The translations under genes and the position numbers were made by a program. A DNA stretch of 64,000 nucleotides from Agelas oroides (lineage: Eukaryota > Porifera > Demospongiae > Agelasida > Agelasidae), in assembly GCA_949130485.1 (NCBI GenBank), contig OX422183.1, positions 18,693,934 through 18,757,933 on the forward strand, written 5' to 3'. Below the pieces are notes generated by a model. The model was not told the DNA's origin. It worked only from the letters and a program-made list of their open reading frames with translations, and searched no databases. Shown here one piece after another: positions 1-64,000 of the stretch; the stretch's first letter is position 1; every line of letters begins with the position of its first letter.

Positions 1-224
1 ACATCACATTAATAATTTCTACAATCCCATTTAACAAGTACCACAGTACATGGTTGGAAAAATGGGAAAAATATGTATGGATGACATAACAGTCTTGTGG
101 GGATACCATCCCAAACAATTTTTCTTCTTTGGGGTGAAAGATAGGAGACAAAAATTACAATGATACAAAATGTAGTTAGTATTGTCTGTAATGGTAGGGC
201 AAAATGTTACAAAGGTTTGTTTAC

Positions 225-335
225 CTGCTCTTCCTGACGTCTTCTCTCCTCCTCTTGACGTCTTCTCTCCTCCTCCTGACGTCTTCTCTCCTCCTCCTGA
301 CGTCTTCTCTCCTCCTCCTGACCTCTTCTCTCCTC
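225..335 (-). CDS. Tail exon 21: five tandem EERRRQE heptads (111 nt)
   Basis: Acceptor gtgtatag, 37 codons, donor gtaaac; phase 0-0. The peptide is five copies of the heptad EERRRQE (the first has Gly for the third Arg) plus a final EQ. At DNA level this is a 21-nt minisatellite inside an exon. Alternating acidic and basic blocks with i/i+4 Glu-Arg pairs are typical of single alpha-helices and trichohyalin-like rods. The ends match the short microexons, so it appears to be one microexon expanded by slippage. It is the last exon visible before the edge; no stop follows it in the window. Confidence 0.83.
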
Positions 336-3300
336 CTATACACAATAGTAGACAAAACACATAGGTGAGTCACACAGTCTGTATACTAATATTGAAGTAT
401 TGCTAACCGAGATAGTGCATAAAATGGTCACTGACTTACTCACTGAAAGGAGAGCTGCAAGTTAGAGTAACATGATGTGGTTGATGATATGTTAGCACAC
501 TTGGGGCCATGTGTTACGTTTTGTTATGAGTGGGACAAGCTGTATTATTCACACGGATAGTTTTAATGCTTGAGTTGTAGTTACTACTTTAATAAAGGTA
601 CAAATCGAGTTCAAAATTGAATCCAAAGTTCGGTCCAAGATCATTTTCTACCTGTCAAGTGGTCTAGATGCTTCAAAATTGTACAACTTTGAAAATCATA
701 GCATGTACTATCAGGGTACAAAAGGTGAAGAATGTGAGTGCACTTTAGTAAGACACTGTCAAATCAGGGCACTGAAAAACACAGAAACGCAGAATGGAAA
801 CTAGAATGATGGAAATGGGACTGAAACAAACAATGATGGAAACAAACAAAATCCTTAGCTTTCCCAACTCCAGCACAGTTGACCAAAAACCAGGGACAGG
901 GAAGGCCTAGAGACAAGATTAGCCAGGCTTATGCCAAGAGCCTGGCTATGTAAGACTAATTAGGTCCAACCTGCAGTAATTTTAAAAGTACTGACTGAGC
1001 AGCAGATTGCCACACCAGGGGTAGATAACCATATCACAGGCATATGGTCAGTTGTCCTTCCAGGGCAACTACTATGGCTGAAGTAGTACAAGCACTTCAC
1101 ACTTCATATTCAATCCCAAAGAACCTCTGCTGTCCAAGTATAAAAATAGCTAACCATTTTTGACACATGCATTGTCAAGGCTAACTCTGCTGTCTAAACA
1201 GCCAGGCTTGTTTGTCTTCACTACACAGAAGTAACCCATGGTCCAGGCATGGAGCTAGCCTCATTCCCATCATTTGGAGAATCGAGAGAGCCTGGGAGAT
1301 AGGCTAGTATGAAGGACAGATCAATGTGCTGTCTGCATGTGTAATTACCTACCTTCGGTGGGGGCTGCCTTTGGTTACTGACACAGACTGAAATTTTAGT
1401 CCAAGCAGTGACTCTCAGGCTCACAGTCCCCTATTATCTTTACTTCCATTGTTGACTTCCGTTCCCATTTCCATTTCTGTGTTTTCCAGTTGCCCATCAG
1501 ATGGATGCCCTATCTACACAATACAACACAGTCATATGTACTGTTTGTACTCCAAGTGATAGGAATGTTACAATTTACCTCCTCATCCTGAAGTCTTCTC
1601 TTTTCCTATACACAGTTAGAGAGATGATTCACAGTACAGCAGTCATACATATATTGCTAAACATATTCCTGACCCAACTTCCCGAACGAAGGGACATAAG
1701 ACTTTGCAGACCTTTGTATTCGCCACTTCCAATAATGAAGGTCAGTTTTTATCTAACCGACTATTGCTAGTGAATCTGATATGCAAAGTTGGTTCAACCA
1801 TTCAAGAACTTACTTTATGTAACCACCCACCCTTGATTTATCGTGCTTGACTTGTGATTAACATGTCACAGTTTCCCAATAAAAGTGACGAGTCAAGTGT
1901 TCTAGCTACGTACCTGTGTTACACAAGTTTGTGAAATTCATAGCATGAAGGCATGTGCCTATTCCTACGAATAATAATATTAAATTTTAAAAATATCACC
2001 CAGCCACATGAAGAATTTTAATAATGCAGGGCTAGAAACTATGACCTTTGTTGGCATACTGTTACATGTGTAACATCTTAAGGCTTAGACCTCCATCTGA
2101 GAATAACTTATAAAAATGTACGTACACATAGCAGGAACATGTTTCTCTCAGCTCCTGGGATCTAGCAATACAGCACTGCATTTTAGTTTTGACGGTTTCA
2201 CACAGACAGGTATGTGTTGGACGTACATCTATCAGGACTTGGTCAATAGAGGATGGAGGTGGTAGAGGAATTGTTCTTTCTTGTACATTTATATAGTGGA
2301 ATCTGCAATGCCATATTTAAGTTCCAGCCCCTTGCAGTCAACTTTTTGAGTTTTCTGAGTCCTTTCAAAGAGCAACTTTAAGTCTTTTTCATGGTTGTGG
2401 ATAGTCAAGTAATCAGGTCCATTTCAGCTATATAATGTAGCAGCAAAATTAGGTGCTGCCTTTGGCGTGTATTTTAAGTTTATGGTCAAGCAGCCCAGTG
2501 ATTGTAATATGGCAGCAAACAGGACTAGGTAGAAACTGGCAGCAAAGCTCACTGATACCATGAGGTTACTGGTAGCACATCATGTGCGATAATCTTTAAA
2601 AACTGAAAGTGGTGGGTTTTTTTATATGTGGGCAGTGACCAGAAACTATGAATTTTGTCACTATGGCCTAATTGAACCTTTTTTTGTTCACTAAGTTACA
2701 GAATTGGAAGTGAACGAGATTCATTTACCTGCTCTACCTGAAGTCTACTCTCCTTACACAAATAGAAAAGTTATCCACATAAGCTGACATTCATTTACAT
2801 GTACTACACAGGTTTTTTGCATAGTCAGTGTAAACTGTTCATGAGGTACTCTTGATGGTGTCTTACCTACACAAAATAACCAAGCCTTAATTTTAATTAC
2901 TTCTACAAATGTATGTATACTCCTTTCATGGTACTCCGAATAACAAAATGTTTTACCTCCTTTTCCTGTTGAAATCTTCTCTCCTCCTGTACATACAAAT
3001 AGTATTAATATTAATTAGTAAGAATATGGATACATAGATAGGTAGATAGATAGATAAATAGGTAGATGGATAGATAGACACAGTCATGCTATGGATTTCA
3101 GTTGTACAATTACACTGAAGCATCTAGATCACTTTCAGCGTTAGCCTCGTCCCCAGGCCACTCCCAAATTTTATCTCGCAGCTGTGGAGAAAATAACTGA
3201 AATCCATAGCATGACTGTGTAACGATATGCTGAGCAAAAGGTCAATCAGTCTGCTTTAGTGAGGCACCCTCTGATTGATGCTCTGTCTACACAATGTCGT

Positions 3301-6300
3301 GGTGTAGGTTAGCATTCCTTATGTGCAAGTGTCCCTCCCATAAAATGACAATTTCAATCACCACTCTAGAATTAGTAAAATGCCTTTATGAGCCAATCCA
3401 ATTATTAATTCTCAAGTGTTTTCATGAGTAATAGGACTGTTAACGCCACTTTGCACCACTGCTGAACAGTCAGCAGACTGGTGGCAACTTGCTAAACAAG
3501 CAAACCATCTTTTCTTCTTCAGCCAGGCTAGCACAATAATGGCTGGAGCATTTCAAATGCAAGGAAGCAACATGCAGTACAAGGTAATGCACTCATATCT
3601 TAGCATTCTCAAAGAACTCAAACTGTTCAGAGATTCTGAAGTGTTTGCCACTATACACCATCCATAGCAGCTATGTCAACAGAAGCTCTAGTACTAGCAC
3701 TGGTCGACAGCGTAGCTTGTAAGCTCCATTTGTTGGCTGATAAAACAGTTCTTCCTCCCCCCCCCCCCCCCCCTCAGAGCAAAATAACAGTAACTATTAA
3801 CCTATTTGTACCTAACAGTAACTAGTAACCTATTTATTAACCTCTGTGTACAAGGTTCTAACCAAAAGCACTTTCAGAAACAACAAACACAGGATAAAAC
3901 ATCACATTTGTAAAATTCTGTGCACATAACAAGTATTGAAAAAATGGCACAAGGTTTTGGGATTGTGCAAAAGTATTGTGGTGTCATTCTTACTTTGGTG
4001 ACTTTTTGAGATTTCGATCCCTACATGTACTTCTTTAATTTCGCACACTTGTTGTTTATGCATACTATACAGTGGCAAATTTGTGAGGGGCAATATTTTT
4101 GTGGATAGACCATTCGCAAATTTATGTGGAAATAAATTTCACGGATGAAAGATTCCAGTTCGCCACATCCAGAGTGCCATGTCCATTTGTAGCCACCAGC
4201 CAATTTATTTTCCATGCCCAATCGTAAATTGTTGGCACGTATTGGGATGTCTTGCATAAGAGAACTTGGGGGTCGTAAGAATCCCTTTGCCGTGGCAGTT
4301 GTGCTCTGAAACAGAAATACTGTGAAAATTATGCACCCCAAAATTTGGCACTATATGGTATAATTATATAATATCTAATTCCATGTGATGGAACAAATAC
4401 AAAAGTTCTTTACCTCCTCATCCTGAAATCTTCTCTTCTCCTATACACAGTTAGATAGATGATTCACAGTACAGCAGTCATACATACAATGCTACACATA
4501 TTCCTGACCCAATTTCCCGAACGAAGGGACATAAGACTTTGCAGATCTTTGTATTAGCCACTTCCAATACTCAAGTTAGTTTGTCTCTAACCAATTTATG
4601 CTAGTGGATCTGTTGCAAAAAATAGTTCAACCATTCAATAACTTACTTCATGTAAACAACCACCCCTGATTTATTATGCTTGACTTGTAAGTAACATGTT
4701 ACAGCTTCAAAAATAAAATGAAGAGTCACATGGTCTATCTGCCTGTGATAACACAAGTTTGAAATTCATAGCATGTACATATGTATTTAGAAGTTTTTTT
4801 CAAATGGTCAGTCATTGTGAAGTGTGAGTGCACTTTAGTGAGGCAATCTCAGATGGATGTCTCAAAACAACTAAGCCATAATATAAACATATATTTGAAG
4901 CAATAAGTTACAGAATTGGAAGTGAATGATGTTCATTTACCTGCTCTGCCTGACTCTCCTCAAACAAATTGAAAAGTGATTCACATAAGTAGACATTCAC
5001 AGCATGAAGTTACATGTACTAGCAGATCATATGCAAAGTCAGTGTAAACTGTGAATATACTTCAGGTGTGTGTCTTTACTACACAAAAATTATTAAGCTT
5101 TAATAAATTATACTCTCTATTCGTATATGAATGTACAGTACTTCAAGTAATGGAATAAGACGAGAATGATGTTGATTTACCTGAGATCCACTGCTTTCCT
5201 GTACAAATAGATTAGAGTACATTAATTTACAATATGCATTGCAGCATTATTTAGAAACCATATTCCATAGTCAATTTTTGATACAATCTCCTTAGGAGAA
5301 AAGAATCTGTAGACTGCCTGATTTGAGGAATGCCACCACAAAAATGAAGTTACTTTGCCTCCAATCTGAATGTATTATGTATCTTTTTGTTTTCCAAATT
5401 AGAAGCCTGCACTACGTATATGGAGATTTGCACTCAGATAAATTTACCTACACAGAATAACAACCCATTGAATCAGAATTGATACATAGTTTGTGTTTCA
5501 AGTCACAAGATGTGAGCAATGCTACGGTATGTTTTTGCAAATAGCGCTGCATTTCGGAAACCACTTCCACTACTGCACTTCAACTGCACCACAAATACAT
5601 CTCCAGAATGCATAAGCGAAGCATTGGAAGACTTAAACAATTAAAGCAGCTTAATTGAAGCTCTTGAAGACCAAAGTTAAGGCTCCAGAAAATTTTCAAA
5701 TTATTCAAAGGTTTTCCAGGCTTTAGGAAGAAGCCTACTTCATCTGCTTTGTGAAGTAAACTTGCAGTGAAGCTGTGCTGCAAATGTATTGTACAGAAAA
5801 ATGTCCTGCATGGTGGCATCATTTTTAAGACACATACCATACATACAGTTGCTTACTGCAGGTGCTCGTAATAGTATTGGTAGTAGTAATTATTTTTGAA
5901 GTGTAATGCAAAATTCTGCAATGCAAATTCTATAGAAACAGCTCCCTAGCTGAGGTACTAATTTTCTTACCACTAATATGAGGTCTAAAGATAGCAAAGT
6001 TGCTCTCTGATGGATGTTACCTACACAACATTTGATTATACTACCTTAAAAGAAGTTTTTACATTCCAAGTGACAGGATGTGTAATGAACAATGTTACTG
6101 TTTACCAGCAGATCCTGAATAAGTTTCCTTGTCTCAGCCTGTACACACAAACACAGCAGAGATGAATATAGCATGCTTAGCACACATAACACATAATACA
6201 AATACTTCATTGACAGATAGTAACAAAACACTTGGCAGATAAGTACAGAACAGGAATATGATTCAGTGTACGAAGTAGCATTCTAAAATAGCGCTGCTGT

Positions 6301-9300
6301 TCAGATTTGTGTTGCATGTGTTGCCTAACAGGTACATAAGGACAACAGTACCTGGTCAGGTATACAAGTATATGACAGAACTCTTGCAAGTTTTTGACCA
6401 TGTTCATGAAGTTATGATAGTGATGTCAGAGGTTCCAAAAGTATGTAAATATTCTTCTACACAGGCCATTTCTCCACAATGTCTTAATGTATTCACATCA
6501 AATTTGGTATAGAGGTTCCTTAGAGGCTTGGGTATATTTCCTTGCACAGCTTTCAAATTGTTAAAAATATCTGCCTCGATCAAAACTACACATAATTTTT
6601 TGTCACATCTCGCTACTTTTCTGCAAACTGTTGAAGTATTAAGACATTTTGTGATGCTGCTCACAGTTATATACTTCAATATTCAACAAAGGTACAACCA
6701 GTTCTGTATACTAGAGTAGTTGTCCAATGGGATGGTACAAGTTTTTGATTGGAACCTTGCTCCAACTTCCCCGGAAATGCTTATTTATGGCCACAAAATG
6801 CCGTTTTTCAAGAATTTATCAAGCCTAGTGCAAGGATTATACTAGATATCTAAAAGCTACAACCTTCATTGAACTGAATAGGTACAGACTATCCTTCACA
6901 GTGAGTTTCATTCTGATCAGGCTTACAGCGGCTTCCGGAAAGGTAGTGACCGGAATATTGTGCTAAAATGATGTAGAAAAAATTTTGGCAAACCAGTTAC
7001 ATTTCGAAGACCATACCGCTTGCTGTATTCACCCAATCTCATTGATATGGGTACCTTTGGAATCGCCATTTTATGCTCTTTTCAAAAATAAAGGTTGTTG
7101 TTGTGATAAACAAATTTTGATTTCACCCCGACATCGCTAGTTATGAACTTGTTCTGTTCATGACTGAACTAAGGTCAGAAAGGTTGATAGACTCAGAATT
7201 AGCAAATCTCATTATTCTCAAAATTTGCAAACTCAGACAGTTAGTCCACAGTTATTTGAATTACATATGTCGTGAATATGTCACTTGACAGATGTTTATG
7301 AACTTACAGTACATGTACACCAGGTGTTATACAGATGCAAGCCTATCACTTTATTGCAACTACTGGAAATCCCATTAGGGTATACCACCACGGTGTATCC
7401 CAGCATATTACCGCAAAGAGGTCAAAAAATAAATTCAAACAGTTCCGGAACAGGGGATTATAGAGGAGAGTAGCAACCCGCGGATGACACCGGCAGTGTT
7501 TGTTCCAGGGGCTGAACATTTGTTAACTCATGAACATAGTTTGTGAACTAATTCCCCACTCAAACTCTAGTTCATGAGCATTTTGAACACTGTACATTGT
7601 GTTACCTTTTTTCAGTTGTATACTGGGTAAAAGTGCATGCATAGTATACATACATACAGGTATCCATAAGGCTCTGCTTCACTTGTTGAATAATGGCATG
7701 GTAGCTAGCAGCAGAGGCGTGCCATTTCACTACCACCATTGAGCTTGAATCCATCATTTCACACAACTATGTATTTTGCTTTTTATACTGTCATGGATCC
7801 ATGTATAGCTATGTAGGTACGTACATATGCAGTTGCCACTATTATGCCGGTGCAATTTCTACGATCTCACCATGCTATAAAGTAAGATCAAAAACAGCCT
7901 CACAGGGAGAGAGTGGTCATGATGCCCCTACAAAGGCATTGCGGAAGGTTTAGTCTATCACAGAAAGAATAAATCAAAGATATATATATTATATACATGT
8001 ATATATATATATATATAATAGCACCTTTGTCTTTCAAGTGATGAAGGATACGTAATTAGGTCTTACCTGGTGTTCTTCCATTTTGTTCAGCAGTTCATTC
8101 TGTAAACACAATCACAACAGAGCATAGCTTAGAGGGTACAACACAGACATTGGTTGTATTTCAAGATGAAAGTTTGCACTGTGCAGTTAAATATCTCAGA
8201 TGGATCCAGCTAACATAAAAAAAATTATAGCTAAAATTGTGTACATAATGAATGGAGAACTCAACGGAAGTATGAATTGTACTATCACTACCCTTAGAAG
8301 GATACCAGCCATCAGCATTCCTATGGTTAGTGGCAATACCTGGTAGACTATTAAGTCCAGTATATACTTTTTGATAACTCCTTTATAGACTGCAAAAGCA
8401 ACAAACCATTGCAGCTAAGCAGTCATTTGAAGTTCTTGCTTCTAAGGTTCTAGATTATGAGGACCACAGGTCATAGCAACTTTGGTCCTCAGGTGAAAGT
8501 TTTAAGGCTATGGGTACATGTTTATGAGTAAACTCACAAACTTACTTCTCCTACAAAAGAGATACTGGATTTCAACTTTCCTGGCTACAGTGCAGCATAT
8601 TTCTGCTTATTAACCAGTGCATGACAAGCAGGGTTAAGTGGTCAGTATGCATGCATCAGTTGCCAAAAGTTTGGCCAGTTTGTTATGAAAAGCAAAATGT
8701 AACAACTCGGCTATATTAAGGCATGGTTGCACTTGCTTTTGACTATGTAATGTTGTCATACTTTCACATTGTATCTCTGCTCATGAATGTGTCACAGAGT
8801 TCTAGTTTTCACTCAAGTAAAAGTGCAGCTGTGTAAATTTATATGGCTTCATAGTTGACCACATCCACCAGTCATGTGATACTCCCTAGTCACTGAAATT
8901 TTCACTGTTGTAGGTAGGAGATATTAGAGGACACTTATAATTGGGAGCATCAAACTTTGCATGAAGGATTAGTACAATATCAATATAATTTGCCAAATTC
9001 TATTTTGGAAGTTTAAAAAAATACTTACATTTACTCAGGACTGGCAAAAGAAGCCTTCTTGAGTTCATATGGATCCCCAAAACAAGTGCAAGACAATGCT
9101 ACCTCACAGCACAACCACAATGTCACTTTCGTGAATCAATGTCACACTACGTATAGTAATCTCTCTGTTACACATAAAATTATTGAGCCATGCCTTAATA
9201 TACCTGAGGACTTAAATGCACTGAATTGGTACTAGTATCGATGCATTTTAAAATGGCAAAAAGGGCTCCATTCTCAAATTGAGCTGTATTTTTGTCTAGC

Positions 9301-12300
9301 TTCAATGCTGTTGCTGGAGGTACACAATTCAATACACGTACAGAACTAGTCCATGAATACTTTGATTGACAAAATGTGAAGAAAAATGTTACATGGAGTT
9401 GTTTACCTTATTTTCTTCAAGTTGATGCTTCATTTCATCCAGTACACAGATTACAGCACAGTAAAGTGTAACAGGGAGCATAGCATAGGTTAATATTATT
9501 TAACATGAACAAATTAGAACATTAACATCCTGAACCTCCTGATTCATAATATATGCCACTCCCAAAATGAAGTTAGTTAATGGAAACTTGATCTAATGAG
9601 ATGTTCTAGACTAATGCTAAAAGAGGGTTGTTAACTGCTTACCCTCATACCCTCAAGTTCATTCTTCATTTCATTTGGTGCGAAGAAATACGGCACAGGT
9701 GAACATAGTATAACAGAAAGCATAGTACAGATTATTAGAGTGAATGTGTGAGCTTTGGACACCAGGTAAATTCAAATGTTCTTGCGTGGAGATGAACAGT
9801 CGCAAAGACAAGGCGGTTCTTCGGGACTGTAGAGGATCGAGGTTTGTAAACTTCAGCTTACCAAAAATGGCGACCGCACATCGTTTGCTGTTTACACTAG
9901 AAGGAAGAACGTTACCCATCCGAATAAATTGACAATTGAAATCGTTTTGATTTCAGACAGCCATGTCTGTGCCTTCCCTGAAGACTTTTTTGGAGACATT
10001 TCTGCATCAATACTGTTCCAAGACTCCTCCATTCCACAACTGATTATGGTTGCAAGAGCTGCTTTGACCACTTTGGGGCGCTGATAGACGTTGACCGGGG
10101 TTATAGATCAATAGTTCGCTAGGGAGAAAATAGTGATATCTCACCTTTTTACTATGTCGTTATTACACAGGTTGCAGTCTTTACGATATTGATATCATTG
10201 GAATTTGCAGGTCATTAGCAACATGCTGGTAAAAGTCCGATGTTTATAGGTTGTGCAGTTCTGGAGATATTGCAAAATATCTTCCAAAGTCACCTATCTG
10301 AAATGTCTGAACCATTTCCTGAAAGGAAACTAGAAAAGCAGATGCATCTATATAATGTACGTACAAGCACCAGAATTGTACCAGAGTATTGCTAATGACC
10401 TGTGCAGTTGCCATTTTTGGTATGCTGAAGTTTGCAAACCTCCTCTACAGTCCGGCGGAATTGCCTTATCTTTGTGACTGTTCATCTCCGTGTAAGAGCG
10501 TCAGAATTTACCTGGTGTCTGAAGCTCACATACGTATATTACTCTATCACAGTAGTTCAATATGTACAAATTAAGTCACCACGAACTGTATAACCACAAA
10601 CCCAACATCCTGAATTTCCTGATTCAATATAATTATACAGTATGTAAAGAACAATGTTAAGTATACCTCCAATTCCCGAATTCTTTTTTCATGTTCCGTC
10701 TTATTGTGGCACAGGTGAACACAGCACAGCATAACAGAGAGGATAGCATAACATAGCTGATTAATACAGTAGTTCAATACTGTAGGCACTGGTTGTTAAG
10801 TGCACTTCTTTACTTACTAAGCACATCCTTTGCAAATGATCTTACCCATGATGTATTCAAAGTACATGACCTATGACATTCTAAAGCAGACAAAATTGTC
10901 AACAATTTCTATGGTCAAAACCTGTCCCAATTTGACAGTCCAAAACTCATTTATATGGTCAAAACAGATTTGTTATGCTCAGATCCTACAATTTTTCTTG
11001 GTCACAAAATTTCTCGGTTAGCCTCCATTTCATTCCAACAACATTTTATGCACAACCCCACTCCAGAATTCTATGGTCATGCACAATTTCATGGTCAGTC
11101 TTGACTTGCACCAGCAGCCTAACGAGTATAGCAATTAGCAATAGGACGTGGGTTGACACTCCCATGTATACTTGAGGTCAGCCACGCCTTTCTGCTTATT
11201 TTTATCTCATCTTCACATTCAAAGTGGTTTATCACGGAACTTCCATTAAGGGTGGGGCTCATATACACTTAATTCATAAATGTATCAGATAATCATGTGT
11301 CTATGAAGCATGTATGAACCCTGTTCTTAATGAAAGTTCAGCAATACAGCACTTCAAATGCAGTGATCGAGTGACCAAATAAACAACAGAATAATACTCG
11401 ATTTTTATTCAGGACTGCCATATCACTAACTGTACAACCATAGTCATTGCCAGACCCAGCCACCTGAAAAATAGACCTTCTGATTTATGCATTACATATT
11501 TTTCCCACAATTGTCTCCAATAAAAGGGTTTGCTTACTTTTGTCTTCTCAAGTCTGTCTATCTTCTCTTGAAGTTTAACCTACAATTAGCAGAGAGTAGA
11601 ACACACTGTCAGGTGATTCACACAGCAGTGTATTATTTAATAAACATATAAACATAGTCATTCCCTCTAAAAAATAGGAGACAAGATATTGTTGAGCATA
11701 ATGTAAATTTATGTTACGTATGTGTTAAAAAAATGATTCAGAATGTTTCTCTTTTGAAGTAAAAATAAACAAAAAACTTTCTGAAGCTTCACTTCAGTCA
11801 TTCCCAGCTTTATTTAAACTCTTCAAAGGCTTCAATTATGTATTCCGCATTTGCAGTGGAGCCATGGCACAGTATTGAAAATGACTTGTGAAGCTCAGCT
11901 CAATATTAAAGACATGCACTATATACTTCCCCCTATTGGCAATCTATTTATCCCATATAGAGGGTTCCTTTTGCAGAAGAAAACTTTCACAAATGTCTGA
12001 TCAAATTTCTCATACAGAATTCAATCCAGCACAACAAAACCTATTGAACATAGAGAATAGTCAATGTGTACAGCAAGAAGTAGTTCACTTTGTAGTTCGC
12101 TGTAATAAGCAGAAGAGTGCATGTCCCAGCAAATTAAATATTCACCCAAAATCTCCAGTACAATGTATGTGAGCAACTTGATCTCACTGCTGGAGATGTG
12201 TATTAAGGCGGCTCCAACGTTTCCACCACTCAAAAATGAGAATACGAATGGCTCTCTTGCCCAACTTTTGGGGGAAAAATGTGACATATTGTTGCAAAAT

Positions 12301-15300
12301 ATTACAAAACTGTTTCGAGTTGCTCTTTACATGGTATTCTTGTGTAGTTTCACTCACTTAACCACCTCAATCTGTCTCCACAATTTTATTTATGGTGACA
12401 CAAAAGTTGGATAACTAGTAGTGAATCTCCTGAGTTCAAAGTTCAAAATGGAATGGCAAATACAAATGTGTAATACTGTAAATTACTATGCACTCACAAA
12501 ATTTTAATGTTATCCTGCCACTTCAATCCTTGGGAAACAAGCTTTATAAAAGTTGACATCACATGAATTTAATTTCATCCAGCATGTGAGGTTAATTCCA
12601 TTTCTCCTGTTTTAAATGGCATTGGTACAGTTTAGCATGGATTTCATGGCTTCTGGCATTATCAGGCAGTTAATTACAATCACAAAAGCAAAGGCAGCAT
12701 GAACTGCCTAATAAGGTGCCCTCAAATTGATGCCCTAACTGCACAAATAACTGCAATTAGAGATATATGTAAATAAGAATCAAAAGTAGGAAGACAGCAA
12801 TCTTGTTTACCTTAGCTGTGTTCGACTCCTGCTGCTGATCCTGTACACACAATGAGATAAGTGATTAAACACAGTAGTACATTATGTATTCTAGTATTGA
12901 TCCATAATCATTCCCTGAGCAAATCCCCTCAAAGAAATTAAGGAGAAGAATCAGACTGTATATACAAAACTTGGAAGCTTGACCTAGTGAGATGCTTTCA
13001 GATATATGTACCATAAGCTCCTGATAATATGCCACCTTAGAGCAAATGCCCTCCGAACCTCTTTACCCCCCAAATTCCTACATACGTAGCTAACTTTCAC
13101 TTTTCTAAATGCTCCATAGCAAGCAGCTTCTGGGCATGCTTTTAGTGAACTTTTGGTTTTGCCCTGTTGTCACATGTTTTCGTAAATATGTACATGTGAA
13201 ATCGCTAGCTTTTGTTGCTCATAGTATGAGCCTTATATGTGGGGTCGTCGCTTTGACGTCTCTCGGCAGCACAGATGCCGCTGATATTCTATGTGTAGTA
13301 CATAGTCAGTAAAGCTGCCATTCTTCTAGAAGGTCGCAGCAGTCATAACGATTGTTGACCTCACATGCAACATTGCAAGAAACCGGGCATATATGCTTGA
13401 GACAAACTGAATATTCTAGTAAATGCCCTCTTCACCATTTTGGCCTCAAAGTACGTAGTATGCAAAAAGGGGCGAGCGTATTTTCGGGAGCTTATGGTAA
13501 TAGACACCTACACTAAATCTTTCAAGTATGTTTGCAGTCCAAGTGACAAAATACAACAATCTACCAATGTTTACCTCCAATTCCTGACGTGTTTTCTTCG
13601 TTTTATTCAGCACACAGAATTATAGCACAGGTGGACATAGCATAGTACAACAGAGAGTACAACATAGGTGATTCACACAGTAGCGTACATTATGTATTGT
13701 ACTACTGCTAATAATAATCAGTAGCATTTCCTGACCCAAACCTCCCAAAGAAAAGGAGAACATTATGATTGAATAAGAACCACTTTCCCAACTTGAAAGC
13801 TTGATATAGTGAGATGGATTCAGTTAACTATACTGCTATACTGCTATACTGCACATTAAATCTTGTAATCCAAGTGACAAAATACAACAATCTACTAATG
13901 TTTACCTCCAATTCCTGACGTGTTTTCTTCATTTCATTCAGCACACAGAATTATAGCACAGGTGGACATAGCATAGTATAACAGAGCACAACATAGGTGA
14001 TTCACACAGTAGCGTACATTATGTATTGTACTACTGCTGCCGTCTGTATTGTTACGAGTGTGCAGCACGAGTAACAATGCCAACAGCAACAAACGAGTGA
14101 TACTTTTTCCAGTATAGCTTAGTACTATGGTGATAATGATTTAATCATACGAACCTTCGATTTCATTGCACGTTCAGACACACACACGTGACTTGTAGTA
14201 CCTGATACAGATTCTCGCGTGACTTGTAGTACTGATGTGCGGATTCTCACATGACTTGTAGTACTGATATGGATTCTTGCGTGACTTGTAGTAAAAAATA
14301 TGGCTTTTTATAAACTGCATGCAGCTGCAAGGCTTCCCCATAATAATCAGTAGCATTTCCTGACCCAAACCTCCCAAAGAAAAGGAGAACATTATGATTG
14401 AATATATGAACCGCTTTCCCAACTTGAAAGCTTGATATAGTGAGATGGATTGAGTTAACTATACTCCACCTACATTAAATGTTGCAATCCATATGACAAA
14501 ATGTGAAGAACAATCTACTAATGTTTACCTCCAATTCCTGACGCGTTTTCTTCATTTTATTCAGCACACAGAATTGTAGCACAGGTGGACATAGTATAGT
14601 ATAACAGAGCACAACACAGGTGATTCACATAGTAGCGTACATTATGTATTGTACTAAACATAGGTGATTCACACAGTAGCGTACATTATGTATTGTACTA
14701 CTGCTAATAATAATCAGTAGCATTTCCTGACCCAAACCTCCCAAAGAAAAGGAGAACATAATGATTGAATATGAACCACTTTCCCAACTTGGAAGCGAGA
14801 TGGATTCAGTTAACTATACTGCTATACTGCACCTACATTAAATCTTGCAATCCATGTGACAAAATGTGAAGAACAATCTACTAATGTTTACCTCCAATTC
14901 CTGATCTTTTTTCTTCATTTCAGTCAGCACACAGAATTACAGCACAAGTGGGCATAGAATAGTATAACAGTGAGCAGGTAGTGTGCATCATGTATTGCAG
15001 CATTATTAATACTAATTCCCTGACTCAACAACTTCAAAGAAACAAGAAAAATATGCAACAACTTTCCCAACTTGGAAGCTTGATCTAGCGAGATGCTTTC
15101 AAAGAAATGTTACATTAATTTTGCACGCCAAATGACAAAATGTGAAGAACACTACTAATGTTTACCTTCAATTCTTCCTTCATTTCATTCAGCACACAGA
15201 ATTATAGCACAGGTGGACATAGCATAGTACAACAGAGAGTACAACATAGGTGATTCACACAGTAGCGTATATTATGTATCATAGTATTGTTAGTACATGT

Positions 15301-18300
15301 ACTGCCATTCCCTGACCCAATCCTTTTATGAAAAGGAGAAGAATATGATTAAACATACACCACCTTGACCAGCTTAGAAGCTTGATATAGTGAGATGCTT
15401 TTAGATAAATGTAAACATCAGACTAGTGACAAATTGTAAAGAACAATGTACTAATGTTTACCTCCAATTCCTGACGTGTTTTATCCAGCAAACAGAAATC
15501 AGCACAGGTGAACATAGCATAGTGTAACAGAGCACAATATAGGTGATTCACATAGTAAGAACCCATAGTCATTCCCCGACCCAACACCCTGGAGGCCTCA
15601 AAGCCAGGACACTAAACTCCATGAACCAAGACAAAAGGACAGGAGATGCATAAAACATCTGAATAATGATTAAAAAAAACAAAAAACAGTTTAGTCAGAT
15701 CAAGTAGTACTACAATTATCGTATTTATTCCGATAGATGCAGCCCTCTAATAAATGCCTCCCCTTACGGTACAGTTGAAAAAAAATATTAAATGTCACCC
15801 TCCAATAAATGCCACCATAATAGTATTCACAGCCTCTCATGTATGCATGCAACTTCAGCCAGGTGGCTTCTGTGGATAATGTCATTTAAGCTAGACGCTT
15901 ATCGAAGGCTGTACAACGAGCGGATGGATTCCAATTAAACCCTTCACACCAGCTGGAAACATGCATCCCTCAAGTAATGCAATGCCAAGTGGGCCTGGGA
16001 TGCAGTAAACACTGGTGTCATCAAGAAGTCTTTCCGCATCAGTAGAATTGGCCTGAATCCAGATGGATCTGAGGATGCCAAGATTCACTGCATTAGAGAA
16101 GATGGCATGGCAGCTGGAGCCAAGGAATAGCATGCTTAACAGTATGCAGGATGAAGATGTCAGTGACTCATTTGCAGAATTAGTAGCAGATGAAGACGTA
16201 CTGGAAAGCAATGAACTAGAAATTGAATAATACATAGAAGATGGCACACTGTTTTGCATGTGTATGTACTGTAATAAGATGTATATTCACTTCAGGTGAC
16301 GCTTGGGCATAGGCATTTATTAGAGGGTTTAACATAGTTAAACTGGAGGTGGAAGGCATGCATAGGGTCAGCATACTATGAGCTGGTCACATAGTCACAC
16401 ACGCTCACCTACCATTACTGGCACTGACAAGCAAGACACACTCACTGGCAGGGCTTACTAGAAAATGCTTCAGCATTGTGGGCGAGCCTGAGCGAGTAGA
16501 TTGTGCTGATTTGTGTCATGGCACACAAACCATGAATAGCAGCAGGGTTTGTGACTGCCTGCTGTCAGTCAGGGCAGCTACTATGGCTACACATACATGG
16601 ACTAAGCTAGGGCACACGCATGGACTAAGCAAATCATGAGCTGAATCTCTGGAGTGTAGTTTGTATGTGGCCCTTACCTGAAGCAACTTCAGTCACCGTG
16701 CATACCGTAGTCTGCTGTGAAGTTTGGTCCGTAGTTGAGATAGCTTGTAAAAAACATACACAAGCTGACATGCGTGCTTCAACTTCAGTCGTCTTGGCTA
16801 CAGGTTGCCGATGCTGCACTCTGACAGTTGCCCTCCACTGGCTTTCACATACTTCACAATATCGATCTTCGTGAAATGTTTGAATGTGGTCATTTGAAAT
16901 TTACGGTAAGTGGTCAGTCCAAACAAGCAAGCAAGCATAGATACACACACGCGTGTGCAATGTAGTCATGCTAGTGTGGGGCTCGCTCAGGCTTGCCCCA
17001 ATGATAAGCTTTGACAAATTGTCAGTAGATTACTGATTCAGCAATTATTTCATGTACATAGCTGGTTTCAGAAAATGTATAGTAATGAAAGTTTAAAACC
17101 TTATGGTAGAAATATGATAATATATACACCCCTCCCCCCCTCCCCCCAAATTGGGCTGAGTTGGCCAAAAGGTGGGAATTTGGCATAAATTCAAATTCCC
17201 AAACATTGGGCAAAGTTTGAAGTGTAATCCTACCCATTCACTCCACCTTTACAGTAAGGCAACAGATGGAAATTGCCAATTATTGTAGGATTAAATTACA
17301 AGGTATTTAGTCCCATTTGTGCAGTATATATACTTACAATATTTAAAGGGAGGGGGACATGAAAATTTTTTCTTTTTTTTTATTGGCTATTCTTGAACCT
17401 TGGGTTGAGTAATGTTCACACAATTTTTTTTAGATTTTTTGCTCAACAACTTTCTGCAGAAAACGAGGTCAGTTTCCACCCTTAATTGCATGCGTTGCAG
17501 CTCCATCCGGTTGTGGTGTAAAGAGGGCGCGGTTTCACGTGACGTCAGAAAAGGAACGTTGATCGCTTGCCTCGAGCGTTAAATGGAGAATAGTGAGCGA
17601 TAGGAGCAGCGATTCCGGCGATTTTAGCCTGTCTTGTTCAGTTTCTGGTTATCCTTTCTCGCCATTGTACAGCAAGGGAGTGCTCTGGAATGCACCTTCG
17701 TAGCGCTCAAAGCATTGCCACGCCTACCGGAAATATACCGGAAGCCTCTGAAGTAGGGATACCTCTTTACTCAGGACACTTTAGATGGCACCAATGGTGT
17801 CCGCACTATAGAAGTTCCACTGTAACCATGTTGATTCAAATTCAAAAATGCAATACCAAAAATGGAAACGCTTACATAACCCGCCCGCTCACTATAGTTG
17901 CTGAGTACCTTAGCGCGAGGCTACTAATCGTGCAGTGTAGTCAGTTCACATTTGTATGTATATACATATATATATATATATCCGTCACACTTTAATTGCG
18001 TGGGTGCAGTTTCTGTGGTCTCGTCCCCAGACTACTAGCCACGTGGTACTGGTCCGACGAGGAGGCGATCGACGTGTGAAAAAGATCGTGTGAGAGCCGA
18101 AATGGAGCAGGAGCAGCTAGTCCAAGCGTGATCGTGCTGGAGAGCGAAAACGGAAACAAAGGGACACTGCATCAGAAGAGAATAAGGCAAATTTAAGGCA
18201 TGAAAGGAGAAAGAGTCTGACAGATTGAGGAAGAAGCGATGTATACAGGGAGAGTGTAGTTGAGATAGGTAAGACAGGTAGGACAATGTTTAGTTTGGAG

Positions 18301-21300
18301 ATTCGCACGACACTTTGCTCACTTCCTGAAACTCTTCAGACGATCGCTTTGCCATCTTCACCGCAATACCTCGTCCCCAGCACCTAGCACCTACACGCTA
18401 CACGTGGTTACAACGGATATATCTACTTGCATATTTCTTCTGCGCGAGGCATACTCTGCGCATGCGTATTCCTAGTATATATTATATGAACCATAATAAG
18501 GTGGTGGATATAGCGATCATACTATCCTCGACCTCGGTCATCAGAAGTTTGTAGTTCAATAGATCCCTCGCCTTTGGCTCAGGGTATACGTATCTACTGC
18601 AAACTTCCTCTGACTTCGGTCTCAGGTAGTATATTCGCCATTGCGTTGCGCATTCTCAGAATCCCGAGATTGAGCAGGCAAACTCGAGATTGCGTAACAC
18701 GTGTGCGCAATCTCTTCATGTGCAATCTATGAACTTTGCCTGTACGCTTGACAGCGAGTGATCCACTGTGCTGTGTAGCGTGCAGGATGGAAGACATCCT
18801 TGATAAGCGGCGTCTGCCTCCATAGGAGGCATATTGCGATCTGGAAGAGTGAGTAATGCTGTGTATTGAGTGTATACTATCTAATTGTGTCAGCGACAGT
18901 TGAAACGTACCTTCGCTGAACTGTCAGCCAACTTTTGCGTGTATTATTGGTCATTTTCAGGTACACAGTGGGTACCCGTGTTTCCACCGTTGTAGCTTAT
19001 TCAGACTTTACTAGCAGGTCTCTTGACTATGTCCTGAGTAAGGCAGGTTTGTTTTCAACCAAGCTAAGCCAAACTATCATTGCCTGAACTCTGCTATTTT
19101 ACAAGATACAATGCAATGAATCAACACTACATAAAGGCGCCATTTTTAGTAACTTCTCTCGTAACCACGAGATGGTTTCTGCACATGCGCGTCGGGTCGC
19201 ATTCTCAGAATCCCAAGATTGCGCACTATAGTTGTGCAATCTCGAGGTAGCGCAAATGTATTGTGCAATCTCGAGATCGTGCAAATGTATTGCGCAATAT
19301 CGAGATCGCGCAACTATAGTGCGCAATCTCGAGATTGCGCAAATTCTCGGATTGCGCGGAACATATATATACGTATCACATATAGAAAGAGGATTGTGGG
19401 AGCTGTTGGCTGCCCAGTTGCAGCTCAGTGGCAGAGCACTGGCAGCTCAAGCCAGGTGTCATAGGTTCAAATCCCAGTGACTGCTGGCTTTTCACATTCC
19501 TCTTTTTCGCCTCATAGCATCTAGATCTGTTTTAGACATTGGATGGTATGCAACACTTCCATACTGTGGAACAGAATTTATATGACCATATGCAGCTTAT
19601 TAGCTATGTAGTCAATGCAACTCACAGGAGGTCCTGTGGGTCTAGGATCACCAGGACTTGGAGACTCCCTTGGATGTGGAGTGGGTTCATTGGATTCCTG
19701 ATAGGTGTGTGTGTGAGTGTGTATGTACGTGTGCGTGTGTGTGTGCATGTGTGTGCATGCGCGCGCGTGTGTGTGTGTGTGTGTATGTGTGTGTGTGTGT
19801 GTGTGTGTTGTGCGTGTGTGTGTGCATGCGTGTGTGTGCATGCGCGCGTGTGTGTGTGTGTGTGTATGTGTGTGTGTGTGTGTGTTGTGCGTGTGTGTGT
19901 GCATGCGTGTGTGTGCGCACGCGTGTGTGTATGTGTGTCAGTTGCCCAAATTTTAGCTAGTCTGATATATGTAAAGCATATACTGTCTTCTAAACAAAAT
20001 TGGTACAGACAAGCTATTCTCACAATAGATTCCTTACCTCCAATTTTTTCTGTGTTTCACCCAATATGCAATTCAGCAAACATAGCATAATATAATGGAG
20101 AGAACATATGTAGGTGATTCATAAAGTAGTATGTGCATTGAAGCACCACTGACAACATAACCACAGTCATTCTCTAAGGCAGTTCCCAAGAAGAACTGCA
20201 GATCTTCCAATTTGTAATAATGCCATCCTCTAAAACGAAGTTAGTCTTGTATCCAATTATACATCAATTATTGCAATTTCAATTTGGACGCTGTATCTTG
20301 CATCGCTGGTTATGCTCCTCTTGCAGACAACAAAGTAGATTCAAAGTGGCTAGTTTGCAAAGTAGGTAAAGGCATGTCTGCTCTTAATGTTGTTAGGTAA
20401 CAAACTCTCGGGTCTATGGAGGCATCTTGGCTTGGTTTTGACTTTAATGTAGCTAGTGATGTAATAATTTCCAGGCCAGATAAAGGGGCTATAATGTGTT
20501 ACAAAGTTCTTGAATCGCTGTTGTGAAGTAAATACTAAATTGTGGCATTCAGAAATTTTGAGTTGTTTGATCAAAGTATATGTTTTATGGATAGTGTACG
20601 TCAGTCACGTTTTCATAGACCTGTTGATTCTTGCCTTATGCTTGGCTATACACAATGCTGAGTCAGTATACCGTAAACTTGGGAGCATAAGTACCAGTAC
20701 TTTATTTCAAAATTGCGCATTTTCGTGGTGCCAATCACGTAGGGTACCTAATTATACAGCAGTGCAAATGCAGCCATAGCGATACCACGGTAGAGTAGAC
20801 TGCTTGACTAGTTTGTTCTTACAAACGGACCTACTGCCGTCTGCTGTCAATTTGGCATCGCTGTTGATCACAAACGGTCACAACCGCCCAAACCGCTACA
20901 CATGCATGCATGCACGCAGCTCGTCGCACAATGTCGTCATATCCCGATTGTAGCTAGCTTCAGTGAAGTAGCATCTCGCCATTGTTGCCCGAGCCCCTGA
21001 GTATTGCTGCTGCTGCTGCTCCTGGGACAGCTAAAGTTAGCTACTGCTATCTATGTTTAGTCTTCGAAACAACTCCGCTCCCAGACTGGTTACGGGCTGA
21101 TGGGTACTAATATTCATAGGGTACATATGTTCGTGTGGGTACTACTATTCAGGAAATTGGTTTGATAGGTACTTAAATTCATAGAGTACTTGTAATTGAT
21201 CGGTACTGATACTCCCAGTTAACAGTAGACTTCTCAGTTTTGAAAATCCTGGCTTGCGTAACATGGTGGTTTGTTACATATGTTTTGGGGGCCTATCCAA

Positions 21301-24300
21301 GATTTGCTATGACTTTACACCCACTGTGTATCTGCTGGACATGCTGCACATAGAAAAACAGCGAATGAAGGCAGAAAATATCCAGCTGTACAATGAACCC
21401 CCCAACGAACCTGCTAGGGACAATGTCGAGGTTGACTTGTCCCACACCCTTACACAAAACAAGCAAATGACAGCAGAAGCCAAACAGCTAGAAATGCAAG
21501 GTTGACAAAAGTGGGTGCATTTCTAGAACACTGGACACAAGATATGATGCAGGGACAGCTGCAAGCACAAGCCACTAGGGAAGCCTGAGAAAGCCAGGCT
21601 CAGAATCTGATGGAGGGTCAGTGGTGAGTATCGGCGCTAAAGGAGACCATTCCAGCTAAGAGTGTATAAGTGAAAAAGGTGAACAATACAAGGTATCATG
21701 GTCGTACTGCCCCTGTGATTGATGGCATATCAGGGGATCCTCAGATTGCTGGGTTATGGTCAACAAAATTTAAGGAACTTTATAATCGTTGTAATCCAAG
21801 CACAAGAAACTCTTTGCAGGAGCAACTGAATTCCATCATAACAGAAGATGACCTTGAGACTTTACTTGTTGACACTGACACTGTTATATGTGCAATTAAA
21901 CGATTAAAAGCTGGAAAATCAGATGGAAAGTCCTTGATGTCTGATCATGATCTGTATGCGCCACCAATTTTAGCTTCCAAACTGTCTCGTTTATTTACTG
22001 CTCTGTTGCGGCATGGATATACATCCAGATGCCTTCGTGACTCTATTATTCAACCTATTCCTAAAGGTTTCAAGGATCCTGCTATGTCAGCCAACTATCG
22101 CGGCATTGCACTGGCCCCGTGTTTCAGTAAATTACTGGAACTCTGTATTCTGATGCTATTTCCAGATGTGTTCTACACTTCCGACTTGCAGTTTGGGTTC
22201 AAGAGGGGCTTCTCTACTGATCTCTGTACAGGATTATTGAAGCTTGTCTCATCTCGGTACATCCACCAGGGATCAAAAGTTCGGTGTGCTCTATTAGACA
22301 TGAGCAAAGCATTTGACCTAGTAGATCATGGTTTACTTTTTCAGCTACTTCTTGAGCGAAACCTACCATGTTCTGCTACACGTTTTTTGTTGCAGTGGTA
22401 CAGTAGTCAACAGCTACAGATTAGGTGGAATGGTATCCTTTCTTCTCCTTTTCCTGTATCAAATGGTGTACGACAGGGTGGAGTCTTATCCCCAATCTTG
22501 TTTACGGTTTATATTGACGAGCTTTTGTAGCATTTGCAAAATCTTGGTGTGGGTTGTCATTGGGATGGGTTGTTTGTTGGATGTCTTTGCTATGCTGATG
22601 ACCTTGCCCTACTTGCTCCTTCTGCTGGAGCACTCAGGAAAATGCTTCAGGTCTGCTCTGACTTTGCAACTGAAAGGAACTTGTCATTCAATGCTGAGAA
22701 AACTCAGCTGATATGCTTTCGTTTGCATAAATCTGCTATTGTTGAAGATGTTGTTGAGTTTTGTGGGGTGCAGCTGACTTTTGTTGATACTGTTGTTCAC
22801 TTGGGACACACCCTGTCCTGCAATCTTTCTGACTCTGAAGAGATTGAGATTAAGACAAAAGATTTTATCAGGCGTGCAAACTGTCTTCTTTTGAATTTCG
22901 GAGTCTGTTCTGCTGCAGTGAAGTCTATGTTACTTCAGTCATTTTGTATGTCTTTTTATGGGGCTGCCTTATGGAAAGTGTCATGTCCTGAACTCCATTC
23001 ACTAGAGGTGGCATTTAACAAAGTTTTGCGTAGAATATGGAATCTTCCCTATCGCAGTCATCGAGCATTGACTCATAAGACAGCATCATTGCAGAGCATT
23101 TATAATCTTGTATATATCAGGTGTGGAAGACTGTTGCAAGCGGCTAAGCTATCCCCTTCAGTATTAGTTCAACATGTATTTCTTAGTGCTGCTTTACATC
23201 CTTGGTGTTTTCTAGGGTACAACCACCTTTTTGGTTTCAGACACGTTAGGTCTTACTGTAACTCGGACTGTGCACTTGCTGGGTTAATAAGAGAGATTAG
23301 AAATGATTATTTGTGTATTCCTGGCTTTGATTATTCTGAGTTAGAACAGGTTGTGTACACTGCCAGTACCTTCTAGTTTCTACATAATATCTATTGTACT
23401 TTTTTGCGCCTATTTTTTGGCGTGTGAATGATGATGTTAATAATAATAATAAGAATGGGAGCATAGAAGAAGAGCATGTAACTCAAACAGAAGCCCATAA
23501 TCTGGGTGAAATCTTTTCAATGGTACTAAAAACAGTCATGTGCTGACACAACAATGGCTTCTGTCTATGCAGCTCTGCTATTGTTTCAGCTTATTACTGT
23601 CAGTTTGTCAGTCAGAGTACTTTAACTGCAATCAGTGTGCTGGTAAGCATGTCTACAATTGTTGAAAAGCAAACGTACACCACAGTGACGCCACAATCTG
23701 TTCGAATAAACTTGGGTAAGACTTAGCAGGAAACAGCATATACTATTTAATGTCTTCAAAACTAGACAAAACTTCACTGTAGCTTGACTTGGCTCAAAGC
23801 ACCAATTGAACAGACTCTAAGAGTCTGGATACTAGGCTGACTCGTACTCCAAAGCTCTGGATACCAAAGCCCAAAAAGCACAGTATGTGTTACCATTTTT
23901 AGTACTGGCAGTAAATTTTTGAATTTTGCATATATATATAGTTACAAGCTCTTCCTCTGACCATGTGCTCTTATGCACTCTTGTTCATAACGACAGAACT
24001 ATTTTGGATTCAAAATCTGAAGTGAGCAAGCAGGGGTTGGTTGGTGTGGATGCCTGGGAAGAAGAGCATATATAAGAAGTTGCAGTGATTGTTTATGTCA
24101 ATTATCAAGCCTACTACCCCAATGTTCAACAGGATATATATTATAGTCATGATCAAGAGGCAAAAGAGATGGTTAAGGCAGTGTTAAAATCCCAGTTGTT
24201 GAGTGGTTTGCTACCAGAGTTGCAGGTTGTGAGCACGAGTTGTCACAGGTGTTAACCGAGACCTGCCTTGAAGAAGCAAGAAGCCACAGGGCCCTTGGTC

Positions 24301-27300
24301 ACTTTTCACCTAGGGCAGGCACTGATAAGGGTAGTCTCGGATCCAGACCCTTGCACAGAGTGTCTGGTGAAATTGCATACATAGATATGTGTACTCCACA
24401 AAATTTCGGCAGGTGAATCTGAGCAACCATCATTCACCAAGCTTAGTATCCCCCAGCAAATGTCGAGCAGCTGGAAGGGTGTTTAAATGGAGAAAACTCT
24501 TCAGTTTCATTATGATTGTGTCCCTCTAACTCTAACTATGGCAGTCTTCATTCAAATGCAACTTTCTAAGCAAATGAAGCCAAAGCAAAAGTCGGCTGAC
24601 AGTTTCAGTGAAGGTAGCATTTCTACTATTGCTGAGAATTTTGGGAAATTAATGCACATGCACGCAGGTTCTCCTTTTCCCCTCCCCTCAGTGCCGGGAA
24701 CCAGGCTATGTTCACACATCATCAACAGCAGAGAATGAATGTGTAGATAACACTCTTGTCTCTTGAAGGTTTTAGCTGTTGTGAGTAATTCATTACAAGG
24801 CCATGAAGTAGTTAAATTTGCTAGCAGTGCACTTTACATATTTAGTGGGTCTCACATAGACTGACGTTTCACAAGTACAAACTAAGTCAGCATATTATGG
24901 TCCAAAATGCACAAGTGTAAGTAGTACAATTAATAGCATTGTTTCGAGTGAAATTTGGGATTAATAGCACAAGCGTTATTAAGGTGGCGGGATACTGTTC
25001 TGTGCATGTGCGGGTGCATAGCACTAATAATTAAATACTGTAGCTAACTCCTAATTAAACAGATAACATGCATGTGCTATTCACTTTGAACTTTGAACTC
25101 AGCTGATATGGTAGTAGTTCTCGAACATTTTTGTAACCACTCAGGTGCATTAAGGCCTGACTGAAGTGCCACAAAATTTTAGCTGAATTTTAAATGTTAT
25201 ATTCTTGGTCATATTTACAAAACTGTTCAAGCTTTTTACTTCAAACTTTCAACAGCAGTCGTTGGGCCAGCGGCCCAGATAATTGGATTTTAACTTCAGC
25301 AGCGGAAGTCTATGGAGTGTGGAATTTGGCCACTAATTATCATGGCGCTTACTTCCTGTCTTTTCTACAGACCAGCTCTCTCCTCCAGGCACCAATTCAA
25401 GCCAGACTTGCGCCAGACTGTGTAGAAGAGACTTTGTTCTTCACAAATATCTACTTTTCATAAGCGATATACGCGAACGACTGGCGTACGAGTGGCATCT
25501 GTCGACCTACCCGCCGAGCGATCGCAATAGGCGGTACTACTTTCAAAAATCAGCCGTTTCTACTGGGTAGTTTTTGCGCTATAGACGCTTTTATTTGTAG
25601 GTAATTGCCACCTGTTTTATAAATTAGCCACGCGGGAGCTCAGATCAATGGAAATTTTGAGGCAAACAGAGACAGAGCAGCCCATGTTGCGACTATCCCA
25701 ATTTAGTGCCTCTCAGGATAGCATCCCAAATATGCAAACACATCAAGTACACTCAGAAGTCAAACCTGTCTGCAGGCTCTCTGAGCCATCCAGCAGTTTG
25801 TACATGCTTAGACAGAAGTTTGCTGGTTCACAAGTCGCAACACGCTGATTTTTGCATATTTTGTAGCATTTTCTGCGGGCTATCCGGCGATATATAGGTC
25901 GGCCTGGTTGCATGGGGCGAAACAAATTGTAACCGCTTAGAGTAGTACCGCCTATCGCGATCGCTCGGCGGGTAGGTTGACAGATGCCACTTGTACGCCA
26001 GTCGTTCGCATATATCACTTATGAAAAGTAGATATTTGTGAAGAACAAAGTCTCTTCTACACAATCTGGTGCAAGTCTGGCTTGAATCGGTGCCTGGAGG
26101 AGAGAGCTGGTCTGTAGAAAAGACAGGAAGTAAGTGCCATGATAATTAGTGGCCAAATTCCACACTCCATACACTTCCACTACTGAAGTTAAAATCCAAT
26201 TGTCTGGGCCGCTGGCCCAACGACTGACAGTGATACTATGGACATTGCTTCATTTATGTTTGCAACCACACCCACCAATGACGTCACTATAGTAAACAAA
26301 TTTCCCGGCAAACTTGCGCACTCTTTCAACAAACTTTCGTCGAGGCGGCCGACTTCCACTTACCCTAACTGGTTTTGCGTTTCACAGGTACGTACTAGAT
26401 GTGACAGGGAATCGTTACAAAAAGCTCTTGGCAAAAGCCAGAGTACTCCGCATTCTAATGGTATGGCTTGCAGAAGTACATATTCCAGCTTAATATGCCT
26501 TCTAGGCTGCACAACTCGGCCTAAAGCTGCCGTTTCATGCATACCATGCAAAATTCCAAGGGGCCAAAAGTAAGACAAACCTTTGGTGGTTTGTTTTTAG
26601 TGACAGTCATGAGGAACAGAGATAGTCTGATCGGCCGCCTAACACAAAGTAGTCAGGACCTTCGTTTCAAGTGGCCATTTTGCGACCACGACAGCAAATA
26701 TTACATCACGGTTTACTTAGCGCACATTCCAGCGGTTAGTTAGTGTACCGTACACAGCAGAAGCAGCCGAGCGGGCAACACTAATGCGTGTTATGCAAAC
26801 TGAAGCATTATAATATCGTTTGCGCTCCAGCGCAATGCGCTAGTGTAAACATCAATCCTTAGAACGACTGGAGTCAGGCCTTAATGTACCTGAGCAAAAA
26901 ATAGAGTCGCGGAGGCTGATTTACAACAAGCTAAGACAGTGAAACCATGCAAAAATGGCGACTGGAAGCAGTTTTTGTGATACCGCCTTCCGTTGCAACT
27001 TTATGTCCCATTATTTCAACAAATTATGGTAGGACAGCAGGTCTTTGTCATTCATCTTTCCTTTTTGAGTACTGTTTATCGTAGCAAAAACGTATCAAGA
27101 GTTTATTAATGCGCTTCTACAGCAGCAATATATCGATTGCGAATATTTTAATTGGAGTGGCTACTACAAATATTGATGTAATAGTTATATCCCTCCCTGG
27201 GGGGTGGTCGTTTTACACATTGGTGTCGGGCGTAGCCCGACACCAATGTGCAAGACCACACCCCAGGGAGGGATATAACTATTATATAACCTGTTACCTA

Positions 27301-30300
27301 GGCAACATCACTGTAGAAGAGAGATAATATTCCATCTCAGCAGAACTTTTAGCTTGGAAGAAAGATTATGGTTTAATGATGAGGACTCCATGCAGGCACA
27401 CTTACTACACTTTTATATGTCACAAGCATAATATAATCACACAATGTTGCTAGCGTACTTCGTACTGTAGATTTGGGTTAACAGCCTGCTGGGATACTCA
27501 TGTGCTTACTATGTCTACAAAGTAAGCTACTTCAATGGTTTTTATTGTACACATTCACTTCCCTCCCTACTTTATATTCAGTAGGTTTTGTGGTGTTGAG
27601 AGGAATTCTGTGCGAGAAATGAAATTTTCATAAAACATACCCACCAGGACTATCCTGCCACCCTTAATCTCGAATTGCACAAAAAATGCTATTGATTGCT
27701 GATTGTAAACCTTCCAAGTTGACAGTACACTACAATTAAGTGTGAGTACGTATGTATGCGTCTATGGTACGAGTTTACAGCAAATTGTTGCTACTTAGAA
27801 GTCACTGACCAATCAGTGAGCTATTACACTTTCGCATTGTTGACAGTCTGTTTTTAAACTAATCAGAGAGTTATTATACTTTTTGCACTGCTGGTCAGCC
27901 AATCAGTGACTATTACACTTTTAATGCATGTACAAGAAGGACGTGTTGCAACACTATTTGGCATTTATTGCACTGCTGTTATTGGAGCTCAAGTATAGAC
28001 AGTGATGTAGTCATATGATTAAGCCAATTATTCCTTTAACTACTCATTCATATCTTCTAGAGTTCTTTGTTAGACTATTAACAGAATCTTCATTGACAGA
28101 ATCTTCAATCAGTATTTGACTTCTGCTGGGAGTTAGAACTGATAAATTGAGCCACAACTTCTCTCAGATGGTCTTTGCAAGTTCATTACCTTGACCACTC
28201 ATTAGTGAGCATTTGATAGTCAGGGCTCTCTGACCAGAGAACATTCTTCTGGACTGAAAGCTGCCTACAGTGTCAGAAATGGGGCTCTACAATGTGAAAG
28301 GAGTGTTTTCTATACCTGTTTGTGCAGGAAAGGAGATAAAATGGCCCACCCGGTCCTGACCAAGGCCTTTCTATGGCCGGCTGCAACAGCCGCCATGTAC
28401 TGTCACCTGGAGGGTGACACCCACCCACCTCCCCCTGTCCCACTCTTTCTGCTAGCTCAGAACCTATCTTTAAAACAGCTTGTGCCAACTGGTAACATGC
28501 TGCCAAAGTTGGATGACGACTTTAGTTAGTATATACTCAAAAGGCAAACTAGTTGTCACTACATGGGCACTACGTATGTAATGAAGGTAAGTTACCTTTT
28601 TCACCTTCCTGCTTCGTCTTTTGATGCATACAACAGCAACAATGAAAACAACAATTCCAACTCCAACAATACCTCCAACAACACCTCCAGCAATAGCACC
28701 TCCAACATTACCAGCATTTTTATCTGGAAGTAGGAAGAAATTACTTATGCATCATAACATTGATTAATCAAGCTTACACTGTTGTGTGTTAAACAGAAAA
28801 TATAACATGTGACGGTCCCGTGTAGAAATCAAAGGTTATTCCGTCGCATATTTCGATCGCATTGCTGCCTTCAAAGTGCCGTATCGCTGAACTTCCGTTA
28901 AGGGCGGGGCTCATATGCGCTTCGTAGATTCATTAGATATTCATGCATGTTTGCATGAGTAAATGCTGAGAGCTCCCATACACATGTGCACCCGTGTCTA
29001 TTAATCACTACAGGTATGTTTTTGAGCTAGCTGTTACTTGCTACAAGCATAATTAGCTGAGATTATCATGCTATAGATATTTGTTTGCAAATCGTGTTAT
29101 ACACTAGTATACTGCCACAGCACAGCTTTCATATACTCTACGCACTACTGCACAAATTTGTACTAGCTGATAACCTTAGACACAGTGGAAAGTAACCCTT
29201 GTGGAGTCCCAATGGTATTAATCACAATACAAGATGTATATGACTGTCAATACAAAGTATGGCTAAGACAACAAGTTTTGTAAGTAGTGCTGACGTCCAT
29301 AAAACCTATAAACACACAGAATTCCCACTCTCAGTCCAGCACCACGGTTAGTCCTCTCTCACTTCACAGTAGCCCATGCTCCCATCTTACTTGAGAAAGG
29401 AAGAAATCACCCCAGCTGATGTTCCTTGGAACATGGCCTACGACAGCTCCATCTCATCCATCTTGTACTACCGCCACAGCATAAGTGTCATGGGGATTTG
29501 TAGGTTCAACAGTCAGTATCAGTGTTTCCCCTACCATTAGAGTCCACACGTACGTACACTACATGACAGCTTCAGACAGACGAGGGGGATTCCCTTTATC
29601 AACAATCTAACTAGCCATACTTTTGCGCACGTGGCTGATCATGTGTGAACAGAGTGCAATTTCCAGCAGCTGGAGTGTAGCTACATGTGTGAGCATATAT
29701 ATCAGCATTGACGTGACATGGCTGAGAAAAGAAATGCACTGTTGTTGGCTGAGAGAATAAGAGTGATTGATTAATTAATGTGGTTGGAACGAGAAAGATC
29801 GCTGAAGTTTTCAAGTGTGGTTGCAGACGGGTACAAAGCATCCTCAAGACAAAGGAATTAATCATCACTAGCTTCCAAACAAATGCCCCTGCGCAGGTGA
29901 AGTGTGAAGTATGATGATGTAGATGCAGCTGCATTTGAGTGGTATCATCTAGCTAGAGAGAGGCTTGTACCAGTATTGGGGTCTATGCTACAGGAAGAAG
30001 CATGGATCATTGCTGTGAGCTAGGAAAATACAATTTTAAAGTATTCAATGGCTTGTTACAAAAGTTTAAGCAACAACACAACATAAAACAACTTGTGGTG
30101 AGTAGGGAGGATGGAACGTATGCGATGAAACCGTTCAAGTATGGATGGAGAGTCTTCCAACCCTAGTTCAAAGATATGCCTAAGAAGATATGGACGAATA
30201 TTGCTTCTTTTAGGTTCTGCGTAAAAGGACACTAGCAGATGCCAAGAAAGAGTGCAAAGGAGGGGAAAAGGCAAAGCAGCGTATCACATTGGCCTGAATG

Positions 30301-33300
30301 GTTAGTGCTGCTGGAGGAAAAGAATTACTAATAGTAATCGGAAGGGCAGCCTCTTCAACTATGTTTCAGGGGTATCAGAGACCAAAAGAATCCTCTTCCT
30401 CACCAAGGCCAATTGATGGCTTGTACAACAGAACAGGAAGGTAGCTGTCTTCTTAGATGTCAGCTCTCATTCTCCCAAGCTTGCTGATAAGTTTCAAACA
30501 TGAAGGTCATCTTTCACAAAAAACACAGCCTTACACCTTCAACCACTAAATACTGGAACCATAAAGTACTGGTACACTATTGAAAACTTATGCCCAAACA
30601 TATATTATTTGCTCAAATTGATGGCACATCACTCACAGCTTCTGCAATCAACATAAAAATAGATATTCTCCCTGTAATTTGATGGACCAAACAAGTGTGG
30701 GAGGCAGTAAACACAGAAACAGCATTGTGGAGTCCAACCAGCTACTGAGGGGTCCACTGGTGACCCGTTTGCAGATCTTGACCAAGAGGACGAAGAGCCA
30801 GAGGAACTAGTCCAGCCTCTTGATCCAGACATGCCATTGAGTATGAGTGAGTATGTTCCTGCCAATGTCGGCAGCAACATAAGAACATAAGAAGAGAAGC
30901 AACAGTGTTCACCTTAATTGGAGATGAGGCTAGTGATGATAGTTGAAAAGAACAACCCTGTGTCAATATTAAATGATCCTATGAATTCCCCCGTGGAGTT
31001 TTTCATTGTTCCCATGACTGGCTCTTCCACACTAGCCATGCACATTAATATCTGGAGGTCTGTTTTGTCTACCTAGTGTCAGTGACAAGCATACGTATGA
31101 TGGAGCTGTAAACATTTTAGGCCACATAAATGGTGTAGCTGCTCAAATCCAAAAGCAACAGACACTACCTGTATATGTGCACTGTTTGGCCCACCATACG
31201 TGCATCTCCAGACCATGGGAAGGTAAGTGATTCTAATACGAAATTCATTAAATGTGGTGATGGAAGTGGGAATGTGTAGTATATTTGTGTTTCAAAGACG
31301 TTTTGGTGAGTCAGCTGTTATTTATACATCACTTTTGGGTTCTGTACTTTAGTCATCTTTGTGTTGTCAATGTGTATCATGTGCTACCCCCTGTAGCTTA
31401 GCCCGTTGTGGATGCGTTGTTGTCAAGGTCATTTTATTCCAGCTACATCATGCCTTTGTATGTACGCAAGTCAACGTTTTTTATCTTTAGTTGTAGTTGC
31501 GTCTGGTTCATGTCTACCAGGCACCCTTGTGCTTCCACAGTCTACCATAAGTCCCCTCACTAATGACAGAGGCAGAGGCACCGGTGTCAACCTCCATCTG
31601 CAGATGTGTATGTGTCGTTGACTTTCATATAGTCACCATCAGCTGGTTGCATGCTCTTGTTTTTCCGATTGTGACTTTGAACAACGAGTACGTGTCCCTG
31701 GCGTTCTTGTCCACCGTGTCACCCAGGTGATGCATCATCTGGGTACATTGGCGACCCCAGTCATTCGATCACAATACGATATCCAATCCTCCTTGCAGTG
31801 ATCGTACTTGCCGATGGTTCCGTGTGTAGCTATGGCCAGAAGTTTTGACCCTCAATGCCCAATTGTAGTAATTATCGTACCTATTGAAAGAGTATTTTAT
31901 TAAAGACAAAACGTCATTCATGTGATAAAATGGACCAGGCCTTCCCCCTCCGTTTTTGCATACTGCAAGCGATCAAAAACTGGACAGCGGGAAAGCCTGG
32001 GAAAGAGGCTAGCCAAACCGCACTCTGGCACTCAGTCTGGCAATAACATTAGAAACCACATGGCGAGATTGCAGTGTGCTCAGCAGTCACCATGTGCTAC
32101 TGTGAGCAGTTCAGATTGACACTAAATCAGTGGTGGTTTACAGACAGCGTGCAGGTGAAGTACAACTATGAGTGAGAGCGGGTGAAGTATGACTATGAGT
32201 GAGAACCAAACAATCTTAGACTAGTAAGCATGCAGGCCAGACTTTCACGTGTCTATAGCGTGTCTCACAGGAGTTCAAGACCTCCCTAGATGTTGCATGA
32301 TCTCACATCTGAGTTCACCACCACTTCTGGGCAGAACCCTGGTGGTGTCTCTTGAGCTTTTTCGTAATCCACAGCTGAAACTCTGATGGTGTGAATAATT
32401 CTTTGGCATCTAAAGTGGATGCATAGTTTAGGGTACTCAAACATAGCCTTTTGCTTTTGAATTTTGTTTCAAGGCCGTGAAAATGGCTGAGTTAGTGTAC
32501 AAACAAGAGTGGTGATACCGACGAGGAGTTCTTGCAGCTGCTGCTGGAGTCTATTTTGGTCCTCTGGAGAAAGGTACCCACATGTACTCTAAGGAAAATT
32601 GGCAACAGACTAGCTGCTGTAGCTACCATTTAAGGTAGACAAAAAGTACTTCCACCACACTCCCAAGAAGGCTTTCTTTGCCAGTCCCAATGAAACGTAA
32701 GTACTGTAAGCTCCTGAAAAAATGCCCCTTCTAGCAAACACCCTCCCCCTCTTTGACCCCCAATTTGTTGCATAGCTATAGGTATTTATTCCTTGTGCAA
32801 GTATCTTCTAGATCTGGGCATAGTTTTATAGAGCTTTTGGGTTAGCTCTGTTGTTGAGTGTCTTTGTAAATACACAATAACCTTGTTAACTGACCACCGC
32901 AAAGGTTTTTTTTTGCTTACAGTACGAGCTTACACAACGTCATCCGCTGTTACCACTGACAATTCAAGTTTATTCAATGCTTCTTGGATTAGTATCAATA
33001 CAAGCGCCACTAATTTTCCGTAGTACACATTCAGCAAAGCTGTGGTTCTTCCAGAAAGTTGCGGCAGTCATCATGGTTGTCAACTTTGTGGGTAAAATTG
33101 CGAGGAACAGGGTGGGGTGGGAGGTGTATGCACGAGACTAAGCCTTCATGCAAGGTTAGATGCTCTGTTCCCTCTATCATCTCCTCCTTTGCCAGTTAGG
33201 TACCCACAACAGTGGCCCTGTCAGTGGCTAGAGAGCATCATGTAACAGGTGGGTGTGGTCAACTGTGAAGCTATATGAAGCCACAGAGATGGACTTTCAC

Positions 33301-36300
33301 TTGAGTGAAGACTTGAATTCTGTGACACTTTTATATGCAGAGACATAATGTGATAAATACGACATTTTGTAATCAAAAACAAGTGAAACTAGGCCTTAGT
33401 GCACCTGAGTTGCTAAATTATTATTGCTTCTGGTATTGCACTTCACACAGTTACAAGTTGTCACAAACGACTAAGCATGCTCTACATGAGGCACAATGCA
33501 TTTGCTCTAAATATTACTTATGTAATATTAATTAACTTGTAACTGACACATATGGTGCAATAATTTCCACATATTACACTAGTAACTTTACACAGTGTGA
33601 TGCCAGAGTGCAGCAAGGATATATGGCAGTCATGAGTGGAAATCTAACATTATTTCATCATGTACGTAGAATGTTTGAAGTACTGTATCACTGATGGGGT
33701 TGAAAGTGCTGTATATATAGATGCATCAGTGAAGTGCAGCCCCGTCTTTAATAATATCCCATTCAACCATATACACACTTTTGGTTACATCGTACTGTGC
33801 AGCGCGCAGAAAAGATTGGCTCCGTGCACTTCTGCATCGGTAGAAAGGGTGGGAGAGGGGGGGAAGTGGGTGGCGTCACCCACAAATTGCTATGCACATG
33901 GTGGCTGCTAGGTTTGACTGTAAAAAAGCCTTTGGTTGGCACCGGGTGGGCCAATTCTCGCCCTGGCTGCACGAATGGGCCTAAAAAATGCTTTTCTCAC
34001 CTTGAAAGGGGGTCCTTTCTTGCAGGGTGGGCTGTTTAGGTCCTGAAAGGTGGTTGCTAGCCAACAATCCTGACTACCATAGATCGGGAAAATTTGAGAC
34101 CAACCGTGAAAATTTAACACACGAATAAAAACCTATACGCAGCAATGATCAACGAATAAGCGTGCGCACATGTCCACACCTCCCAAGGTAAATGTCCGAT
34201 CGATGACTACTCCTGACAGCCACAGCGTTGCAACCAGCGATAGCTGGCTCTCCCGATACCTGATAATAGACTAAATGCTAGGAACGCTCCAGGTGCTCGT
34301 CCATTATGTAACCGTCAACGGTTAAAAATTTGGTGGATCGAACAAACCGCGAAAATTTATCAACACAAAATTTTTATGCGAATTGTTTTTAACGTGAAAA
34401 TTTCCCGATCTACGGTATTGCATGAGTGGGCATGGTTAAAGTCATGAATTTGCTTATTGTGGGTGAAAGCACACTTGAGTAAGAGTGCAAGAAATGAAAG
34501 CATTTATGCGCTAAAAGTAGTCTCAAGTGAAAAACTTTAGGTGTTAAAAAGAAATTCGGCAATAGAGCACTTCAAACCAGAAAATGCAATTGAAATGTGT
34601 GACAAAATGTTTTCTACACGTATGTGTACATATGTAAATGTAAGGTACTCTGCTGCATGTGATCATCCCATTTCTCCAACTCTATGTATTAGTTATTACA
34701 CAGTTGTGAGTGCCATATATGGTATATGGGCACGAGCAACTGTGTAATAACTAATTTGTAGCATGACTGATTGCTAATGTAAACTATGTGTGACATCATA
34801 TTTCCAATTTTGTTGCCAATGTAAACTAATTTTAGAGCATTTGACGTCAAATCTGCAACGTAGTTGCTAATGTAAACAGTTTTCAGGGCTTCGCACAGTG
34901 TACATCTCGAGTCGTAGTAGAGAGATGGCTGCAGGTAGTGTCTTGCCTGAAACGGACTTCTCGTGGCATGGTGATGATTTTTTCGAAGATGACGTCTCTA
35001 GAGAAGAGAAAGGCAATGAGTGATGTAACTAGCAGATTTGGAAACAAGTTGACATCGGATTTTGAATTGAAGACGATGTCAAATGGTTCGTGCCGAAAAG
35101 CACAGAGAAAAGCACAATTTGGGTCGTGCGCAACTACCTCCTGTTGCTAAATTTGTACTTCAGCAAGTTGCCCACTGAAGTACTCAGTGATGAAACTTGT
35201 CTGTTTTATCTGTCGCCGAAAGATCGAATTCCTTATAAGAGTGAGTTGCCATGGTTTAAGAAGATGCCAGCTGGACGGAACTACCTTGGATCACTTGTAA
35301 AAGAAGTGGAGAAGAGCAACCACAACCATAGTCTGAGGGTTACTGGTGCAACCTGCATGTGGGAAGCCAATGTTCTAGAGAAGTTGATCCAGCAGAGAAC
35401 AGGGCACCGTAGCCTGGAAGCTCTGAGAAGCTATGAACGCACATCCATTACACAGTAGAGAGCTATAGTGCTGTCCTGGCTAGCAGTGAAGACACTGATT
35501 ATCAGAGTGAGGTCTCAAACAAAGGTCAAATTTTTCCAGTATCACGTCCATCTTCACTAATAATTTCGGACACCTCTGCAGCAATTAGAGGAGGAGAACT
35601 GCTTGGCAAAGCTTTTCAGTCGTGTCATAATTGTATTAGTGTCAATGTGAACTACAACAAGTAAGAAAGTTGTACTTGTGAGTATTGAAAATCATTGATT
35701 TCTTGCATCCTATCTTGAACTGCAAGAAACTTGAAATTACTCTGGGTGTTGAACTGCGCCATATCAAACATCAAAGGCTGATAATGGCACAGGTCAACAC
35801 TGATATGGCACAGGTCAACACTGATATTGGCATAGGTCACTGATAATGGCACAGGTCAGCGCTGATATGGCACACTAAAGCGGCGTCATATACCGTAAAA
35901 TCGGGATAATACGTAAGCACCCACACAAAATAAGCACGCCATGAATATAGGCACCCATTTTGATTACAACAACCACATCGCGTTTATAAGCACTCATACG
36001 AAAATAGGCACCCCACATGATAAGGCACCGTTACCGTGCAAATGGAAGTGAATTTGCTAATTCGGCTTTTTCGAATGTAGTGACAAATTTTCGCCAGTGT
36101 CTATCTCCGATTGTAAGCAAGCTATCGACACAGGATACAAACCAAAATTTATGCAAGGCCTCTTGATAAAACATATCCAGGAATTAGCAAAAACCTCATG
36201 GATTTGTTGGTTCCAAGTAGCCTCGTCACCAGTGGGGCCTGGGGACAAGGCTAGGTTCTAAGCGCTTTACGTTTGTGGGCGGGGGTTGGCAACAAGAGTA

Positions 36301-39300
36301 GCTAGCGGCGCCTTTGATCTGCCCACGCATCATGCTACAAATATACATAAAGTTGCAAACATAACTAAGACAATAACAACAACTCACTGAGCGTGTAGGA
36401 TGCAGTACCAAGGGAACCAGTCTCTCCACACAGGTTTACAGCTGCGATGGTGGCAGTAAACGTAGTTTTCAGTTGCACACTGTTTGAATTCTCACTCACA
36501 GTAACAGTAGTGTTGGTACATTCTCCACATGCCATTGTCATGTGCTGTACACTGGAGTTTGAGGTCACATTGATGTCATAATGATCAACATCAAACTGGT
36601 CAAAGTTTTGTGGTTGCATCCAGGTACATGTAAGCCTGATGGTAGTACTTTCTCCATGAGTAGTTCTTTCAACTTTGATCTCAGTAACATTTGCAACAGC
36701 TGGCATCTCTGTCGTAAGAAAGCAATGGAATACATATTACCTTTTTATATGAGACTCTGTTCACAAAGTTCATGTGTACATACACCACAAAACTACAGGT
36801 TCTCATAGCAAATCAAATAGGTGTGCAACTGTACACGCACAGTACGTATTACCAACTTTTCTTTATATACTGTGTGAATACCTACAGTGATGAGAGTTTT
36901 TTTTTTTTTGTGGAGATAGAAATATACTGTATGTCGGCAGTAGAAAACTTTCACCCGGAACACTTTCAGCAATTTCGGCAGTCATTTCATGGCAAAAAAT
37001 TTACTGGTAATTTTTATTGTGTTTGTGTGTGTTGTTTTCCTACCATAATTTTGCCAGTAATTTATTTTCAGCAAGTATTTCTAGGTAGCAGACAAGAGAA
37101 AAAGACCAGTGTGTAGCTAAATCTTTTCAGTAGAACATATGTACAAAAATAATTGTGGACATACGTAGGTATGGTGAAAAGCAGTGAAGGAGATGTTGAC
37201 TGGAGAAACCAAAATGCAGTGAAGGGGACTGGAGAAACCAAACTTGTAACTACAAAGCAAACAAAGAGGCAGAACAAGACAAACAAAGACAAGTAAAGAC
37301 AGAAGACAGTGAGGAGATCGAGCGGATAGAAGTTGTCATGTGGCAGATATGGTGAGACCTGCGGCTTCCATCTACGGTAACAGTATCACTTTACTGAACT
37401 TGATTCTTGACAGTCTCTGTAACCCCTTTACAGGACAAGCCTGCTAAAAAGTGTACCATCATCCCTATATGTTTACATTAAATATGAGTATGTGAAAAAT
37501 ATAAATAACACAAAAGCACAAGTCCAGTACATCAGGTTTGTAGCACCTGCCCGCACACAAAATGTGGGTGAATTCATGGAGAGGAAGGCACTATGTGGAG
37601 GATGTAATGACATAGTAACAACAGCTTGAAGTACAAATGCATTGCTTTGTGACAGCTGTGAGTGCAGACACCATTGTGTCTATTTCTTCACTTCATGCAT
37701 ATTTATTGCGTTAATGTTGTGCTTATAATTTTATTTTTTCATTTTCACTCAGAACAGTTAAGGCAGCCTGTCTACATATCAGAGTCGGTAGACTCTCTAT
37801 GTAGGGATATGGACTATGTAATACTTAAGCAAAAGCCTTATAACTTCACCACAAATTCGCTAAATGCTTATTTAATTAACCCATTGTGTACACTGAGTTT
37901 CATTTTCTAGAAGTCTTTCTGAGGCTATTGATAACTTGTATGATCAGTGTTTCCACTTCTGCTGCTAGCTAGCACTGGAAACTTGAGCTAAGGGTTCTTC
38001 CATGAAGCCTCTCGGGGTTCAAGACTTCTTCCATGCCCACTCATTAGTGAGCTTACAATGGTCAGGGCTCTCCGACCAGTGAACGCTTCTCCCAACTGAA
38101 AACTGTCTACAGTGCCAAAAATGGAGCCCCTACAAAGGCAGAGGAGCCTTTTCTACACCTGTTTGTGAGTGAAATAGCCCAGCCAGTGCCGACCAAGGCT
38201 TTTCTACAGCCAGCCCAGACAGCCACCATCTGTACAGCATGTCATAACTATGCCTGCCCACCTCCCTCTATCCCATCTTTTTTGCTAGTGCAAAACCTAT
38301 ATTCAAAATGAATTGCGCCAACCAATAACATGTGGCCAAAATTATATGACAATTATATGACAAGTACACTCGTCATCAGTGGTTAATGGGTTATTAAGTA
38401 CCCAGCCTTCCTCTTTAATTGTTTTTATGATCAGCAACACTCATATAGTTGCACAAAAGCCTCGTAGAAGACAGCTAGATGCAGAAGTATGCTGTAGCAA
38501 AAGTGCCATTTTTCTTTTTCTTTCTTTTTAAATAAATGCCGTTTCAAGTTCTGGGGCTGTGGTTACACTTGAAAGTATTCTTCCTAGGCCTAGGTCTGAC
38601 TGTAACTGAGATTAACATCAAAAAATTTTATATCATACCTACCTTGTTTGCTTATTTTTGTCATGCATATCTATGCCTTTTTACATTTTCAATGCTTTTT
38701 CTTTTCGTGTAAATTATATGCCCATCACATTTTGACATGGTAAAATTAACTGCTTTACCCATTGTATGGCAGCTGAAAACACAGAATAACTGCTGTGGGC
38801 AAGGCAGGCTTTGCAACAAAGGTAAAAGTACGTAATTGTCAAAGTGAGTCACTGGTATTGCATGCACAGAAAACTAAGCGATGGGCTTAGTAACTGTTGT
38901 GTGCATTTTAGCACGTGCTACGTACACAGCGTCCAGAAGTTCCATTTCAGACTCGGTAGCCAGGGTACGCATCGCACATCGGTGACAGCAGCAAGTCGGC
39001 CACTCAGTGGTAGCACAGCAGCTCACTCGTGCATACAGTTTATGTCACATGGGATAGCATTATAATGGCGCTCTCTGTCATACTTTAGTTATCCGAACAT
39101 TTCTGTTATATGAATTCCCTCTGGTCCCAATAAGTGACTTCCTACTGTATAATATATTAATAGAGAGAGAGAAAATCTACCATTCAACTTGTTAGTGTGG
39201 CCTCACTCCCAGATACATAGCTCTTTCTTTACAACAGCAACTAAGGTATTGTAATGTCTACAGATAGCGATCTCCAACCTCTGTGATTTTATGCTCTGTA

Positions 39301-42300
39301 GTATAAAAATTTTAATGCAAAAACTGATAATTAAGATGTCTTCGTTGGTTGATCAAGAGAAAGCCCAGTCACTGCCCTTCCAAACAAAATTTGTTTCGTG
39401 CAAATCGGCCGAGTATTTCCAGAGTTACGCGTTAACTATGTAAATCTACAATGGTTAACTAATGCAGAATAAAAATTGATAATAATTTGTATTAGATTTG
39501 TGGCACTGCCTACTGTTCATTTTGCGATGTGTTTCCGCAACTGGATAAGCTGTTTCTGAGTCGTTCGACTGCTCCAAGGTAAATCCAGGACCCTGATTTC
39601 AGATCTGGGAGTTGTTTTACATCAAAAAACATGGATCTGTCGGTAAGCGAGTTAAAAGCAGCCCAAAATTCAACACAAAATGTTTAACGGTCCGTATTAC
39701 AAGTAGATATAGGTTCGTTAGCACGAGTTTGATATACCCAGGACTGCATGCAGTTAATATATGGCCCTTGTTACTCCGGATAGTTATTTAGATCCTGCTG
39801 ACACCGAATTGCTGAGATAATTCTGTGCAAACAATAATTTCCACATGCCTAGCTTGTCCCTAGGCCCTAGCTGCACAGCTGGGCACTACGCAGGTCCCTA
39901 GAAGCCGTGTTGAGACGGAAAAAGTAGTTGAGAGAGAAAATAGTGCAGTATTGACTATGCCACATGCATGATGCTGTCAGATATAAATATGAAGACTCTC
40001 AAGTCTCGGATTGACCTTAGAAAGCAAGTACTAGGGCTAAATTACCAGACAAAGAACTCTTCCTGAATCACAAGCAATTTTCAGTGGCTGAGCTTACTCA
40101 CTCATTTTGAGAACTTGACTTAAGACAGCTCCAGCTCCACTTGATAGTCATGGTGAACCCCAATTGGGCACAAGTGGTGTAATAAAGAGGGTGTATAATA
40201 CTGGTATACAGCTCATATCTAGAATGCAGCTTCAGGAAGTGCACAATGTACAAATGTACGATATGAGAAAGGTGTTCTTACGCTAGGACTTTCATGAAGA
40301 TGTAGCAAGAAAATAGGGATTCTGATGTTTAAATTTGAACTAATATTATTCCACTGTGTGGTGTAAATGTTGTGTCAAAAATAGTGAACAAAAAAATACG
40401 TTTGTGACATTCAGTAAAACTTCTGTACAGCAAGTGAGATATAGTGAGAAGTAATATTTAAAGACTTTAAAAACATTAAAAATGTAAAAAGATGTAGAGA
40501 TGGCATGCCAAAAAGTATGCAAACAAGGTAGGGATAATGCATGAAAGCAAAGGTGCAATTAATAGCCATTCACTCGTGCTATTAATCCCAAATTGCACTC
40601 GAAACCATGCTATTAATTATACATATTAGATGGGTACATACCATGTATTAGCGTCATGTATGCTACTGTATGTATCCCTGACATGTAATCTCATGCAGAA
40701 TTATTATACACAAAAAGAGACAAAAAGTGTATAGATTTGTTTGTACTACTGGATGTCCAAAGCACCTCTCATTACTGTACGTGCGAAAGGTTTCATTATA
40801 AATGAAAACTTTTGCAAATAATTATAGTGTGATATTAAGTCAAATCTCAAAGAAGTTCCATTCTAATAGTGATGTCGGAAACATTTATGTCAGAGAAAAT
40901 TTATGTCAGAAATTAATGCTAGCTTTCAGAAGATGACCACCTTTACGTTTTGTATTAAATTATCCTATACAATAATGATTATGTAAAACAAGTGTGTCTT
41001 GCATGAATAACTCCACACACACTTGTTTTTAAACTTGATGTGTTTTTACTTACCTGTGACTATGAAATTGTCTGTTTCGCTTTCTGAAGTACTGCTAAGG
41101 CACATCACAGTTGTTTCATTCCTCATAAACATCCTGGATGCGTTCACTTCTAGAGTGGAAGTGAAATTGGCATTCAGAGGACCACTACTGTTAAACTTGA
41201 TGAGAAAAGAAGTAAATGGATCTTGATGAATGGTGTTTGGAGCTACAGATGTTGTGTATCTGATTGAAGCTGCTTGTGGGACGAGTGGGCTGCGCCATTC
41301 CAGTGAAGCTGACCCAAACACTTCACAGGTGAATGTCACCAGGTCCCCAGGACATGTAAACCGCCCTTCTTTATTAGAAGTCAGTTTCACACTGCCTGCA
41401 ATGAGAAAGATGATAAAGTGGCAGTACTGCAAAAATGCTTGTTACATACATGTTCTGCCTTGTAGAAAGTGTTAAGCTGCACCAATATTTCACATTTGGT
41501 GACATCAGTACTGATTACGATGCAGTACACAGTATAGATACTCTCAGCATACTGTGTATACAACAAAGTGAGTTAGAATGAGCAGAGGTGGTTGCAGTAA
41601 AGCCTAGCTTGTTCAGCATTGGGTGAGCCATGGGTAAGCCGTTTAAATTCTCTTCCCTTTTGCATAAGTGGACAAAGAAACACTGTAGTGTCACTTTCTG
41701 CATGAGTTTTGGAACTTTTGGTTTCAAAAGTACTAACTGTGCAAGTCAACATTCTGCAATTTGATGATTCTCCCGTTGCAACTGGATGTTGCAAGAACTT
41801 AGAAACCATAGCATGATTTTGGAGAACAGTTGGGTATTAATTAATGGGAGAAATTGTCTTGAATGCTTTAAAATTAAAAATATTGGTCGTTTAGGCCTTT
41901 CCACCATCCAGCTCACTATAACTGGTTGGTGATCATAAGCTGGACAGTAGAAAAGCTTTAGAACAAGGCTAATATAAGACATAAAAGGTAGTCTACAATC
42001 ACTGGACTGGACTAATGGACTGGACTAGTGAACTTGACTGGTGGACTGGAACTGTGGACTGACATTTTTTGCACTAAAAATCACTTTTGTGCTCTCTTAT
42101 GAGACCTCACTCTCCTGTAGGTTTAGACATGATGCATTTTAGTCTTTATAAATCTGGACACACTATTCTCTCTGTTTAAACATAAAATAAATAACTGTAG
42201 TACTACAACAGTAGTGAGGCCTCGCTTTACTTTGTGCTTAGTGTGCAGCATGGTGCGAGGTAGTTTCAGACTCACATCCAGGCCCCAGTTTTTTTGAGTG

Positions 42301-43963
42301 CAACTGTAACTTTCTCCTTCAATGTTATGGTGTAGACAACTGTCTCAGTACAAGTCTTTAGTGAAGGGTCTATTCACTTAGTCTTGCGTAGCCAGACTCT
42401 CACGACCTTCCAGCGAGTCTGGGTACACAAGACTACTAGTCACTAGCTACATATGGCACTAGCAGTTGGATTATACGTACTTGCAGAGCGATAACACTTA
42501 CAGATTAGGCACTGTAGTGCACTCAAAGCGCAAGTGTATATACAAGTCATTTATAATCAAGTAATCAATAAGACTCATTCCAAGCGACATCTGTATTGCC
42601 AATGGTAGATGCCTCAAGGCTTACCAAGTAGACTTTATAGGATTGAGTATACATGCTTCACATCATCTAGTTATTAAATATTCTTGCTAGAGTCTGTGAA
42701 AGAAAGTGACTTGTCTCCAAATGCAACCCTACAGGTGAGTTTTCATTAGCAAGCATAAAAATGATTTTTAAACCAGTCCACCAGTCCAGTCCACCAGTCC
42801 AGTCTACCAGTCCACCAGTCCAGTCTACCAGTCCACCAGTCCAGCCCAGTCCAGTGATTGTAGACTACCAACATAAAATGTATACTGTCACATTCTAATA
42901 GAACGGTAGATCCAATGAAGATATTCAATTCTTGGAAGTTTGGCTAATCCAATTATGTGGAAGGCTGCTGCACTAATTATTTTGGAGTGAATCCAACTTA
43001 GCAAAAGAGTAGGCGTTCTTAGCAAAACAAAACAGTGAAGTCATGGCAGATGAAAAGCTGTTTAGTGCACCAGGAAGCCTTCTTATCAAAACAACACTTG
43101 TGAAGCCACTGGCAAAGGCCTTGCTGTGCACCCAAACTGTGTTCTTATCAAAACAATTACAGACTGACAACCACCAACTGTCGAAGTTCTGCACTCTGCA
43201 CTTCCATACTTTTGGGAAAGCGCCTTAGTATTGCAAGCAGTTAAAACAACAAACACTGAAGTAAGGAGGCCTCCAACATGGCGGGTGCTTTCCTTCGAAA
43301 ATGTGTTTCCATTACAACGATGGATCTAATCTAGCGGAAGAAATGCTGTTCCTAGAATTTTTCGTGAATCTAATCTAGTGAAAGCCAGATTTGAAATTAT
43401 TTAATTTTGATTAGTGAGCATAAAATGATTTTTAATGATTCTTAGCTCTTTGCAACACACTCGCTCCTTTCAGGTCAATCGAACAAGTTGGCCGCTTTTT
43501 TCTAGCACCTCCGCATTAATTCCAACTGTGCGAGGGCTCAAAGTTAGGACGTTGAAGAAGTGATGACCTGTGAGCTGCTGCCAGCCGTTCGACCCTCATT
43601 AATGGGGCTAGTTGTCGCCATTAGAATCACTATGTGACCAACTTTCAGCAAAACTTTAATTAAATTTCTTCAGAAAATCTTACCATTATGCTTGCATTAT
43701 GCTTGCTGCTTTTGCACACCCAATATGCTTATTTTAATGCCGGCATAATCCACACACCTGTACATTTCGGTGCAGGACACAAATTATCCGTCCAATTTTG
43801 TGGGTGCTCATGCAACTAATAGGTAGCAGATATGAATTTGTAAAACTGCTTGGACGTTTCTTAATTGTCATACACAACACAGGGAGGGATATGCACAAAC
43901 AGTATTACCTGCATGAATTGGCACAGCAGGAAGAATAACCAACAAGACCACCAGCGTCAGCAT
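225..43963 (-). CDS. Ig-FN3 single-pass receptor with microexon-encoded cytoplasmic tail (25 exons seen, 3' end missing)
   Basis: This is a spliced model I assembled by hand. Exon order is 43963-43909, 41395-41054, 36708-36388, 28723-28596, then 21 tail exons from 20049 down to 225. Phases join as 1-1-1-0 and are 0-0 thereafter, with GT-AG borders throughout and no in-frame stop. The product is at least 477 residues: an 18-residue signal peptide, one Ig domain, one FN3 domain, one membrane span, a basic stop-transfer stretch, and a roughly 195-residue Glu/Arg/Lys/Gln-rich helical tail. It should act at the cell surface with the tail in the cytosol. Adhesion, recognition or signalling is inferred from the architecture only; no kinase, death or ITAM-type motif is seen. 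The gene continues past the left edge. Introns carry many transposons. I do not recognise a named orthologue. Which microexons are used together cannot be told from DNA. Confidence 0.82.
1353..1364 (-). CDS. Possible extra tail microexon, PPPK (12 nt)
   Basis: On the minus strand aaaggcag is followed by four codons PPPK and then gtaggt. Phase 0-0 fits the array, but the flanks do not match the cassette family and other AGs lie just upstream. A weak candidate only. Confidence 0.25.
1579..1605 (-). CDS. Tail microexon 20, EKRRLQDEE (27 nt)
   Basis: Acceptor gtgtatag, nine codons EKRRLQDEE, donor gtaaat; phase 0-0. Sister of microexon 17. Confidence 0.8.
2729..2752 (-). CDS. Tail microexon 19, ESRLQVEQ (24 nt)
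   Basis: Acceptor ttgtgtaag, eight codons ESRLQVEQ, donor gtaaat; phase 0-0. Paired with microexon 16 by duplicated flanks. Confidence 0.75.
2957..2986 (-). CDS. Tail microexon 18, EERRFQQEKE (30 nt)
   Basis: Acceptor tgtacag, ten codons EERRFQQEKE, donor gtaaaa; phase 0-0. It is charged and related to the EERRRQE repeat of the last visible exon. Confidence 0.8.
3078..3220. mobile_element. Small hairpin element with 25-bp perfect inverted ends
   Basis: The ends 3079-3103 and 3195-3219 are exact inverted copies (cacagtcatgctatggattt...). Internally there is a TAGCCTCGTCCCCAGGC end-like piece at 3144-3162. A TAGA-rich microsatellite lies at 3035-3078. No coding content. Confidence 0.6.
3757..3773. 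repeat. Poly-C tract (17 nt)
   Basis: A homopolymer run of C within an intron of the receptor gene. Confidence 0.9.
4414..4440 (-). CDS. Tail microexon 17, EKRRFQDEE (27 nt)
   Basis: Acceptor gtgtatag, nine codons EKRRFQDEE, donor gtaaag; phase 0-0. It differs from microexon 20 only by Phe for Leu, and roughly 350 bp of flank are shared with it. Confidence 0.8.
4941..4958 (-). CDS. Tail microexon 16, ESQAEQ (18 nt)
   Basis: Acceptor ttgtttgag, six codons ESQAEQ, donor gtaaat; phase 0-0. Its surroundings are a duplicate of those of microexon 19 at 2729-2752. Confidence 0.68.
5181..5198 (-). CDS. Tail microexon 15, ESSGSQ (18 nt)
   Basis: Acceptor ttgtacag, six codons ESSGSQ, donor gtaaat; phase 0-0. 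Ser/Gly content would interrupt a helix and could be a flexible or phosphorylatable link. Confidence 0.72.
6106..6138 (-). CDS. Tail microexon 14, AETRKLIQDLL (33 nt)
   Basis: Acceptor gtgtacag is strong; 11 codons AETRKLIQDLL; donor gtaaac; phase 0-0. The L..I..LL spacing is amphipathic-helical. Confidence 0.83.
6140..8060. other. Intron with no recognised gene
   Basis: Between microexons 14 and 13. Short open frames here have no recognisable domain. A TA microsatellite lies at 7979-8025. Confidence 0.5.
8067..8099 (-). CDS. Tail microexon 13, NELLNKMEEHQ (33 nt)
   Basis: Acceptor gtgtttacag is strong; 11 codons NELLNKMEEHQ; donor gtaaga; phase 0-0. The LLNKM core aligns with the 'ctgaataaaatgaag' tract that is intronic in the KTRQELE cassettes, so those cassettes may have lost the original upstream acceptor and shortened. 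Confidence 0.82.
9407..9427 (-). CDS. Tail microexon 12, HQLEENK (21 nt)
   Basis: Acceptor aaatgaag, heptad HQLEENK, donor gtaaac; phase 0-0. Flanks match the 'gacaaaatgtgaagaa' and 'cacagattacagcac' motifs of the cassette family. Confidence 0.75.
9643..9663 (-). CDS. Tail microexon 11, NELEGMR (21 nt)
   Basis: Acceptor aaatgaag, heptad NELEGMR, donor gtaagc; phase 0-0. An earlier in-exon GAG|ggtatg could serve as an alternative weak donor. Confidence 0.7.
9739..10552. mobile_element. Foldback element between microexons 11 and 10
   Basis: Arms of about 145 bp at 9739-9882 and 10398-10552 are inverted copies at roughly 85% by eye; both contain 'gagatgaacagtc' and 'ccaaaaatggc' in opposite orientation. 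No transposase is seen. Confidence 0.6.
10667..10699 (-). CDS. Tail microexon 10, TEHEKRIRELE (33 nt)
   Basis: Acceptor ccacaataag, 11 codons, donor gtatac; phase 0-0. The RELE end resembles the KTRQELE family. Eleven residues is one hendecad. Confidence 0.78.
11205..11340. repeat. Dispersed repeat, related copy at 28840-28985
   Basis: Both stretches share 'ggaacttccattaaggg' (or aacttccgttaagggcgg) followed by 'ggggctcata' and a similar trailing segment. Family unknown. Confidence 0.5.
11538..11579 (-). CDS. Tail microexon 9, two heptads (42 nt)
   Basis: Acceptor aattgtag, 14 codons VKLQEKIDRLEKTK, donor gtaagc; phase 0-0. V/L/I/L spacing gives a good a/d hydrophobic stripe over exactly two heptads, the clearest coiled-coil exon in the tail. 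Confidence 0.85.
12811..12840 (-). CDS. Tail microexon 8, DQQQESNTAK (30 nt)
   Basis: Acceptor gtgtacag is strong; ten codons DQQQESNTAK; donor gtaaac; phase 0-0. It is polar and Gln-rich, less clearly heptad-like than its neighbours. Confidence 0.8.
13011..13497. mobile_element. TIR DNA element flanked by TA (relative at 32705-33130)
   Basis: The ends are ccataagctcctga and tcgggagcttatgg, inverted, with TA on each side as in Tc1/mariner-pogo insertions. It lies between two receptor microexons. The copy at 32705-33130 shares the 'aagctcctga' end and the 'tagctttgttgttgagtgtc'-type interior but is more worn. No intact transposase. Confidence 0.6.
13575..13595 (-). CDS. Tail microexon 7, KTRQELE (21 nt)
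   Basis: Acceptor aaacgaag, heptad KTRQELE, donor gtaaac; phase 0-0. An AG-free stretch of about 60 nt precedes the acceptor AG, which supports its choice. A TIR element sits immediately beyond it at 13011-13497. Confidence 0.78.
13906..13926 (-). CDS. Tail microexon 6, KTRQELE (21 nt)
   Basis: Acceptor aaatgaag, heptad KTRQELE, donor gtaaac; phase 0-0. Nucleotide-identical to microexon 7 within the exon, showing recent cassette duplication. Confidence 0.78.
14039..14338. mobile_element. 300-bp insertion in a cassette with 31-bp tandem repeats
   Basis: It interrupts the cassette sequence, which resumes at 'ataataatcagtagcatttc'. It starts with a short palindrome (ttgttacgag...cgagtaacaa) and holds about four copies of a 31-bp unit with 'gtgacttgtagtac' at 14188-14290. 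Confidence 0.6.
14529..14549 (-). CDS. Tail microexon 5, KTRQELE (21 nt)
   Basis: Acceptor aaatgaag, one heptad KTRQELE, donor gtaaac; phase 0-0. The peptide is identical to microexons 6 and 7, with one synonymous change (ACG CGT in place of ACA CGT). Confidence 0.78.
14892..14912 (-). CDS. Tail microexon 4, KKDQELE (21 nt)
   Basis: Acceptor aaatgaag, one heptad KKDQELE, donor gtaaac; phase 0-0. It is a variant of KTRQELE differing at three positions. Confidence 0.75.
15166..15177 (-). CDS. Tail microexon 3, EELK (12 nt)
   Basis: Acceptor aaatgaag, codons EELK, donor gtaaac; phase 0-0. It is a shortened member of the KTRQELE cassette family, whose flanks are shared over about 250 bp with its neighbours. 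Confidence 0.62.
15462..15470 (-). CDS. Tail microexon 2, ELE (9 nt)
   Basis: The first AG after a long AG-free tract is cacgtcag, leaving GAATTGGAG before donor gtaaac: ELE, phase 0-0. In sister cassettes an extra upstream AG gives KTRQELE; here that AG is missing because 'aatgaag' is deleted. It could also be a cassette that lost its exon. Confidence 0.55.
15743..16327 (+). pseudogene. Pogo-like DNA transposon remnant with transposase C-terminus
   Basis: Inverted ends ccctctaataaatgcc and ggcatttattagaggg enclose about 585 bp. On the plus strand 15980-16120 encodes WAWDAVNTGVIKKSFRISR, GLNPDGSED and IREDG, which resemble the C-terminal part of pogo/Tigger (CENP-B-like) transposases. A frame change then leads to an acidic tail ending in a stop near 16229. 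The DDE core is missing, so this is an internally deleted, non-functional copy. Family assignment is from memory of the motif pattern. Confidence 0.55.
16475..17002. mobile_element. TIR element, copy 1 (copy 2 at 52675-53136)
   Basis: It starts attgtgggcgagcctgagcg and ends ctcgctcaggcttgccccaat, inverted with mismatches. The second copy shares both ends plus 'agctactatggctacacata' and 'aaatcatgagctgaatc' inside. No transposase is recognised. Confidence 0.65.
17340..19190. other. Intronic stretch, mixed repeats, no gene recognised
   Basis: Holds a TA microsatellite at 17956-17983, and fragments such as 'gcattctcagaatccc' (18645-18665) that recur at 19198-19215. No exon with consistent splice sites was found. 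Confidence 0.45.
19195..19358. repeat. Tandem palindromic repeats around TCGAGA and GCGCAA
   Basis: About five units of roughly 30 bp, each with 'gcaatctcgaga' and a spacer ctatagt or atgtatt. Several neighbours are reverse complements, such as gcgcaatctcgagattgcgc at 19321-19340, a perfect 20-bp palindrome. Confidence 0.75.
19410..19488 (+). tRNA. tRNA-like sequence (pseudogene or SINE head)
   Basis: An A-box-like stretch cagctcagtggcagagc and a B box ggttcaaatcc are spaced as in a tRNA. The D stem (gctc/gagc) and a 5-bp anticodon stem (ctggc/gccag) fold well. The acceptor and T stems pair poorly and the usual U33 is absent, so it is more likely a tRNA-derived repeat than a working tRNA. 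Confidence 0.5.
19703..19938. repeat. GT/GC-rich microsatellite
   Basis: About 235 bp of GT repeats with regularly placed gcatgcgcgc blocks; two roughly 75-bp higher-order copies are visible. Alternating purine-pyrimidine sequence of this kind can form Z-DNA. Confidence 0.9.
20038..20049 (-). CDS. Tail microexon 1, KKLE (12 nt)
   Basis: Acceptor gaaacacag, four codons KKLE, donor gtaagg; phase 0-0. It is the first tail exon I find after the membrane exon, across an 8.5 kb intron that holds the LINE and several foldback elements. Its flanks resemble the other cassettes (a ctatgtttgctgaat tract before the acceptor, the 'gtgattca..agtag' motif beyond). The tiny size keeps confidence moderate. 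Confidence 0.65.
20600..21660. other. Intronic stretch left of the LINE, no gene recognised
   Basis: A short open frame at 21254-21505 (83 codons, charged) and the region 24130-24290 beyond the LINE might belong to one older element split by the LINE. No domain is identified here. Confidence 0.35.
21670..23453 (+). pseudogene. 5'-truncated non-LTR retrotransposon, reverse transcriptase with one internal stop
   Basis: An open frame runs from 21670 to 23376, broken by a single TAG at 22528-22530 (codon 287). Reverse transcriptase motifs are in order: ANYRGIALAP near residue 139, LLDMSKAFDLVDH near 207, GVRQGGVLSP near 265, and the catalytic CYADDLALLA near 307, then LSFNAEKTQLICF. An endonuclease domain is absent, consistent with 5' truncation during target-primed reverse transcription. 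A short 3' UTR ends in a TAA-type microsatellite at 23436-23451. It lies antisense in a receptor intron. The exact clade (CR1/jockey-like or other) cannot be fixed. It cannot be autonomous as it stands. Confidence 0.88.
24140..24290 (+). pseudogene. Possible Ty3/Gypsy-type Gag fragment
   Basis: After a frame change the sequence reads LKSQLLSGLLPEL and then HELSQVLTETCLEEAR, resembling the conserved 'LLPEL...LL..A..EEA' part of Gypsy-type Gag in animals. It is very short and frameshifted, with no pol nearby. Tentative. Confidence 0.3.
25138..26894. mobile_element. Outer TIR element (about 1.76 kb) containing a foldback
   Basis: ctcaggtgcattaaggcctg at the left is inverted at the right (caggccttaatgtacctgag) with one mismatch. 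A similar end occurs at 33392-33412. Inside lies the 25256-26226 foldback. Confidence 0.5.
25256..26226. mobile_element. Foldback element with about 290-bp arms
   Basis: Arms 25256-25545 and 25935-26226 are inverted near-copies, ending in cagtcgttgggccagcgg and its complement. The terminal CAG...CTG is hAT-like, but no 8-bp target duplication is seen. Non-coding. Confidence 0.75.
27180..27327. mobile_element. 104-bp near-perfect palindromic element plus tail (copy at 44095-44262)
   Basis: aatagttatatccctccctg at 27180 is mirrored at 27264-27283, and the centre gtcgggc-gta-gcccgac closes a long hairpin. The 44-bp tail 'gttacctaggcaacatcact...' is shared with the copy near the receptor start. 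Confidence 0.75.
28190..28530 (+). repeat. Dispersed repeat family, copy A
   Basis: Shares several blocks with 38035-38350, among them 'cactcattagtgagc', 'gtcagggctctc' and 'gaccaaggc', and in inverse with 33797-33975. It lies directly beside the membrane exon. No protein is evident. Confidence 0.7.
28596..28723 (-). CDS. Exon 4: transmembrane segment and basic juxtamembrane region
   Basis: This 128-nt exon starts in phase 1 (acceptor cttccag|ATAAAA) and ends in phase 0 (donor AAAAG|gtaact). It encodes a short Asn/Gly linker, about 28 Gly/Ala/Val/Ile residues (GGAIAGGVVGGIVGVG then IVVFIVAVVC), and KRRSRKVKK. The repeated small-xxx-small spacing of Gly/Ala is of the kind that packs helices in membranes, so dimerisation is possible. 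The basic end sets the orientation: N-terminus outside, tail in the cytosol. This exon is where the phase switches from 1 to 0, which lets all later microexons be phase 0-0. Confidence 0.92.
29720..30950 (+). pseudogene. Decayed pogo-like transposase
   Basis: Three transposase parts appear in order on the plus strand. An N-terminal helix-turn-helix-like stretch lies at 29790-29910 (KIAEVFKCGCRRVQSILKTK). DDE-domain pieces lie at 30430-30575 (KVAVFLDVSSHSPKLAD and LQPLNTGTIK). An acidic C-terminal stretch lies at 30740-30850 (DPFADLDQEDEEPEELV). Stops and frameshifts separate them, and part of the DDE domain is missing. The product would have been a DNA-binding cut-and-paste transposase; this copy is dead. 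It sits inside the 7.7 kb receptor intron. Confidence 0.6.
31000..33790. other. Receptor intron, worn repeats, no gene recognised
   Basis: Includes a copy of the TAGCCTCGTTCCCAGG hairpin family near 31930-32012 and the worn TIR element at 32705-33130. Open frames are short and without recognisable domains. Confidence 0.5.
33797..33975 (-). repeat. Dispersed repeat family, copy B (inverted)
   Basis: Its reverse complement matches the middle of copy A, including ggcccacccggt, the 'caccatgtgcat' region and ccccctctcccac. Confidence 0.6.
34077..34415. mobile_element. TIR element flanked by TA
   Basis: Ends ccatagatcgggaaaattt and aaatttcccgatctacgg are inverted with one mismatch, with TA on both sides as in Tc1/mariner-type insertions. 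339 bp, non-coding. Confidence 0.7.
34688..34755. repeat. Hairpin with 19-bp perfect arms
   Basis: attagttattacacagttg at 34688 is matched by caactgtgtaataactaat ending at 34755, with a 30-bp loop. Confidence 0.75.
34925..35458 (+). pseudogene. Crypton-like tyrosine recombinase relic
   Basis: The last 123 codons (35090-35458) keep the catalytic part: a KSTEKSTIWVVRN block, AGRNYLGSLVKEVEK, then HNHSLRVTGATCMWE and RTGHRSLEALRSYERTS. That gives the H-x-x-R, the His/Arg of GHRS and the final Tyr of the tyrosine recombinase set. The upstream part (ATG at 34925, MAAGSVLPETDFSWHGDDFF) is in other frames, and the middle, including the first catalytic Arg region, is deleted. Crypton transposons and the DUF3504-type genes derived from them share this layout. 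Non-functional here. Confidence 0.65.
35770..35872. repeat. 21-bp tandem repeat
   Basis: About four to five copies of 'gatatggcacaggtcaacact' with small changes. Confidence 0.75.
36388..36708 (-). CDS. Exon 3: fibronectin type III domain
   Basis: This 321-nt phase 1-1 exon encodes 107 residues. Acceptor is cgacag|AGATGCC and donor is CTCA|gtgagt. FN3 signatures are the B-strand LTCTWMQP with its Trp, DVDHYDINV in the C strand, and the ATIAAVNLCGETG segment typical of the F-G region. Cysteines in LTCTW, MACGEC and NLCGE could form disulfides. Four sequons (NVTE, NVTS, NSSV, NTTV) fit an ectodomain. It joins the Ig exon through a Glu codon and the membrane exon through an Asn codon, both in frame. 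Confidence 0.88.
38035..38350 (+). repeat. Dispersed repeat family, copy C
   Basis: Same order of blocks as copy A, with small deletions; it follows the same 'caagacttcttccatgccca'-type lead. Confidence 0.65.
38400..40900. other. Receptor intron, no gene recognised
   Basis: No exon with consistent borders. A short repeat at 40556-40622 (attaatcccaaattgcactc) has an inverted relative at 24926-24990. Confidence 0.45.
41054..41395 (-). CDS. Exon 2: immunoglobulin domain
   Basis: This 342-nt symmetric phase 1-1 exon encodes 114 residues. Acceptor is tgcag|GCAGTG and donor is ACAG|gtaagt. The Ig pattern is clear: VTFTCEVFG holds the B-strand Cys, LEWRSP the core Trp, and TTVMCLSS the F-strand Cys. 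An extra Cys sits in the N-terminal FTCPGD segment. Four N-glycosylation sequons (NSSG, NFTS, NASR, NETT) point to an extracellular position. A single phase 1-1 exon per domain is the usual layout of animal Ig receptors. The ligand is unknown. Confidence 0.9.
41987..42870. mobile_element. TIR element with 8-bp target duplication and subterminal repeats
   Basis: ggtagtctacaatcactgg at the left is inverted as ccagtgattgtagactacc at the right, and acataaaa flanks both sides (41979-41986, 42871-42878). Next to each end are arrays of 'ggactggact' or 'ccagtccaccagtccagtct' units (42000-42060; 42773-42850). An 8-bp duplication fits the hAT group. No transposase inside. Confidence 0.78.
43909..43963 (-). 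CDS. Exon 1: start codon and signal peptide of the receptor
   Basis: The ATG at 43963-43961 follows the A-rich context caacaacaaaa and opens an 18-codon hydrophobic leader (MLTLVVLLVILPAVPIHA) ending at donor CAG|gtaata in phase 1. The leader has a Leu/Val core and an Ala-x-Ala-like end, as a cleavable secretory signal does. Its phase 1 end fits the phase 1 start of the Ig exon exactly and creates a Gly codon at the junction. No TATA box or defined promoter is visible upstream. Confidence 0.78.
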
Positions 43964-44094
43964 TTTTGTTGTTGCTATGAAGGAGAAGAAAGTGGCATTG
44001 TACAAAACCCCTCACTGCATGCAACCCAAAGTTGTGTAATACTAGCATTAATACACCCCACCCTTTTAGACATTCTAGCAGGAAATAATTAATA

Positions 44095-44262
44095 GTATAT
44101 CCTCCCTGTGGGAGGGGGAGGGGGGGGGGGGGGGGGGGGGGGGGTCACTTTACACAATGGTGTTGAGAGAGCCTGACATCACGCTTTCAAGGCTACTCCC
44201 CAGGGAGGGACATAACTATTGTATTACTTGTTACCTAAGCAACATCATTGTAGAAGAGAGGT
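44095..44262. mobile_element. Second copy of the palindromic element, with a 25-G run
   Basis: Shares the agggaggga..ataactatt end and the tail with 27180-27327; its left arm has grown a run of 25 G (44120-44144). It lies about 130-300 bp upstream of the receptor start codon. Confidence 0.65.
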
Positions 44263-44790
44263 CTGTTGTAGTCATTGTTAGAGGCAGTCACCTCTTTCTA
44301 GGCAGGTTTTACTGTACAGTAAAAAGATTTTTTGGCACATGAAGCAATGTTTTTCAATACTGTGCACTTCATGTCTCCCAGATTTGATGATGTTACAAGA
44401 TTTGAATGAAAGAGGTCTGGAATGTACTGAGTGCCTTCACCTAGTCTATCAAGAGCTTAATCCATTCTTCACAGAAAGAACATTTAAAAGATTTCTTGAG
44501 AAAGAAAAAGGGTAAGGCAAAAAAATTCAGTAATAAATATGACCAAGACGAAATAGCAGAACAGCTGGAATTGTAGAGGTGCTACAAATACTGGGCAAAA
44601 ATTGTGGGAGGTCTAAAGCTAGATTTGAGAAGCAGACAAATAACCTCAACCATTTACTGCAGCTGGATATTGCGAACTTTAGCCTGAGCTACGTATTGCC
44701 TCGTTTCTTTTGACAGCAATCAGTTTTTCAGACATTAAATGTGGCAGTTAACTAATACGTAATCTCATTTCTGGCCAAAGATAGTTTTTA

Positions 44791-45383
44791 GGCAAGTGGA
44801 AAATGCTGAAGTGTGGAAATGCTTAAGTGTGGAAATGCTGAAGTGTGGAAGTGCTGAAGTGTGGAAATGCTAAAGTGTGGAAATGCTGAAGTGTGGAAAT
44901 GCTGAAGTGTAGAAATGGAAGTTTTGAAATGGAAGTATGGAAACAGCAGTACAAAGTGAGAAGAAAGCCACCTATTATGATCGAGCCAGATCCTGGGATC
45001 TCGGACCACAGTGAGCATTGCTATCATAATGAGTGGCCAAATCCAGCCCAAGACTAACAGTAAATTGGCCATGCAAGCTCTATGCTCATGATGCACTCAT
45101 GACAGTGATACAGATGTGAGTGTTTTCATAGTTCCACACTGGGAATCTTCCTTCACCAGTGGCCTCAAACACACTGTCGTCTTGGAAGACCAAGACCAAA
45201 CTACACTCAGCATGTCATGTGAAACAACTGTATGTGTTGATGCTCGCTGAAGTCTGAGGTCCCAGTACCCGGCTCTCACACTGCTTAAAAACAGGTCACC
45301 CTTTGCCTATAAGCGGCTTCTTTCTCACTTCCATATTTCCATTCCGTGTTTCGGTTTCCATACTTCAGCATTTTCCCTTTGCC
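44791..45383. mobile_element. TIR element with 16-bp minisatellite in one arm
   Basis: The left end ggcaagtggaaaatgctgaa is inverted at the right (ttcagcattttccctttgcc) with two mismatches. From 44800 to 44920 'gaaatgctgaagtgtg' repeats about seven times. Confidence 0.6.
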
Positions 45384-45939
45384 CTTATAATGCATGGCTG
45401 TTAATGGGAATGCAATCCACACCTGAATAAAAAGTCCATTAAAACAATGTGGCCGTAATTCAGATGTTCAGAAAAGCAGGGTTTCATTGTAGAGTTAAGG
45501 CTAGACCACATCTTTTGACTAACATTATTTCCACAGTTTCCTTACAATAAATAAACCCAAAAACAAAAACTTTAGGATACTTGGTCTCTGTGTTTAAAAG
45601 AAAGCTTTGTGTTACAATATAATCACATGAACAATTGTGCTTTGCGCAGAGTACACAAGCAGTGTAGGTAGACCAAAACAGCTCATGAGTCCAGCACAAA
45701 AATTTGTCCAACTGCAACACTGCATACAAATAAACAGTGCAACACTTCAATCACCTCCTGAAACACTCTAACAGACGGTCTTTGCATGCAGGTTGAAGCA
45801 ATGGCTGCAGAGTGGCAAATCACTCATGGGTGCCTAATTGTGTTTGATTTATTCTTGCATTATTCAATGAGCACACAAGCGATTTGCTACTCTGCAGCAA
45901 TTCCCTCAACCTACCTGCAACTCTTTCTCAGACTGCTCA

Positions 45940-48540
45940 TCCATAGGCGGTTCCAGACCCGGGCAAGCCTGGGCATTGCCCGGGTAAAATTATGGTCAAT
46001 CGTGCTTATTGCTTACCACTATATTGTCTCGCGGGATGATGGGGCAGAGCTCGCCCTACAGTAAGGACAACAGACCAGTCTAAGCTTGATGGTTAGGGGG
46101 AGGTGCCAGACTTTTCACCATTTAATACCCATATGCTTACTGCGCATGTGTGGTAATATAGGACCATGCTGCCGAATCAATATGTCTGTGAAACGGAAGC
46201 AAACCTCTTTGCTTTCATTTATGCCCTAGCTAAAGCGATCTAAAGAAACTTCAGATAGAGGTAAGGGGCAGCTTTGTTATTGGCATCCTGATAATAATAT
46301 ACACCGTTCACCTGAATATATACTAGGTGGATTGGAATCTAGTTCTGATGCCAGTGAGGTTGGTCCTACATCTAGTGAGTCTACCAGCAGCTCTTCATCG
46401 GTTATGCTCCAAACCAGCTCGAATGAAGTGAGAGAACCGCCAATCTAGTGACAATGACTTGCCTCTTGATATAGCCACTGATAAATCTGAAACACCTGTA
46501 CAGCCTCATTTCCCTAGTGGGCTATTTGGTGCCAGTGGAAGTAGGCCGTTCCAAGCACATGGTACAAAGAATTTCACTGGATAGAATACTCGGTGGAAAA
46601 AGATGTTCTGTTTCCCGTGTCGTTTTTTCAACCCACCTTCTGAAAAGTCAATAGCATTCATTCATACTGGCTTTCATGATTGGAAGCATGCCACTGGGAA
46701 GCATGGAATTTTGACATACCATGATAGCAAGTGTTCCACTCACAAGGATGCCGTTGTAGCTTGGAAGCAGTTTCAATTGAGCCAGGCCAAAGATGCCTCT
46801 ATTTGAGTTCAGTTGGACAGACAAGGGGGAAAAAATTATTGATAACCGCACATATGTGAAAGCCTTGTTGGAATCACTTCTGTTTTGTGCTCATGGTATT
46901 GCATTAAGAGGCCACAGGGAACCCATGGAAGATTCATCTATTAATCCTGGCGACTTTAGGTCACTTGTGTCTCTGATGTCAAGACACAGTGATGTTCTAT
47001 GGAAACATTTGGATGAAGGACCGTTGAATGCATCAGGGTTAGGTCATCATATTCAAGATGAATTAATACAGATAATGGCTGACACTGTCTTGTCCAGCAT
47101 CATTGCAGAACTACAGGAAGTTTGTTTCTACGCACTTATTGGTGATGAATCAAAGTACATCAGCAAACGTGAACAATTATCCAAGGTATGTTCATAATGG
47201 GATGGTCCGTGAACGTTTTCTTGGGTTTGTGCATGCGCATGAACTTGATGCCAGTTCTCTCTCTGAATATATCCTCAAAACACTTTCAGATTTGCATATA
47301 AATTTTGTGTAAGCCAGTGTTATGACGGTGCATCAGTAATGAGTGGACGACATGCTGGTGTTAGTGCAAAGATCAAAGAACAGAATAATAAAGCCGTGTA
47401 TGTACACTGTTGTGCACACAGACTGAACCTAGTCCTTGTTGATACATCAAAACAGTTGCCTGCTGCTGCAGATTCTTTCAGCCTTTTGGAAACATTGTAT
47501 GTATTCATGTCATCATCCAAACCCCATGAACTCTTTCTTAGAAGGCAAACTGAATTAGGTCTACACAGGGAAGTCAGGTTGAAGAAGCTCAGTGATACAA
47601 GATGGGCTTGTCATTATGGCTCCAATTAAGGTGGTATTCACAGCTGTCCTTGCTACACTTGAAGAAATTTCTGAAGGTGGTGACCAAGACAGAATTGTTG
47701 AAGCATGAGGTATTCTCCTTCAAGTGAGAAGCTTTCAATTTGTTTTATGTCTCATCATATTTGAAAGAATATTTGCCATCACTTCATAACTCAGATGTGC
47801 TTCAAGCTGAGCACATGACCTTTGCTGGAGCAGTTTCTTGTATTGAGGCTACCATGCAGACTTTACAAGATATGCAGATTGAGGAGGAATGGAAGAAAAA
47901 TTGGGAAAGAGCAGTTTCCCTGTCTAGTATATTAATAGAACTCCATTGGAAGAGTACCATGTACAAGTGTATTATTCTATGCTAGATTTGGTTATAACAG
48001 AGATGAAGCAAAGGTTTGATGATGTTAACAGATCCCTAATGAAGTCTATGCAAGCTTTCCATCCAAAATCTGAAATGTTTCTTGATTTAGAAACTCTTCC
48101 CCCTTTCACATCACACTATGACATCGATTCAGATGATGTTGAAGTGGAACTCATTACAGCTACTAAACTGTACCGGAAAGCTCGACTTCCTTCATCATGT
48201 CTATGAGCAACTCCTACCAATTCCTGAGGGATTCCATGTTACTGAGATGTCTAAAGATAGCCATGACCTTTGGTGTAACTTCAGCACCAGCAGAACATTC
48301 TTTCTCGTCACTCAGACGCATTAAAACTTACCTTCGGTCAACAATGGGGCAGGAATGGCTAACAAACCTTTCATTGTTGTACATTGAAAGGCAACTGTCA
48401 GGTGAACTGTGGAATTGTATAGATGATATTGTTTTGCAGTTTTTTCACAGAAACATGTGGATTCAAGAATTATTTTCATTTAGTATGCAAATGACATGGT
48501 TCTGCACGCATACGTACTTAAGATTGGGAGATCACTAACA
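45940..48540 (+). pseudogene. Decayed hAT transposon, ZMYM1-like transposase
   Basis: The transposase starts at 46182 (MSVKRKQTSLLSFMP, then a stop). It keeps a TTF-type zinc-finger stretch at 46603-46800 (MFCFPCRFFNPPSEK ... GFHDWKHA). The DUF4371-like RNase-H part runs to about 47630 (CYDGASVMSGRHAGV, VHCCAHRLNLVLVDT, LSDTRWACH). A C-terminal dimerisation region lies at about 48240-48450 (SAPAEHSFSSLRRIKTYLR, LTNLSLLYIERQL). Several stops and frameshifts break it into at least six open pieces, so it is dead. The left end near 45940 (ataggcggttccagacccgg) looks like a hAT terminus; the right end is not clear. Confidence 0.82.
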
Positions 48541-48699
48541 CGTAACACTAGTACTAGCAATAGTGTACATGTACGCTGGTAGCCTGGTACACTAACATGT
48601 ATAATATGAAAAACTATAATTCCAATGTTCTTGCAGTTGTGGTAAACAGTGACGATATCGACAAGGTGAGTGCTTCCTGATCACTAAAACAATGATGCT

Positions 48700-51000
48700 A
48701 ATTTTTTTCCCTGCGCTTCGCGCGGAAACTCAGCTATAATACAGCAGCTCCCCCACGTGTGTCCCCTGCCTGGGTAACCTGGCAGCTCTGCAACTGCCAC
48801 TGTGCTCATCTACAGTTGCCTGCAACAGTGCAATTAAATTTACACTTCTTCCTATCTTTCATTGCCACAGTGTCTGCTGACTATCCCAAGCAGATGAAAA
48901 GAGCAAGGAGATAGTCCAACTGGCAGAGCTGAAGTGCAACCACTACACCCTGAAGTCACTTTTTTTACTCAGGGCCATTAGGGACTGGTTTCTGTTGTTA
49001 CGTGTAGCCTGTAGTACTGCTTACTTTGACATCTTTTCTGGCCGTACCCATAACAAGGTAGCTGTACCAAGCCCTTCCCTCGGGGTATATCAGTGCACTA
49101 AACATGATATGCGGAATTCATGCAAGCAAAATTTCCTCTGCACAATTACTTTCTATTTCATCTGGCCTAACTTTGTATCTGTGGGAATAGTTGATATCTG
49201 CACATCCACTGGGCAATTAAACTTCCATTATGCACCTTTAGGGGTAACCTATGAACTATTCCAAAGGTGAATCAAGGGTTTCCTCTCGCTCAAACCCAAC
49301 AGTACTCTCCAGTATCTTTCTGGTAACTTCTACATTGGTTGTTTCCAGGAAAAGAGCTGCTAATGAAGTACTATGCAGTTCATTCGGAATGCTACACAGT
49401 GCACATGACTCTACTTGTGCGCATTTGAAAATTGCTCAATGCACTTTGCAAAATGCTTTCTAATGTCACAGAACATGTGTGTGATGATCACATCAGGTTT
49501 TTGTTAAATGAGGTACTGACAAGACTGAGCATTGCTGTAAGGAACAGTACAAGCCTACAATGATCTCTCAGTACCAAGATAGCCAAGGTACTTAATTGCA
49601 TTCTAAGGTACCACAATGCTTACATAAATACAAACAGCTTCCTGTTTATGATAGCAAAATTTTCAGGACTAGTGACATACTGTTCATACCACTTGATTCT
49701 TCTAAACTTCACCTGACTACAATTTTTCTGTCCTGTAGCTAGACGTTTATATTTATGATTCCTGACTGCCAATCATAAATAATTACGTATGGCCAATTGA
49801 AAAGTTACTAGTTTTGATGCCTATTGAAATGCTGGTGTAGAAGCCTTGTACAAGGTCTCTAACTTATCAGGAGGAACATAAGAAATTTCCAGTAGGCATG
49901 GCAATTTGTACCTTGACCATGAGGCTACGTTTTCAGACTTCTGTCTTGCTGTATGGCGTGTACATTGGTGAGAAAAGCAAACGAGAGACTTAGCCTATTT
50001 ATAGGATTAATAATGTTGTTGTTATATCCAGTAGCAAAGCGCCCATGCACACTCGCAGCTCAAGCTTCAAAAAATTAGGGTGGGCGGTTACACGGAGGAG
50101 GTGCTTGAATGGCTTGACTATCCCCGTGCAAGCGCCAATCCAGGATGCGAAGTTAGCTACCAGGGTGTGCTGATTCATGGATAATATAGTATGCCATGAC
50201 CGAATCGACCAGGATTGTCGCTTCGCTTGCGCTTCGTCGAGGAGGCCAGCTCAACGGTAGAGAAATGTGTATCGTGCTAGAAAACGGACTGACTCGTTGC
50301 CTCGTTGCCAAGTTCCCGCAGTGTTCGTTGATTGTAGTACGCAAATTTCGTGCTCCAGGTGAAGATCGAACGCTGTGAACAAGGCTACGGAAGAGTGTGT
50401 GCGAAACTTTGATGCCGGATGTCGTGGCGTCTGAAGCACATCAGAATGATCACAGCTATGTATGTGAGCTCAGCGGACCTACTTTAGATTCACTACACAA
50501 GAATTTAGCATGGTGGGGGGTTACATGGAGGACCTAAAAAAAAACAACCCACAAAACCGTCAAAACTGGTAGTGGGCGCTTGCGCGGGACAATATGGTAC
50601 TGTTTAGTGAACAATTGGGATAGATTTTAGTGTTTATAGAGGTGTTTGTATTTCGGAGAGGCATAAAATATTACGCACAATAGAGATTCAATTCGGATTG
50701 CAAAATTTGTCCCCTTTAACAAGGTGTCTGCCATAGGGAATATCCATTAAGAAAAGTTGTACTGTAAATGTGCAGATTTCAAAATTTTCACTGGGTTGAC
50801 AGACTGACAGACAAACAGACTGACAGATGGACAAAACCGATTCCCTTTGTGCATGCAGGCACCTACTGCATATAAACGTGCATGTACAGTAGAACCTCCC
50901 TTATCTGGCCTTCGAACTATGGGCACCTCCTTCTACCGGGCACTATCTTTGGCCACACAAATTAATTTCCTGTCCCTGGTCAGCTGAGCGTGCTAGTCAC
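48700..51000. other. No gene recognised
   Basis: An open stretch of about 380 nt (48890-49270, plus) has no recognisable domain and no clean splice junctions. Two related segments at 50075-50120 and 50508-50540 share 'ggttacacggaggag'-like sequence. Confidence 0.4.
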
Positions 51001-51662
51001 TAGTCTCATGCCCAGACCCCACCGTACCTGACAGGAGAGGGTCTGGTGACATCCAGCCAATCCCTCGGGTTTTATTAATGTTGATTGCATTTGGCGGACA
51101 ATTTTGCAACCGCCAATCACGTTGCAGAAAACACAACCTGTAGCGCAACATTAACACCGGAAATTCTTGACTACTTCAACACGATGACACAGCATTTTTT
51201 TGGCGCATAAATTAGTTATCAGTTCGCAACTATGCTTACAGTAAGCTATGAATTTTCAATTAAGCCCGAGGAATCGGCCGGATGTCACCTAGTCTCGTGC
51301 CCAGACCCCGCCCTCTCACAAGGAAAAAAAAGGGTCTGGTGACCTCCGGCCGATTCCTCGGGCTTCATTAAGTTGATTGCTTTTCGGCGTGCAATTTTGC
51401 AACCGCCAATCACGTTGCAGAAAACACAATCTGTAGTGCAACACCGGAAATTCTTGACTATGTTAACACAATGACACAGCACTTTTTTGGCACGTAAATT
51501 AGTTATCAGTTTGCAACTATGCATACACTATGCTATGAATGTTTAATGAAGCCCGAGGAATCAGCCGGATGTCACCAGACCCTCTCCTCGCTGGTGGTGT
51601 CTGGGCACGAGACTAGATGTCACCAGACCCTCTCCTCGCGGGTGGGGTCTAGGCACGAGACT
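51001..51662. mobile_element. Two tandem copies of a 290-bp TIR element plus a partial third end
   Basis: Copy 1 (51001-51290) and copy 2 (51291-51614) share 'ttgcaaccgccaatcacgtt' and 'ccggaaattcttgacta'. Each begins with agtctcgtgcccagacc and ends with a cagaccctctcc...cacgagact type sequence; a further end lies at 51615-51662. Confidence 0.7.
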
Positions 51663-51675
51663 AGCTGGTCACAGG

Positions 51676-52164
51676 CAGAGGAGGTTGGAAGTTAGTAATT
51701 AGCGACGCACTCGATCACGCGAAGGTAGCAATTAGTGCTACGTGAGTGAATGACATAATCATACAGGCTGCCATTGAGGCCAATAGTAAAAGGTGAAATC
51801 AATTTACACTACGGCGCCCTCGCTTGTTTGAAACAAAACTTGTTCAGTGGATACTGCTAGGTGAGCTCTAGATCGACCACTATGGCATTTTATGACACGC
51901 AAAGTCTTTCACAGGGATTCCCAAGGAAACACTCAAATGCTTCGCGTATAAGGAAGAGCTATAGTGGTCGATCTAGAGCTCACCTGGCAGCATCCACTGA
52001 GGGAGTTTTGTTTCAAACAAGCAAGGGCGCCGTAGTGTAAATCGATTTCACCTTTTACTATTGGCCTCAATGGCAGCCCCGTATGATTACATCATTCACA
52101 CTAGCACTAATTGCTACTTTCGCGTGATCACGCATCGCTATTTACTAGCTTCCAACCTCCTCTG
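51676..52164. mobile_element. Long-TIR hairpin element with 9-bp target duplication
   Basis: Arms of about 205 bp (51676-51889 and 51958-52164) are inverted near-copies around a 70-bp loop, starting cagaggaggttggaa. The flanks are ggtcacagg on both sides (51667-51675, 52165-52173). The CAG ends suggest hAT, whereas the 9-bp duplication with long arms is more like Mutator; the family stays open. Non-coding. Confidence 0.8.
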
Positions 52165-52674
52165 GGTCACAGGTGCGTGAGTTGTGTAAACTCAGCATTC
52201 AGCATGCAACCACAGTGTTTACACAGTCTGCACTCACTCCCTTCTGGCTTCTCTAAGGATGATTAGTGTCTCCTAGTACAACTGGGTTTGGGACACTATT
52301 TTTGTCACACTTGGATTGCCTGGTTATTTTTTTCATCATTTCAAGGACCACAAACAGGAAATTTAACTTGAGTGGCCTTACTCTATGACATTCTAATGAC
52401 ATATGCTGGGTACAACACTATACATATTTCCAGTTACAGGCATTTTCTAAGTTTTGGGCACCCCCTGTACCCATGCTGCCTGGATAAGAGAGGTTTCTAC
52501 TGTATGTACATAGACAACAGTTACACTCTTAATATAATTTCTGGAACAATGAGGCTATCAGAGCACCAAAAATAATGTGCCAGTCAGTCCACATAGAAGT
52601 ATGAAAGAATGTATCATTCAAGGACATCACCACTTACGTACTTTAGGACCACATTATACTAGAAAATGTAGAAC

Positions 52675-53136
52675 ATTGTGGGGGTGAGCCTGAGCAAGCA
52701 GCTACTATGGCTACACATAAAGAGACTAAGCTTCACACTGAAATCATGAGCTGAATCGCTAGCATTTATGAGTGCCGTTTATGCACGACCCTTACCTGAA
52801 GTGATCTCAACCCGGCATGTCATTTTTTACCGTTTGTGAGCAGCCTGCCATTGATGCCGGGTCGGTCTGTAGCTGCTATGACAAACAAGAAGTAAGGTGC
52901 CGTGCATGCTTAACTTGAGCCATTTCTGCTACACTTGCTGACGCTGTACTCTGGCAGTAGCCCAGCACTGCCCTTCACCTATTGAGGGCTACCTACTAAG
53001 TGCACAAGGATGTTCAAAATATTTAAATGCGAATATAAAATTTACGGTATATGGCCGCAAGCAAGCGTAGATAGATACTCACACACTCCCCCAATGCAGT
53101 CCCGCTAGTGTGGGGCTCGATAAGGCTCGCCCCAAT
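52675..53136. mobile_element. TIR element, copy 2 (see 16475-17002)
   Basis: Same ends and internal blocks as copy 1; about 460 bp with internal differences. Confidence 0.65.
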
Positions 53137-53149
53137 TACAGTGTAATAA

Positions 53150-54930
53150 ACAGCGCTATGAGTTTCTTTAGTAGCCATTGATTCACGATATTTCACTTGC
53201 ATGGTCAACACTTAGATTAGATGCTGAGAAAATTATTACCAGCTATCAGGTATTATATAGAGTATTAACACACACAGGCCACTCAATCAGCAAACACTAC
53301 ATTTCTGACAGTCCATCTCTGTTTGCTTTTTTCGTTGAGCATAGTTGAGCATAGTTTCTTTGACAGCTTTCGCAGGGAACTATAGACATGATCATGCGTA
53401 ATGTAGTCTGTGGACCGCTGAACTTGTGGGCTTAATGACTGATGGACTTGTAATGGAAGTCATTTGAAGCTGGAATGTTTTGTTCTTTGCTGACAATGTC
53501 AGACAAACCAGGCACTGTTACTAGTCTGGGAGATTAGCAAGCCATGTGAGCACTTTGATAGTCGCCCTAAAACTATTGCTAATTAATTACTTAAAGCATA
53601 GGTTTGAGGTTGAATGTAGCCCAAGACTCCCTGGCGAGAGTCTGGCTACACTTATACTCTAGCTTTCCATCAAAAAGTCCTTGTTCAATCTCCAGAAAAG
53701 AACCTTTGGAAGTCTAATTTTGAATGCACACAGCTACCGGCTGTGTAAATAGGAAGTGTGTCAGAAGCTATTAGAGGTAGAAGACAATGTTTCTTTCAAC
53801 AGATATGCTCCCAATCAAGTTGAAAGGAATTTTTATGTAAAACTCACAGCTTAAACTAATTCACAAACTATAATTATCATGGACCAAATCACATGCTATT
53901 TTTGAATTCTTTAAGCCAGACAAAATATAAAAACAAACTTCCTAGCTACAATCATAGTTATACATAGCCTAGTACCAAGGCCACGTGGGAAGAGAAAAAG
54001 TGGCAAGGTATCCACTGTTGGTGCATGCACAAACTACCCCATAATTTCATAGGGTATCGTATACTATCGTCTAAGAGTTTCAGACCTTTCCCATTCCACA
54101 AGCGTGATTGAGCAGATTTCTCCTATCTGAAAGATGCCTGCCACAAACTATACTCTGTGGAAACAATGAAGCTATGCTTGCAATGATTATTCACACACTC
54201 GTCTAGTCACTTGTATGTTGCCTGTACCAGGATCAAGATTTTTGACCGGCAAAATGTTTCATTATTCCCTTCTGAAACTCTTGATTGCTTGATTTACTCT
54301 GCCTCAAAGAAAATTGGCAGCCGTGTGTTCTCAGTATCATTGATCCATTGACTTTGCAGCTTGGAGGTCACCTTAATCCCTTCATCAGCTCTTAAAAAAG
54401 GATCACTTGATTCCATTGAGTCACTGTCAACAACTTGGTCAATAACTATGCTAGCTTACAATACACACCAAACTACAAAATCATTCTGCCAGGGAGGTGT
54501 TGTGTCTGACATACTAAGAGTCTACTGCACTGTCTACCTTGCAATTTATGGCTATCATAACAAATTGTTTTTGTGCCATTGTAACAATGTATACACTTGT
54601 CATGATCACATGCTCTGAGCTATGTGCAATTAAGGTGGGCCTACCTTGTGTTTGCTATCACACACATGATAAAATGTATCAGGCTGTTCCTTTCAGGTGT
54701 GTGTGCAAATTTTTTAAAGATGTATCAGCAGATGGTCCTGTGCTCCCTTAATGTTTACAAGGAGTCTGTTGATTAGCATTGGGGATGATGACAAAACTTC
54801 TCCCTTCCCCAGGCAGTACCCAACAACTAGCATAAGAAGCAGACAGGTTAACGCCCTGGTAGAATTTATTGCAGTGGATTGAGCACAGATGAAAGTCATC
54901 CTCAATATTAAAAAAATTAGTTACTTCTGC
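53150..54930. other. No gene recognised
   Basis: Several short open frames on both strands (for example 54539-54751 plus and 54748-54910 minus) have plausible amino-acid composition but no identifiable domain. Some could be upstream exons of the plus-strand gene ending at 55754; I cannot link them by phase. Confidence 0.35.
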
Positions 54931-54936
54931 AACTCC

Positions 54937-55015
54937 TAGCCTCGTTCGCAGGCTCTGCCCTCGCCCCGACGAAAAATAAAAACGGAGGCGAGGGGAGAGC
55001 CTGGGAACGAGGCTA
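54937..55015. mobile_element. 79-bp hairpin element (TAGCCTCGTTCCCAGG family) with 8-bp duplication
   Basis: Ends tagcctcgttcgcagg and cctgggaacgaggcta are inverted, and gcaactcc flanks both sides (54929-54936; 55016-55023). Other family members or pieces are at 3144, 31930-32012, 36219-36255, 55066-55130, 59598-60472 and 63630-63745. Confidence 0.78.
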
Positions 55016-55171
55016 GCAACTCCTTTAATTGTCGTAATTTTAGTCACCTTTACACCCATCTGGAGGTAGCCTCATTCCAAGGCCTTTCCTGCCTTCAGTG
55101 TTTGATAGCTTGCAGGCATGCCATCTACCCTGACTGGCTATTCATGATCACATGGCTGTACTGTGAATTCT

Positions 55172-55754
55172 GGAGGCAGTCAAGGAGGTGGAAACAATGC
55201 TAGCCTTGCTGCCCTGGTGTCATACCTTGTAGCCAAGTAAGTACTTTCAAAACTGTTACCACCTTAACCGTCTTGCTCTACACTATTTTGTACATTTTAT
55301 AGGGATTGGTATCTCAATGGCGAAGTTTCTCTGCCAGTAAGTGCCACAAATTTGTAGCCTTTCCTGTTGCTGTCTCGGTTACTTATCTCGGGTCAAAGTT
55401 CAATTACCGGTTAGAATTAGGGAAATATCATCATCTAATTAACATCTTGCAAAGGTGCAAATGCAAACATGGTAGGTGAGAGAATCATTATTCCCGCATA
55501 TGTGAGGATTGTGATGTTTCTTTCTTATCTTGACTGTTTTTTAGGTTCTTTGTAAACCATAAACAAACAAAAGAGCAGGTCTATTCTGACAATTTATGGT
55601 ACAGGTAAGACAATTCAGATCAACTGAAGAATGCGACCACGGCACTTGTGCTACACTGAATAGCCAGGCCATTACCATGCTGTAAGCATGAACATTAGCA
55701 ACCGTGTTGTGGGTTTGCAGGGGAGCAAGTTCAGTTGTGGTCTATGACGTGTGA
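55172..55754 (+). CDS. C-terminal exons of an unrecognised plus-strand gene
   Basis: Five exons join in frame to a natural stop: about 55172-55236, 55303-55336, 55455-55471, 55545-55604 and 55721-55754. Junction phases are 2, 0, 2 and 2, with GT-AG borders gtaagt, gtaagt, gtaggt and gtaaga. The deduced end reads GGSQGGGNNASLAALVSYLV, then AKDWYLNGEVSLP, VQMQTW, FFVNHKQTKEQVYSDNLWYR and GASSVVVYDV. Composition is that of a folded soluble protein, with no signal or membrane segment here. Introns are 66-118 bp, short as in many sponge genes. The start of the first exon is uncertain, and upstream exons are not found. I do not recognise the family. The 17-nt third exon is the weakest link. Confidence 0.6.
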
Positions 55755-55804
55755 AGCTTCTGTAGGTGCAAAATTATATCGTCCAATCGCAGTCTTTACT
55801 TATC

Positions 55805-58683
55805 TCATCTGCTCAAGCATTCAGCGAAGAAATCCCTCCAGAAACTATCACAAACTGTTATTTCATGCTCGAGACTTTGCACAAGCTGGGACTCCAACAA
55901 GCCTCGTAACCTTACTTTTCTACCTATATACCTCGGCTGTGGTTTCTCCTTTTCTTCTTGTTTCTGACTATTGTACATTGTTTCCAAAATTTTACTCTCC
56001 TGCCTTGCCAAGCCCTTTCATAATTTTGAAAGGTATCTTGTGTCCTAGGCTCGTGCACATTGTGTTGTTCACATGCATACATATACATCTCAAAAGATGA
56101 TATTTCACTGCTGGGACTACTTACCTCTGCGCCTTCTCCTATATAGTTGACACGAAGCGGAGCCCCTTTTTTCAAACACAAAACAGTCTCTGAGCCAGAT
56201 TTTAGTCTCGTGCCGGAGCAGCTCCCCGATCTGAGAGCTCGAATCAGATTCTAGAACGCATAATTATATGTGCATGACGTAAGCGCTCTTATTCTGAACC
56301 GAATGGCAGTTATTCACGGAAATGAATAATTAGATATACGGTCATGAGGGCAGGGCTCTAATTAGAGTATTGTCGCGATCGTGGTGAAGTGTTTACTCAA
56401 GGACAGCGTTGCTGTTTGAAGAGTCTCTGGCTTCCCGTAAGTGCAGTGATGAATATCTGTGTTGCTCCAGGCTGCTGTAGTAGATCAGACTGAAAGAAAC
56501 AGCAGTCTCTAGATGGTCTACACTCTGTAAAATGACTCACTAAAGTGTTGGGTTCATCAGATAATTCGGTAGGAAGAACCTACTGTCAAACTCTAGCAGT
56601 GGAGTGTGCAGCAGGTATTTTTATGAATCCCCATTTTGAGATGTAAAGGGTGCCCCACCACTACAGCTAGCTACACTGTACACAGACATTACCATGTACT
56701 AGAGTAGTCTCATCCCCAAACCTCATCCGGCGCGTCTGTCACTTCTAGTATAATGTGTGCGATACTGAAAGCGATCCGCATTGGGGTTGGTTTTGGGTCT
56801 GGGACCGAGACTAGTATTAGAGATAAGTATGAAGATAGTGATGAGCTGCAGTAGTGTTTGCAATGAAGTAAACATTAGCGTACTGTATAATTATGGTAAA
56901 AATGATGAGGACTCATTGAGGAAGTAAGCTAGCTGGAGCTTGGCAAGTTGCCTCATTCCCAGGCTCTTCACCACCTCCAGTATGTGGAAGGCCTGGGAGA
57001 TCTCATCATGTGCAATCAATGATGTCAGGTGGACAGAGGGGCCAGGGCCAGGGTTTGATCCCAGCACTATTTCCTCATAACATCTAACATGTGTTTAATC
57101 TTATTTCATCTAAGTTTTACTTACTAGTGATTATGTACACTCTACGTAGGGTTCCAATCTTAAGGTATGAGAAACTCGTCATTGGGGACAAACGTGGCAT
57201 TTCCTTTTTGCCGAGACAAACAACTCTCTGAGTCCCTATACAAGTTTATGGTAATAAATAGGTTAAATCATCCTTTCTGATGTGCATAGGATGGGAACCC
57301 TATATAAAATGCTTCTTTGTTATCAAGTGCTTGTAGCCAAAACTGAGATCATTACCCTTTGCTTCAGCTTTAAAGCCACGTCAAACTAAATTTCCTTCAC
57401 TGTGGAAATCACATGCAAAAAATTGATTTTGAGTGGCCAGCTCAGCTACTCCTCCAGCTAGCTTACCTTCTCAATGAGTCCTCATCGTTTTTACCATATA
57501 TGCTAATGTTTATTTCATTGCAAACACTACTGCTGCTCATCGCTATCCTCATACTCATGGTGTTGTCTTAGTCTCGCATCCCACTTCCGCAAAAGAAGGG
57601 AAGGGTCTGGTGAACTGCGTATACAAGCCGTGTCCCACCGGAATGCAATTAGCTGGATGACGTAACCAGATTTCAAATAATGCACTCTTGAATTACCTGT
57701 TGCAGAGTAAGCACGCTCCCCGAGAAGTAAAGTCGAAGTGTTTTTACAGCTTCTGTAGTAGCGGAAAAGATGCCCTAGCTCTCTTTCGCCGTTTTCAAGA
57801 CAGCTATTGCCACTCAAACAGTGACGTAATGTGTCATGTGACAAAATACTGCAATCTGATTGTACCGCACTGTACAGTGCGGTAGGACACGGCTTGTATA
57901 CATGTACGCAGTTCACCATACCCTTCCCTTCTTTTGCGGAAGTGGGTCGGGCCTGCAAGACTGGTGTTGTCTGTGTACTAAGGACCTTCCTGGACGCCTG
58001 TGTACAGTGTAGCTAGCTGTAGTGGTGGGGCATTGCAAACACTACTGCTGCTCATTGCTATCCTCATACTCATCTCTAGTACTAGTCTCGGTCCCAGACC
58101 CAAAACCACCCCCAGTGCGGATCGCTTTCAGTATCGCACGCAGGTTATACTGGAAGCGATAGACGCGCCGGATGAGGTTTGGGGATGAGACTACTCTAGT
58201 ACATGGTGATGTCTGTGTACAGTGTAGCTAGCTGTAGTGGTGGGGCACCCTTTACATCTCAAAATGGGGATTCATAAAAATACCTGCTGCACACTCCACT
58301 GCTAGAGTTTGACAGTAGGTTCTTCCTACCGAATTATCTGATGAACCCAACACTTTAGTGAGTCATTTTACAGAGTGTAGACCATCTAGAGACTGCTGTT
58401 TCTTTCAGTCTGATCTACTACAGCAGCCTGGAGCAACACAGATATTCATCACTGCACTTACGGGAAGCCAGAGACTCTTCAAACAGCAACGCTGTCCTTG
58501 AGTAAACACTTCACCACGATCGCGACAATACTCTAATTAGAGCCCTGCCCTCATGACCGTATATCTAATTATTCATTTCCGATAAATGAATAACTGCCAT
58601 TATTTACCTCGCAGCTCGTTCTCAGCTTTCCCAAGAAACTTCGCGGCCTTATCAAGCTTTTGTAAACCATACCGTGTAGCAGT
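55805..58683 (-). CDS. C-terminal exons of an unrecognised minus-strand gene
   Basis: Three exons join in frame: 58683-58608 (acceptor gatgacttag, phase 0 to 1), 56138-56125 (14 nt, phase 1 to 0) and 56014-55805 (with stop TGA). Deduced pieces are TATRYGLQKLDKAAKFLGKA-ENELR, GEGAE, then a basic and acidic helix-rich end (QKQEEKEKPQPRYIGRK, LLESQLVQSLEHE, FWRDFFAECLSR). No domain is recognised. The 2.3 kb nested inverted repeat sits in the first intron shown. A possible further upstream exon (GGAYG, 58741-58755) would leave a 57-bp intron, but this is weak. The last exon's acceptor (ttatgaaag) is poor, so its start is uncertain. Confidence 0.45.
56302..58601. mobile_element. 2.3 kb nested inverted-repeat (foldback) element
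   Basis: Outer arms of about 570 bp (56302-56874 and 58033-58601) are inverted near-copies, starting aatggcagttattc and ending gaataactgccatt. Within the spacer 56840-56960 is inverted again at 57445-57545, and 57570-57645 at 57875-57955 (ccgcaaaagaagggaagggt and its complement). No transposase is recognised; the interior open frames are short. Confidence 0.82.
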
Positions 58684-58796
58684 CTAAGTCATCAGAAAAC
58701 TCAAGTCCCGGTTATAAAATGTAAAAATGACATTCTTTACGCCGTAGGCCCCGCCCTATGTGACAAGGAAATGTCGCTCAGAACACCTGTCACGCC

Positions 58797-59566
58797 GTGG
58801 ATGGTCCCCCCTCAAAAACGGTCCCCCCGGACCGTCCGTAGCAGAATAAATGGTCCCCCCAGACCGAATATCGCAGCCATACATGGTCCCCCCCTGCCGC
58901 GGATGGTCCCACCCTAGGCATGGTTTTCAGCAAGAGTGTCGAGCCTGGAAGTGGAGCAGGAAGGATGAAGCTGTCTATGCAGTCAATCTTAGGCTGGGTT
59001 TTCAAGGCGAGCTAAACATTGGCACTTAGTGCATCTGTGTATGTTCGAAGCTATGCCTATGGACTCCAGCAGTGCCTTTCACTACTCACGCAGTATCCCT
59101 CGGCAGGTAGTAGAGTCTAGAGTAGAGTCTGTACTATGCCAGGAGGATGGCAGAGTGGCACTGGTGGAGAAGGCACATTATTATCTTGCTGAAAAAGGTA
59201 ACCGCTAACTATACACGAAAAACGACAAGCGCAGCATTCGATCGAGAATCTATCGATTATTGTCGTAGGCCCTCTGCGATGGTTTGTGACATGGAGACAA
59301 GTTTGAACTACTTGAGTAAGCTATCTCGCTCCATAGTTGACTGTGTAGTTCACATTTTGACTTGGAATAGTGAAGCTGTGGGGGGGGGGACCAATTATGG
59401 CGAGGGGGGGACGGCTTACAGCGCCATAGATGGTCCTAGGGGGGACCATCTACAGTGCCATGGATGGTCCGGGGGGACCAAGTATTCTGCTATGTATGGT
59501 CCGGGGGGACCAAGTATTCTGCTATGTATGGTCCGGGGGGACCACTTTTGGGGGGGACCACTTGTA
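58797..59566. mobile_element. Element bounded by inverted GGTCC minisatellite arrays
   Basis: 58797-58915 holds 'atggtccccc'-type units and 59378-59566 holds the complement 'ggggggaccat', including three copies of a 31-bp unit (ctatgtatggtccgggggga). The unit itself is palindromic around ggtccgggggggacc. Confidence 0.65.
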
Positions 59567-59597
59567 GTATGACACACCTAGTCTCGTGCCCAGACTA

Positions 59598-60472
59598 TAG
59601 CCTCGTTCCCAGGCCTTCCCCGGCTCCAGTTTTTGATCGCTTGCAGTATGCAAAAACGGAGGGAGAAGGCCTGGTGAATCTTACCACGTGATCCGCGGCA
59701 CACATGACGTCACAGGTTCTAGACACGAAGACATATTCACATTTATATCTCCAGCTACAGAGAAGCTAGAGAAACAAGACGAGTTCTAGCCGAAAGACAA
59801 GTCTTACCTCTAGAACATACCCGAGTCTGAAGCAGAACCGCTGAAGGACGGTTCCGCTGCAAGCGTTGCAAATCCAAAAAGCGGCTGCTTTTTCGCTACG
59901 TTAGCTAAATTTTGTCACTGCAGATATTTCACGCATGTCGTTCAGCAACCCTTCGGAGCTATTCCTTCTAGCTCGGATATGTTTTTTACGCTTGATGTTG
60001 TTCTCCGCCAGCGCTTGTCTCGTCTTCGTAGCTAGTACAGAACGCAAGATCGGTCTTCTCCCAGCGAGGGGTCCGCCACGGCGCGCCTCGGCGTACGAGA
60101 TTTCGAAATCCACTGGATTTCACGTGGACTTCGGATTTCAGAATGGATTTCTGGATTTCAGAGTGGATTTCTGGATTTCAGATTGGATTTCTAGATTTCA
60201 CAGTGGATTTCTGGATTTCTGGATTTCAGTTTGGATTTCTGGATTTCAGTTTGGATTTCTGGATTTCAGTTTGCATTTCTGCCGACGGTGTACGAGATTT
60301 CTTTCGTGACGGACCCCTCGTCTCCCAGCATGGCTATACATATAAGAGCGTGACGACATGTGACGCCTGTGCCGCGGATCACGTGGTAAGATTCTCCAGG
60401 CCTTCTCCCCCCGTTTTTGCATACTGCAAGCGATCAAAAACTGGAGCCGGGGAAGGCCTGGGAACGAGGCTA
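59598..60472. mobile_element. Inserted TIR element, 9-bp target duplication cccagacta
   Basis: Terminal inverted repeats of about 110-120 bp start tagcctcgttcccaggcctt; cccagacta occurs at 59589-59597 and again at 60473-60481. This is a long relative of the 79-bp hairpin family. A minisatellite based on 'tggatttctggatttcag' fills 60112-60283. Confidence 0.8.
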
Positions 60473-60731
60473 CCCAGACTATTTTTCACATGCGGAGGGG
60501 AGAAATGGTCAACAGCCTATTCAATTTTTGTTCCGTGCGCCACTCCAATCGGTATTTACTTTGTTCACCGCGCTTCATGCCCGATGACGTCATGCTGACG
60601 TCTGTCGTCTGCCCTGTAGCGCTAGCTGTATGTTGGTAGGTGCATTAGCGCGGTACACATTAGGCGGCGGTGCAGTGCAGGGATTCGTCAGCAGTGCTTC
60701 GTAGCCGAATGGTTAGGGCTTAGTGTTACAG

Positions 60732-60755
60732 TTAGGGTTAGGGTTAGGGTTAGGG
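60732..60755 (+). repeat. Interstitial telomere-type repeat (TTAGGG)4
   Basis: Four exact TTAGGG units, preceded by ttagtgttacag and followed by atagggccaggg. It lies in the loop of the outer foldback element. Just before it, gtagccgaatggttagggc resembles a tRNA A box. Confidence 0.85.
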
Positions 60756-61217
60756 ATAGGGCCAGGGAATGGAATCCTTTCCTTCTTTTTTTTTTTTTTC
60801 TTCTTTGTAAATGTGGTGGACATCATTTGTTGTGCTCTCCTGGCGCATGGCCTGCATGCATTGTCGATGTCACACGTCAGTACGACGTCATCGGGCATGA
60901 AGTGCGGTGAACAAAGTGGATCCCCACTCCAATCAGATTGCTTCATGCGAATGACGTCACGTACTGCGACCGAAAGAAGGCTAGGCAGTTGAAGCGCTAT
61001 GCAGGAGACTAAGCCAGGTAGAACCAGAGAACGACCGGCGAATGAATGCCAGGACTTCTGTGAACGGGCGGTGTGTGTTTCTGAACTTGAAAACTGGCAC
61101 GTCACATAACACATTTTGGAAGACGTTGCGTCACCAATTTTATAAACCGCACAGAACAGGCACTTGACCAAACTATTTTCCCCTCCGCGGGCGAAAAATA
61201 GTCTGGGCACGAGACTA

Positions 61218-63629
61218 CAAGAGTATGCAGCACATCAAGGGAAAGAGAACTAGTATAGGGAACCGAAGCTCACAGATCGAATAAACTTGAATCAGGTATG
61301 CTGAAATTCAAGAACCAAGTTACCTTGTTTGTGAATTACAGTCACAATAGTTTCTATGAAATTTGTTCTGCCAAAAATATCTAACAAACAGGTTATGTGC
61401 CAAAATGTGGGATTTTGATTTATATATGAACATACCTTCAGGTATGTCATTGCATCCTAGCAACCATTCCTATGCTGCCATCTTGATAGGTAACATGGCC
61501 GGTTTTAACCCAAAAGGTCAAAGGTCAACAAAGCATTTTCATTGACAAGCAAATTATCAAGGCTGAGCTTCAACAGTGTACTGTTGAAATTCAGCCTTGT
61601 TATCTTGCTAGACAAAATCTTTTGGGGATTATTAAAAAATGCTTATCCCCTTTTTCCACTGGGCCCTTCATTTGTACATGCATGTAGTTACACTGGAAAT
61701 AAATTGGGAAAGTGTATGATAGTCTCCTACTCAGGCTCTCCTCACACCCTGAGTTTGTAGTGTGAGACTGGTATTGTACGCAACTGAGATAGTATAGAAA
61801 TGAGCATTTTGTTTGACGAGCTAGAAAGAACATGCAGACATAATTTAAGCCTGATTTCAACATACAGCATACCGATGTTTGACCGTTGATGCAGTTAGAT
61901 TGCAGTGTACAGCTACATAGCTAACTCACAAATGCACACCACAGCAGTGCACAGCAGGTTTGCTATTATTCACCAAACACAAGAGTATTGATCAGTCATG
62001 GATGAAAAATACAATTCAAGCTTCTTTGTTGCCCATGACAACACAAACTTAGGCCTCCATACTGAGATGTCAGTCTATTTCTGACAGACTGACAATGCGT
62101 AAAGTTAAATTTTGTTAAGAGAGGGTTAAAATCTAAAGTTGGGGTAAACACGTAATTTTTTTCTCATGACCATGTGTGTCTATAACGAGTACAAAGTACA
62201 AATCGCACCAATGCAAGCTTCTGGAGTGGCACATTTGATGATTGTATCATTACAGCTATGCACTATCCTTGGATGTGCATTTCTCTGTGCTTTGAATGCG
62301 AACTGATAAACTTACAACTCTCCATGGTTCTTTGGGAGTCATGTTACTGCTCCTGAACTATTACTTGCTATTGTTACGATGGCAGTAGAAGGCAAAAACT
62401 TTTGTTTACAACGTTTCAATTGCACTTTGGCAGTTTATGGTTGTGCCGGTAATGGCAAGACAATCATGGCACTCAAAGTTAGTTGTGATATTGTTTTGTC
62501 CAGGACTTAGCTTTGCCCTAACCCAGGACCCTACGCAAGACTCAAGTTACAACGTTCAATTGCAAAAACAAAGTCACATTCATTTGTAGATGTCCACATA
62601 GTCTTAATTATGCCCATACCCAGCCAGGCACAGGATCCAGATGATGTGGTTTTGGAAGTCATTGGAATTTCATTATGACACACCGTAGTTGCCTAGTAAT
62701 AATCATTATGAAATCCTAAGTAGCTATGAGTATTTGGTGGGGCTACAATTTACATACAATTCGTACTAGAATGAGCTTCATGAATAAACTTTGAAACACT
62801 GGACCCAGTGTCATGTGAAAATGGGGATGCCCGAAAATGGGGACCTGGGTGCAAATTTTTATCTGATCCACCCTTTTTTGGACTTAGTCTCTGCACGGAG
62901 TTTAAGCTGGCAAACTGCACATGTGCGAGTGGGTGGAGTTGTTTGATGAACTTCGACCTTCATTCATGAAGTTTCACTTTTTTGGCTGTTTTCGAGTTAT
63001 CTAGTGCCATTTGTCGGTGTATTGAGTTGTTGACTTTGGTCCAGCAGGAAGAATTCTTGTACACTATGAAGCAGAGGTGCATACTGTGTACCAGAGGTTT
63101 TTAAAAGGCTGGCAAAGGCCTACACCCCTGGTTATTTTGCATGCTTATACCAGGTTTGTACAGATTACAAGCTTGAAGAGATTTGAATAAAGGCTGAGTT
63201 TATACAACAGTGCAGTGTTCCTTCTGGCTATTGTGTAATGAAGTCTGGCTTGCCATTTACAACATTTTTAGAGACATCCTCATTGGGCGTTCTCTGTCTT
63301 GAGTCACCACCTTGAGAACACGGGCTGAGACTAACAAACTGTAAGGACTCTGAAAATGTATTTAAAACTCATAAACAGCTACATCAATGTATTAGACAGT
63401 TTTGTTGCCTAAAGAAACTTTCTAAACCACAGTAAATTTCTATAGAGTGCAAATTGATCGGAACATGAATGGTCTAGGTACATAATTAAAACTTGTAAGT
63501 TGTCTTCCATCACCTTTGGTTTGGCAATATAATTTCTGCATTACTGTATTTCTTGTGCACATGAAAATATCTGAAGAGTCACCAGACCTTGTGGTACTGA
63601 AAGTCATCAACACTCAAATTGCCTGCATC
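61218..63629. other. No gene recognised
   Basis: AT-rich sequence with short open frames on both strands and no recognisable domain, splice chain or clear repeat boundary. Confidence 0.45.
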
Positions 63630-63745
63630 TTCACCTCATTTCCAGGCTTTCCCACAATCTAGCTTTTGATTGCTTGCAGGATGCAAAATAGAAGGGTTAA
63701 CTATCAAAAACTGGATGGTGGGAAGGCCTAGGAATGAGGCTAGCT
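63630..63745. mobile_element. Worn member of the TAGCCTCGTTCCCAGG hairpin family
   Basis: cacctcatttccaggctttc at the left and aggcctaggaatgaggctag at the right are inverted; the interior 'cttttgattgcttgcagg' matches the copies at 31930 and 59630. Confidence 0.7.
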
Positions 63746-64000
63746 GCATTTGGTTTATAAGACTCAGATTGGATAAATTGAGCATACACGTTCTGTCCCA
63801 CAATATCATACAATAGCTACAGTCCGACCACATTGTTGCATGAGTGTACATAACAGTCTTGAAAAGGGTGACAAAGAGTCTACTGCAGCTGTAGAAATAC
63901 TTATCTTTTCATGGAGTTTGCACACAAAGGCATTTCAAGCGCATTATTTGTATCATCCAACTAACTACATTCCAGTGGAACACAGCTTGTACACATAGTT

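Follow-up and report, generated by a model that had tools for sequence, protein, structure and literature searches.

Schistosomes provide the best-known genes with tandem microexons; these genes vary secreted proteins, and microexons make up as much as 75% of their coding sequence. Ig receptors of the UNC5-like type carry intracellular tails of ZU5, UPA and death domains. One report on schistosomes (PMC4015677) describes SmVAL6 as a gene of 38 exons, in which four large exons encode conserved motifs and the small ones are alternately spliced, and it describes the symmetric microexons of micro-exon genes (MEGs) as undergoing skipping. Titles and abstract openings of the literature searched describe no receptor layout of the kind considered here.

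The window, by which we mean the whole stretch of 64,000 nucleotides analysed (C1:18693934-18757933 of Agelas oroides, within a searched genome of 259 Mb in 141 contigs), resembles the Schistosoma MEGs and SmVAL6 in its run of tiny symmetric exons. Ten microexons of 18-42 nt with sound splice sites are all phase 0-0, which is a weak test of the schistosome-type trait given that the candidates were selected for it. The locus differs in that these microexons would supply 94 of 627 residues, about 15% of the joined chain, if they are joined at all, and in that many units are recognisable tandem duplicates that encode an E/K/R/Q-rich helix and lead into ankyrin repeats. Our tentative reading, which we place just under an even chance, is a long-form surface receptor whose intracellular helix would be encoded by microexons multiplied in tandem and followed by ankyrin repeats, with several such coil arrays on one chromosome (Table 1).

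Table 1. Features of the receptor locus, the microexon array and the left neighbour, ordered along the minus strand
Feature	Position	Strand	Remarks
Signal-peptide exon MLTLVVLLVILPAVPIHA	43963-43909	minus	donor phase 1; sequence read
Ig-like exon	41395-41054	minus	phase 1-1; paralogues, weak Ig profile match
FN3 exon	36708-36388	minus	phase 1-1; paralogues, fn3 in relatives, structure model
Membrane exon GGAIAGGVVGGIVGVGIVVFIVAVVCIKRRSRKVKK	28723-28596	minus	phase 1-0; splice scores
Microexon candidate KKLE, 12 nt	20049-20038	minus	copy of array unit; acceptor weak
Proline-rich linker exon ESNEPTPHPRESPSPGDPRPTGPP, 72 nt	19697-19626	minus	phase 0-0
Candidate terminal exon YGSVAYHPMSKTDLDAMRRKRGM-stop, begins YGSVAYHPMSKTDL, 72 nt	19563-19492	minus	sequence and splice score
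Dispersed repeat overlapping the end of the stop-bearing exon	19422-19520		matches at six other loci
Six tandem units of ~300-600 bp, KTRQELE/EELK-type candidates of 9-21 nt	15557-13531	minus	fair donor, weak acceptor
DQQQESNTAK	12840-12811	minus	sound splice sites
VKLQEKIDRLEKTK	11579-11538	minus	sound splice sites
Possible exon TEHEKRIRELE	10699-10667	minus	diverged unit; weak acceptor
Possible exon NELEGMR	9663-9643	minus	diverged unit; weak acceptor
Possible exon HQLEENK	9427-9407	minus	diverged unit; weak acceptor
NELLNKMEEHQ	8099-8067	minus	sound splice sites
AETRKLIQDLL	6138-6106	minus	sound splice sites
ESSGSQ	5198-5181	minus	sound splice sites
ESQAEQ	4958-4941	minus	duplicate of 2752-2729, 6-nt in-frame gap
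EKRRFQDEE	4440-4414	minus	duplicate of 1605-1579
EERRFQQEKE	2986-2957	minus	sound splice sites
ESRLQVEQ	2752-2729	minus	sound splice sites
EKRRLQDEE	1605-1579	minus	sound splice sites
EERRGQ(EEERRRQ)4EEQ, 111 nt, internal 21-nt repeats	335-225	minus	sound splice sites
Ankyrin exons of 99, 99 and 84 nt	L009 9340-9242, 8186-8088, 6746-6663	minus	phase 0 after exon 335-225
Ankyrin exons of 93, 99 and 87 nt	L010 3641-3549, 3397-3299, 3007-2921 (terminal, TAA)	minus	in phase
Left neighbour receptor	L011 2365-770, L012 9045-5050 (window -27.6 to -34.9 kb)	minus	exon reading

Reading of the exons together with splice scores bore out the first part of the gene as a sequence-only reading had proposed it, with signal-peptide, Ig, FN3 and membrane exons meeting at phase 1 borders and a switch to phase 0 after the membrane. 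The successive joins are 1-1, 1-1 and 1-0, the 3' border of the membrane exon is in phase 0, and a scan of 43-46 kb returned the signal-peptide exon as the sole candidate. Single-sequence Pfam searches of the window exons recognised neither Ig nor FN3 (0 families each). The FN3 assignment is supported by a relative (P0007) that matches Pfam fn3 with E 1.7e-4, under the curated cut-off, by a profile (A2) that matches NCAM2 with E 5e-4, and by a structure model with a seven-stranded domain and a mean pLDDT of 78.9. Support for the Ig-like exon is weak and comes from a profile (A1) compared with antibody light chains (E 0.05) and from a relative (P0002) with a Pfam ig match of E 0.033. These data support a predicted single-pass Ig-like/FN3 surface protein, of which the Ig part is weak.

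The ectodomain gave 52 matches at E <=0.001 among 92 candidates, the window's own two included, and 51 of them fall within 15.8-18.9 Mb of C1 (mostly 17.1-18.9 Mb, with the remaining one at 23.5 Mb), so that the receptor belongs to a cluster. The window gene shares with this family the ectodomain homology, the signal peptide and the membrane exon, and the paralogous ectodomain exons are 33-66% identical when its own two are set aside. We read paralogues in five stretches and in the left and right neighbours. Most of them have Sushi domains, and six tails (in three stretches and the right neighbour) end in AYGPV near a stop that is read in the frame of the membrane exon, whereas the window gene has a phase-0 membrane exon and shows no Sushi frame when frames of >=25 aa are searched with one sequence. 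In the other two stretches (L049, L052), where membrane exons lack the AYGPV tail, no E/K/R/Q-rich exon run follows them at threshold 11. Inspection of paralogous gene structures, to which the sequence-only reading had pointed, showed a cluster of related ectodomains with differing tails. Among 10 relatives found in the receptor protein search, two that look spliced (P0001, P0009) stop at or soon after the membrane segment, while the joined 627-residue chain has no relative of 345-1097 aa among 5145 candidates. Viral contigs contained no relative, and Rfam at gathering scores found nothing in the window. A divergently transcribed paralogue lies on the plus strand at window-numbered 73089-83737 (L015, L016); it has Ig-like and FN3 exons and a membrane exon, shows four Sushi frames, and its tail ends in NEAYGPVHH.

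In the left neighbour, which we take to represent the UNC5-like type, Ig-like, FN3, Sushi, membrane and linker exons precede frames judged by eye to be ZU5-, UPA- and death-like; Pfam finds neither the ZU5 nor the death domain, and two scans of the preceding 10-kb gap found no signal-peptide exon. The ZU5-like and death-like frames have 135 further matches in the genome, counted apart (137 among 150 scored of 196 candidates), and on these matches they form a large expansion across chromosomes. The window gene shares with this neighbour a post-membrane linker exon with a phase-0 continuation. It differs in that the neighbour's ZU5-like and death-like sequences match within 144 kb only the neighbour itself, with none in the window or to -27 kb, where coil and ankyrin candidates are found instead.

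Following the membrane exon, 21 phase-0 exons with GT-AG borders and without a stop had been listed, forming a tail of about 20 microexons. Ten microexons (12840-1579) and the 111-nt exon stand up by score, with acceptors of 4.2-8.7 and donors of 6.2-11.3, but ten further units (at 20049, six at 15.5-13.6 kb, and at 10.70, 9.66 and 9.43 kb) have acceptors between 1.0 and -5.7 with donors of 4.5-10.8. The tail therefore counts ten sound microexons by score rather than some 20, and the absence of stops is not confirmed either, a stop-bearing candidate exon lying between receptor and array. The series does not end at 225, as had been supposed, since ankyrin exons continue in phase 0 outside the window to a stop, which makes it part of a longer coding chain. 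The last ankyrin exon ends in RTPLDVATEGGHVEIEEMLDLNTLFVYS and the stop at about -17.08 kb, weaker exon candidates lie between the two ankyrin trios, and Pfam Ank matches four joined exons with E 1e-31 and 107 bits against a cut-off of 21. A protein search with the coil-ankyrin chain returned generic coil proteins only (7 matches). Joined, the array would encode a charged helix of about 130 residues, probably a coiled coil.

Between 15.5 and 13.6 kb a block of a few hundred bases is repeated in tandem, its six units being 69-95% identical, and diverged copies of it stand at 10.7, 9.7 and 9.4 kb. We conclude from these alignments that the array units arose through local tandem duplication. Searched against the genome, unit DNA matched other arrays on C1 only, at 29.109-29.131 Mb and 28.0385-28.079 Mb, with a match at 19.614 Mb; the 4.4-kb unit matched only its duplicate in the window. 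In 3 kb of the 29.109-29.131 Mb array (L063), we read five microexons (36-57 nt, phase 0), among them EKMKEAHKKEFQ and EKMKRMNEIHQRELKELE, although alternative donors score higher for the 36-nt one. Coil-like candidates at threshold 4 numbered 10 on one strand against 0 on the other, alternatives counted. None of the 52 ectodomain matches lies near the other arrays (28.04-28.08, 29.11-29.13 and 19.61 Mb), so that arrays do not require this receptor, and no ankyrin-exon match lies near them among the 150 scored of 2562 candidates. A link of these arrays to GIMAP/AIG1 genes was considered and rejected, since some 0.24 Mb separates the 28.04 Mb array from the nearest of 45 AIG1 matches.

Whether receptor, coil and ankyrin exons form a single gene is, in our estimate, an evenly poised question, and we lean slightly towards a single gene, perhaps one with an alternative short tail, rather than two neighbouring ones. 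In the long form, the membrane exon would be followed by the proline-rich linker, the microexon array and the ankyrin repeats, all in phase 0, with the stop about 17 kb beyond the window, and one transcript would join these parts; a short form may terminate in exon 19563-19492. The charged helix would then keep receptors associated or set their spacing, and the ankyrin repeats would serve to bind a partner in the cytoplasm. Receptor and array lie on one strand in compatible phase, and further exons are expected after the membrane exon because its 3' border is in phase 0, in contrast to the six paralogue tails in which the membrane exon reads through to its own stop. The 3' end and donor of the linker match the left neighbour's post-membrane linker exon (79% over 47 nt, E 6e-5), which there leads into the large intracellular part described above.

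The best hint of one gene is the unit copy at 20049, which ties the array to the receptor tail region. With its own overlapping loci excluded, it is 80% identical over 50 nt (E 9e-6) to array units, those at 13.6 and 15.2 kb, the next-best other match in the 144 kb assembled plus further loci having E 0.69; this alignment covers the intron 5' of the exon, and the exon itself aligns in the multiple alignment only. Against the genome the unit matched only itself, in a search that must be considered insensitive because it also missed window units found otherwise. Duplicated DNA may, however, insert into an intron and stay unspliced.

The main competitor, somewhat less probable than our own reading yet a substantial possibility, is a pair of successive genes on the same strand: a short-tail receptor ending YGSVAYHPMSKTDL..stop, then a coiled-coil/ankyrin protein of the cytosol whose start would be the ATG of an array unit (such as MKKTRQELE) and whose end would be at -17.08 kb. 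The stop-bearing exon has an acceptor of 6.0, compared with 1.5 for the linker and 1.0 for KKLE, and its VAYHPM motif resembles the AYGPV ends of the six paralogue tails. Against this, the stop of this YGSV exon falls within a dispersed repeat: from about 19520 onwards the exon consists of the repeat, which supplies its last codons and its stop, and at 2 of the 6 other loci (L039, L047) the match overlaps the same place. This candidate may be a genuine terminal exon, a truncated exon or not an exon at all. The linker is separated from the first array unit by about 4 kb with dispersed repeats, which counts against a single gene. In favour of one, between 12.85 and 19.48 kb the phase-0 first-exon candidates with a good donor number nine, comprising only array units and two candidates of one and three codons. 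In-frame ATGs occur inside four units and upstream of a fifth, and the units at 15.2, 14.9, 14.6 and 13.9 kb combine a donor and an ATG with a weak acceptor, as first exons would; these ATGs mean little, because the L063 exons carry one at the corresponding place (EKMK). The occurrence of coil arrays elsewhere without a listed ectodomain match nearby, the missing E/K/R/Q-rich run in L049 and L052, the lack of a long-chain relative and the early ends of P0001 and P0009 all fit two genes, while the position of the 20049 copy upstream of the receptor linker speaks for one. An ATG exon at about 18.36 kb (MAKRSSEEFQE) was also considered as the start of a separate coil gene and was dropped because its DNA (18300-18420) is a dispersed repeat, carrying that ATG together with a good donor, of which at least 39 further copies exist at 90-96% identity (40 scored of 176 candidates).

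We judge it very unlikely that the microexons are AG..GT pairs present by chance in intronic DNA, or remnants of an array that has decayed, and we consider with good probability that the array is coding sequence. The list of 21 phase-0 stop-free exons is no evidence in itself, since 28.6 kb contain 1288 stop-free in-frame AG/GT pairs of 6-72 nt. At threshold 8 over 12.8 kb, neither phase nor the lack of stops is clearly enriched (45 scored candidates in 200-13000, where simulation gives 34.4 and the opposite strand has 46), and the weak acceptors of ten units also agree with chance. What speaks against chance is the excess of E/K/R/Q-rich, coil-like candidates, a class defined post hoc, after the data had been seen: at threshold 8 there were 9, against a simulated mean of 1.18 and a maximum of 6 in 100 simulations, the nine including two alternative donors of counted exons and the simulated counts being treated likewise. 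The counts were 5 against 0.52 (maximum 3) at threshold 10 and 1 against 0.10 (maximum 1) at threshold 12, and the density was 0.70 per kb here against 0-0.26 in eight other stretches. In the duplicate pair 4440/1605 the exon is identical at 25/27 positions (93%) and the intron at 290/354 (82%), and in the pair 4958/2752 the exon is identical at 17/18 (94%), plus the 6-nt gap, and the intron at 147/180 (82%); conservation of exon above intron is suggestive only, the numbers being small. The related array in L063 has the same kind of exon, and the ankyrin exons follow in phase after the last array exon. For hydrophobic periodicity three periods were tried (3.5, 3.6 and 3.67 residues), with shuffle fractions of 0.038, 0.082 and 0.028 for the joined window chain and of 0.821, 0.011 and 0.000 for the joined L063 chain (2000 shuffles).

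The least probable reading, a special case of the single gene in which one receptor would vary its tail by combinatorial splicing as had originally been proposed, finds a parallel in the skipping of symmetric schistosome microexons (PMC4015677) and in the symmetry of the microexons here, for which the candidates were selected and which tandem duplication of one phase-0 exon would produce anyway, but it is not suggested by the lengths of the 11 sound exons (10, 14, 11, 11, 6, 6, 9, 10, 8, 9 and 37 residues), as only 1/11 is a multiple of 7 and 2/11 are multiples of 11, and most skips would therefore shift the coil register. The microexons look instead like the product of a duplication that would lengthen the helix in the genome, not like a splicing code.

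The array of recognisable duplicates and its related arrays show how microexon arrays can arise, a small exon being duplicated along with its intron, and tie them to a structural outcome, the length of a helix. If this is true, duplication of exon-plus-intron units, each a few hundred bases long, would be a way to lengthen coiled coils, and short and long tails might be alternatives; and if the array is joined to the receptor, the family would combine one type of ectodomain with a tail that is short, ZU5/death-like or coil-ankyrin.

Two sets of mobile-element-like frames were seen by eye on the plus strand of the window. Frames resembling a non-LTR retrotransposon RT occupy 21200-23376, in the long intron 3' of the membrane exon, and broken frames at 46781-48538 are presumably of a hAT-type transposase.
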